Shown here piece after piece: positions 1-39,217 of a stretch of DNA of 39,217 nt. Both the position numbers and the translations under genes were made by a program. Origin of the DNA: a virus. The notes beneath the pieces are model-generated. The model saw nothing but the letters and a program-made list of their open reading frames with translations, did no database searches and was not told where the DNA came from. The stretch spans positions 1-39,217 of the IMG/VR virus record IMGVR_UViG_3300033182_001300; one strand, given 5' to 3'. Position 1 is the stretch's first letter, and each line of letters begins with the position of its first letter.

Positions 1-621
1 CAGCTACGTGTTGGTGAAATCAAGCCTTGGGAAGAACGTGCAAATCGTGTTGTATTTGCTGCACGTTTTGATCAAGAAAAACAACCAGACTTCTTTATGG
101 ATTTGATTGAAGAATGGTATGGATCATTCAACACACCCGATGCAGAATTTTGTATTGTACAAGGTGGACCATTGCGCAGTAACAACGACAAGTATTTGAA
201 ACGTGCACGTAAAATGGAAGAACGTGGACAGTTGAAAATCTATGAAAACTTGAAGAAGAATGACTACTATAACATTGTCAACGACAGTCGTGTGTTGTTC
301 AACTGTGCACTACAAGACTGGACAAGCAACACTGTTAGTGAAGCAGATGCATTGGGTTGTAATGTACTGTTTCCTGCATATCGCAGTTTTCCTGAAATCT
401 TTGCAAATGATCACACAAGGTTATATGTGCCATGGAGCGTAGAAGATGCAATGGACAAACTAGTACCATTGCTGAAAAATGCACACCCATACATGGGCAA
501 GATAAGCAATTGGACAACTGCAACTATTAATCGCTACATTGACATCATGCAGGGCAATGGTGAACAATGGCGGCGTGATGATAATCGCTACAGAGATCAT
601 GTAGCAACAACTAAATATTGA
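1..621 (+). CDS. Glycosyltransferase, GT-B/GT4-like, C-terminal part (5' truncated by window)
   Basis: The reading frame is open from the first base, so the start lies outside the window. The visible 206 residues look like the C-terminal, donor-binding half of a GT-B glycosyltransferase. Near the start there is a strand of the type RVVFAARFDQEKQPD, as at the beginning of GT4 C-terminal domains. Further on, a segment reading VSEADALGCNVLFP resembles the acidic, glycine-containing donor-site motif of GT4 enzymes. The likely role is transfer of a nucleotide-activated sugar in the cytoplasm; donor and acceptor cannot be told. A sugar-nucleotide epimerase and a UDP-sugar dehydrogenase-like gene follow within 6 kb, so a glycan or modified-base sugar pathway is plausible. 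The fold is fairly secure, the substrate is not. Confidence 0.75.
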   Translation, partial: QLRVGEIKPWEERANRVVFAARFDQEKQPDFFMDLIEEWYGSFNTPDAEFCIVQGGPLRSNNDKYLKRARKMEERGQLKIYENLKKNDYYNIVNDSRVLFNCALQDWTSNTVSEADALGCNVLFPAYRSFPEIFANDHTRLYVPWSVEDAMDKLVPLLKNAHPYMGKISNWTTATINRYIDIMQGNGEQWRRDDNRYRDHVATTKY

Positions 622-626
622 TTCAC

Positions 627-634
627 AGGAGGAG
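627..634 (+). promoter_or_regulatory. Strong ribosome binding site (AGGAGGAG)
   Basis: AGGAGGAG lies 6 bases before the ATG at 641. It is the strongest Shine-Dalgarno match noticed in the window and suggests high expression of the small exported protein that follows. Confidence 0.75.
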
Positions 635-640
635 AATTCA

Positions 641-1135
641 ATGAGACTACTAACATTACTTTTTGTTGTTGCGTTTGCAAACACTGCATGGGCAGCTGAA
701 TGGGCACGTATCACCAATGTGGAAACCAACTATCATTATGTTTGGCAAGAAACACCAACCACAGTTTGTCAAAATGTAGAAGTTCCTATCTACGGTACTG
801 TGCAAGGTGAAGGTGCTAGCGGCGGTGATGTACTCACTGGTATGATCATTGGCGGTATCCTTGGCAAAGGTGCAAGTGGCAATGACAAAGGTGCAGCAGC
901 AGGTGCTGTGATTGGCGGTATTATTGCAGCAGACAAGAAAAAATCAAAGCAGGTGATCACTGGTTACAAAACAGAACGTCAGTGTACCACCAGCACTAAA
1001 TCAGAGCGTGTACGCAGCATAAAAAACTATCGTATCACATATGAATGGCATGGTGTGCGTGGACGCAGCTACACCTACAATTACTACAATGTAGGTGATC
1101 GTATTCCTATCAACGTAACTATCAACGCAAAGTAA
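641..1135 (+). CDS. Exported glycine-zipper (2TM-like) protein
   Basis: This 164-residue protein begins with a clear signal peptide: a hydrophobic run at residues 3-18 ending in AWA-A. The middle (about residues 58-95) is glycine- and alanine-rich with GxxxG-type spacing (GGILGKG, GAAAGAVIGGII), as in glycine-zipper 2TM domains and 17-kDa surface antigen-like proteins. The C-terminal part is tyrosine-rich and has no motif I recognise. Such domains usually sit in or on a bacterial envelope, so a role at the host envelope during infection is an inference. A strong ribosome binding site precedes the ATG. No lipobox cysteine is seen at the cleavage site, so it is probably not a lipoprotein. Confidence 0.7.
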   Translation: MRLLTLLFVVAFANTAWAAEWARITNVETNYHYVWQETPTTVCQNVEVPIYGTVQGEGASGGDVLTGMIIGGILGKGASGNDKGAAAGAVIGGIIAADKKKSKQVITGYKTERQCTTSTKSERVRSIKNYRITYEWHGVRGRSYTYNYYNVGDRIPINVTINAK

Positions 1136-1138
1136 ACT

Positions 1139-2107
1139 ATGAAAACTATATTGGTAACAGGTGCTAGCGGATATATCGGTAGCATCACAGTGACAGAACT
1201 AGCCCTACGGGGCTACAAAGTCATTGCAGCAGATAGAAACATCACACTGTTTGATGCTTTTGATCCATATCCTGTTGTTGCTAGAAAAAACATTGTTCCG
1301 TATATACTGGATTACAGTGACAGTGTTTCTGTTCAGCAGTGCTTGCTACAAGAAGATGTAGATGCAGTAGTGCACATTGGTGCAACCAGTTTGGTTGGTC
1401 CAAGTGTAACTGATCCTGCACTATACTATGAAAACAATGTAGAAGGCACAAAAGCACTATTGGATGCATGCAGAATTCAATCAGTAAACAAGATTGTTTT
1501 TGCCAGCAGTGCAGCAACATACGGTGAGGCCACTGGGGAGTGTGTGGAAGACTCAGGCGAAACGCCTTGCAATCCGTATGGTTGGAGCAAGCGTATGACT
1601 GAGATTATGCTACAGGACTACCACACAGCATATGGAATTGACAGCATCAGTTTCCGCTACTTCAACGTTGCAGGAAGTGCACACGGACTAGGACAACAAA
1701 AACAAGCAACACATCTAATTGCACGTATTATGGAAAGCAAAGAGTTTACTATCTTTGGCACCGACTATGATACACCAGATGGCACTGCGATACGTGACTA
1801 TGTACATGTGAGCGATATAGCAAATGCTCATGTGGCAGCATTACAGTATCTAGAAAACAACAGTGTATGCACAAGAATAAACTTGGGCAGTGGCGTAGGC
1901 AACAGCGTCAAACAAATTATTTCAGCAGTAAATACACAAACAGATCTAAATATAAAAGCAACACACGCAGAGAGACGTGCAGGAGATCCAGCACGCCTTG
2001 TTGCAAATATAGATCGTGCAAAACAATTGCTGAATTGGGAACCACAAAAAGGACTAGACAAGATAGTCTATTCTGCGTATAATTGGTACTATAAGCAAGA
2101 AGCTTAG
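1139..2107 (+). CDS. galE: UDP-glucose 4-epimerase-like NAD-dependent sugar epimerase
   Basis: This is an extended short-chain dehydrogenase of 322 residues, close to the usual GalE length. The NAD-binding GxxGxxG is at residues 8-14 (GASGYIG). The catalytic serine region ASSAATYG and the YxxxK motif (YGWSK) are both present, followed by RYFNVAGS and later RDYVHVSD, typical of GalE. It should interconvert UDP-glucose and UDP-galactose or related UDP-sugars in the cytoplasm. It follows the glycine-zipper gene by 3 bases and lies close to a glycosyltransferase and a UDP-sugar dehydrogenase-like gene, suggesting phage-directed sugar nucleotide metabolism. Enzyme class is secure; exact sugar specificity is not. 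Confidence 0.88.
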   Translation: MKTILVTGASGYIGSITVTELALRGYKVIAADRNITLFDAFDPYPVVARKNIVPYILDYSDSVSVQQCLLQEDVDAVVHIGATSLVGPSVTDPALYYENNVEGTKALLDACRIQSVNKIVFASSAATYGEATGECVEDSGETPCNPYGWSKRMTEIMLQDYHTAYGIDSISFRYFNVAGSAHGLGQQKQATHLIARIMESKEFTIFGTDYDTPDGTAIRDYVHVSDIANAHVAALQYLENNSVCTRINLGSGVGNSVKQIISAVNTQTDLNIKATHAERRAGDPARLVANIDRAKQLLNWEPQKGLDKIVYSAYNWYYKQEA

Positions 2108-2137
2108 ACATCCCCGTCTATAACTCGGAGAAATATA

Positions 2138-2824
2138 TTGGGTAAATCACAACAAATTCTAGCTCGTCTGAAAGACTCAGGCATTCGCTACTGGGCAGGC
2201 GACAACATCAGTGAGGTGTTGCAAAACGGTGATAAAGAAGCACTCATTGATGATGCTACACAAGCATTCGAAGGTGTGCTAGACGCACTGTTGATTGATC
2301 GACACACTGATCCAAACAGTACAGGTACAGCAAAACGTCTTGCTAAAATGTACTTCAATGAAATCATGGCAGGTCGCTATGATCCTATTCCTAGTGCAAC
2401 AGCATTTCCAAATGACAGCGAAGATCGTTACGATGGTATGTTGGTTGTGCGCAGCGAACTAAAAAGCATGTGCTCGCATCATCACCAACCAGTGAATGGT
2501 GTAGCATACATTGGCATTCTTGCAGCAGATAAATTGATTGGACTATCAAAGTATACACGCATTGCACAGTGGTGTGCACGTCGAGGTACATTACAAGAAG
2601 AATTGAACATTGTTATTGCAGATGAAATTCAAAAAGCAACAGGTGCAGAAAGCCTTGGTGTATATGTACAAGCAACACATGGTTGTTGTGAAAACAGAGG
2701 CATTGGCGCACACAGTAGTCTAACACAAACAACTGTACTGCGCGGTGCATTTAGCACTGATCCTAGTACAAAGAAAGAGTTTTTTGACAACATCAAATTA
2801 CAACAGGAGTTTGCACCAAGATGA
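2138..2824 (+). CDS. folE: GTP cyclohydrolase I
   Basis: GTP cyclohydrolase I converts GTP to dihydroneopterin triphosphate, the entry point to folate and to 7-deazaguanine (preQ0) synthesis. The 228-residue protein has the conserved core at residues 108-130 (ELKSMCSHHHQPVNG) and the HGCCENRG segment. Cys112, His115 and Cys183 are the likely zinc ligands. The start is an unusual TTG at 2138 preceded by CGGAG; no ATG fits the start of the domain. A queE gene lies 4 kb downstream, so the preQ0 route, perhaps for DNA base modification or queuosine, is more likely than folate synthesis. Partner genes queD and queC are not in this window. Confidence 0.92.
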   Translation: MGKSQQILARLKDSGIRYWAGDNISEVLQNGDKEALIDDATQAFEGVLDALLIDRHTDPNSTGTAKRLAKMYFNEIMAGRYDPIPSATAFPNDSEDRYDGMLVVRSELKSMCSHHHQPVNGVAYIGILAADKLIGLSKYTRIAQWCARRGTLQEELNIVIADEIQKATGAESLGVYVQATHGCCENRGIGAHSSLTQTTVLRGAFSTDPSTKKEFFDNIKLQQEFAPR

Positions 2825-3174
2825 ATCCATTTGCAGATATTGAACGTTTTGGCACAGCATGTGACCAAGCACCTTCTCCCGAAAACTATGAAATGTATTT
2901 GGGATTGATCTCAGAAGAATACCAAGAACTACAAGAAGCAGTATCCGATCAGGACACAGTAGAACAACTTGATGCATTGATTGACATCCTTGTTGTTACT
3001 ATGGGTGCTATTCGTGCTGCTGGCTTTGACGGTGAAGGTGCATGGAAAGAAGTAATGGACACAAACTTTGCTAAGATTGATCCAGAAACAGGTAAGGTAC
3101 GCAAACGTGAAGACGGCAAAGTACTGAAACCAGAGGGCTGGAAGGCTCCCGATTTAGCAAAGTTTATCGAATGA
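2821..3174 (+). CDS. MazG-like nucleotide pyrophosphohydrolase
   Basis: A 117-residue, mostly helical protein that overlaps folE by 4 bases (ATGA). The segment SEEYQELQEA at residues 31-40 followed by DALIDILVVTMGA at 51-63 matches the metal-binding acidic helices of the all-alpha NTP pyrophosphohydrolase (MazG/HisE-like) superfamily. These enzymes cleave nucleoside triphosphates to monophosphate and pyrophosphate. Phage members are thought to adjust nucleotide pools or stress nucleotides in the infected cell. Its substrate cannot be read from the sequence. Neighbours are nucleotide-related (folE, phosphoribosyltransferase), which supports the assignment. Confidence 0.75.
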   Translation: MNPFADIERFGTACDQAPSPENYEMYLGLISEEYQELQEAVSDQDTVEQLDALIDILVVTMGAIRAAGFDGEGAWKEVMDTNFAKIDPETGKVRKREDGKVLKPEGWKAPDLAKFIE

Positions 3175-3725
3175 AGAAACTGTACTACACATATAATGAT
3201 GTACACGAAGCAGCAGTGGATATTAGTCTGCAAATGTACAAAGACAAATATCATCCTGATTATATAGTTGGGTTGAATAGAGGGGGGCTGCCATTGGCCC
3301 TCCGACTCAGTCATTTACTTGACGTAAACATGTACACATTGGACGTTAGATTTCGTGACAGCGATACTGGACCTGAAAGCAATCTGTGGATGGCAGAAGA
3401 TGTATTTGGTTACGTTGAACTCAAAGACCGTGATGACACTTGGAGTAAATCACGCAGCAATCCCAGTCTAAAGAAAAACATTCTCATTGTAGATGATATC
3501 AACGACACTGGTGCTACATTCGAATGGATCAAACAGGATTGGCAAAGCGGATGTTGCCCAAATAACGTAGAATGGACAAAGTTTATATGGGGTAACAATG
3601 TGCGCTTTGCAACCATGTGTGAAAAAGTGCACACAGATTTTGACGGCGTACATTACAATTGGCAAACAATCGATACCAGTGAACAAGATACCTGGGTTGT
3701 ATTTCCATGGGAGATAGACAAATGA
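3171..3725 (+). CDS. Phosphoribosyltransferase, hypoxanthine/xanthine-type fold
   Basis: The 184-residue protein has the type I phosphoribosyltransferase PRPP-binding loop at about residues 104-117 (ILIVDDINDTGATF). Near the start, IVGLNRGGLPLA corresponds to the first conserved loop of the family. It should transfer a ribose 5-phosphate from PRPP to a nitrogenous base, a purine salvage reaction in the cytoplasm. Its base specificity is not evident. It starts with an ATGA overlap on the MazG-like gene, so the two are probably translated together. A second, different phosphoribosyltransferase is encoded 1.6 kb downstream. Confidence 0.8.
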   Translation: MKKLYYTYNDVHEAAVDISLQMYKDKYHPDYIVGLNRGGLPLALRLSHLLDVNMYTLDVRFRDSDTGPESNLWMAEDVFGYVELKDRDDTWSKSRSNPSLKKNILIVDDINDTGATFEWIKQDWQSGCCPNNVEWTKFIWGNNVRFATMCEKVHTDFDGVHYNWQTIDTSEQDTWVVFPWEIDK

Positions 3726-4366
3726 AATACTATAATATCACACTGAGAGGTTACGGCGGTGAAAGTGTATATGGCAAAGCAACAGCAGCACAGTATGCAT
3801 TTTGGAACGACGATGAAAAGCTAGAAGAACTTGGATTTGACGACGGCGAAGAAGCACTCCAGGATTACATGTTAGACAAAGAGGAATACGAAGACAAGAT
3901 TCCAGAAGATGCACAGTTTGAACATGAATGGCACGACATGGATGACATTGAGCACAGCTTTGGTGTTACATATGACAGTGCTTACATTGACATTACACAG
4001 GTAGACAGTGGCGAATGGGGTGCAAGTCATGTTGCTGATGTATGGGAAGGCGATGTTACTCAGTTGGTAACTGAGCAAGATATTGAAACAGAAGATGACA
4101 TTTTAGATTTAGATGATTATCAAGACAAAGAAGGACACTGTTTTGTGTTCTATGGTATGAGTGTAGAAAAAGGTGAGTTTGTGCACACCATGGTCGAACT
4201 TGAAGATGATGTAGAGTTTGATATTGCAAAACTGAACTTTGGTATATGCGAAATGCCAAACGGAGATACCATCGTCAATGGCGTTATGTACGACGGTGAG
4301 TATTTGGACAATGATGGCGGTGACACAATTGGCAAAGCCATGTACATGGAAATATGGGATTATTGA
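3722..4366 (+). CDS. Acidic hypothetical protein
   Basis: I do not recognise this 214-residue protein. It is strongly acidic, with many Asp and Glu clusters, has few cysteines, and has no signal peptide or membrane segment. The middle and C-terminal parts alternate short beta-prone stretches with acidic turns. The start at 3722 gives an ATGA overlap with the upstream phosphoribosyltransferase gene; an in-frame ATG 15 bases earlier is less likely. The gene end overlaps the next gene by one base. Tight coupling to nucleotide genes suggests co-expression, not a shared function. Acidic phage proteins sometimes mimic DNA or inhibit host enzymes, but nothing here shows that. Confidence 0.6.
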   Translation: MKYYNITLRGYGGESVYGKATAAQYAFWNDDEKLEELGFDDGEEALQDYMLDKEEYEDKIPEDAQFEHEWHDMDDIEHSFGVTYDSAYIDITQVDSGEWGASHVADVWEGDVTQLVTEQDIETEDDILDLDDYQDKEGHCFVFYGMSVEKGEFVHTMVELEDDVEFDIAKLNFGICEMPNGDTIVNGVMYDGEYLDNDGGDTIGKAMYMEIWDY

Positions 4367-5370
4367 TGCTAAAGACTACTCAAGGCAGAATTAGATACAC
4401 AGAAGATCTAAGAACACTAATGGAAACAATGGAACGACCAGAAAGTCAACACGACAGAGTTCCACTAGAAGGCAAACTAATACTGGACAACATGGATTTT
4501 CGCGGTGCTGATCTCAGCGGCATGCGATTCGAACAACTGTTGTTTGACGAAAGTGATTTTACTGGTGCTAACCTAACTGGCACTGTTTTTTACAAGTGCG
4601 GTATGCGAGGTACAAACGTACACAGAGCACAAGCAGACGGTGCACATTTTATCAACGTAAACTTTCGTGAAGCGAAGTTTACTGAAACATATGCAAAGGG
4701 TGCAAATTTTGAATCTTGCAACATGCTTCATTTGGATATGCAGGATTGCAACTTCAATTATGCATCGTTTATTGGATGTGATATGCGCAAAGTGAATTTA
4801 CGTGATTGCAGAATCAAACACGCAATCATAGAAAACTGTAAAATGCGTGGCGCAGGTTTACGTGATGTACAGTTTACTTGGACACGTGGTATTCCGCGCT
4901 TCTTTTATGATTCCAAAATCAACTATGAACATTGCGATCCTGAAGATTGGTTTTACGGATACAAACTTGCTGCCGCAGATGGCAAAGGCATTTATCATCC
5001 AGCAATCAAATACAGCGTAGGCAAAGTGTTTGATGCAGAGTATCAAGACAGTGATCCAGAAAAACGTATTCCAATCAGCAAATCTCGCAACAGTGGCATT
5101 GCACTAGCACCATTGGATTGGATCTTGCGTGAATGGGTACTGTGTGGTGCATATTCAGATTACAAACTGTTTCGTTGCAAGTATCAAGCAAAAGATGTGA
5201 TTGACAACGAAGGCAATACCAAATACAATGTACGTAAGATGGAAGTTGTAGATGAAATTGATCTAACACCATACTATGAACAAATGAGTGAAGACATTGG
5301 ATATCACACAGGTGGTACAGCCAGTGCAATTGACAACTTCAAAATTGAAGACAAAAACGGAGGAGCATGA
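4366..5370 (+). CDS. Pentapeptide-repeat protein
   Basis: About residues 40-160 of this 334-residue protein form pentapeptide repeats of the A(D/N)Lxx type, such as RGADLSGMRF, TGANLTGTVF and KGANFESCNM. Such repeats fold into a right-handed beta-helix; some family members mimic DNA and protect gyrase, but most have no known function. The C-terminal 170 residues are not repetitive and I do not recognise them. The start at 4366 gives a TGATG junction with the upstream gene; an in-frame ATG at 4354 is the alternative. The repeat assignment is secure, the role unknown. Confidence 0.75.
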   Translation: MLKTTQGRIRYTEDLRTLMETMERPESQHDRVPLEGKLILDNMDFRGADLSGMRFEQLLFDESDFTGANLTGTVFYKCGMRGTNVHRAQADGAHFINVNFREAKFTETYAKGANFESCNMLHLDMQDCNFNYASFIGCDMRKVNLRDCRIKHAIIENCKMRGAGLRDVQFTWTRGIPRFFYDSKINYEHCDPEDWFYGYKLAAADGKGIYHPAIKYSVGKVFDAEYQDSDPEKRIPISKSRNSGIALAPLDWILREWVLCGAYSDYKLFRCKYQAKDVIDNEGNTKYNVRKMEVVDEIDLTPYYEQMSEDIGYHTGGTASAIDNFKIEDKNGGA

Positions 5371-6092
5371 TGCTGCTATTGTCCGATTACATTAGAACAA
5401 TACCGGACTACCCAGTAGAAGGGGTAAACTTCTACGATCTAAACAGTTTGTGTGCAGGACCTATTTTCAATCAAGTGGTTGATGAACTGGCCAAATTGGT
5501 GAGTCGCAATTCCAACATCACACACATTGTTGGCGTTGAAAGCAGAGGATTTACATTTGGAGCCCCAGTTGCATATGCGCTGGGTCTTCCGTTTGTAATG
5601 GTACGCAAAAAAGGTGCAAAGTATCCAGGAGAGCTACTAGAACAGAGTTATGATCTTGAATACGGTAGTGCAACACTTACACTGCAAACTGGCTTGCTAG
5701 GACACACAGATCGCTGTGTTATTGTAGATGATCTAGTGGCAACAGGCGGCAGTGTTTTGGCAACCAAACAATTGATTCAGCAAACTGGTGCCAGTGTAGA
5801 ATGTGTTGCCACAGTGGTAGATTTGAGTTACTTGCACTCAGAGCAACTGTTTGGTACACGTGTATTGAGTGTAATGGATGTACGCAAAGGCGAGAAAGTA
5901 GAAAAAATGAGCGAACCTTATAAAAAAATCAGTGATAACCAATGGCTGGTTACTGTACAAGAAAACGGCAAAGACAAAGAACTGTACATAGAATTTCCGC
6001 CAGACTGCTTGGATCAAGTTGGCTGGTCAGAAGGCACAGAACTGCTGTGGAATGAAAATGAAGATGGCTCTTGGAGCATCAGTAAAAAATGA
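5370..6092 (+). CDS. apt: Adenine phosphoribosyltransferase-like enzyme with C-terminal AbrB-like domain
   Basis: Residues 1-170 look like adenine phosphoribosyltransferase: an N-terminal IPDYPVEGVNFYDL segment, VGVESRGFTFGAPVA, and the PRPP loop VIVDDLVATGGS at about 117-128. The enzyme would make AMP from adenine and PRPP. After residue 185 comes an extra ~50-residue tail, with FPPDCLDQVGWSEGTELLW followed by a short acidic strand. This resembles the swapped-hairpin AbrB/MazE-type DNA-binding fold known as a stand-alone small protein in marine phages. ATGs at 5367 and 5370 are both possible; the GGAGG just upstream is better spaced for 5370. The domain fusion is unusual. Confidence 0.8.
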   Translation: MLLLSDYIRTIPDYPVEGVNFYDLNSLCAGPIFNQVVDELAKLVSRNSNITHIVGVESRGFTFGAPVAYALGLPFVMVRKKGAKYPGELLEQSYDLEYGSATLTLQTGLLGHTDRCVIVDDLVATGGSVLATKQLIQQTGASVECVATVVDLSYLHSEQLFGTRVLSVMDVRKGEKVEKMSEPYKKISDNQWLVTVQENGKDKELYIEFPPDCLDQVGWSEGTELLWNENEDGSWSISKK

Positions 6093-6853
6093 CGGTTGCA
6101 GTATTTGGATGTGGCTTTGTAGGAACCGCAGTAGCTGATTGGCTAGAAGCAAACACAGATCGTATTGTACTGAGAGTGGATCCAAAATTTGATTGGTATG
6201 ATCCTCAAGAGGCTGTGTTGCATGCACAAGATATTATCGTCTGCGTACCTACTCCAAGCAAACCAGATGGCAGTTGCGATGATAGTATCATTCAAGAAGT
6301 CTTGGAATTATGCGACCCCAGACATCGTATACTGATCAAAAGCACAGTAACGCCAGATCTGTTGGATGCATATGATCCAAATGTTTGCTACAATCCAGAG
6401 TTTTTACGTGCTGCACACGCAGAGCAAGACTTTAGAAAACAAGAAATGTTGATCATTGGACATCATGACAACACCATAGATGATGCTATACATTGGTCAA
6501 AGCTGTTCAACAAGTTGCCAGCAGCACCTGTGTTTATGAATCGCAAAACAGCCAGCATGGTAAAATATGCACACAATGCATGGTTGGCAACCAAAGTAGC
6601 ATGGTTCCATGAATTGTACAACAACCTACCTCCGGGTGTGGACTATACACATCTAACCAACACACTGGGTGTTATGGAAAACATTGGACCCAGTCATATG
6701 GGTATATGGAACAGCAACTTGGGTTACGGTGGACATTGTTTTCCAAAAGACGTAGAAGCATTGACAAACTATGTGAATCATAGTATACTGGAACAAGTAA
6801 AGAAAACAAACGAGACATTGAATGAAACTACGATACAGCGAAGCATTTTATAG
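6089..6853 (+). CDS. UDP-glucose 6-dehydrogenase-like protein lacking the C-terminal domain
   Basis: The protein has the UDP-glucose/GDP-mannose dehydrogenase signatures: Rossmann GCGFVG at residues 7-12, PTPSKPDG, STVTP, NPEFLR, KYAHN around 159-163, and the catalytic-cysteine motif GYGGHCFPKD with Cys217. Full-length family members have roughly 400 or more residues with a C-terminal nucleotide-sugar-binding domain. This one stops at 254, shortly after the catalytic motif. It may use a different, smaller substrate, depend on a partner, or be a shortened functional form. The family normally oxidises a UDP- or GDP-sugar to its uronate with NAD. The gene overlaps apt by 4 bases and queE by 32. 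Confidence 0.8.
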   Translation: MTVAVFGCGFVGTAVADWLEANTDRIVLRVDPKFDWYDPQEAVLHAQDIIVCVPTPSKPDGSCDDSIIQEVLELCDPRHRILIKSTVTPDLLDAYDPNVCYNPEFLRAAHAEQDFRKQEMLIIGHHDNTIDDAIHWSKLFNKLPAAPVFMNRKTASMVKYAHNAWLATKVAWFHELYNNLPPGVDYTHLTNTLGVMENIGPSHMGIWNSNLGYGGHCFPKDVEALTNYVNHSILEQVKKTNETLNETTIQRSIL

Positions 6854-7715
6854 TGTACAAGGCGAAGGTAAGTATGTAGGAGTACCCAGTGTATTTCTGC
6901 GTACTTTTGGTTGTAACTTCCGTTGCATGAACTTTGGACTTCCAAAAGACAAGGATCGTTGGGAACAACATGCAGAAGGCAATCGTTACAATCCAGAAGT
7001 AAAAGCATTGATCGATGCTGGTGTACACAAAACTACAGAAAAGTTTGAAGATTTGCCTATTATTCACACAGGTTGTGATACATATGCAAGCATCTACCCG
7101 GAGTTCAAAGACTTCAACAAACTTGCAACCATTGATGAAGTTGTAGATCATTTGATTAGTTTACTTCCTGAAGGCAAGTGGACACAGGATAATGGCCAAG
7201 ACATTCATCTTATTCTAACAGGAGGAGAGCCATTACTTGCTTGGCAACGACTGTATGTTGAGTTGTTTGAGCATCCTAAAATGGCAGACTTGAAAAATGT
7301 CACAATTGAAACAAATACTACACAACTACTTCACGACGACCTATTCGAGTATATCAACAACCAGGACAGAATTGAATTCACTTTTAGCTGTTCTCCTAAA
7401 CTTTCCGTCTCAGGAGAAACTTGGGAAACAGCTATCAAACCTGATGTCTTGCGGGATTACGCTCGTTGCGACAGTGGTTCTGTTTACCTCAAGTTTGTTG
7501 TTGCTGATATGGATGATGTTGATGAAGTTGGTAGAGCTGTTAGTGAATATCGCAAAGCAGGTGTTGATTGCCCTGTATACCTTATGCCGCTTGGCGGTCG
7601 CTCCGAAGGATACAACATCACAGTACAGGAGGTGGCGAACCTCTGTATGGAACGAGGGTGGAGGTTCTCGCCTAGACTCCACATCAGCTTATTCGGAAAT
7701 GCCTGGGGAACTTGA
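6822..7715 (+). CDS. queE: 7-carboxy-7-deazaguanine synthase (QueE-like radical SAM enzyme)
   Basis: QueE is a radical SAM enzyme that rearranges 6-carboxytetrahydropterin to 7-carboxy-7-deazaguanine on the way to preQ0. The N-terminus (FYSVQGEGKYVGVPSVFLRTFGCNFRC), the GGEP-type motif LTGGEPLL and the C-terminal HISLFGNAWGT are typical of the family. Cys31 and Cys35 start the cluster motif, but the usual third cysteine two residues later is Phe38. The nearest candidate is Cys85 in HTGCDTY, after a roughly 45-residue insertion. With folE upstream this gives two steps of 7-deazaguanine synthesis. The last third uses serine TCN and leucine CTN codons more than its neighbours do. Confidence 0.9.
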   Translation: MKLRYSEAFYSVQGEGKYVGVPSVFLRTFGCNFRCMNFGLPKDKDRWEQHAEGNRYNPEVKALIDAGVHKTTEKFEDLPIIHTGCDTYASIYPEFKDFNKLATIDEVVDHLISLLPEGKWTQDNGQDIHLILTGGEPLLAWQRLYVELFEHPKMADLKNVTIETNTTQLLHDDLFEYINNQDRIEFTFSCSPKLSVSGETWETAIKPDVLRDYARCDSGSVYLKFVVADMDDVDEVGRAVSEYRKAGVDCPVYLMPLGGRSEGYNITVQEVANLCMERGWRFSPRLHISLFGNAWGT

Positions 7716-7785
7716 ACAAGTTTCTAAAGTCAGCAAAGGCATTCACACCGAAGAACACTACGAAAAAATAAGGAAACAGTTATGA
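7699..7785 (+). CDS. Possible 28-residue protein between queE and the SnoaL-like gene
   Basis: A short frame starts at the ATG at 7699 inside the end of queE and stops with an ATGA overlap on the next gene. Its translation begins MPGELEQVSK and ends HYEKIRKQL. It fills the only 66-base gap between queE and the next gene and has a weak CGGA upstream. It has no recognisable motif and could be chance. Confidence 0.3.
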   Translation: MPGELEQVSKVSKGIHTEEHYEKIRKQL

Positions 7786-8129
7786 ACAAAAGCTACATGC
7801 ATGGCACTGCCAGAGCCTACTTCAGTGCCTGGAATAGTCGAGACGTTGGTGCTCTTGCCAGCACTATGGCAGATGATGTAACCTTGCGAGATTGGGATGT
7901 TGAAGTAACTGGAAACACCAGTGTTGTTGGAGCAACTGCTAATATCTGGCGTGATGTTCCAACAATTCACATTGCAATCATGCACATCAGCATTGATGAA
8001 ATGCAAAATCGTGCATACTGTATGTTGTCAATCACAAACGATGACAACACGCTCAATCTCAGAGTACTTGATGTACTGCATTTTACACCAGAAGGTAAAA
8101 TACTGTTGATTGACGCATTCAAACAATAG
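7782..8129 (+). CDS. SnoaL-like / NTF2-like small protein
   Basis: The 115-residue protein begins with a helix containing RAYFSAWNSRDVGALASTMADDVTLRDW. That is the characteristic start of SnoaL-like NTF2-fold domains, followed by the expected strands and a final FTPEGKILLIDAFKQ. Such domains are small cone-shaped barrels used as isomerases, hydrolases or binding modules; the reaction cannot be assigned. It lies directly upstream of metK with an 8-base gap and may be co-transcribed with queE and metK. Fold confidence is good because both ends match; function is unknown. Confidence 0.7.
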   Translation: MNKSYMHGTARAYFSAWNSRDVGALASTMADDVTLRDWDVEVTGNTSVVGATANIWRDVPTIHIAIMHISIDEMQNRAYCMLSITNDDNTLNLRVLDVLHFTPEGKILLIDAFKQ

Positions 8130-8137
8130 GATAAAAT

Positions 8138-9232
8138 ATGAACAACTATGTTTTTACAAGCGAAAGTGTAAGCGACGGTCATCCAGATAAGGTTGCAGAC
8201 CAAATCTCAGATGCACTGGTTGATGCTGGATTAGCAGCAGGCGATGAAACAACTCGTGTTGCTGTAGAAACACTTGTAACTACCAACCACGTAACGTTGG
8301 CGGGCGAAGTAAAAAACTTCAACGTGAGCAACGAACAAGTAGAACAGATTGTGAGAGACACAGTCAAGAAGATTGGTTACGAACAAGACGGATTTCATTG
8401 GGACAAACTCAAAGTAGAAAACCGTACAATCAACAATCAATTGCACAGCCAAAGTGCAGACATTGCACTGGGCACTGATGACTTTGGTGCAGGAGACCAA
8501 GGACTTATGTTTGGCTATGCTTGCAATGATAACGAAGCATACATGCCAGCACCTATCTACTATGCACATGAAGTGTTGAAAAAACTCAGCACCATGCGAG
8601 AAGACGTCCTTGGTCCTGATGCAAAAAGTCAAGTCAGTGTAGAGTACGAGGGCGATCGTGTAAAACGTATCGATCAAGTTGTTGTTAGCACACAACACGC
8701 ACAAGGTAAAATAAATGAAGCAAAGTCAATAGCACATGCGGCTGCAAACTTTGTACTGGGAGATTTAGTTGATAAAAATACTGTATGGCATCTTAACCCT
8801 ACTGGTAACTTTGTTATTGGTGGGCCCGATGGAGACGCTGGTGTCACCGGGCGTAAAATTATCGTTGATACTTATGGTGGCTATGCTCCCCATGGTGGTG
8901 GTGCCTTTAGTGGAAAAGACCCAACAAAAGTCGATAGATCGGCAGCCTACATGGCACGATGGTTGGCAAAAAACGTAGTAGCAGACAACATGGCTGATTG
9001 GTGTCAAATTCAGCTAAGTTATGCCATTGGTGTAAAAGAACCTACCAGCATTTATGTAGACAGCAACGGACACAATCGTTCAATTCAAAAGTTTATTGAA
9101 GACAACATTGACTTGACACCACTGGGCATTATTCGTCGCTTTGATATGTACAACTTCCATAGTTACAGTGCCAATTGTACATATGGGCACTTTGGCAACA
9201 AAGATGTTCCGTGGGAGCAAATTGGTTGGTAA
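8138..9232 (+). CDS. metK: S-adenosylmethionine synthetase
   Basis: MetK makes S-adenosylmethionine from methionine and ATP. All main family signatures are present in 364 residues: ESVSDGHPDKVADQISDA near the start, GAGDQGLMFGYACN, VVVSTQHAQ, GGPDGDAGVTGRKIIVDTYGG and GGGAFSGKDPTKVDRS. The length is slightly short of the usual 380-400 but both ends look complete. AGGATAAA precedes the ATG. Its presence fits the unusually high SAM demand implied by queE, a methyltransferase and nine further radical SAM proteins in the window. Around 8790-8945 the DNA uses codons unlike the rest, perhaps a recombined or strongly conserved stretch. Confidence 0.95.
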   Translation: MNNYVFTSESVSDGHPDKVADQISDALVDAGLAAGDETTRVAVETLVTTNHVTLAGEVKNFNVSNEQVEQIVRDTVKKIGYEQDGFHWDKLKVENRTINNQLHSQSADIALGTDDFGAGDQGLMFGYACNDNEAYMPAPIYYAHEVLKKLSTMREDVLGPDAKSQVSVEYEGDRVKRIDQVVVSTQHAQGKINEAKSIAHAAANFVLGDLVDKNTVWHLNPTGNFVIGGPDGDAGVTGRKIIVDTYGGYAPHGGGAFSGKDPTKVDRSAAYMARWLAKNVVADNMADWCQIQLSYAIGVKEPTSIYVDSNGHNRSIQKFIEDNIDLTPLGIIRRFDMYNFHSYSANCTYGHFGNKDVPWEQIGW

Positions 9233-9774
9233 TGAGTTACAATACCCGAGAACGCAGAACTCTTAGCAACGGGAGGAAAACCATTGTGTTTCCTCCTGGT
9301 ACCACAACACGCAGTGTAGTTGAATGGGGCCATGCACGTGGATACACTGCACGTGAACAACAATGGGAGTTGCGCAACACTCAAGTGTATTGTTTGTATA
9401 GGCCCTTTAGACAGCGTATTGTGCACAGTTTGTGTGATTGGTTGTATTGTTTTGGCGAAAAAGACTTGGACACTGTACAAGCAAATTGGCACAGAGTACA
9501 ACCACAATGGCACAGACTGCATCAAACAAATACAAATCTTATTCCAATACCAGGATGGGTACCGCCTAAGTTTGTAGATGTACCAGTGCGCATGAGCCAA
9601 TTGCACACAGTGTTTCCGGACCTTGTACAAGACGAGATTGATAACACAGCCGTAGAATTTGTAAATAGCAGCATAACAGAAACAATGTGGACAGCCTTAG
9701 AGCAGGATCGACATTATCGTCCGGAGGTAATTGCAATTGACACATGGGAAAACGGAGAGCTTGTTCGACGCTGA
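9232..9774 (+). CDS. Hypothetical protein
   Basis: I do not recognise this 180-residue protein. It starts at 9232 in a TAATG overlap with the metK stop. It is rich in Arg, Gln, Trp and His, with no signal peptide, no membrane segment and only two cysteines, both around residues 35-50 (VYCLY, SLCDW, YCFG). The middle (PQWHRLHQTNTNLIPIPGWVPPKFVDVPV) looks like an extended linker. Its position between metK and a zinc-ribbon protein suggests only co-expression. Codon use matches its neighbours, which supports that it is a real gene. Confidence 0.55.
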   Translation: MSYNTRERRTLSNGRKTIVFPPGTTTRSVVEWGHARGYTAREQQWELRNTQVYCLYRPFRQRIVHSLCDWLYCFGEKDLDTVQANWHRVQPQWHRLHQTNTNLIPIPGWVPPKFVDVPVRMSQLHTVFPDLVQDEIDNTAVEFVNSSITETMWTALEQDRHYRPEVIAIDTWENGELVRR

Positions 9775-9940
9775 AGTCTTGCAGTACAGACACAACGCCA
9801 GCAAAGAAATAATTTGGCATTACACATGCGGTCGTTGCAGCAATTGGTGGAGTTATGCTACCAGTGACAGCTACGAACCAAAAACACAAACTTGCCCACA
9901 CTGTGGTGCACAAGGATACATTGATGAAACTACTAGATAA
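9761..9940 (+). CDS. Small zinc-ribbon protein
   Basis: A 59-residue protein with two CxxC knuckles, CGRC and CPHC, about 25 residues apart, the pattern of a zinc ribbon. Aromatic residues lie between them (NWWSYATS). Similar short proteins starting FDAEVLQYR-like and ending in a CPHCG knuckle occur in marine T4-like phages, as I recall. No ATG exists at the start. TTG at 9761 with GGAG three to four bases upstream best matches that beginning, and TTG at 9731 is an alternative. It probably binds zinc and perhaps nucleic acid or protein; no role can be assigned. Confidence 0.6.
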   Translation: MFDAEVLQYRHNASKEIIWHYTCGRCSNWWSYATSDSYEPKTQTCPHCGAQGYIDETTR

Positions 9941-10202
9941 AGCAAAACTGTTTTTTGCTAGACGCAAGAGCAAAAAAGATGCAGACAAAGCAACAGAACT
10001 GGATGCGCCTTACATTAGAGTATTGGACATTGGATTCAATGACGGCGATGTAAGTCAAGGCTATTTTGAACTGGATTGGAATAGCCTATTTGTACAACAG
10101 TTGCAAGAAGCTGGATACAGTGGCAGAACAGATGAAGAAGTTGTAAATCTTTGGTTCAACGATCTGTGTCGTAGCATTGCACAAGAACAAGAAAACGGAT
10201 AA
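9924..10202 (+). CDS. Small hypothetical protein, marine phage type
   Basis: A 92-residue protein starting at the ATG at 9924, which overlaps the zinc-ribbon gene by 17 bases and has GGAT upstream. The N-terminal 30 residues are highly basic (KAKLFFARRKSKK). The rest contains VLDIGFNDGDVSQGYFELDWN and TDEEVVNLWFNDLCRSI. This resembles small conserved proteins of unknown function in marine myophages, from memory and not checked. It has no membrane segment, and its single cysteine is near the C-terminus. I give no function. Confidence 0.55.
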   Translation: MKLLDKAKLFFARRKSKKDADKATELDAPYIRVLDIGFNDGDVSQGYFELDWNSLFVQQLQEAGYSGRTDEEVVNLWFNDLCRSIAQEQENG

Positions 10203-10205
10203 CAC

Positions 10206-10724
10206 GTGAAACCCAAACTATTGGTTATTGGTCATGGTAGACATGGCAAAGACACTGTCTGTGAAATTCTCAGAGACAGCTATGGATACACATTTGAAAG
10301 CAGCAGCAAATTTTGTAGTAAACTGTTTATCTACAAGGATTTGAAACACAAGTACGGATATACCAACGAAGAAGAATGTTATGCTGATAGACACAATCAT
10401 AGACAAGAATGGTATGAAGCTATCTGTGACTACAATGTTCCAGATCCTGCTAGACTGGGCAGAGAAATGTTTGCCGAGTATGATATCTATTGTGGGCTAC
10501 GTAATAAAAAAGAATTCCATGCGATGAAAAACACCGGTGTGTTTGATTATTGTGTGTGGGTTGATCGCAGCGACTATCTTCCTCCGGAAGCAAAAACATC
10601 AATGAGTCTCGAACAATGGATGTCAGACTTCACCATTGACAACAATGGTACTTTGGCAGACTTGGAATTCAATTTACGTGCATTGATGTTACATATTGAT
10701 CCTTATTCGGTTGACACACAGTAA
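10206..10724 (+). CDS. Deoxynucleoside monophosphate kinase-like P-loop protein
   Basis: The 172-residue protein opens with a Walker A motif, GHGRHGKDT at residues 9-17, as in phage dNMP kinases of the T4 gene 1 type and related dephospho-CoA/adenylate kinase-like proteins. Later come an ARLGREMFAEYD segment and FDYCVWVDRSDYLPPE, the latter resembling the strand and basic residue near the lid. It would phosphorylate deoxynucleoside monophosphates to feed DNA synthesis. The start is GTG at 10206; no ATG precedes the P-loop and the ribosome binding site is weak. A promoter begins inside its last codons. Confidence 0.65.
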   Translation: MKPKLLVIGHGRHGKDTVCEILRDSYGYTFESSSKFCSKLFIYKDLKHKYGYTNEEECYADRHNHRQEWYEAICDYNVPDPARLGREMFAEYDIYCGLRNKKEFHAMKNTGVFDYCVWVDRSDYLPPEAKTSMSLEQWMSDFTIDNNGTLADLEFNLRALMLHIDPYSVDTQ

Positions 10725-10739
10725 GATATCTTGTACACT
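10711..10739 (+). promoter_or_regulatory. Sigma70-like promoter P1 with overlapping dyad
   Basis: TTGACA (10711-10716) and TACACT (10734-10739) are separated by 17 bases; the spacer holds AAGATATC. A perfect dyad (10730-10750) covers the -10 box, suggesting a regulated promoter. It would drive the small gene at 10779. Confidence 0.6.
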
Positions 10740-10750
10740 TGGTGTACAAG
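10730..10750. repeat. Perfect 9-bp inverted repeat, 3-base loop
   Basis: CTTGTACAC and GTGTACAAG flank TTG. The repeat spans the -10 box and the expected start point of P1, as a repressor operator would. In a transcript reading through from upstream it would form a stable hairpin. No T-run follows, so it is not a standard terminator. Confidence 0.7.
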
Positions 10751-10778
10751 TAATCAGGAGAGACAAGGAATACAAGAC

Positions 10779-10946
10779 ATGAATGACAATTGGGACATAA
10801 AAGAAGTATATGATTCTCCACTAAAACCTAGTCTAACTCGTAGAATTAATGAATACATTGACTTGCGTGAACAGCGTGGCCTACACCAAGATGGACCAGG
10901 ACAAGGTTGGGGAACAGAACAATTCAAAGCAGTAGGACAAGCCTAG
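10779..10946 (+). CDS. Small hypothetical protein
   Basis: A 55-residue protein starting at the ATG at 10779 (MNDNWDIKEVYDSPL). It is polar, with a charged helix (RRINEYIDLREQRG) and a glycine-rich C-terminal part (DGPGQGWGTEQFKAVGQA). There is no cysteine, signal peptide or membrane segment. GGA lies about 10 bases upstream, an acceptable but weak ribosome binding site. It is the first gene after promoter P1 and its dyad, so it is probably made early or under specific control. I do not recognise a family. Confidence 0.5.
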   Translation: MNDNWDIKEVYDSPLKPSLTRRINEYIDLREQRGLHQDGPGQGWGTEQFKAVGQA

Positions 10947-10995
10947 TAGATATGGAAGATATGATAGAAGTTGCACAAGAAGTAGAAAAAATTTC

Positions 10996-11024
10996 TTGAC
11001 AAACAAGGCAAAACATCTTACTAT
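10996..11024 (+). promoter_or_regulatory. Sigma70-like promoter P2, predicted leaderless
   Basis: TTGACA (10996-11001), 17-base spacer ending AACATCT, and TACTAT (11019-11024). Only six bases separate the -10 box from the ATG at 11031, so the transcript should begin at or next to the start codon. No Shine-Dalgarno sequence precedes that ATG. Confidence 0.7.
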
Positions 11025-11030
11025 ACTATT

Positions 11031-12011
11031 ATGACTTATATTCTTGTAGATACAGCAAACATGTTTTTCCGTGCAAGACACGTGGTCCGCGGAAGTGACA
11101 TAGAGACGAAGATTGGTATGGCGTATCATATCATGTTCGCAAGTGTAAACAAAGCATGGAACGACTTTGGTGGTACCCATGTTGTATTTTGTTTGGAGGG
11201 TCGTAGTTGGCGCAAAGACTTTTACGAACCGTACAAACGCAATCGTAGTGATGCTCGTGCTGCACTAACTGAACGTGAGCGCGAAGAGGACGAAGCATTC
11301 TGGGCTGCATTTGACGAGTTCAAAGAGTTTGTTGACAAAAAGACCAACTGTACAGTGTTGCAACATGGTGAGTGCGAAGCTGATGATTTTATTGCACGTT
11401 TCATACAGAATCATCCTGATCACAAACATGTGATTGTGAGCAGCGACAGCGACTTTTACCAGTTGCTAAATGAAAATGTAAGTCAATACAACGGTATTAT
11501 GAATCAGCACATCACTGTGGATGGTGTGTTCAATGACAAAGGCAAGCCTGTGATAGACAAGAAAACAGGCGAGCAGAAACAAATTGGTGACCCGCAGTGG
11601 TTGCTGTTTGAAAAGTGTATTCGCGGTGATAGTAGTGACAATGTATTCAGTGCTTATCCAGGTGCACGTAAGAAAGGCACTAAAAACAAAATTGGTATGC
11701 AAGAAGCGTTTGCTGACAGAAACAGCAAAGGTTTCACATGGAACAACTTCATGCTGCAACGCTGGACGGATCACGAAGGTGTAGAACATCGTGTGTTGGA
11801 AGATTATCAGCGCAACAAAACATTGATTGATCTTACACAGCAGCCGGATGACATCAAGCAAAAGCTAGATGAAACCATTGTGAATCAGATAAATACTATA
11901 CCAATCGGACAGATTGGATTGCATTTTATGCGATTTTGTGGTAAATGGGATCTGCAAAGACTTAGTGAACGAGCAACAGACCATAGCAAATACCTAGGTG
12001 CCGCCTACTAA
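11031..12011 (+). CDS. 5'-3' exonuclease (FEN/T4 RNase H-like)
   Basis: The 326-residue protein carries the FEN-family acidic sites: Asp7 in LVDTANMFFR, the EGRSWRKDFYEPYKRNR segment near residue 56, ECEADDF at 114-120, SSDSDF at 137-142, and GDSSDNV at 199-205 before the helix-hairpin region. Proteins of this type remove RNA primers or flaps from DNA at the replication fork, or degrade host DNA. The length is close to T4 RNase H (about 305). A sigma70-like promoter sits directly upstream with no room for a leader, and the previous gene ends 84 bases before. Assignment to the nuclease family is strong; primer removal is an inference. Confidence 0.85.
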   Translation: MTYILVDTANMFFRARHVVRGSDIETKIGMAYHIMFASVNKAWNDFGGTHVVFCLEGRSWRKDFYEPYKRNRSDARAALTEREREEDEAFWAAFDEFKEFVDKKTNCTVLQHGECEADDFIARFIQNHPDHKHVIVSSDSDFYQLLNENVSQYNGIMNQHITVDGVFNDKGKPVIDKKTGEQKQIGDPQWLLFEKCIRGDSSDNVFSAYPGARKKGTKNKIGMQEAFADRNSKGFTWNNFMLQRWTDHEGVEHRVLEDYQRNKTLIDLTQQPDDIKQKLDETIVNQINTIPIGQIGLHFMRFCGKWDLQRLSERATDHSKYLGAAY

Positions 12012-12028
12012 CAGTTAGGAGCAACGTT

Positions 12029-12349
12029 ATGCACAGACTACTACTAGCATTTCTCTTGCTGTTCTCTGTGCAAACTGCTTGGGCACAGAACAGCAACGAT
12101 AAAGTACTATACACCGTACAACCATGCAGAGACGCATTGAGCCTGTTTGAAATGGCCACACGACAAGGCGAAAAACTATTGTTCAGTGCCAATGGTATCA
12201 CTCTACTTCCTAATACACAAAATGTCAAACATGGTGCATTTTTCTTTGTAAATCAAGACACTGGCAATTGGACTTTGATCAATGTGTACGGAGACGGCAC
12301 AGGTTGTCTTGGTGGCGCTGGAAAAAGTTTTTCACCAAACGGCAACTAA
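12029..12349 (+). CDS. Small exported protein
   Basis: A 106-residue protein with a clear signal peptide: MHR, a hydrophobic run LLLAFLLLFSV, and a cleavage site AWA-Q near residue 19. The mature part is about 87 residues with two cysteines (in QPCRDA and GTGCLGG) that could form a disulfide. It has the look of a small periplasmic protein, and I recognise no family. AGGAG precedes the ATG, with a gap of 17 bases after the exonuclease. It is the second small protein in the window with an AWA-type signal peptide, after the glycine-zipper protein. Confidence 0.65.
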   Translation: MHRLLLAFLLLFSVQTAWAQNSNDKVLYTVQPCRDALSLFEMATRQGEKLLFSANGITLLPNTQNVKHGAFFFVNQDTGNWTLINVYGDGTGCLGGAGKSFSPNGN

Positions 12350-12360
12350 ATCAATAAATA

Positions 12361-12380
12361 CTGTTATAATGAAATAACAG
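12361..12380 (+). promoter_or_regulatory. Hairpin over a TATAAT box and next to the ribosome binding site
   Basis: CTGTTAT and ATAACAG form a perfect 7-bp inverted repeat around six bases. The repeat contains TATAAT (12365-12370), and its 3' end runs into AGGAAA of the next gene. No good -35 box is seen 17 bases upstream. AATAAATA at 12353-12360 resembles the late-promoter core of T4-like marine phages. It may be an operator or a translational control hairpin. Confidence 0.45.
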
Positions 12381-12388
12381 GAAACCCA

Positions 12389-12688
12389 ATGGCGAGACCT
12401 AAACCCACTCTGATCATGGAACATGTTGATCAGACTACTTACAACAGTGAACAAGTATTGGCAGCAGATGCAATATATGCAGTGTACTACCAAGGCAAAC
12501 CCATCAATCTTAGATCTGCCAGTCACATCAAAGACTACCCCGGACCCAAATATAAAAAAGTAAGTTTTAGCAACAGCGGTCATGCGTTCAATTTGGCTGA
12601 ACGATTGAACAAAAAGTTCAAAACAAAAGAATTTACAGTGGTGAAGTTAGTTGTCGGAGAAACAATCACAGAGAAAACAAATACGTGA
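12389..12688 (+). CDS. Small conserved marine-phage protein
   Basis: A 99-residue basic protein beginning MARPKPTLIMEHVD and containing QVLAADAIYAVYYQGKPINLR, YPGPKYKKVSFSN and GHAFNLAERLNKKFKT. From memory this pattern matches a small protein of unknown function in T4-like marine phages, which supports the phage origin of the window. It has no cysteines or membrane segment, and a basic C-terminal half. AGGAAA lies 6-7 bases before the ATG. A hairpin overlaps the upstream TATAAT box, so expression may be controlled. I give no function. Confidence 0.65.
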   Translation: MARPKPTLIMEHVDQTTYNSEQVLAADAIYAVYYQGKPINLRSASHIKDYPGPKYKKVSFSNSGHAFNLAERLNKKFKTKEFTVVKLVVGETITEKTNT

Positions 12689-13019
12689 TCATGTGTACAC
12701 AGTGTGCAAAGACCATGCTGCTGAACACCTGCGCATTGAACTCAAAATGCACGACACATTCTATGGCAACGGCCTGCGTCTAAAAAAGCCCAGCTATTGG
12801 AGCATGGCACAACTGTACACTGCATATCCATTTCCATTGTCAGATCCAGGTTGGATAAAACGCAGTAAAACCATAATTGGGCTTGACAATGCTATGCGGC
12901 TGCCGTATTATGTAGATACTAAGACAATCGCCCTGTTTGATGAGGAAGCTAGTGTTTGGCTGAAAATGTATGGAGACGCAGACACATGGTTGGAAATATT
13001 TGCAGAAAATTCAAATTAG
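12651..13019 (+). CDS. Hypothetical protein
   Basis: A frame of up to 122 residues with no recognisable domain. It contains RLKKPSYWSMAQLYTAYPFPLSDPGWIKRSKTIIGLDNAMRLPYY and ends in an acidic, tryptophan-containing helix. The start is uncertain: TTG at 12651 (overlapping the previous gene by 38 bases, with GGTGAAG upstream) or GTG at 12693. Codon use and the absence of any other frame in the 330-base stretch support a real gene. It may be transcribed with the upstream small gene; a promoter directly follows its stop. Confidence 0.55.
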   Translation: MSEKQSQRKQIRDHVYTVCKDHAAEHLRIELKMHDTFYGNGLRLKKPSYWSMAQLYTAYPFPLSDPGWIKRSKTIIGLDNAMRLPYYVDTKTIALFDEEASVWLKMYGDADTWLEIFAENSN

Positions 13020-13022
13020 AGG

Positions 13023-13051
13023 TTGACCATACAAGCAAGATGTCTTACTAT
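13023..13051 (+). promoter_or_regulatory. Sigma70-like promoter P3
   Basis: TTGACC (13023-13028), 17 bases ending CAAGATGTCT, and TACTAT (13046-13051). It drives the MoxR-like gene, leaving a leader of about 26 bases with GAGGAGAGG before the ATG. The spacer element matches that of P4. Confidence 0.7.
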
Positions 13052-13083
13052 GTATATGTAAGTTAGATAAGAGGAGAGGCAAT

Positions 13084-14211
13084 ATGCCACTAGATACTAT
13101 TCAAGATCGTCGCACAGTAAACACTCGCCAGCTTCGCAAGCAGGTTCTCCGTGCAATGAAGAAGCAGCGTCCTGTGTTTGTTTGGGGCGGTCCTGGTATT
13201 GGTAAATCCGAACTCATGCAGCAAATTGTCGACAGCGGCGATATCGGCAACGCTATCATGTACGATTTGCGCTTGGGCCTAGTTGAACCCACAGACATTC
13301 GTGGTGTTCCGTTTTACAACAAAGAATCCAACATGATGGAATGGGCTCCACCTGTTGATTTACCAGATGCAGAAACTGCTGCACAGTACGACACAGTTGT
13401 ACTATTCTTAGACGAATTCAACCAAGCTGTACCGGCTGTACAAGCCGCAGCATACCAACTTGTACTCAACCGTCGAGTTGGACAATACTTCCTTCCTAAA
13501 AATGTTGTTGTAGTTGCCGCTGGTAACCGTGAAACTGACAAGGGTGTTACATACCGTATGCCCAAGCCGTTGGAGAATCGCTTCGGACATTTTGAGTTGC
13601 GTGTAGATTTTGCACAGTGGCTAGAGTGGGCTGTTGTCAACAACATCGACCCTGCTGTGGTTGGTTACTTGACTGTGCACAAGGCAGACCTGTACAACTT
13701 TGATCCTACCAGCAGCTCACGTGGTTTCAGTACTCCACGTAGCTGGGCTTTTGTAAGTGAAAACTTGGAAGACATCAACGACAGTGATTTTGATGACAAC
13801 GATATCATTGACATGGTTGCTGCATATGTAGGCGAAGGCACTGCACTCAAGTTCAACACACACCTGAACATGACTGCTAAGATGCCAGATCCAAGCGACA
13901 TCATCAGTGGCAAGGTTGACAAGATCGAAACCAACGAAGTGAGTGCAAAATACTCGCTTGCGACTGCACTTGCATACGAATTGCAAGAGTTGCACAACCG
14001 TTGTACACGTGACAAGGACGATGCTGATTATTTGAAAGGCATGGACAATGTGCTAAACTTTATGATGGATAACTTTCAAACTGAGTTGGTACTTGCTGCT
14101 GGACGCATCATGTTGCACACATACAAATTGCCAGTTCACCCTAAGAAGAACAAGGCAGCACCCGAGTTCCTAAAGCGTTACGGTAAACTGATCCTAAACA
14201 CTGATGAATAA
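13084..14211 (+). CDS. MoxR-like AAA+ ATPase
   Basis: A 375-residue AAA+ ATPase. Walker A is GGPGIGKS at residues 35-42, Walker B LFLDEFNQ at about 107-114, and sensor-1-like VVAAGNRE at about 144-151, followed by RMPKPLENRFGHFEL with an arginine-finger-like arginine. MoxR proteins use ATP to assemble, activate or remodel partner complexes, usually with a VWA-domain partner. Here the VWA protein is encoded 340 bases downstream, the classic pairing. GAGGAG precedes the ATG, and a promoter of the TTGACC/TACTAT type lies 33-61 bases upstream. The phage role is not established, but the pair has been seen in marine phages as I recall. Confidence 0.85.
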   Translation: MPLDTIQDRRTVNTRQLRKQVLRAMKKQRPVFVWGGPGIGKSELMQQIVDSGDIGNAIMYDLRLGLVEPTDIRGVPFYNKESNMMEWAPPVDLPDAETAAQYDTVVLFLDEFNQAVPAVQAAAYQLVLNRRVGQYFLPKNVVVVAAGNRETDKGVTYRMPKPLENRFGHFELRVDFAQWLEWAVVNNIDPAVVGYLTVHKADLYNFDPTSSSRGFSTPRSWAFVSENLEDINDSDFDDNDIIDMVAAYVGEGTALKFNTHLNMTAKMPDPSDIISGKVDKIETNEVSAKYSLATALAYELQELHNRCTRDKDDADYLKGMDNVLNFMMDNFQTELVLAAGRIMLHTYKLPVHPKKNKAAPEFLKRYGKLILNTDE

Positions 14212-14500
14212 AGATATTAGAAAGCGTATAGTAAAACGACTATACGGAGATGAATGGAAGAAGCATTGGCGAAGACCCCCTACCAGTTTGGAGATTGCAG
14301 TTTACAAACGCACATGGATGGATGATCACGGACCTGCTATCGAAGCTGCTGCAACACAACACGAAGTGCACACTTGGTTCAAAGAACGAGACATAAGTAA
14401 AATAGACTATGACATGTATCCCAGTATAGGCGACAATGTTTCAATGGTAATGATTAGAGATCCTGACATTCGTGCACTTTTCAAGCTAACTTTTGGTTGA
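14204..14500 (+). CDS. Small hypothetical protein
   Basis: A 98-residue basic protein that overlaps the end of the MoxR-like gene by 8 bases. The N-terminal half is rich in Lys, Arg and Trp (MNKDIRKRIVKRLYGDEWKK), the C-terminal half more hydrophobic. It has no cysteine, signal peptide or membrane segment. It sits between the ATPase and the VWA gene and shares their transcript, so it might serve them, but nothing in the sequence shows that. Promoter P4 overlaps its stop codon. Confidence 0.5.
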   Translation: MNKDIRKRIVKRLYGDEWKKHWRRPPTSLEIAVYKRTWMDDHGPAIEAAATQHEVHTWFKERDISKIDYDMYPSIGDNVSMVMIRDPDIRALFKLTFG

Positions 14501-14525
14501 CACAGTGACCAAGATATCGTACTAT
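14497..14525 (+). promoter_or_regulatory. Sigma70-like promoter P4
   Basis: TTGACA (14497-14502), 17 bases ending CAAGATATCG, and TACTAT (14520-14525). It begins within the last codons of the upstream gene and drives the VWA/metallopeptidase-like gene. CGGAG lies about 8 bases before that ATG. Confidence 0.75.
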
Positions 14526-14550
14526 ATTACAGTAACAACGGAGAATTGAC

Positions 14551-15843
14551 ATGGCAAATACAGCATCAAAAGATCAAGTACGTGATCTAATGCTAAACAT
14601 CGACTACGATGCAGAGCTGTCAGATTCACTACGACAAGATATCTACGACAAGGTTGTCAAAGCTCGTGTGCAGATGCTGTTCAAGTATCCGTTTTTTGCT
14701 CAACTTGCAATTCGTTTGGAACTGGTTGAGTGTATGGAAAAATGGTTGCCCACTGCTGCAACTGACGGTCGCAAGCTGTTTTACAATCCACATTTCTTCA
14801 ATGTAATGTCGCAGGACAATATTACATTTATTGTTGCACACGAAGTTTTGCACTGTGTGTATGATCATATGACTCCAATGAAGCAGGGTTTTGATGCACG
14901 TTTGTACAACTGTGCAGCTGATTACAACATCAACATGGAACTGGTAAAGCACAAGGTTGGTGTTATGCCAGAATGCGGACTGTTGGATTGGGACTACGAT
15001 GGCATGAACAGCTATGAGATTTATGATCGTTTGATTGAAAAACGTGATGCTGGAGAACTGCCAGACGGATTGCAGCCAATGGACATTCACATTATGATCG
15101 ACGAAGAAGGCAATGTAGAAGTTGAAACTGGCGGATCAGGTGATGGCGAGGGCAACGGTGACAGCAAGCCTGTTCTAAGCGAAGCTGAAAAACAACAGAT
15201 TGCAAACGAGATCAAAGAAGCAATGCTTGCTGCGGCTCAAAGCGAAGGTGCTGGCAACTTGCCCGGCGGTGTAAAGCGTTTGCTGGACAGCCTAACTGAA
15301 CCCAAGTTGAACTGGAAAGAATTGGTAAATGCCAGTGTTGAGAGCTGTGTGCGCAACGACTATACGTTTATGCGTCAAAGTCGTCGTGCTTGGCACACAG
15401 ATGCTATCATGCCCGGTACACTGCGTGACTTTGAAATTGATGTTGCTATTTCACTGGACATGAGCGGCAGTATTACAATAGAACAAGGACGTGACTTTGT
15501 CAGCGAAGTACACGGTATGTTGGAACAGTTCCCCAACTACAAATTGCGTATTTGGAGTTTTGACACTGAAGTTTACAACTATGAAGAGTTCACCAGCGAC
15601 GACGGACGTGACATTACAGAATATGAGCCCATGGGCGGTGGCGGCACTGACTTTATGGTTAACTGGAACTTTATGAAACAAGAAGGCATTGAACCACAAC
15701 AGTTTATCATGTTCACAGATGGATATCCTTGGAGCAGTTGGGGTGATGAAAACTACTGTGATACACTGTTTGTGATCCACAGTAACCACGACAAGAATCT
15801 ACAAGCGCCATTTGGACGGAGTGTTCATTATGAAAATTTTTAG
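14551..15843 (+). CDS. VWA-domain / putative metallopeptidase-like protein (MoxR partner)
   Basis: A 430-residue protein with two parts. The N-terminal half has a HEVLH motif (residues 97-101, an HExxH zinc-peptidase pattern) followed by YNCAADYNINMEL, typical of the peptidase-like domain found with DUF2201-type VWA proteins. The C-terminal half is a VWA-like domain with the metal-binding DMSGS (303-307) and a later FTDGYPW. A charged Gly/Ser linker joins them at about residue 195. With its ATPase partner upstream it may form a chaperone-like or protease complex acting on phage or host proteins. Residues for both active sites are present, so it looks functional. Confidence 0.8.
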   Translation: MANTASKDQVRDLMLNIDYDAELSDSLRQDIYDKVVKARVQMLFKYPFFAQLAIRLELVECMEKWLPTAATDGRKLFYNPHFFNVMSQDNITFIVAHEVLHCVYDHMTPMKQGFDARLYNCAADYNINMELVKHKVGVMPECGLLDWDYDGMNSYEIYDRLIEKRDAGELPDGLQPMDIHIMIDEEGNVEVETGGSGDGEGNGDSKPVLSEAEKQQIANEIKEAMLAAAQSEGAGNLPGGVKRLLDSLTEPKLNWKELVNASVESCVRNDYTFMRQSRRAWHTDAIMPGTLRDFEIDVAISLDMSGSITIEQGRDFVSEVHGMLEQFPNYKLRIWSFDTEVYNYEEFTSDDGRDITEYEPMGGGGTDFMVNWNFMKQEGIEPQQFIMFTDGYPWSSWGDENYCDTLFVIHSNHDKNLQAPFGRSVHYENF

Positions 15844-16135
15844 TGTAGATGCACAAGGATATGCACTAAGTGAAGAAGATGTGGACAATATTGCAACCAG
15901 CGACTTGTTCATAAATATGTTAAAGAACCGTGTAGTGTTTAGTACAAATGGAGAATTTGATTACGCTACAATGTCTACAGTAGACATAACAGGTTTTTAT
16001 TATCTTGAACAAATAGATCACGATTTTGATGTTGTAAATGATACAACCACAAACACATATCGCATGTGGTTCGAACATCAATCGAATCTACAAGAATTTA
16101 TGGACATGTTGGCACTACAGAAGCTCTCAAACTGA
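15830..16135 (+). CDS. Hypothetical protein
   Basis: A 101-residue protein (MKIFSVDAQGYALSEE) starting at the ATG at 15830 with ACGGAGTG upstream and a 14-base overlap with the VWA gene. It is acidic, rich in Asp and Asn, with no cysteine and no membrane segment. I do not recognise it. The position right after the MoxR/VWA pair suggests co-expression with them. It ends about 70 bases before the next gene, in a gap with a possible -10 box. Confidence 0.5.
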   Translation: MKIFSVDAQGYALSEEDVDNIATSDLFINMLKNRVVFSTNGEFDYATMSTVDITGFYYLEQIDHDFDVVNDTTTNTYRMWFEHQSNLQEFMDMLALQKLSN

Positions 16136-16164
16136 GCCGAGATGTTTAGATAATTATGTTAGTA

Positions 16165-16170
16165 TATAAT
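16165..16170 (+). promoter_or_regulatory. Possible -10 box (TATAAT) without clear -35
   Basis: TATAAT lies 33 bases before the ATG at 16203 in an A+T-rich gap. No TTGACA-like sequence stands 16-18 bases upstream, so a promoter is possible but unconfirmed. Confidence 0.35.
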
Positions 16171-16202
16171 TACTAATAACGCTATTACCAAAGGAGTTTA
16201 CA

Positions 16203-16463
16203 ATGGCAGAAGAAAATACAGCAGAAGCGGTCGCAGACGCACAAGGCGCAGTAGCTCTAAACGTGCAAGACCTAGCAGCAGTTGTTCAAGTGATTGACAT
16301 TGCAGTACAACGTGGTGCATATCGTGCACCTGAAATGAGTCAAGTTGGTGCAGTGTACGATCGTGTTAGCAATTTCGTTGCACAAGTTCGTGCTCAACAG
16401 GCAGCAACAGCAGCAGAAGCAACAACAGATGAAGCAGCAGCGGACGACGGCGCAGCTGAATAA
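16203..16463 (+). CDS. Small acidic, alanine-rich phage protein
   Basis: An 86-residue protein. The middle (VQVIDIAVQRGAYRAPEMSQVGAVYDRVSNFVAQV) resembles a small family of T4-like marine phages as I recall. It is flanked by alanine- and glutamate-rich tails of low complexity. It has no cysteine and looks like a helical, soluble, possibly DNA- or protein-binding factor. AAGGAG precedes the ATG by 6-7 bases. Function unknown. Confidence 0.6.
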   Translation: MAEENTAEAVADAQGAVALNVQDLAAVVQVIDIAVQRGAYRAPEMSQVGAVYDRVSNFVAQVRAQQAATAAEATTDEAAADDGAAE

Positions 16464-16475
16464 GGAGACTATTTT

Positions 16476-17141
16476 ATGGTCAAAATGACAAACCACGTGG
16501 GCGTAATCAGTAACACAGGAACTCGTTGTTGTGTTATGTTTCGGCAGGTTCCGGACGAACCCGATAACTGTTTGATTGTAGAAACAGACAGTTTGCCAGA
16601 TGCACTGCATCAAGATATGCTACGCATGATTGACAGCGCACCTGCACAAGCCACAGGCAATCTTTGGGAAGTTGCGCAGCGTACAACTTTCAGCAACGGC
16701 AACAATGTATTGGGCTTCCTACATCGCAGAGGACTGATGAAGAAAATGCCAACAGATGCAATTGATATGAAGCCAACGCCAAATCAAAGCATCAAGTTGA
16801 GCGACCTGAATGCAGCAATTGCAGAACAGGTTGGTGATCCTAACAATGCAATTCCACGCCAAACAGTGGATGGTCCTGCACAAGTACTGGACAACGAACA
16901 GCCTATTCCAGAACGCCGTATTACAACTGAAAATGTAGAACAAGAAATTGTAAACCCAATGACTGTTCCACAACCACAGGCAGGTTCAGACGGTGTAATT
17001 GACAACGCAGAACTGGCTGCCAACATGTTGGCACAGGCAAAAAGTTTCAAAGCAGAAGCAGATAGCCTAATGGAACAAGCATACGAGTTGGATCCAAGTC
17101 TAAAACCCACTCGCGGCCGTCCAAAGAAAAACAAAGGATAA
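16476..17141 (+). CDS. Conserved phage protein with AT-hook-like C-terminus
   Basis: A 221-residue protein starting MVKMTNHVGVISNTG, an opening I associate with conserved proteins of T4-like marine phages. The N-terminal ~90 residues look globular (CVMFRQVPDEPDN, LIVETDSLPDALHQDMLRMID). The rest is a low-complexity linker, followed by a helix and the basic end KPTRGRPKKNKG. The RGRPKK piece resembles an AT-hook and could touch DNA. AAGGAG lies upstream. Function unknown. Confidence 0.6.
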   Translation: MVKMTNHVGVISNTGTRCCVMFRQVPDEPDNCLIVETDSLPDALHQDMLRMIDSAPAQATGNLWEVAQRTTFSNGNNVLGFLHRRGLMKKMPTDAIDMKPTPNQSIKLSDLNAAIAEQVGDPNNAIPRQTVDGPAQVLDNEQPIPERRITTENVEQEIVNPMTVPQPQAGSDGVIDNAELAANMLAQAKSFKAEADSLMEQAYELDPSLKPTRGRPKKNKG

Positions 17142-17146
17142 ATCAT

Positions 17147-17437
17147 ATGGCCATCAAGAAAACCGATAGAGGATTTGAAACTATCGTCAATGATGTCCAT
17201 ATGCAGGAAATCCCTATAGAATATATTGTCAGTATACGTGTAACTCTACAGAGTGGCAAAGTCGTTACACTGCAACGCAAAGAAATTTCGCATGTAAAAA
17301 GCACCGCGGAATTGGTTGAAGGTGTAGCAAAAGATGATGCCATTGATGATATGCAGGTTGTATTGGACTATGATCGCATTCGTCAAAATGTAGAGTTGCA
17401 GGTTACTGAAATATTCAAATCACACTTCAAAAACTAA
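17147..17437 (+). CDS. Small hypothetical protein
   Basis: A 96-residue soluble protein starting MAIKKTDRGFETIV, 5 bases after the previous stop. Predicted strands (IPIEYIVSIRVTLQSGKVVTLQRKEI) give way to a charged C-terminal helix. It has no cysteine or membrane segment. I recognise no family. Its position after two phage-type small genes suggests it belongs to the same block; promoter P5 follows its stop. Confidence 0.5.
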   Translation: MAIKKTDRGFETIVNDVHMQEIPIEYIVSIRVTLQSGKVVTLQRKEISHVKSTAELVEGVAKDDAIDDMQVVLDYDRIRQNVELQVTEIFKSHFKN

Positions 17438-17445
17438 AAAAAGTG

Positions 17446-17475
17446 TTGACAAGTGTGCAAACAATATTGTATATT
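17446..17475 (+). promoter_or_regulatory. Sigma70-like promoter P5
   Basis: TTGACA (17446-17451) and TATATT (17470-17475) with an 18-base spacer. It lies in the 69-base gap before the methyltransferase, whose TTG start is preceded by AAGGA. Confidence 0.65.
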
Positions 17476-17506
17476 ACTGGTATAGATACTAAACAAGGAT
17501 TGACAA

Positions 17507-18181
17507 TTGAACACTAAAATACGTATTGAGATCGAGCGACTCTTACACAGTCATCCAAAAATGTTGTTTGACAACGAACAGTTGATTCACTGTCTGAATG
17601 CTACATTTGGTACAGAATTTACTCAGTTGGAGTTTATTGACATTGAACAATTAACTGAAACAGTGGACAACGCAGTTCTAAAGAAATACTTTAGTCGTGT
17701 ATGGCAACCACAAACAAAACGCTACAAGTACAGCGGGTTGGCTATTATCGACGAAGTGAATGCACTGAATCCAGATTTGGTTTTGGATATCGGTTGCGGT
17801 TACAATGAGTTTCGTGGTAAGATACGAAATCTTGTTGGAGTGGATGCTTACAATGACCGAGCGGATGTATTGCAAGACACACTCAGTTACAAGCCTGATC
17901 AACAGGCAGATGTTGCAATCTGTTTTGGCAGCATCAACTTTGGTGATACCGAAAAAATCATGCACGAACTAGCGCATGTAATAGGGATGTTACGAGAAGG
18001 TGGGCGTGTTTATTTCCGTGTCAACCCAGGACTTCCCCACCCAGCACCAGAGAGTAAATGGATTCAGTTTTACAACTGGAGTCCAGAATTTGCGCTACGT
18101 GCAGCAGATGCATTGGGCGTAATGTGCAGTGATATGCACATAGATGAGAACGATAGACTGTATTTTGTCTATCATAAATAA
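17507..18181 (+). CDS. SAM-dependent methyltransferase (class I)
   Basis: The 224-residue protein has the class I methyltransferase motif I at residues 91-98 (LVLDIGCG) and GVDAYNDRAD as motif II, followed by ADVAICFGSINF and an LREGGRVYFRVNPG strand. It should move a methyl group from SAM; the acceptor is unknown. The start is TTG at 17507 with AAGGA 7 bases upstream, which fits better than any nearby ATG. Promoter P5 serves it directly. Around 80 residues precede motif I and may form a substrate-specific N-terminal domain. Confidence 0.7.
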   Translation: MNTKIRIEIERLLHSHPKMLFDNEQLIHCLNATFGTEFTQLEFIDIEQLTETVDNAVLKKYFSRVWQPQTKRYKYSGLAIIDEVNALNPDLVLDIGCGYNEFRGKIRNLVGVDAYNDRADVLQDTLSYKPDQQADVAICFGSINFGDTEKIMHELAHVIGMLREGGRVYFRVNPGLPHPAPESKWIQFYNWSPEFALRAADALGVMCSDMHIDENDRLYFVYHK

Positions 18182-18193
18182 CAATATCAGTGC

Positions 18194-18226
18194 CACACAG
18201 ACATGTGTGAGTGTTCGAGCGAACAC
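18194..18226 (+). repeat. Twin hairpins before tctC
   Basis: Two perfect 6-bp stems with 4-base loops stand one base apart: CACACA-GACA-TGTGTG (18194-18209) and GTGTTC-GAGC-GAACAC (18211-18226). They lie in the ~100-base gap before tctC, the largest gap in the window. No T-run follows, so they may protect or process the mRNA or bind a regulator. CATAAATA (18173-18180), a T4-type late-promoter-like sequence, lies just upstream. Confidence 0.55.
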
Positions 18227-18281
18227 CCTAAGTTGAATAACCTTTCTCTGTAAATCAAAACAAACAAAAGGAAATGATCTT

Positions 18282-19382
18282 ATGAAAAAGATTCTCGCAG
18301 CCGTCGCACTGACGGCAATGATGGCTACTACAGCAGCAGCCGAAACTTTCACTCTACAGTATCCAAACTCGCCAGGCAAAGGCGGTACAGCGTTCTGGGG
18401 TGATAATGTTATGGCCGAACTAAACAAAAAACTTGAAAAGTACGGACACAACATTGTACCACGTTACCTTGACGGTCAGCGTGGTAAAAAATCTCTAAAA
18501 GAGTACGCTACAAATGGCGTAAATGATCCAACAGTGCTGGTAATTGCACACGGTGGTAATGGCGAAGGCTTCCTACTAGAAGATGTAGGTGGGTTTGATT
18601 ATCGCAAGTACGATCCAGTTGTTGTGATGAACACAAACATTTGGGTTTCAATCAACGAAGGCGTTGATTATAAAAACGAAATCGTAAAATTCCCAGCAAC
18701 AGGTGGTACAGGCTTTGCAGCTGACATTGTTGCCATTGGACTACTAATGTGTGGACCAGAGCTAAACGCAAATGTTGACACATACCTTGAATGTACAAAT
18801 GATCGACTACGCTTTATCCCAGGATTCAAAAGTGGCGGTCAACGCCGTACAGCATTCAATGCCGGACAGCTGGACGCAACACGTGACACACCACAGTCAA
18901 GTCTAATGGGTTATGGCGACCGCTATGATGCAGGTGAAGCACGTCTTTGGTTTGCACACGGTATTGTAGACGGCAAAGGTAGTGTTTACGGTGACGCAAA
19001 CGCACCAGCAGGTGTACAATCATTCAACGAAGTTTACGAAGCTGAATGGGGTGTAGCACCAAGCGGTCCAGTTTATGATGCATATCGTGCCTTCCAAGGT
19101 TACCGCGATGGCTTCCAAAAAACAATTTGGACAGCACCTAACTCACCATACAAAGCAGACATTGATGCAGCAGTTGCAGACATGCTAGCAGATCCAGAAG
19201 CAATGGGTCGTTTGAATGAGAAGCTAGGTGAGTTTCCATGGCTTGCAGGAGAAGAAGTACAAGCACACAGCGATTACTTGTTCACACTGCTAACAAAAGA
19301 ACGTCTTGAAACACTTGTTGTTCTTGCAAAAGAAGTATTCAAGTACAAAGATGCTTATGTAAAAACAGAGCTATTGGACTAA
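18282..19382 (+). CDS. tctC: TctC-like periplasmic solute-binding protein
   Basis: A 366-residue exported protein with a clean signal peptide (MKKILAAVALTAMMATTAAA, then ET). The mature part has features of the tripartite tricarboxylate transporter receptor family, such as the FPATGGTGFAADIVA glycine-rich strand region and FIPGFKSGGQRRTAFNAGQLD. TctC captures tricarboxylates or other organic acids in the periplasm and hands them to the TctA/TctB membrane pair. AAGGAAA precedes the ATG, and a tctA gene follows after 3 bases, which strongly supports the call. The ligand cannot be told. Confidence 0.85.
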   Translation: MKKILAAVALTAMMATTAAAETFTLQYPNSPGKGGTAFWGDNVMAELNKKLEKYGHNIVPRYLDGQRGKKSLKEYATNGVNDPTVLVIAHGGNGEGFLLEDVGGFDYRKYDPVVVMNTNIWVSINEGVDYKNEIVKFPATGGTGFAADIVAIGLLMCGPELNANVDTYLECTNDRLRFIPGFKSGGQRRTAFNAGQLDATRDTPQSSLMGYGDRYDAGEARLWFAHGIVDGKGSVYGDANAPAGVQSFNEVYEAEWGVAPSGPVYDAYRAFQGYRDGFQKTIWTAPNSPYKADIDAAVADMLADPEAMGRLNEKLGEFPWLAGEEVQAHSDYLFTLLTKERLETLVVLAKEVFKYKDAYVKTELLD

Positions 19383-19385
19383 ACA

Positions 19386-20954
19386 ATGGAATGGATACTA
19401 CAGTATCCGCTAGCCGTGCAGTGGGCAATCATGCTCGCTGCCGGCATCGTTTACGGCGGACTTATTGGACTAATCCCTAGCGCAGGTCCTGGTAAAGCAA
19501 TCATCATGTTATTCGTCATTGTACAAAGTTTCGACTTTGCAGGTGGCGATTATTTGTTTGTGCTGTTCAGTGTTGCAACAATGGTCAGTTGTACAATTGG
19601 CGATAGTTTTGCAAGTGTGCTATTGGGTATACCCGGAGCGAGTGGAGCAGCATCAACAATGGTTGATGGATTTCCGTTGGCAAAACAAGGCAAGGCAAGC
19701 TATGCATTGAGCAGTGCTATTACAGTTAGTACAATCAATGGATTGCTTTATGGTGCATTGGGTATTGCTATTATTCCATTCTACGGAACTATCAGTGATT
19801 ATGTGGGCATTCCAGAAATCTTTGCACTTATTATTGTAGCATTTGCATTGATTTCAGTTGTTACTACAAAGAACACTGGCAGAAGTCTTGTTGCCATTGC
19901 AATTGGTATGTTTATCGGATCCATTGGTTATGGTATGATGGGCGAAACTCGTCACACATTTGGCTGGGCATATTTAGAAGACGGTGTACCAGTTGTTATT
20001 GTTGCAGCAGGTTTGTTTGCTATACCAGAGCTATGGGAAGCCTATATAACCAAATATGAAGTAGCTAAAATTTCACGCAAAGAACACAATCAACAAACCT
20101 GGGATGGAATGTTGGCAGTGTGGAAAAACAAATGGCTTGCACTTATGGGTGGTGCCATTGGTTTTGTTGTTGGTATCCTTCCTGGCACAGGTGGTGGTAT
20201 TGGCGACTGGAGCAGCTACAGTGCAACAGTTGCACTGAACAAAAACGAAAAAGTAAAATTTGGTACTGGCAACATCAAAGGAGTCATTGGACCAGAAGGT
20301 GCTAATAATGCTGGCAAAATGGGAGGATTACTTCCAACCATCATGTTTGGTATACCTGGTGGTAAAGTGTTTGCTCTATTGATGGCTTTGTGGTTGTACG
20401 TAGGCTTTGAAGTAGGCAGCAGTGCAATCATGCGCGATACACAATTTATGACACACCTACTGGGTGGTTATATGGTTGGTACTCTTGCAGCTGGCGTTCT
20501 AATGCTGATTTTTGCAAGACAGTGCAGCAAAATTGTTTACATCAATCCGTTGATTTGGATTCCTCCAATGCTGGGTTTGACAGTATGGGCAGTGTTGGCA
20601 AGTAGATATTACAACACTGTATGGGAAGATATCAGCATGCTGCTGGTTTTTGGAGTCATTGGTTTGATTTGTAAAAACTGGAAGTTCAGTCGACCTGCGC
20701 TGCTTATGAGCTACATCCTTTTCCCTCGCATTGAAGAAGGGTATCTGCAACTAACAGGCATCTTCTTTTGGGATGACTTTGATGCAATTGCACTATGGTG
20801 GGAAAAAGGAGATACAAGTATGCTAAGTGAATACTACATACTGAATAACCCATTGTGGGTACAACACCCGCTGTTGCCAATTTGTATGGTAATTGCAGTG
20901 TTACTGGTTTTGTATGGATTCTTCAACAAATCAAGACAAATGGATTATGCATAA
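19386..20954 (+). CDS. tctA: TctA-like tripartite tricarboxylate transporter large membrane subunit
   Basis: A 522-residue integral membrane protein of the TctA family (PF01970), of normal length. Family marks include GLIGLIPSAGPGKA at residues 25-38, GIPGASGAASTMVDGFPLAKQGKA, and GILPGTGGGIGDWSSY with IGPEGANNAGKMGGLLPT further on, separated by many hydrophobic segments. It would form the transport channel for organic acids taken up by TctC. The small subunit TctB, normally encoded between or beside them, is absent here; the phage protein might work with a host TctB. A terminator follows 6 bases after the stop. Confidence 0.9.
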   Translation: MEWILQYPLAVQWAIMLAAGIVYGGLIGLIPSAGPGKAIIMLFVIVQSFDFAGGDYLFVLFSVATMVSCTIGDSFASVLLGIPGASGAASTMVDGFPLAKQGKASYALSSAITVSTINGLLYGALGIAIIPFYGTISDYVGIPEIFALIIVAFALISVVTTKNTGRSLVAIAIGMFIGSIGYGMMGETRHTFGWAYLEDGVPVVIVAAGLFAIPELWEAYITKYEVAKISRKEHNQQTWDGMLAVWKNKWLALMGGAIGFVVGILPGTGGGIGDWSSYSATVALNKNEKVKFGTGNIKGVIGPEGANNAGKMGGLLPTIMFGIPGGKVFALLMALWLYVGFEVGSSAIMRDTQFMTHLLGGYMVGTLAAGVLMLIFARQCSKIVYINPLIWIPPMLGLTVWAVLASRYYNTVWEDISMLLVFGVIGLICKNWKFSRPALLMSYILFPRIEEGYLQLTGIFFWDDFDAIALWWEKGDTSMLSEYYILNNPLWVQHPLLPICMVIAVLLVLYGFFNKSRQMDYA

Positions 20955-20960
20955 TCAACA

Positions 20961-20990
20961 GGGGCTGCTATAATAGCAGTCCCACTTTTT
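20961..20990 (+). terminator. Rho-independent terminator after tctA
   Basis: A 10-bp stem (GGGGCTGCTA with TAGCAGTCCC, one G-T pair) with the 3-base loop TAA is followed by ACTTTTT. It separates the tct pair from the radical SAM cluster. Confidence 0.85.
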
Positions 20991-21002
20991 ACAGGATACA
21001 AC

Positions 21003-21671
21003 ATGAGAAATATTTGGTTTACTGGTGTACCGGGCAGTAGATGGAGTGGCGTGCACAGACTGCTAATAAATGCATGTGATGATATCGACAGAACAGACGA
21101 AACGCCTGACAGAAGATTTTATCACAAAAACGCAGATCCGCACAACCCAATGAATGGACACAGTGGCGCATATTGGGGGCCTGGCATGGGCTGCGGCGAA
21201 CACTGGCAAGAGCTTACCAAGTTGGGCAAAGAAAGAATTCAACTGGACATCGATAGCGTGTTTCACGGAGAAGGTAGACGTGTTATCAAAAATCATTATC
21301 TCAACAGACACTACAATTTGGACTACATTTGGGAAAACTTTCCAAGCGACGAATTGTTTTTGGTGTACAGAGAAAGTCAAAAAAGTTTTGCATGGTGGTG
21401 CGAAGTAATGGACTTCACAGAAGATCATTGGCCCGACTATAGACCCGGATACCGAAACTATGATTACATGCACAACTGCATTAGATATGAAAATGCATAC
21501 ATGCTGGACTTTGCAATGCGCAAAGGTTTGACATGGAGATGCGGAAACAGTATAAACGCATTCAAAGACTTCCCAGGATTTGATCCTGATAAGTACTATA
21601 GCAAAAACAGATGGGGAGACCTATATGTCGCTTACACAAGGATTCCAATATATGAACATAAACGTGACTGA
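21003..21671 (+). CDS. Sulfotransferase-like protein (P-loop type)
   Basis: A 222-residue protein opening MRNIWFTGVPGSRWSGVHRLL. The TGVPGSRWSG segment resembles the 5'-phosphosulfate-binding loop of PAPS-dependent sulfotransferases, and ELFLVYRESQKSFAWW near residue 118 resembles the second PAPS motif. Sulfotransferases move a sulfate from PAPS to a hydroxyl or amine. The rest is rich in Trp, Tyr, Asn and His and not family-typical, so the assignment is moderate. It is the first gene of the radical SAM cluster, 13 bases after the tctA terminator, with AGGAT before the ATG. A second sulfotransferase-like gene lies at 25.6 kb. Confidence 0.5.
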   Translation: MRNIWFTGVPGSRWSGVHRLLINACDDIDRTDETPDRRFYHKNADPHNPMNGHSGAYWGPGMGCGEHWQELTKLGKERIQLDIDSVFHGEGRRVIKNHYLNRHYNLDYIWENFPSDELFLVYRESQKSFAWWCEVMDFTEDHWPDYRPGYRNYDYMHNCIRYENAYMLDFAMRKGLTWRCGNSINAFKDFPGFDPDKYYSKNRWGDLYVAYTRIPIYEHKRD

Positions 21672-22389
21672 AGAAATGCGCCCATTCCCAGTGTGGCACT
21701 TTGACAAATGGCGCAGAGATGAATATGGCCAATACATGAAAACCGTAGGACGGTTTGTAGGTGATTGGAAGAAGGACATTGATGTTGCTAGAGGTATGGG
21801 AGTAGATCCTGCACCTTACAACAGACAAAATTACGGACATGCAGCAAACAAAGCCAGCACAGTAAACGGAGTGTATCACGCCGAAGAAGATGCACCCATG
21901 CTGGAGCAAGGCGGCGATCCAAGCATTCCTATGTTTCACAAAAGAAACTACAGCAAAGACGATAGAGACAGCTTACCAACATTTGTAAAAATGGCAGAAT
22001 ACTTTGGACTGGGCGACAAGCGTACATGGAAGTTTCATGATCAGCTGGTAAGTGATCAGTTGCCAAATCACATTGACAACTTGCCAGGCAATCCCAGTAA
22101 AGAACGTGTGGTAGACAATCCAGACTTCAAACACAACATTGGCAAAGCGAGATTTCTTGTTTTCCTAGAAGACTGGGAGCCAGGACAACTGTTCATGTTC
22201 GGCACCTACTATCATACACATTGGCGTGCTGGAGAAATTGTAACATGGGAATGGAGTACACTTCCGCATGCTACATGGAACGGCAGTTGGCGCAAACGTC
22301 CAGCACTGCAACTCACTGGAGATGTAACTGAGCAAACACTGAAAGTTATCAACACAGGACATGCAGACAGAGAAATCTACATCGATTGA
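21652..22389 (+). CDS. 2-oxoglutarate/Fe(II)-dependent oxygenase-like protein
   Basis: A 245-residue protein with the facial triad of the cupin-like Fe(II)/2OG oxygenases: His140 and Asp142 in LPNHIDNLPG, His206 in LPHATWNG, and an arginine (214 or 216) for 2-oxoglutarate before LQLTGD. GEIVTWEWSTLPHATWNG matches the usual GDxxxF...PHAxxN region. These enzymes hydroxylate or desaturate small molecules or peptides with O2. Starts at 21652 (AAGGA upstream, 20-base overlap) or 21625 are both possible; I prefer 21652. It is coupled to the sulfotransferase-like gene before it and to the double radical SAM gene after it. Confidence 0.75.
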   Translation: MNINVTEEMRPFPVWHFDKWRRDEYGQYMKTVGRFVGDWKKDIDVARGMGVDPAPYNRQNYGHAANKASTVNGVYHAEEDAPMLEQGGDPSIPMFHKRNYSKDDRDSLPTFVKMAEYFGLGDKRTWKFHDQLVSDQLPNHIDNLPGNPSKERVVDNPDFKHNIGKARFLVFLEDWEPGQLFMFGTYYHTHWRAGEIVTWEWSTLPHATWNGSWRKRPALQLTGDVTEQTLKVINTGHADREIYID

Positions 22390-23881
22390 CTGGAATCAAC
22401 AGATTCGCAAGTATGATTTGTACATCACAAATCAATGTCAAGCAGGTTGCCCAAGTTGCAGCAGATTTGTGCAAGACAACTTGGGCGAGTTTGTTTGCAA
22501 CAGCGGACAGCCATATGAATGGTTTGATCAAAAGGGCCTCTATGAGGTACACAAGCATCTCAGCATGGACCATGTGCCTTTTGAAAAACTAAAGCAATGG
22601 ATTGAAGACAACGTACCAAGTGGTACCAAGCACACTGTAAAACTATGCGGTGAATTTGGAGACCCTGCAATGCATCCACATTTGATGGAATTGGTACAGG
22701 TTATACAACGTAGAAGAAATTTTGTACAAATTGTTACAAACGGTGGACTTAGAAACAAACACTGGTGGCAGAAACTTGCAGAAACTATTCGACTGGGTAA
22801 AATCACATTCAGTATAGATGGTGCAACAGCAGAAACAAACCTCAAGTACAGAAAACGTGTAAACTTTGATCGTGCTATGGAAAACATGATTGCAGTTGCA
22901 CAGCTAGATGATAGAAAAGTAGAGTGGGATTATCTTATATTCAGCTGGAACTGGGAAGAATTACCACAAGCATTGCGCATTGCAGACAGGCACAGTATTC
23001 AATTGAATGCAAAATTTCAAAATAGAAAATACGGACAGCTTACAGATCAACAACACGATAAGGCCAAAGAAATAATACACAAACACAAAGACGGAATCAT
23101 CGAAGATATAAAGCCAGCAACACCAAAAGTAGACAATTTCAAATTGTTGACCAATCCAGCAGGACAACTCAGTTGGAGAGATCAACTAAAAGTAATAGAT
23201 ATCTATATTACAAATCAATGTCAAGCAGGTTGCCCAAGTTGCAGTAGATTTGACATGACCAATAGTTATTTGGATGCATGGTTAGAAGATCCAACCAAAC
23301 CTTACAAAGATTATCCATACAAAGTTTGGGAACCTTTGGGTATGGACCATGTATCATATGATACAATTCGCAAATGGTTGAGTACAAATATACCCAGAGG
23401 GTGGATGATGACTATAAAACTGTGCGGCGAATTTGGCGATCCAATGATGCATCCAAGAATCAAAGAAATTCTTACATTCATACAACAACGACAACAAAAT
23501 AAATTGTTATTGCACACCAACGGCGGATTGCGCAGTGCAGAGTGGTGGCGAGCTTTGCCCGAAGTATTGCAAAGAGCAGAAGTGGTATTCAGCATCGACG
23601 GTACCACCGAAGAAATAAACAGTCTGTATAGAAAACGTGTAAACTTTGATCGTGCTATGTCCAACATGATTGCATTTGCCGAAGCCATACGTGGAAGAGA
23701 AACCATTGGCTGCGGATGGGATTATTTGATATTTGATTGGAACTGGCATCAAATACCCGAAGCAGCACGGATTGCAAAAGAATACGATATTGAAATGGAT
23801 TTCAAATTTCAAAACAGAGAATACGGATTGATCTCAGAAGAGAACAGAAAAAATGCACAGGAGTTATTGAATGCACTGTAA
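22361..23881 (+). CDS. Tandem double-domain radical SAM protein
   Basis: A 506-residue protein made of two homologous radical SAM domains of about 245 residues each. Both carry CQAGCPSC (Cys26, 30, 33 and Cys287, 291, 294), the CxxxCxxC motif for the SAM-binding 4Fe-4S cluster. Both also have a KLCGEFGDP motif in the place of GGEP, a TNGGLR strand, FSIDG and YRKRVNFDRAM. The two halves share exact DNA stretches of 35 and 30 bases, so the duplication is recent or homogenised. Neither half has a SPASM tail; the next small gene looks like one. It should start 5'-deoxyadenosyl radical chemistry; substrate unknown. Confidence 0.85.
   Translation: MQTEKSTSIDWNQQIRKYDLYITNQCQAGCPSCSRFVQDNLGEFVCNSGQPYEWFDQKGLYEVHKHLSMDHVPFEKLKQWIEDNVPSGTKHTVKLCGEFGDPAMHPHLMELVQVIQRRRNFVQIVTNGGLRNKHWWQKLAETIRLGKITFSIDGATAETNLKYRKRVNFDRAMENMIAVAQLDDRKVEWDYLIFSWNWEELPQALRIADRHSIQLNAKFQNRKYGQLTDQQHDKAKEIIHKHKDGIIEDIKPATPKVDNFKLLTNPAGQLSWRDQLKVIDIYITNQCQAGCPSCSRFDMTNSYLDAWLEDPTKPYKDYPYKVWEPLGMDHVSYDTIRKWLSTNIPRGWMMTIKLCGEFGDPMMHPRIKEILTFIQQRQQNKLLLHTNGGLRSAEWWRALPEVLQRAEVVFSIDGTTEEINSLYRKRVNFDRAMSNMIAFAEAIRGRETIGCGWDYLIFDWNWHQIPEAARIAKEYDIEMDFKFQNREYGLISEENRKNAQELLNAL
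22427..22461 (+). repeat. Direct repeat, copy 1 (radical SAM motif, 35 bases)
   Basis: Identical over 35 bases to 23210-23244, starting ACAAATCAATGTCAAGCAGG. It encodes the CxxxCxxC region of the first domain; the two copies are 783 bases (261 codons) apart. Confidence 0.9.
23210..23244 (+). repeat. Direct repeat, copy 2 (radical SAM motif, 35 bases)
   Basis: Second copy of the 35-base repeat, in the second radical SAM domain. Just after it a single base differs (AGC versus AGT), then the match continues for a few bases. Confidence 0.9.
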
Positions 23882-24200
23882 AACCATACACTGTGTTTCA
23901 CTGGAGTCAAACGAAGTCAAGTGGGACGACCGTGGTAGAGTTTGGCCTTGTTGTTACTATGCAGCCAGGGTCGGACAGACTGGCAAGACCGGTGACGAAT
24001 ACATTGACAATTTGCCTGATGATTGGAACAGTCTAAATCATCATCCGCTGTTCAAAATACTACAGCACGATGCATTCAGCAAACATTGGCAGCCAGTAAA
24101 TTGGGACAGCGATGGTTGTCCTAAAATGTGCAAAGAAAACTGTACTGTGGGAAGCGACTTTGAAGTTGTAAAATACAATGTAGACGAGGAACAACAATGA
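23871..24200 (+). CDS. Stand-alone SPASM-like iron-sulfur protein
   Basis: A 109-residue protein with seven cysteines: 3, 8, 27, 28, 83, 87 and 91. The WPCC pair after a DDRGRVW turn and the terminal CPKMCKENC match the C-terminal SPASM domain that holds auxiliary 4Fe-4S clusters in peptide-modifying radical SAM enzymes. It overlaps the double radical SAM gene by 11 bases, as if the domain had been split off or is supplied in trans. A paralogue at 27.6 kb carries the same kind of domain fused to its C-terminus, with a CC pair and seven cysteines in that region. Binding to the double-domain protein is an inference. Confidence 0.7.
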   Translation: MHCKTIHCVSLESNEVKWDDRGRVWPCCYYAARVGQTGKTGDEYIDNLPDDWNSLNHHPLFKILQHDAFSKHWQPVNWDSDGCPKMCKENCTVGSDFEVVKYNVDEEQQ

Positions 24201-25621
24201 AAAAAGACTATGGCGGTAGATTTACGCCGCCCAGTGATACATTCTGTGTGCTGCCTTGGATACACTTGAGTACACGCCCAGACGGTGCTATGCGTGTTTG
24301 CTGTACTGCAAATGCCAGCAGTGTAGGAGCAACCAATGACAAACAACACGGAGGTAAAGTAGGCGAATTGCGCACAGAAGACGGCAAGCCTGCTAACCTA
24401 AACAACAGTGATTTGGAAAGCAGTTGGAACAACAGCTACATGCGTGGCACACGCCAAATGATGATGAAAGGCGAGCGTCCGCCTAGCTGTATCAAATGCT
24501 ACAAAGAAGAAGATGCAGGGCATGCAAGCAAACGACAATGGGAAACCAACTATTGGAGTAAACGCATGGACATTGATCAACTGTTGGCAGACACCGAAGA
24601 CGACGGCAGTATTCCTACAAAGATTCAGTATATTGATCTACGTATGGGAACAAAATGTCAATTGGCTTGTGTTATGTGTTCACCGCACGACAGCAGCGGC
24701 TGGGTCAAAGAATGGAAAGAAATGTATCCGCAGCTGAAAGATCCAGAACTCAAAGAAATTTGGCAATGGGAAAACAAAGGCAAAAACTACGGAGCAAGCT
24801 ACAACTGGCACAAAGACAATCCTGACTTTTGGGAACAGTTTTGGAAACAGATTCCCAATATGCTGCAACTGTATTTTGCTGGTGGCGAAAGCACAGTGAT
24901 TGATGAACACTATACTATTCTTGAAAAGATCATTGAACAAGGACATGCACCCAACATGGAACTGCGATACAACAGCAACGCAGTAGAATGGCGAGATGAT
25001 CTGTTTGAGCTGTGGAGTCATTTCAAGCTGGTGCGTTTTCATTACAGTTTAGACAGCATTGGTGCAATGAACGAATACATTCGTTACCCAAGTGATTGGA
25101 ATCATCAGGTAAGACAACTGTGGAAACTCAACAACGAAACCACAAACAATGTAGAAGTCACATTGGCTTGTGCAGTGAATGCATTGAACATACACTATCT
25201 ACCAGATTTCTTCAAATGGAAGTTGCAGCAAGGATTTGACAAAATCAACATGTGGCCATTCAGTGGCGGTGGTGTAAACACACACTTTGTGTATTGGCCT
25301 GCACCATTGAATGTGAAAGTGTTGCCTGAATGGTTCAAAGCAGAAACCGAAGCCAAGTACGAAGAATTTTACACTTGGTGGGAAGAAAATTGGGAACTGG
25401 GTATACCAAGTTGGTACAAGGGTAAGGTAAGCAAACAAGACTTTATGTCAGCAAGTCACGGCATTGATCGCATGAAAGGCATGATATCGTTTATGAAAAG
25501 CGAAGACTGGAGTAGACGCTTACCACAGTTTAGAGAATACATCAACACCATTGACCGTACACGTGGATTGGACTTTAGAAAAATATTCCCAGAAATGGCA
25601 CGTATACTGGACGAAGAATGA
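24197..25621 (+). CDS. Radical SAM protein with N-terminal twitch domain (1 of 6)
   Basis: A 474-residue protein. The N-terminal ~110 residues form a twitch-like iron-sulfur domain: FCVLPWIHL (Cys17), RVCC (Cys35, 36), CIKC (Cys98, 101), then HASKRQWE. The radical SAM motif is CQLACVMC (Cys154, 158, 161), followed by FAGGEST in place of GGEP and FHYSLDSIG. This order, auxiliary cluster first, is that of the N-twitch radical SAM family. It overlaps the SPASM-like gene by 4 bases (ATGA) and the next gene by 4. It is the longest of six such paralogues; an insertion after the radical SAM cysteines is rich in Trp and Lys. Confidence 0.85.
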   Translation: MKKDYGGRFTPPSDTFCVLPWIHLSTRPDGAMRVCCTANASSVGATNDKQHGGKVGELRTEDGKPANLNNSDLESSWNNSYMRGTRQMMMKGERPPSCIKCYKEEDAGHASKRQWETNYWSKRMDIDQLLADTEDDGSIPTKIQYIDLRMGTKCQLACVMCSPHDSSGWVKEWKEMYPQLKDPELKEIWQWENKGKNYGASYNWHKDNPDFWEQFWKQIPNMLQLYFAGGESTVIDEHYTILEKIIEQGHAPNMELRYNSNAVEWRDDLFELWSHFKLVRFHYSLDSIGAMNEYIRYPSDWNHQVRQLWKLNNETTNNVEVTLACAVNALNIHYLPDFFKWKLQQGFDKINMWPFSGGGVNTHFVYWPAPLNVKVLPEWFKAETEAKYEEFYTWWEENWELGIPSWYKGKVSKQDFMSASHGIDRMKGMISFMKSEDWSRRLPQFREYINTIDRTRGLDFRKIFPEMARILDEE

Positions 25622-26220
25622 AAACACTGGTGATAATGACAGGCCCACAAGGCGCAGGCAATCACTTGTTCAGCAAGGTATTGGCAGACAATCCTGCAAT
25701 TTGGGGTTGGAACATGCAGTCATTTTGGGAAGGACATCACCAAGAGCCATTCAGCGACTATTGGCAAGATCCAACACTGTTGAGTGAATTTGATTGGAGT
25801 CAATCAGATCATTATGTAACCAGTGTGAGTTGTCCATATTGGCGAGAAGGTCGATACCACATACCCGAGTATCAACATTTTGCCGAACAGGCCAGCCAAT
25901 ATGCAACTGTAAAAATAATACTGCTGGGCAGAGACCAAAACATACTACGCAGACAGCAACAACGGTTGCGTGGTAAACATACTACACCTGCACTGACCAA
26001 AGAATTGGATGTACTCAAGCAGTATCCAATGATTGTAGCAAGTCAAGAGTTGCTGCATCTTTATCAATTGCCTTATGTGAATTGGATAGAACAATGGATT
26101 GGTGTTGCACCAAGATCCAGTCTTGTGCTCACAGAAGATGCCAATGCCAAGTACATACATGATGCGCCCAGTGCAGTTGCCGAGCACGTGCAAGCAGCAA
26201 TAGAAGACAGCAATGAGTAA
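25618..26220 (+). CDS. Second sulfotransferase-like P-loop protein
   Basis: A 200-residue protein opening MKTLVIMTGPQGAGNHLFSKVLADNP, a P-loop-like start resembling the 5'-phosphosulfate loop (TGPQGAGNHLF). Near residue 100, VKIILLGRDQNILRRQQQRLRG resembles the second PAPS-binding region. It might transfer sulfate or bind a nucleotide; the family is not certain, since kinases share this fold. It sits between two twitch-type radical SAM genes with 4- and 8-base overlaps, so it is probably part of the same pathway. Confidence 0.5.
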   Translation: MKTLVIMTGPQGAGNHLFSKVLADNPAIWGWNMQSFWEGHHQEPFSDYWQDPTLLSEFDWSQSDHYVTSVSCPYWREGRYHIPEYQHFAEQASQYATVKIILLGRDQNILRRQQQRLRGKHTTPALTKELDVLKQYPMIVASQELLHLYQLPYVNWIEQWIGVAPRSSLVLTEDANAKYIHDAPSAVAEHVQAAIEDSNE

Positions 26221-27340
26221 ATGCCATATAATCAAAAACGGAATACACGTTGATGTACAGGGCAACATAGATTATTGCTGTGAAATGACTGTGGATGGTG
26301 TAGATAGGCCTAACTTTGCTGATTACGATTCATTCAAATCGCATGCTATGAAGGTGTACGAAAAAAGTAAAACTGCATGGCAACCAGGTTGCAGCGGCTG
26401 TCAATACAGAGAAGAAACAGACGGCGCATTCAGTTTGCGCAAAGAAGGCAACATAATAACCAAATACACCGACGAATCTGATACCAGTATTTGGCATGCT
26501 ATCATCAACACAGCCAATGTATGCAATTTAGCTTGTCGTATGTGTAGTCAAGGTCCAAGCTCAAGATTTGGACATTACGTAAAACATCATTCACCTGCTA
26601 TACTTGCAAAACAGTTTACAGGAAGCGGAGTCAGTGTACACATGCATGATGATCATACAACAGCGATTGTAAATGAACATGTGGTAAATCCAAATCTAAG
26701 AAAATTAGTACTCAGTGGCGGAGAGCCTACACAGAGCTATCGTGCAATGGATCTTGTGCAACAGTTGATGGATAAAGGATACAGTAAAAATGTCAAACTG
26801 CAAGTGATAACAAATGCCAGTATTCCTTGGAAAGACACATGGGCAGATGTGCTCAAATACTTTGGCAAAATCAACATCACTGTCAGTATGGATGGCACAC
26901 ATGATAATTACAATTACATAAGACATGAAGCAGATTTTGATACCACTGTGAGCATTGCTGAACACTTGAAAGATCGATGTTACGAGCACGGAGATGCAGA
27001 TTTTGGTATAGCATACTGTTGGCAAGCTGCAAATGCACACAAGTTTCTATATGACCAGCAATGGTTTGAAGATCGCTTTCCACGCTTTATGTATACCACA
27101 ATACATAGTCCAGATTATGTTACAGTGGATTGCATACCCACACCGCTTATGGAAAAATATGGTATTCGAGAGCTGTACGGCAAAGAATACAGACCAGAAG
27201 GTTTTAGAAAATTTATGGCTGCCATGCGATGGATGGATCGCATGTTTGACAAACTAGGCGAGTTGGAAAATCAGAACCCTGATTTGTTTGACTACTTGGA
27301 TGGAAGAGAAATATACTACGAAGGGAAATTATGGTTTTGA
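26213..27340 (+). CDS. Radical SAM protein with N-terminal twitch domain (2 of 6)
   Basis: A 375-residue protein. The twitch-like part has Cys4, the CC pair at 22-23 (DYCCEM) and CSGC at 60-63, then GAFSLRKEGN. The radical SAM motif is CNLACRMC (Cys104, 108, 111), followed by LVLSGGEPT with a full GGEP, ITNAS and ITVSMDG. It starts at 26213, overlapping the upstream gene by 8 bases (an ATG at 26221 is less likely), and overlaps the small membrane protein gene by 10. The shorter twitch part (first cysteine at residue 4) distinguishes it from its neighbours. Confidence 0.85.
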   Translation: MSKCHIIKNGIHVDVQGNIDYCCEMTVDGVDRPNFADYDSFKSHAMKVYEKSKTAWQPGCSGCQYREETDGAFSLRKEGNIITKYTDESDTSIWHAIINTANVCNLACRMCSQGPSSRFGHYVKHHSPAILAKQFTGSGVSVHMHDDHTTAIVNEHVVNPNLRKLVLSGGEPTQSYRAMDLVQQLMDKGYSKNVKLQVITNASIPWKDTWADVLKYFGKINITVSMDGTHDNYNYIRHEADFDTTVSIAEHLKDRCYEHGDADFGIAYCWQAANAHKFLYDQQWFEDRFPRFMYTTIHSPDYVTVDCIPTPLMEKYGIRELYGKEYRPEGFRKFMAAMRWMDRMFDKLGELENQNPDLFDYLDGREIYYEGKLWF

Positions 27341-27564
27341 AAAGAGATCACGTTTGGTATGTAAAGTATGCCAGTGCAATAACAATATTGATTGCAATGG
27401 TGTTGCACGTACAGGGTATTACACCTTGGAACAGTTTAGCACAACTGTTGGGAGCCAGCGGTTGGGTTTATGTAGGGTATCGTTGGAATGAAAAAGCAAT
27501 AATGTTGAACTTTTTACCACAGTTTTTTATTATTATACCCATACTGTTTTGGATGTATGTGTAG
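27331..27564 (+). CDS. Small membrane protein (possibly DUF6552-like)
   Basis: A 77-residue protein with two hydrophobic segments, about residues 13-27 (YASAITILIAMVLHV) and 59-75 (FLPQFFIIIPILF), and a conserved-looking middle (LLGASGWVYVGYRWNEKAIM). From memory, small phage membrane proteins of this layout (DUF6552) begin with a Trp-Tyr-rich N-terminus, as here (HVWYVKYAS). It overlaps the upstream radical SAM gene by 10 bases and may anchor a complex to the membrane. Function unknown. Confidence 0.6.
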   Translation: MVLKRDHVWYVKYASAITILIAMVLHVQGITPWNSLAQLLGASGWVYVGYRWNEKAIMLNFLPQFFIIIPILFWMYV

Positions 27565-27593
27565 TTGACAACACAGTGTAAATCAAGTATAGT
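27565..27593 (+). promoter_or_regulatory. Sigma70-like promoter P6, predicted leaderless
   Basis: TTGACA (27565-27570), 17-base spacer and TATAGT (27588-27593), six bases before the ATG at 27600. The geometry is identical to P2 and again no Shine-Dalgarno sequence precedes the ATG. Confidence 0.7.
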
Positions 27594-27599
27594 ATAACA

Positions 27600-28685
27600 A
27601 TGTATAATTTACCAGATATCAAAATGGTGCACTTGGAAGTGACACAACGCTGTCAAGCAGCATGTCCCATGTGCGACCGCAACGAAAACGGCGGACGTGA
27701 CAATGTGCACATGACCAATGCAGAACTCTCACTGGAAGACTGCAAGCAGATTTTTTCACCTGAATTTATTGCACAACTGGACAGCATGTACATGTGTGGT
27801 AACTTGGGCGATCCTATTGTTGCACGTGATACATTGGAAATATTCCGTTACTTTAGACAACACAATCCTAAGATGTGGCTCAGCATGAACACAAACGCCG
27901 GAGCCAAAGAACCAGAATGGTGGGCAGAACTGGCAGGTGTGTTTGGTCGTATGGGTGCAGTTATTTTCAGTTTAGACGGACTTGAAGATACAAATCATTT
28001 GTATAGACAAAACGTACGATGGGATATTGTAGAACGCAGTTTCACAGCATTTATTGCTGCTGGTGGTAGAGCAAGATGGGACTACATCATATTTGATTAC
28101 AACGAACATCAAGTTGAAGATGCAGAAGCATTGGCCAGTGTGTGGGGATTTGAAAAGTTTCGTGCAAAGAAAACAGGACGATTTTTTAGCAGTGCAAAAA
28201 ACAAAGGCAAAGAACAACACCAAGCAGTAAACCGCAAAGGCGAAACCACAACAAATCTAGCCAAGCCTAAACGAGCTGAATATCAAAACACTGCACTGCT
28301 CAAAGAAAAAGAAATTGAAAAGACATACGGCAGCATGATGGAATACTACAACAAGTGTGACATTCGCTGCAAAGCCATTGACAAAAGCGAAATATACATC
28401 ACAGCAGAAGGCCTGTTGTTGCCCTGTTGTTGGACTGCTGGACGCATGTACAAATGGTGGCACAAGGATCCCAAGGTAGAACAAATCTGGGATCATATCG
28501 ACAGCGTAGGCGGCAAAGATGCAATTGATTGTCGCAATGGCGGAGTTGAAGCTATTTTTTACAGCGGCATACTGGAAAGCATTGAGCAAAGCTGGAAACT
28601 AGAGAGTATCAAAGAAGGCAAGCTGGGTGTTTGTGCACAAAAATGTGGTACGGAGTTTGATGCGTTTGGAGCCCAATTTACTTGA
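27600..28685 (+). CDS. Radical SAM protein with C-terminal SPASM domain
   Basis: A 361-residue protein. The radical SAM motif is CQAACPMC (Cys18, 22, 25), with MCGNLGDP in the GGEP place, MNTNAG and FSLDGLED. The ~110 C-terminal residues hold seven cysteines (253, 257, 276, 277, 311, 345, 349), including LPCC and CAQKC, the SPASM layout for two auxiliary clusters. Such enzymes often modify peptides. It is the closest relative of the double-domain protein by motif (CQAxCPxC, GxxGDP), with the tail fused, not separate. It has its own promoter, P6, and appears leaderless, so it may be made independently of the upstream genes. Confidence 0.87.
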   Translation: MYNLPDIKMVHLEVTQRCQAACPMCDRNENGGRDNVHMTNAELSLEDCKQIFSPEFIAQLDSMYMCGNLGDPIVARDTLEIFRYFRQHNPKMWLSMNTNAGAKEPEWWAELAGVFGRMGAVIFSLDGLEDTNHLYRQNVRWDIVERSFTAFIAAGGRARWDYIIFDYNEHQVEDAEALASVWGFEKFRAKKTGRFFSSAKNKGKEQHQAVNRKGETTTNLAKPKRAEYQNTALLKEKEIEKTYGSMMEYYNKCDIRCKAIDKSEIYITAEGLLLPCCWTAGRMYKWWHKDPKVEQIWDHIDSVGGKDAIDCRNGGVEAIFYSGILESIEQSWKLESIKEGKLGVCAQKCGTEFDAFGAQFT

Positions 28686-29634
28686 AATAATACCTCAACA
28701 GAATACAGCCATCGTCGATTGGAGTATGGGCACTACCTGTAATTACAGTTGCAGTTATTGTCCAACAATGTTACACGATGGTGCTATTGCTTGGCCAGAC
28801 GAACAACTGTGGACCACAGTACTGGACACATGCGATCAGCATTTTGATCGTCCTATACAGTATGTTCTAAGTGGCGGCGAACCCACAGTGATGCCACAGT
28901 TTGAACGGTTTATAACTGCAATCAAAAACAAAAGACCAGGCAACTTGATCAGTATTATTACCAATGGTAGTAGAACTGTCAACTGGTGGAGGAAAAACAA
29001 GCACCTTATTGACACGGTAAATATGAGTGTGCACATAGAGCAATGTGATCCAAACCATATACTAGATGTAGCACTTGAATATCACAATCCAGGCGTAAAT
29101 GAACTAAATGTGCTAATTCCTATAGCACCCAACACGTGGGATAAAAGTATTGCAGCAGCAGAATTATTGGCCAGTAATGCAAACGGATACGCAGTTAGTC
29201 TAAAAAGATTACGCAAAAACTTTGGCAGTGAGAGTTACGAATACTCGCCCGAGCAAGAATATATACTGCAACAATACAGTTTGTTCAACACCTACGATGA
29301 ATCATGGGTTTATCCATTGCCCAAGCCTGATCGTATTGCAGTAAATCATACACTGGTTACAACTGAAGGCAGTGTTAGTTTGAATGCAAACAAACTTATA
29401 AATGAAAATAACAATGTGTTTACAGGTATGAAATGCTATATAGGTATAGATAAAATTTTTATAAATGTATGGAGAGAAATTACCGCAGGCAGCTGGTGTC
29501 CACAAGGAACACATTTCAATATCATAGGATTTTTAGATCGTATAGATGAAATCCGTTGGCCAACAGATCCTATTATATGTGAACAACCACGTTGTATGAA
29601 TGCAACTGATATGAGAACAAGGAAACATAGATGA
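28660..29634 (+). CDS. Radical SAM protein, simple type
   Basis: A 324-residue protein without an N-terminal twitch domain. The radical SAM motif is CNYSCSYC (Cys27, 31, 34), with LSGGEPT at 70-76 and IITNGS. A few cysteines near the end (CYIGIDK, SWCPQ, CEQPRC) may bind a further cluster. The start at 28660 has CGGAG upstream and a 26-base overlap with the preceding gene; a GTG at 28627 is an alternative. It overlaps the next gene by 4 bases. Substrate unknown. Confidence 0.83.
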   Translation: MRLEPNLLEIIPQQNTAIVDWSMGTTCNYSCSYCPTMLHDGAIAWPDEQLWTTVLDTCDQHFDRPIQYVLSGGEPTVMPQFERFITAIKNKRPGNLISIITNGSRTVNWWRKNKHLIDTVNMSVHIEQCDPNHILDVALEYHNPGVNELNVLIPIAPNTWDKSIAAAELLASNANGYAVSLKRLRKNFGSESYEYSPEQEYILQQYSLFNTYDESWVYPLPKPDRIAVNHTLVTTEGSVSLNANKLINENNNVFTGMKCYIGIDKIFINVWREITAGSWCPQGTHFNIIGFLDRIDEIRWPTDPIICEQPRCMNATDMRTRKHR

Positions 29635-30878
29635 AGGGCGGATTCTGCGCACTACCATTTGTACAATACAGTACGTACAATCACGGACGCTATAGACTTT
29701 GCTGTATGGCAAAAGAGCCTGAACAAGAGCTCAATCAATTTGACATGAGCATGGAAGAAATTTGGAACAGCGACTATATGCGTACAGTACGCAAAGACAT
29801 GTTGGAGGGCAAATGGCGTCCTGAATGTGTAGAATGCGAACATTTGGAACGCAATGGCATTGGCAGCAGTAGACAATGGGAAAATCACAAGTGGGGCGAG
29901 TATGTAGCCGACTTGGACGAGACGGTGGCACAACCTGTGCAATTTGACTTTAGACTGGGTAACCTGTGCAATCTACAGTGTCAAATGTGCAACAAGGATG
30001 CAAGCCATCTTGTTAGTGTAGAGCGAGCACAAATAGTAGCGCAGCAGGGCAAGCCTTTGGAACACGAAGACTGGGAACGCATAACCAGTGACAAAAAAGC
30101 AGCACTGTTGCAACCTGGTATTGACTGGGAGACATTTGAACCAATGATCCCGTATGCACGTGAGATCAAAATGATCGGTGGTGAGCCTACGGTAAGCAAG
30201 GACATGTTCACACTCTTGGACTATTGCACAGAGAACGGGTATGCCGAGAACATTGAGCTTTCGTTCTACACTAACATCACAAACATGCAGGATCGTTGGC
30301 TGGAGCAACTTGGACAGTTCAAACGTGTGGTGGTGAATTGCAGTTTGGAAGGCATGGGTGCTATGAACGATTACCTGCGTCCGCCCAGCAATTGGGATAG
30401 TGTGTGGAAAAACTTTACAAAACTGATGGATTTTGCCAGTACCAAAGCAGGCAAGCGTATCAAAGTGCGTGTAACAACTGTGAATCAAATCACCAATGCA
30501 CTGCATCTACCAGACTTCTTTGAATTTTTACACGACTATCAAACCACACAAAAACGTGGCATTGGACTCAGCAGCAACCAGTTGATTGAACCTGCTTACT
30601 ACAGCATGCAGTACGCACCACGCTGGTTGCGTGAACAACAAAAAGTAAAGATACAAGCACTGCTTGAAAAAATAAAAGGCAGCGAACACTACGAAACATG
30701 GGAAGAAGCATTGATGGACTGTGTACAATTTGCTGAAGATCCAAAACACGTGTACAGTGAAAAACACATGCGTGACTATGTGCGTGTAACTGATGCATAC
30801 GATCTGTTTAGAGGCGATGACGTATTGACAGTGAGCCCAGAATATGCTAAAATAAAAGAACAGCTAGGAATAGTATAA
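29631..30878 (+). CDS. Radical SAM protein with N-terminal twitch domain (3 of 6)
   Basis: A 415-residue protein. Twitch cysteines are at 6 (GFCALPF), 24-25 (RLCC) and 66/69 (CVEC), then GSSRQWENH. The radical SAM motif is CNLQCQMC (113, 117, 120), followed by MIGGEPT and a VVNCSLEGMGAMNDYLRPP strand region that resembles the FHYSLDSIGAMNEYIRYP of the 24.2-kb paralogue, so these two are close relatives. It starts with an ATGA overlap and ends with a TAATG junction to the oxygenase-like gene. Confidence 0.85.
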   Translation: MKGGFCALPFVQYSTYNHGRYRLCCMAKEPEQELNQFDMSMEEIWNSDYMRTVRKDMLEGKWRPECVECEHLERNGIGSSRQWENHKWGEYVADLDETVAQPVQFDFRLGNLCNLQCQMCNKDASHLVSVERAQIVAQQGKPLEHEDWERITSDKKAALLQPGIDWETFEPMIPYAREIKMIGGEPTVSKDMFTLLDYCTENGYAENIELSFYTNITNMQDRWLEQLGQFKRVVVNCSLEGMGAMNDYLRPPSNWDSVWKNFTKLMDFASTKAGKRIKVRVTTVNQITNALHLPDFFEFLHDYQTTQKRGIGLSSNQLIEPAYYSMQYAPRWLREQQKVKIQALLEKIKGSEHYETWEEALMDCVQFAEDPKHVYSEKHMRDYVRVTDAYDLFRGDDVLTVSPEYAKIKEQLGIV

Positions 30879-31693
30879 TGCTAACAACACAATTTGCAAT
30901 TGACAAAGATGCTCAGCACGAATTTAGAGTGCACTACTTTGGAGCAAATGACAACATCTATGACAACATGTACGAAGCATTTGAATCAGGTGATCCAGTT
31001 ATCATTGACGGACACATGATTGATGGTATAGACATGGATTATTATGCTGATCTACCCGAATGGTACACTGAAGCAAACGCTTGGGTAAAGCCTTGGTATC
31101 TCAGCGATTTGAAAAAAGATGCACCCACACGTGATATGGGATTGGACAGCGAAAGTTTTTTGAAACGACACAGACAAGATCAAAAACATTGGGATGCATT
31201 CTTTGATCGTTGTTTTCCCAAGTACGATGTAAAGGCACGTATGCTGTCGCATCGTTACAATCAACTTATTCAAAACAACTTGCATTTGGATTTGCCAGAC
31301 GAAGAACACACAGGCGACGATCACCAAATTCGCATGTTTCTAAACTTGGACAGAAAAAAGCCACGTATACTTGCATTCAGCTATGATGTAGAACAGTTGT
31401 TCAGCATGTACTATGATGAAAAACATCTGCACGAACTGGACAAAAGCAATTACCAAGAATTTATTCAAGAACTGAGAGACCGCTGTATTTGGAATGCAGA
31501 CAAATGGGATCAATTCTATCTTCCACGACACTATGTGAGCTTGCCTCCAGGTGCTATTTGGTTCTTCAATGCACAGTGGATATCTCATCAAATTATATTT
31601 GGAAACAAACTACAGTGTTACGAAGCAGACATTGTGGTCAACAGCTTACAACACCCTGAGTTGGGTGTACCGAACAGGATTTCAAAACTATGA
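30878..31693 (+). CDS. 2-oxoglutarate/Fe(II) oxygenase-like protein
   Basis: A 271-residue protein with a possible HxD...H triad: His136 and Asp138 (NNLHLDLP), followed by RMFLNLDRKKPRILAFSYD, and His237 (WISHQIIFGNK). LPPGAIWFFNAQWISHQI resembles the core region before the second histidine of the family. The 2-oxoglutarate arginine is not clear; Lys244 lies where it would be expected. The fold is plausible but less certain than for the other two oxygenase-like genes. It starts at a TAATG junction and ends with an ATGA overlap onto the amidinotransferase gene, as if made with it. Confidence 0.6.
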   Translation: MLTTQFAIDKDAQHEFRVHYFGANDNIYDNMYEAFESGDPVIIDGHMIDGIDMDYYADLPEWYTEANAWVKPWYLSDLKKDAPTRDMGLDSESFLKRHRQDQKHWDAFFDRCFPKYDVKARMLSHRYNQLIQNNLHLDLPDEEHTGDDHQIRMFLNLDRKKPRILAFSYDVEQLFSMYYDEKHLHELDKSNYQEFIQELRDRCIWNADKWDQFYLPRHYVSLPPGAIWFFNAQWISHQIIFGNKLQCYEADIVVNSLQHPELGVPNRISKL

Positions 31694-32748
31694 TCAATGC
31701 ATGGACAGAGTTTCAACCTCTTAAAAAAGTAATCTTAGGCAGAGCATTTCCGCCTGAGACATTTGACTGGCACGGCAATCGTGAACAGCGTGAAGTAATG
31801 CGTCAAATCTTTGAAGAAACAGAAGAAGATCTACAAGAGCTTGTAAAAATCTTCAAAGACGCTGGAGTAAAAGTTGCTCGTCCCAAGAACATTTTTACAA
31901 TCAATGGCGAGGAGCAGGTCAAGTTGCCTTGGATGCAGTGCGGATATCCTAATCATCCGCTGATGCCCAGAGACACACTGTTTCCATATGGCAACACCAT
32001 GTTTGAAATGTTTACAGGATCAGACAATCGCTATTTTGAAAACATGGCCTATCATCACATCAACTTTCATCATTGGATGACTGGACAAGAATGGATCAGC
32101 ATGCCAGGTGTACAAGTAAACACTGGTCAAGGATACGACAAATTTGAAACACAAGAAAAACTAATCTATCATGCGGCTAATATGATCAAGCTAGGTGACA
32201 CAGTATTGTGTAGTCAACCATGGGCAGGAGATCAAAAACGTGGCAAAGGCACAACCTACGGCAGAGAATGGATTGCACGTATAGTGAATAGACTGTATCC
32301 CAACACACGTTTTATTGACATACCTGTTGGTGGACACATTGATGGTAAAATTGCACTGCTCAAGCCAGGTGTGCTCATGACATGGAACCGTGATTGGGTG
32401 CCAGATGAACTAAAAAGCTGGGACATCATTGAAGTAGATGACACACATGACATGCCTGAAGAATTTTTGCAGACACGCAAACGCAGATTCCACAGAGAAT
32501 ATGTGAGCAAGTGGCTTTCACACTGGATTGGCTATGCAGACGAATCAGTGTTTGATGTAAACGTGTTCAGTATTGATGAAGAAACAGTTATTGTAACTGG
32601 CGACGATAAAAAAGTACGCACGGATATTGAAAAGCGTGGCATCAATACAGTTTACTGGAAATGGCGGCATCAATATTTTTGGGACGGCGGCATTCACTGC
32701 CTTACAAGTGACATAGTACGAGAAGGTAATCGTGAGTCTTATCTATAA
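31690..32748 (+). CDS. Amidinotransferase (glycine amidinotransferase-like)
   Basis: A 352-residue protein of the amidinotransferase/arginine deiminase-like fold, near the length of the domain in glycine amidinotransferase. Likely catalytic residues are Cys337 (GGIHCLTSDIVRE), His216 (VGGHIDGK) and an Arg-Asp pair at 94-95 (MPRDTLFPYGN), with SVFDVNVFSID also typical. Such enzymes transfer an amidino group from arginine to an amine, making guanidino compounds, or hydrolyse guanidino groups. Transfer is more likely given the AGAT-type DVN and HC motifs. It is coupled to an oxygenase-like gene upstream and a radical SAM gene downstream, so a guanidine-containing product is possible. Confidence 0.82.
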   Translation: MINAWTEFQPLKKVILGRAFPPETFDWHGNREQREVMRQIFEETEEDLQELVKIFKDAGVKVARPKNIFTINGEEQVKLPWMQCGYPNHPLMPRDTLFPYGNTMFEMFTGSDNRYFENMAYHHINFHHWMTGQEWISMPGVQVNTGQGYDKFETQEKLIYHAANMIKLGDTVLCSQPWAGDQKRGKGTTYGREWIARIVNRLYPNTRFIDIPVGGHIDGKIALLKPGVLMTWNRDWVPDELKSWDIIEVDDTHDMPEEFLQTRKRRFHREYVSKWLSHWIGYADESVFDVNVFSIDEETVIVTGDDKKVRTDIEKRGINTVYWKWRHQYFWDGGIHCLTSDIVREGNRESYL

Positions 32749-33979
32749 CAACTTTTATGATGCGCCTAATCCGCTGTGTCTTGCTCCGTGGAATTGTATC
32801 ACAGTGCATCCAGATGGACGTATAAGTCCAGACATGCACTACAAGGGTGAATACGGCAGCTTGTATGAAAACACACTGGGCGAACTTTGGCACAGTGAAG
32901 CAGCACATCAACTGCGTAAAGACATGCAAGCACGGCAATACAATCCTGCATGTGAAACTTGTCAGAAAAAAGACAAACTGGTTGGCAAAAGCAGACGACA
33001 TTACTTTTGGGATATATTTCCACATGATCTAAAAAGCAGACCAGTTGCGGCAGATGCAGACCCGGACATCATTTACTTGGATTTTACCACCAGCAATGTG
33101 TGCAACTTGAAATGTGTACACTGTTCAGGAGAAGTCAGCACAGCATGGATCAAAGATGAAAAACGATTACAACACAGAGACTGGCGTAGCAAAACAGCAC
33201 CATGGGGTAGGCTCGATCTTGGCTGTATTGACAACCTGTTTGCTGATATGCATCACTTCCGCAATCTACGTTTTGTCGCCTTGCGTGGGGGCGAACCATT
33301 ATACGAAAAACACAACCTGCATCTACTACGAAAGTTTGTGGACAATGGAACTTCCAAAAATATCACACTAGATATCAGCACAAATGCCACAGTGCTTGAC
33401 CCAGAGTTTTTAGAACTGTTTCCGCATTTTGAAGAAGTACAACTGTACATCAGCATTGAAGGTGCAGCGGAAATGTACAGTTTGCTACGTGGAGGCAACT
33501 ATACAGCTGAAGATTTAGAAACAAACATACAACAATTTTTGGATATTCCAAATCTTCGTATCTGCTTTGCGATAACTACTATGAGTGCCAATGTTATGCA
33601 TTTACTTGATGTATGGCGTTGGCTGAAACCATATTTGGATTATGGTGTTGAGTTTTCGTTTAGCAACACTGTTGTTAGTCCACGCTATTTGGACATTGAT
33701 GTATTGCCCGAGGATATCAAACGAGCAGCACTTGCTAAAGTGCAACTGATACCGCAGACACTGGAATACAGAGCAGGGGGTGAATACAACACCGGCATAC
33801 ACAATGTGATAAAAAGCCTAACAACACCAAAATTCACCGAAGAAGAACGCATGAAGCGTTTCAAACATTTTTTGAAATACATGGGAGACTTGGATCGTAT
33901 ACGTGATACACGTTACTTTGAGTTGACTCCCCAATTGAAATACTGGCACGAAAAATATTATGACAACCCCGAACTTTGA
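32732..33979 (+). CDS. Radical SAM protein with degenerate N-terminal twitch domain (4 of 6)
   Basis: A 415-residue protein. The radical SAM motif is CNLKCVHC (124, 128, 131), with LRGGEPL as GGEP and ISIEGAAEMY. The twitch-like start keeps Cys16 (LCLAPWNC) and CETC (74/77), but where its paralogues have a CC pair it reads RISPDMHY. The auxiliary cluster may therefore differ or be absent. The start is GTG at 32732, with AAGG upstream and a 17-base overlap with the amidinotransferase gene. It ends with a 20-base overlap with the aminotransferase-like gene. Confidence 0.83.
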   Translation: MSLIYNNFYDAPNPLCLAPWNCITVHPDGRISPDMHYKGEYGSLYENTLGELWHSEAAHQLRKDMQARQYNPACETCQKKDKLVGKSRRHYFWDIFPHDLKSRPVAADADPDIIYLDFTTSNVCNLKCVHCSGEVSTAWIKDEKRLQHRDWRSKTAPWGRLDLGCIDNLFADMHHFRNLRFVALRGGEPLYEKHNLHLLRKFVDNGTSKNITLDISTNATVLDPEFLELFPHFEEVQLYISIEGAAEMYSLLRGGNYTAEDLETNIQQFLDIPNLRICFAITTMSANVMHLLDVWRWLKPYLDYGVEFSFSNTVVSPRYLDIDVLPEDIKRAALAKVQLIPQTLEYRAGGEYNTGIHNVIKSLTTPKFTEEERMKRFKHFLKYMGDLDRIRDTRYFELTPQLKYWHEKYYDNPEL

Positions 33980-34859
33980 AAAATCTGCCAACAGTATCTG
34001 GCACAATCCATACTTTGATTACCTAAAAGACAGTGGCTTTTGGAATCGCATTGACGCTTCTGATCTGCCACAAGCACAGGACAGTTTCTTGATTGAATAC
34101 CCAGAATGGATTGCCAGCAGTAAACTGAACAGTTTCCGTGGACTGGACTTGGATCATTTTCCACACAGAGTAATCAGCTTGGGTACTACACAAGCATTTG
34201 ACTGGTGGCACTTTATGATTGCAAGCCGCGGACAACGACTGCGTGTGTTCAAAGGAGAATATCCTTATCACAGAGACGTTGCATACAACTGGTCGCACAC
34301 ACAATATATTGAGAACGCACCGCTGGAACCGGGTGATGCTGTCATTATCAGCATACCTTTCAGTGGTACAGGAGACAAGCCCGCACAGTGGAAATGGCTG
34401 TTGAAGGAATGCGAGGACAAGGACATACCAATATATGTTGATTGTGCTTGGTTTGGTTGTTGCGAAGATTTGGAAGCAAAGCTAGCACACCAGCCTATTC
34501 AAGCAGTTGCGTTCAGCACTACAAAAGGATTGAGTTCGGGTAATTGGCGAGCTGGAATGGTGTTTACCAGAGAAGACTATTCCAGCTTGCATCTACAAAC
34601 TGAATGGCATCATGGCATTCACCTAAACACACGTATTGGATTAGAACTGATACGTAATTTTGGTCCAGACACTATACCAGAAACCTACAGTAAATGGGCC
34701 ACACGAGTCTGCGAACACTATGGATTAGAACGCAGCAAAACAGTTCACATTGCCAAAGGCGGCGAGGACTGGAACGAGTACAATAGAGATGGAACCTACA
34801 ACCGCATCAACATTAGAAAACATATCAAGCACGTCAAGAAGCATAAAACATTTGACTAA
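33960..34859 (+). CDS. PLP-dependent aminotransferase-like protein (fold type I, compact)
   Basis: A 299-residue protein with fold type I PLP enzyme features. These are GTTQAF at about 75-80 in the phosphate-loop place, IYVDCAWFG with Asp161 (the residue that pairs with the pyridine nitrogen), and AFSTTKGLSSGNWRAG with Lys189 as the likely Schiff-base lysine. Aminotransferases of this class move amino groups, usually in 350-450 residues; here the C-terminal domain is short. It would suit making or modifying an amino acid or amine precursor. It overlaps the previous gene by 20 bases and the next by 8. Confidence 0.75.
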   Translation: MTTPNFEKSANSIWHNPYFDYLKDSGFWNRIDASDLPQAQDSFLIEYPEWIASSKLNSFRGLDLDHFPHRVISLGTTQAFDWWHFMIASRGQRLRVFKGEYPYHRDVAYNWSHTQYIENAPLEPGDAVIISIPFSGTGDKPAQWKWLLKECEDKDIPIYVDCAWFGCCEDLEAKLAHQPIQAVAFSTTKGLSSGNWRAGMVFTREDYSSLHLQTEWHHGIHLNTRIGLELIRNFGPDTIPETYSKWATRVCEHYGLERSKTVHIAKGGEDWNEYNRDGTYNRINIRKHIKHVKKHKTFD

Positions 34860-35985
34860 AGGTAAGTTTCATTGCAGATACCCATTCAAGCATGCACAGG
34901 TCACGCCCAACGATCCTGCGATGCCCTGTTGCCGTTTCAATCACAACTTTTTAGACGAACGTGACAAAGGTGATATCACCGACTTTGACAATCTATTCAC
35001 AGACATACGTGAAAAAATGTTGAACAACGAGTATGTACCTGGTTGCTGGAAGTGCTACGAAGATGAAAAGAACGGCAACAAAAGCATGCGAGAAGAAAGT
35101 TTTGAGCTGTGGGACAACGAAGATGTAAAATTCGCAGGCATGGAAATTGTTGTAGGCAGGCTGTGCAATCTACGCTGTGTTACTTGTGATAGTGATTGGA
35201 GCAACAAGTGGGACGATGACAGTCGTGCAATGGGCATGACAGTGCGTGACAACTATGTAAACGAATACGACTTAGACAACATCGACATTGGTATTTTCAA
35301 AAACATACAGTTTATCAAAGTAACCGGCGGAGAACCATTCCTGCACAGACAGTTTTTGAATTTGATCAAGCGTCTTGCACTCAGCGGCGATGCAGGTCAC
35401 ATAGATATTGAAATATTCACCAACTGTACTTTTTATCCTGCTAAACTGGACGAACAGAGCTTGTTGAAATTCAGACGTGTTGATATTTCATTGAGCATTG
35501 ATGCATTGGATGATCAATTCGAATACCTACGCAAAAATGCAGACTGGATACGCAGTGAACAGATATTTGCACAATGGCTTGAACAGCACACGGCTGCAAA
35601 CTCGCCAGTAACGCTGCAAGTTGCTGCCACAGTTGGTATCTTAAACATTCTTTACATATACGACCTAGTGCACTATTTTAGAGGCCGGCACGGCATCAAT
35701 GTAATGTTGCAAACTGTGTTTGAACCCAGACACTTGGGTATCGCTACATGGCCAGACTGGGTAAAAGATAGACTATCATATCTATTGGAAATACAATTCA
35801 GTCAGTATCATCCCAAAGTAGACAAATTTATCAAGTATCATAAAAAATTACAAAAGATGCTAAAACGCACTGGATCAAATGATGATCCACAAACACTGCG
35901 CAAAGAAATAGATCGTCTAGCAAAACTGCGCGGCGACGATCTTGACAATACATTTGATAGACTGTGGCGGTTATTAGAACTATGA
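34852..35985 (+). CDS. Radical SAM protein with N-terminal twitch domain (5 of 6)
   Basis: A 377-residue protein. The start is taken as TTG at 34852 (TTGACTAA overlap with the previous gene), since the translation MTKGKFHCRYPFKH then begins as its paralogues do. Twitch cysteines are at 8, 26-27 (MPCC) and 65/68 (CWKC), then NKSMREES. The radical SAM motif is CNLRCVTC (105, 109, 112), with VTGGEPF and DISLSIDALDD. An ATG at 34789 would give 21 more residues. It overlaps the next gene by 4 bases. Substrate unknown. Confidence 0.83.
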   Translation: MTKGKFHCRYPFKHAQVTPNDPAMPCCRFNHNFLDERDKGDITDFDNLFTDIREKMLNNEYVPGCWKCYEDEKNGNKSMREESFELWDNEDVKFAGMEIVVGRLCNLRCVTCDSDWSNKWDDDSRAMGMTVRDNYVNEYDLDNIDIGIFKNIQFIKVTGGEPFLHRQFLNLIKRLALSGDAGHIDIEIFTNCTFYPAKLDEQSLLKFRRVDISLSIDALDDQFEYLRKNADWIRSEQIFAQWLEQHTAANSPVTLQVAATVGILNILYIYDLVHYFRGRHGINVMLQTVFEPRHLGIATWPDWVKDRLSYLLEIQFSQYHPKVDKFIKYHKKLQKMLKRTGSNDDPQTLRKEIDRLAKLRGDDLDNTFDRLWRLLEL

Positions 35986-37154
35986 TTGAAAAAGGACCTA
36001 CCATGTGTATCCTGCCTTGGATGCACATTTACACCAGTGCCGGTGGCGATGTTGTTCCTTGTTGCGAAGCACAAGAAGCATACATGAACAAACCAGGCGA
36101 AAGTTTGCGTGACACCTGGAATGGTGAACGCTACAGAGAACTACGTCGAGCATTGATGGCAGGTGAACAACACCCTGCTTGTCATGTGTGCTGGCACAAC
36201 GAAGCCAATGGCATAGACAGCAATAGACAAATCAACGAACAAGACTTTTGGGATGATTATGCAGACAAGATTGTAGCATTTGAAGATGGTACTGTAGAAA
36301 CTGCACCTATGTGGATTGAAAGCAAGGTAAGCAACTTCTGCAACTTGAAGTGCAAAATGTGCAGCACAGAAAGCAGCTACAAGCGTACACATGATTTGGA
36401 TATCATACGCAAGTATTCACCAGAAGATGCAGAATTTCAACACGAAACAAGACTGCTACGTCCATTGGAACTGTATGAATATTTACAGAACGATCCGGAT
36501 CTTTGGGAAGATGTTGACAGGCTACAGTTCTCAGGAGGTGAGCCTATTATCAATCAGGAACACTATGACCTGTTGAACAGTATTCCTAAACATAGACGTC
36601 ACCGTATACAACTACGCTATGCCAGCAACCTAACACATCTAAAGTTTAAGGACAACGACTTGATTGACCTTTGGAGTCAATTTAGACATGTGCAAGTAAA
36701 GATCAGTGTAGACGGAGTTGGTGACGTCTATGACTATATTCGCACAGGAGCCCAGTTTGATGATGTGATAAGTAACATTAGAACACTGTATGCATCGCCA
36801 GTAAATGTCAGCTTGGGACTTGGATTTACTGTGCAAGCATTCAACTGTTTTCAGCTTCCAGAGTTTTATGATTATTTTGAAAGCATGGGAATTGATTGGT
36901 TTCACATTGGTGCATACATGTTACAAACCCCAAAGTATCTAAACATCAGTGTTTATCCAGAACCAATACGCAACGCTGTGATTGAGAAATTACAAGCAGA
37001 TGGTAGATTTGAACACATTGTAAAGTACTTGCAATCAAATGATCGCAGTAAACTTTGGGAAAAGAAAACAGTGCCATATGCACGTGCACTGGAAAACCGC
37101 TACAACGACACAGACACACTGGAAGGTCTGTTGAAAAAATATTTGGATATCTAA
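35982..37154 (+). CDS. Radical SAM protein with N-terminal twitch domain (6 of 6)
   Basis: A 390-residue protein starting at 35982 (ATGA overlap). Twitch cysteines are at 9 (MCILPWMHI), 27-28 (VPCC) and 67/70 (CHVC), then DSNRQINEQDF. The radical SAM motif is CNLKCKMC (120, 124, 127), followed by FSGGEPI, YASN and VKISVDGVGDVYDYIR. With the 24.2-kb and 29.6-kb proteins it shares a fully conserved CxLPxxxxxT...CC start and the Gly-rich phrase before the radical SAM motif, so these three are the most typical members. It ends with a TAATG junction to the next gene. Confidence 0.85.
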   Translation: MIEKGPTMCILPWMHIYTSAGGDVVPCCEAQEAYMNKPGESLRDTWNGERYRELRRALMAGEQHPACHVCWHNEANGIDSNRQINEQDFWDDYADKIVAFEDGTVETAPMWIESKVSNFCNLKCKMCSTESSYKRTHDLDIIRKYSPEDAEFQHETRLLRPLELYEYLQNDPDLWEDVDRLQFSGGEPIINQEHYDLLNSIPKHRRHRIQLRYASNLTHLKFKDNDLIDLWSQFRHVQVKISVDGVGDVYDYIRTGAQFDDVISNIRTLYASPVNVSLGLGFTVQAFNCFQLPEFYDYFESMGIDWFHIGAYMLQTPKYLNISVYPEPIRNAVIEKLQADGRFEHIVKYLQSNDRSKLWEKKTVPYARALENRYNDTDTLEGLLKKYLDI

Positions 37155-38680
37155 TGCTAACCAACCAAACTTACATTTACTACAACAGAGACAGTGCTTG
37201 GCCAATTGTAAACGTGTTTATACGTGACAGCAGACTCACTGCAAAATGGCCTACACTGAAAACCAAACTGAATCAGATTCAAATGATTGAAGCGCAAAAT
37301 AGCCTGCGTGGAGATTTTGTCGAACTGAATGTTTCACATGATCGTTATTGGATGAAACACATGTATGACATTGGAAAACGTTATGCAGTTGTTTGGTACG
37401 ACGGTTGCTGGCCTACAGAAGAAACATGGAACATGGAGTTGCTCAAGACCATTGACGAATGGAACAAAGGGGAAGAAGATTGGGCTGTTGCAGGACACAT
37501 TTTATTGGACAGAAAGTACAACAGCAAAGATGACAGAAGAGCAGAAGTTACCAGCTGGCGCAGCGATGTAAAGCAGTATGATTATCCACATTGGCATCAT
37601 CAGTGTTTGATATTGAACTTGCAAGCATGGAGTGAAATTGGTTGGCCTGATTTGGATCAAGGCTGGAGTGCAAATGCATGTGCCAATTACGAACCCAGCA
37701 AAGAACACATACATGACAACTATACTCCTACCTATGTCGACGGACTACCAGGATTTATACCAGAAAATCAAGTGGAGTTTGTGGATGAGCCAGGCAATGT
37801 GTTGATTGTACGTGCACTGAACAACAGATATCGTGTGTGGAATTTGCCAGATAATCTACGCTGCAACAAGGTAAGTGTGTATCCGGAAGAAGGCAGTGAA
37901 TATCTACAGGACTTGCTCAGTGGTGCAAAAACTTGGAATCAAGTAAAGGACTATGTAGACGAAGATGCTATTTGGTTGCAAAACTATGTGTTCCAAAGTG
38001 CAGAAAACTTTATCTATTTGATCAACACAGAAGTTACCAATGACAACTGGTACACAGCAATGGACAAAAACAATCTAATGCAATTCAACAACTATGTTGG
38101 TGTTGCAGCTGGATGGAAACTGTTGCATCACATGTATCATCACGGCTGGGAGCCAGGTACAAAAGTGGTATGGTACGACATCAGCAAAGCCGCAGTTGAA
38201 CTAAAACAATACTTGGTTGAAAATTGGAATGGGCACAACTATGAACGTGTTGCACTGGACTGGTGTGAAAAGAACGGCTACAATTCACACAACGGTCATC
38301 AAATTCCAGAGCGCATGAATTTGCTGTACGACATCTGCGGAGGGTACGACAACTGGATTGAATTTTGGCAACGCATCACTGCAGAGTGTGAATTTGAATT
38401 TGTACACTTGGACATGGTGTATGATATTGATAAAATATTAGAGTATGTGCCCAAGGACAAGACAACACTGTTTTACAGCAGTAATTTGTACAGCTACTTG
38501 CCCAACATCATACGTTGTGGTATACATTTGGAAAAAAGTTTTGTAGATTTGATTGTAGGATTGCGTGAAGCAAACCCCAATAACTTTTTTGAAGGCACTG
38601 ATGTAAACGACAATCAATTGTTTCAACGTGTTACAGCAGTAGACAGTGCACGAGTAAATATATCAGCAACAGAAGATTAG
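37154..38680 (+). CDS. Large hypothetical protein with Rossmann-like C-terminal part
   Basis: A 508-residue protein starting at 37154 (TAATG). I do not recognise a family. Around residues 60-165 is a region with YAVVWYDGCWPTEETW and AVAGHILLDRK, then a histidine-rich HWHHQCLILNL, faintly like a glycosyltransferase donor domain. Around 315-355, VGVAAGWKLLHHMYHHGWEPGTKVVWYDISKA looks like the glycine-rich loop and acidic second strand of a class I methyltransferase. Trp, Asn and Tyr are abundant. It follows the last radical SAM gene directly and precedes another oxygenase, so it probably belongs to the cluster. Confidence 0.55.
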   Translation: MLTNQTYIYYNRDSAWPIVNVFIRDSRLTAKWPTLKTKLNQIQMIEAQNSLRGDFVELNVSHDRYWMKHMYDIGKRYAVVWYDGCWPTEETWNMELLKTIDEWNKGEEDWAVAGHILLDRKYNSKDDRRAEVTSWRSDVKQYDYPHWHHQCLILNLQAWSEIGWPDLDQGWSANACANYEPSKEHIHDNYTPTYVDGLPGFIPENQVEFVDEPGNVLIVRALNNRYRVWNLPDNLRCNKVSVYPEEGSEYLQDLLSGAKTWNQVKDYVDEDAIWLQNYVFQSAENFIYLINTEVTNDNWYTAMDKNNLMQFNNYVGVAAGWKLLHHMYHHGWEPGTKVVWYDISKAAVELKQYLVENWNGHNYERVALDWCEKNGYNSHNGHQIPERMNLLYDICGGYDNWIEFWQRITAECEFEFVHLDMVYDIDKILEYVPKDKTTLFYSSNLYSYLPNIIRCGIHLEKSFVDLIVGLREANPNNFFEGTDVNDNQLFQRVTAVDSARVNISATED

Positions 38681-38689
38681 GAGAACAAC

Positions 38690-39217
38690 ATGTGGTTAGA
38701 CGGATATGAAGTACCTCAAAAATTGCAAGCAACAGATGCAGTAAGAAAATTTTATGCAGAACACGAACACAAAAACAAAGAACATCACTTTGATCCGTTG
38801 CTGGTGAAAGATCCAGAAGACAATGACATGATGTTGGATCACAGTACCAATCCATGGCTTCGTGTAGATGGTATTGAAATGGATCACGAAGGTATACTAG
38901 CAGAAGCCATGCATCTGTTGGACACAGCATGTTTTACATATCACAGACCAGAAAGTGCAGGCTGGATGAGCTTGTGTATTCACGGCATCAGCAGTGTGCA
39001 TACCAACTGTGCAGATGATTATGGATTGCCCGACGATTTTGAAGAAACAGATTCACACTGGACTGACATTGCACGTTTTTGTCCTAAAACTGTGGACTTT
39101 ATGGAAAACCATTTGCGCTACGAAGATTATACACGTGTGCGATTTATGGTACTGTTGCCTGGCGGTTATATTGCACCACACAGCGACAAAGACAGTCAAG
39201 GATTTGGTGCTACTAAC
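38690..39217 (+). CDS. Aspartyl/asparaginyl beta-hydroxylase-like 2OG/Fe(II) oxygenase (3' truncated by window)
   Basis: The frame starts at ATG 38690, with AGGAG 6 bases upstream, and runs off the window after 176 residues. VRFMVLLPGGYIAPHSDKDSQG, with His164 and Asp166, matches the first half of the metal triad in aspartyl/asparaginyl beta-hydroxylase-like proteins. The second histidine and the arginine for 2-oxoglutarate must lie beyond the end. Such enzymes add a hydroxyl to an amino acid side chain or free amino acid. It is the third oxygenase-like gene of the cluster and shows that the cluster continues past the window. Confidence 0.75.
   Translation, partial: MWLDGYEVPQKLQATDAVRKFYAEHEHKNKEHHFDPLLVKDPEDNDMMLDHSTNPWLRVDGIEMDHEGILAEAMHLLDTACFTYHRPESAGWMSLCIHGISSVHTNCADDYGLPDDFEETDSHWTDIARFCPKTVDFMENHLRYEDYTRVRFMVLLPGGYIAPHSDKDSQGFGATN

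Follow-up and report, generated by a model that had tools for sequence, protein, structure and literature searches.

The right-hand part of the window analysed here (an IMG/VR virus record taken whole, 39,217 bases, whose right end is therefore the end of the contig) is best read as an instance of a biosynthetic island that is conserved among large, T4-like marine phages. Between positions 21003 and 39217 lie the genes of nine radical SAM (rSAM) proteins, which hold ten rSAM domains in all and were recognised by profile match and motif, together with those of the other island proteins in Table 1; genes are named here by their first position. That the island is a real multi-step pathway, biosynthetic or modifying as the preliminary description proposed, is well supported, the genes staying together, in order and unbroken in related phages; the best explanation of its product is a sugar or glycan that is guanidinylated and heavily tailored, at a probability of about 0.5. 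In the usual view a virus carries one or two metabolic genes that it has borrowed; this one appears to hold an entire multi-step radical-chemistry pathway and the genes for its upkeep.

The motif CxxxCxxC is present in all nine rSAM proteins and occurs twice in 22361-23881, whose halves are 45% identical through internal duplication; the earlier count of ten domains in nine proteins is thus exact. Most of the nine score above the PF04055 cut-off in the protein scan (24197 and 27600 lie slightly under it), and five (24197, 29631, 32732, 34750 and 35964; 230-417 bits) pass the curated 170-bit cut-off of NF033640, the NCBIfam profile for N-terminal twitch rSAM proteins, which 26213 (155 bits) and three further rSAM proteins of the window do not reach. 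Every frame of the island is open and the genes from 24197 to 38680 form a chain of overlapping or closely spaced genes, much as had been described; the cluster also runs past the window, as had been expected, a near-identical contig continuing it with four additional rSAM genes. Values of dN/dS between 0.009 and 0.16 across the island genes, taken against a relative with unsaturated dS, indicate purifying selection. Since the order of the genes is the same in relatives, dN/dS is low and the frames are open, chance or artefact is ruled out as the origin of the island; so is recent tandem duplication of a single rSAM gene, the paralogues within the window being only about 20-31% identical to each other, with the internal duplication in 22361 as the exception. 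The window has no DNA-level match to GenBank phages, and no RNA families or tRNAs were found in it.

Table 1. Genes of the island and the MetK gene of the same window, with the evidence for each assignment
Feature	Position	Strand	Evidence
P-loop-like protein, first conserved island gene	21003..21671	+	homologues in G003 (70%) and G011/G013 (50-53%)
2OG/Fe(II) oxygenase-like	21580..22389	+	invariant HxD...H in alignment; dN/dS 0.095
rSAM, two tandem domains	22361..23881	+	PF04055 1.6e-17, two stretches; two CQAGCPSC motifs
Small Cys-rich SPASM-like protein	23871..24200	+	adjoins short 22361-type rSAM in several lineages
rSAM, N-terminal twitch, most conserved core enzyme	24197..25621	+	NF033640 417 bits; dN/dS 0.009
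P-loop-like protein, sulfotransferase-like from reading only	25618..26220	+	G013 homologue 43%
rSAM	26213..27340	+	PF04055 1.4e-11; NF033640 under 170 bits
Small membrane protein DUF6552	27331..27564	+	PF20189 6.6e-11
rSAM, second core enzyme	27600..28685	+	PF04055 3.4e-6
rSAM	28627..29634	+	PF04055 7.7e-10
rSAM/twitch	29631..30878	+	NF033640 310 bits
Oxygenase-like	30878..31693	+	invariant HxD...H in alignment; order in about 20 loci
Amidinotransferase, HsvA/StrB1/AGAT type	31690..32748	+	profile matches; catalytic His and Cys conserved
rSAM/SPASM-twitch	32732..33979	+	PF04055 7.5e-12, PF13186 4e-9; NF033640 251 bits
PLP aminotransferase-like	33960..34859	+	invariant STTK (K189) and D161; homologues in phage and Bdellovibrionales clusters
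rSAM/twitch	34750..35985	+	NF033640 230 bits
rSAM/SPASM-twitch	35964..37154	+	NF033640 312 bits
GT-A glycosyltransferase-like N-terminal and Rossmann methyltransferase-like C-terminal domain	37055..38680	+	AlphaFold model, Foldseek
Aspartyl/asparaginyl beta-hydroxylase, cut by contig end	38690..39217	+	PF05118 2.8e-4; full-length G001 copy 2.7e-14
S-adenosylmethionine synthetase (MetK), outside island	8138..9232	+	PF02773/PF02772/PF00438, E 1e-57 to 1e-31

Independent phage contigs keep the genes 24197, 29631, 30878, 31690, 32732, 33960, 34750, 35964, 37055 and 38690 in this fixed order, which holds wherever the available flank reaches, in nearly all amidinotransferase-bearing contigs. It is kept in G002 and G003, which share 63-87% identity with most window proteins, and in the more distant G011 and G013 (27-69%); in most relatives the 30878 homologue lies on the opposite strand. 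The check named in the preliminary description, whether related phages carry these genes scattered and unlinked or in broken copies, thus found them linked, ordered and intact. Orthologues between phages reach 36-87% identity, well above the paralogues inside the window, so each rSAM enzyme seems, from these comparisons, to keep its own step. Relatives of 24197 occur at no fewer than 591 viral places and are thus common in marine virus data; in the best 80 of these at least 591 loci the median is 9 rSAM genes per ~20 kb, and a 27600 orthologue accompanies the 24197 relative in 68 of the 80. Across the neighbourhoods, 690 of 694 rSAM-like proteins longer than 280 aa carry CxxxCxxC. The sister contigs also encode a T4-like DNA polymerase and clamp loader. 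The single-cell virus AG-345-D19, for which no host was found in the literature, has two amidinotransferase-like frames, one carbamoyltransferase and one rSAM-like frame.

Among the non-rSAM enzymes, the amidinotransferase is borne out over its full length: 31690 matches the profiles of HsvA (1e-31, residues 2-352) and StrB1 (1e-22), and also those of SxtG and AGAT, and in its family H216, D218 and H336-C337 are invariant and the motifs GGHIDGK and GGIHCLTSD conserved. It shares its fold family and catalytic His and Cys with HsvA, StrB1 (inosamine-phosphate amidinotransferase) and AGAT; when 84,980 genomes of bacteria and archaea were scanned by pattern, no close cellular homologue was found. 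The three proteins called 2OG/Fe(II) oxygenase-like fare unequally, 38690 being confirmed by PF05118, and 21580 (no Pfam match) and 30878 being recognised by their invariant H-x-D...H residues alone. The aminotransferase-like label of 33960 agrees with an invariant Lys/Asp pattern and finds no match in Pfam or the PDB; likewise 23871, described as a stand-alone SPASM-like domain, is a recurrent rSAM partner (next to 22361 homologues in G003, G007, G008, G011, G013 and G017) with no match in Pfam. The label sulfotransferase-like could not be confirmed for 21003 and 25618, neither of which matches Pfam, nor 21003 any PDB profile. In searches for PDB homology, no meaningful match was obtained for 37055, 30878, 21580, 38690, 29631 or family c1, a frequent, sugar-transferase-like family of the neighbourhoods that also lacks a Pfam match.

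For 37055, an AlphaFold model from 29 sequences has a mean pLDDT of 83 (a previous model built on five sequences, pLDDT 57, was discarded), and its best Foldseek matches are glycosyltransferases and methyltransferases of the NNMT/INMT type (probability 0.9-1.0, best E 5e-4). The match to glycosyltransferases is a weak one, with E 5e-4 and a low TM-score; the model suggests a glycosyltransferase/methyltransferase-like fusion. Profile comparison shows no significant relation of 37055 to c1 or to the methyltransferase-like family c0.

The preliminary description left the product between a peptide, a virion or envelope glycan and a small molecule. A sugar or glycan is favoured because of the 37055 fold, of sugar-nucleotide genes upstream, and of glycosyltransferases beside the bacterial core rSAM genes. 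In the window, genes for a glycosyltransferase, a nucleotide-sugar epimerase and a UDP-sugar dehydrogenase lie 14-21 kb upstream. The bacterial relatives belong to the order Bdellovibrionales, in which 14 near-orthologues of 24197 were found among 141 genomes; the chromosomes carry the orthologous core of 24197 and 27600 together with c1 and c0. In 7 of 10 of these genomes a family-2 glycosyltransferase lies within about 10 kb of the core rSAM gene, against an expectation of 0.09 per locus (binomial 3e-6). The 936-kb contig G098 combines the core with about a dozen rSAM genes, an SDR and an aminotransferase homologue, and G019 also has homologues of 37055 and 38690; the tailoring genes differ, and the Bdellovibrionales cluster stretches that were read contain no amidinotransferase homologue. 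In phages, amidinotransferase homologues stand beside KdsA/KdsB and glycosyltransferases (cyanophage S-SCSM2R) and beside nucleotide-sugar transferase-type genes (CP220). Against a glycan counts that, by Pfam, 21003-39217 encodes no flippase, polymerase or lipid-carrier transferase.

On the sugar or glycan reading, the enzymes would act in series during infection, their substrate being a sugar or a building block linked to one: the aminotransferase-like protein (33960) would put an amine on it, and the amidinotransferase (31690) would shift the amidino group of arginine onto that amine, giving a guanidine. At unreactive C-H positions, rearrangement, oxidation or epimerisation could be the work of the rSAM enzymes together with the oxygenases, and 37055 may transfer or methylate the sugar. 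Conceivably, the infected cell or the virion might display the product as a glycan or glycoconjugate, for instance blocking superinfection or hiding a receptor.

The clusters are accompanied by genes which, as judged from their sequences, would sustain rSAM chemistry. The window itself has MetK only, which probably supplies SAM; the full kit sits in sister contigs, G024 encoding a ferredoxin, NifU-like, A-type carrier, FeS_assembly_P and FTR1 proteins, and G011 and G013 homologues of all of these except FeS_assembly_P. At 27 of 107 loci the cluster includes an MTA/SAH nucleosidase (PF01048), and that of G022 includes a flavin reductase. Taken together, sister phages encode a SAM synthetase, the nucleosidase, ferredoxin, Fe-S carriers and an iron permease. 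We advance only tentatively the wider proposal that multi-rSAM islands with a common core in large marine phages and predatory Bdellovibrionales are a new class making a new type of guanidinylated, C-H-tailored glycan, for which the phages bring the housekeeping of SAM, Fe-S and 5'-deoxyadenosine.

A diffusible, guanidine-bearing small molecule, made by a phage-borne natural-product cluster and acting on competitors, grazers or the host, is rather unlikely. The enzymes nearest to 31690 (HsvA, StrB1 and SxtG) all belong to natural-product pathways, and related clusters carry a carbamoyltransferase, an AMP-binding enzyme and a nitroreductase as tailoring enzymes; the bacterial cluster G019:C47, with aconitase-, HMGL- and PrpD-type genes and a carbamoyltransferase, would also fit a small molecule or an unusual acid, and is counted against a glycan. 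However, no scaffold-building PKS or NRPS was found, and glycosyltransferases recur near the bacterial core and in phages with related amidinotransferases.

Twitch/SPASM rSAM enzymes frequently act on peptides and the PF05118 family includes Asp/Asn hydroxylases, both of which would suit RiPP-like maturation or the decoration of a virion or host protein. Such a role is nonetheless improbable, and a classical RiPP cluster is disfavoured: by Pfam, the island has no PqqD-like recognition domain, peptidase or export gene, and its frames of 60 or more aa include no candidate for a precursor with conserved leader and variable core. Just one small neighbour recurs, family c2 (about 75 aa, 48 loci); it is conserved almost from end to end, whereas the core of a precursor would vary, and no copy of it was seen in the window.

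QueE and GTP cyclohydrolase form the usual 7-deazaguanine set and phages glycosylate DNA, so that QueE-like and GTP cyclohydrolase-like genes upstream of the island (assigned by reading) could speak for hypermodification of phage DNA bases; this is very improbable, the same core with many paralogues standing on Bdellovibrionales chromosomes and no DNA-modification route known to us having nearly as many enzymes. Equally little credence attaches to a loose set of auxiliary genes that would boost host metabolism but share no product, as Timms et al. (2010) proposed for the CP220/CPt10 module (PMC2853527): the rSAM complement does vary strongly across the wider phage family, but at least ten genes keep a fixed order across divergent phages, paralogue identity is low, and cofactor and by-product genes are present.

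The assumption that phages carry single rSAM genes is not supported. The Campylobacter phages CP220 and CPt10 have 11-12, including a five-gene module with a glycine amidinotransferase (PMC2853527), and the marine T4-like environmental genome TARA_ERS488813_N000010 has 12, with an Fe-S A-type carrier and paaD; the section of the paper that counts the Fe-S genes describes no gene order, amidinotransferase or pathway (PMC5332604). The CP220/CPt10 module resembles the island in its run of adjacent rSAM genes with a putative glycine amidinotransferase, in being exchangeable within a T4-like phage and in its adjoining sugar-transferase-type genes. It differs in having half as many rSAM genes, an amidinotransferase of 24% identity and no annotated oxygenases or aminotransferase; the rSAM genes of CP220 score at most 31 bits with NF033640, and orthologous enzymes in the same order were not found there, the weak matches (20-26%) standing in another order. 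In pelagimyophages, rSAM cassettes of a hypervariable cluster vary between similar marine myophages and are linked by the authors to host recognition (PMC7029224); few rSAM genes are mentioned, and in Mosig, a cultured pelagiphage, the best match covers half of one protein at 27%. While multi-rSAM phages were known earlier, no description of the conserved island, of its relatives in bacteria or of the support kit appears to exist in the literature searched, and the island's enzymes offer a large pool of rSAM reactions that is still untouched. The sharing of the core with predatory bacteria offers a cellular system for finding the product, and isolated relatives (Vibrio phages K566 and K567, Campylobacter phage CP220) make the question testable. 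The Vibrio phages (~255 kb) differ in their identity of about 21-25%, and no amidinotransferase homologue was found in them; they share a run of twitch rSAM genes, of which K566 has five matching NF033640 at E 1e-39 or better.

The island comprises 19 genes between 21003 and the end of the window, the majority overlapping; with a probability of about 0.9, its sequence predicts a working multi-step pathway. Motif and profile matches bear out the nine radical SAM (rSAM) proteins of the preliminary description, one of which has two rSAM domains. There is also an HsvA/StrB1-type arginine amidinotransferase, identified by profile match, and a PF05118 Asp/Asn hydroxylase truncated at the contig end; two further proteins are oxygenase-like, on the basis of invariant HxD...H residues, and one is aminotransferase-like, on the basis of invariant Lys/Asp positions. 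The sulfotransferase label proposed earlier for two P-loop-like proteins finds no confirmation in Pfam or, for 21003 (genes are named by start coordinate), in PDB profiles. The 541-residue protein 37055 has no Pfam match; in its AlphaFold model from 29 sequences (pLDDT 83), the first half resembles a GT-A glycosyltransferase and the second a small-molecule methyltransferase, a weak match in which two structure models agree.

The window is a complete IMG/VR record of 39,217 bases and ends where the record does; as had been supposed, the cluster continues past it. The related viral contig G001 (IMGVR_UViG_3300017913_001966; 89-100% identity across the island proteins in common) extends about 8 kb further; this extension holds four more rSAM frames (one cut) as well as genes for a membrane DoxX protein and an SDR-like protein. 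The syntenic block of a second viral contig, G003, includes asparagine-synthase-like genes and an ATP-type phosphoenolpyruvate carboxykinase, which is missing in the window copy.

Between the window and G001, dN/dS is 0.009-0.16 in all island genes compared, at a synonymous divergence of 0.10-0.28. Among amidinotransferase-bearing contigs with long enough flanks, several of them near-duplicates and not all independent, the order 24197-29631-30878-31690-32732-33960-34750-35964-37055-38690 is kept to the flank's limit, with the oxygenase-like 30878 usually inverted; in three contigs (L168, L170, L175), only its pair with the amidinotransferase 31690 is present. The rSAM paralogues within the window share only about 20-31% identity, compared with 36-87% between the window proteins and their orthologues from other phages; this suggests that the rSAM enzymes represent distinct, old steps.

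The most conserved rSAM, 24197, has at least 591 relatives in IMG/VR (profile search among 600 pattern matches). Among the best 80 of these, 79 loci carry three or more rSAM genes, 68 carry an orthologue of the second core rSAM, 27600, and only a minority carry the amidinotransferase; in the 48 that span 18 kb or more, the median is 9 rSAM genes (range 3-13). Upstream of the rSAM genes lies a recurrent block of c1 (sugar-transferase-like, with DxD), c0 (methyltransferase-like) and c2 (a conserved protein of about 75 residues), the identities of c1 and c0 coming from motifs only; the variable downstream genes encode a carbamoyltransferase, a nitroreductase, an AMP-binding enzyme and an SDR-like protein.

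Radical SAM enzymes require SAM, Fe-S clusters and electrons, and release 5'-deoxyadenosine. The window encodes MetK, and an MTA/SAH-type nucleosidase (PF01048) lies within the cluster at 27 of 107 loci, as well as in the viral genomes G011 and G013. Near its cluster, a further viral genome, G024, encodes the Fe-S and iron proteins listed in the table (the ferredoxin being of the 7Fe type); G011 and G013 have homologues of all of these except FeS_assembly_P, and in G022 a flavin reductase accompanies Nfu and FeS_assembly_P. We infer that these genes serve the island. Nishimura et al. (2017; PMC5332604) recorded a T4-like marine genome that has Fe-S carriers alongside many rSAM genes.

Within the one Bdellovibrionales order searched, the core rSAM is found in 33 of 141 genomes, with near-orthologues in 14. 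One copy, on a 936-kb contig, is chromosomal, as MurA- and seryl-tRNA synthetase-like genes (by reading) adjoin it. A family-2 glycosyltransferase lies about 10 kb or nearer to a core rSAM copy in 7 of 10 such genomes, against 0.09 per locus expected from genome-wide density (binomial 3e-6, approximate because glycosyltransferase genes are often grouped and one of the genomes entered via a second core rSAM copy). At locus L071, an epimerase, a full asparagine synthase and an OafA-type acyltransferase are also close by. One Bdellovibrionales cluster (G019:C47), with homologues of 37055 and 38690, constitutes by itself a previously undescribed biosynthetic cluster of bacteria.

The chances are about even that the scaffold of the pathway is a sugar or glycan; we infer a sequence of steps and a surface role for the product. 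In rival readings, the enzymes make a diffusible metabolite, modify a peptide or protein, or modify a DNA base. Multi-rSAM phage modules are already known, though uncharacterised: CP220/CPt10 have one with five rSAM genes and an amidinotransferase (PMC2853527), and rSAM cassettes occur in pelagimyophages (PMC7029224). A search of open-access literature, in which most subscription journals and preprints are absent, gave no description of the ordered island, its core or its bacterial relatives, which appear new.

Coordinates of the island and of features in the window and related genomes
Sequence	Position	Feature	Basis or remark
Window	2138-2824, 6822-7715	GTP cyclohydrolase-like and QueE-like genes	by reading only
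Window	4354-5370	pentapeptide-repeat-like protein	by reading; matches several PHROGs of unknown function
Window	8138-9232	MetK	
Window	18282-20954	tripartite tricarboxylate transporter binding protein-like and TctA-type membrane subunit-like genes	by reading
Window	21003-39217	rSAM island	+ strand throughout
G003	about 33.8-60 kb	syntenic block	
G003	50206-51405 (L041:12206-13405)	ATP-type phosphoenolpyruvate carboxykinase	within rSAM island; PF01293, 5e-91
G003	61097-61858	acyl-lipid desaturase-like protein	by reading; adjoins rSAM island
G024	34574-37873 (L185)	run of phage genes: A-type Fe-S carrier, NifU-like, FTR1-like iron permease, ferredoxin, FeS_assembly_P	
G019:C47	44045-75416 (L177, L178)	Bdellovibrionales cluster	B12-rSAM, aconitase/HMGL/PrpD-type genes, carbamoyltransferase

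Elsewhere in the window, both transporter-like genes have homologues in other viral contigs (TctA 87% in G007); the 18282 protein has no Pfam match at E 0.05 and no GenBank phage match. GTP cyclohydrolase and QueE genes usually point to 7-deazaguanine modification of DNA, and the QueE-like protein shows about 75% conservation in sister phages. Marine virus AG-345-D19 was obtained from a single sorted marine cell, which could point to the host of the island-bearing phage group; its unannotated contigs (L067, L068) contain a carbamoyltransferase, one rSAM-like frame and two frames that are amidinotransferase-like.
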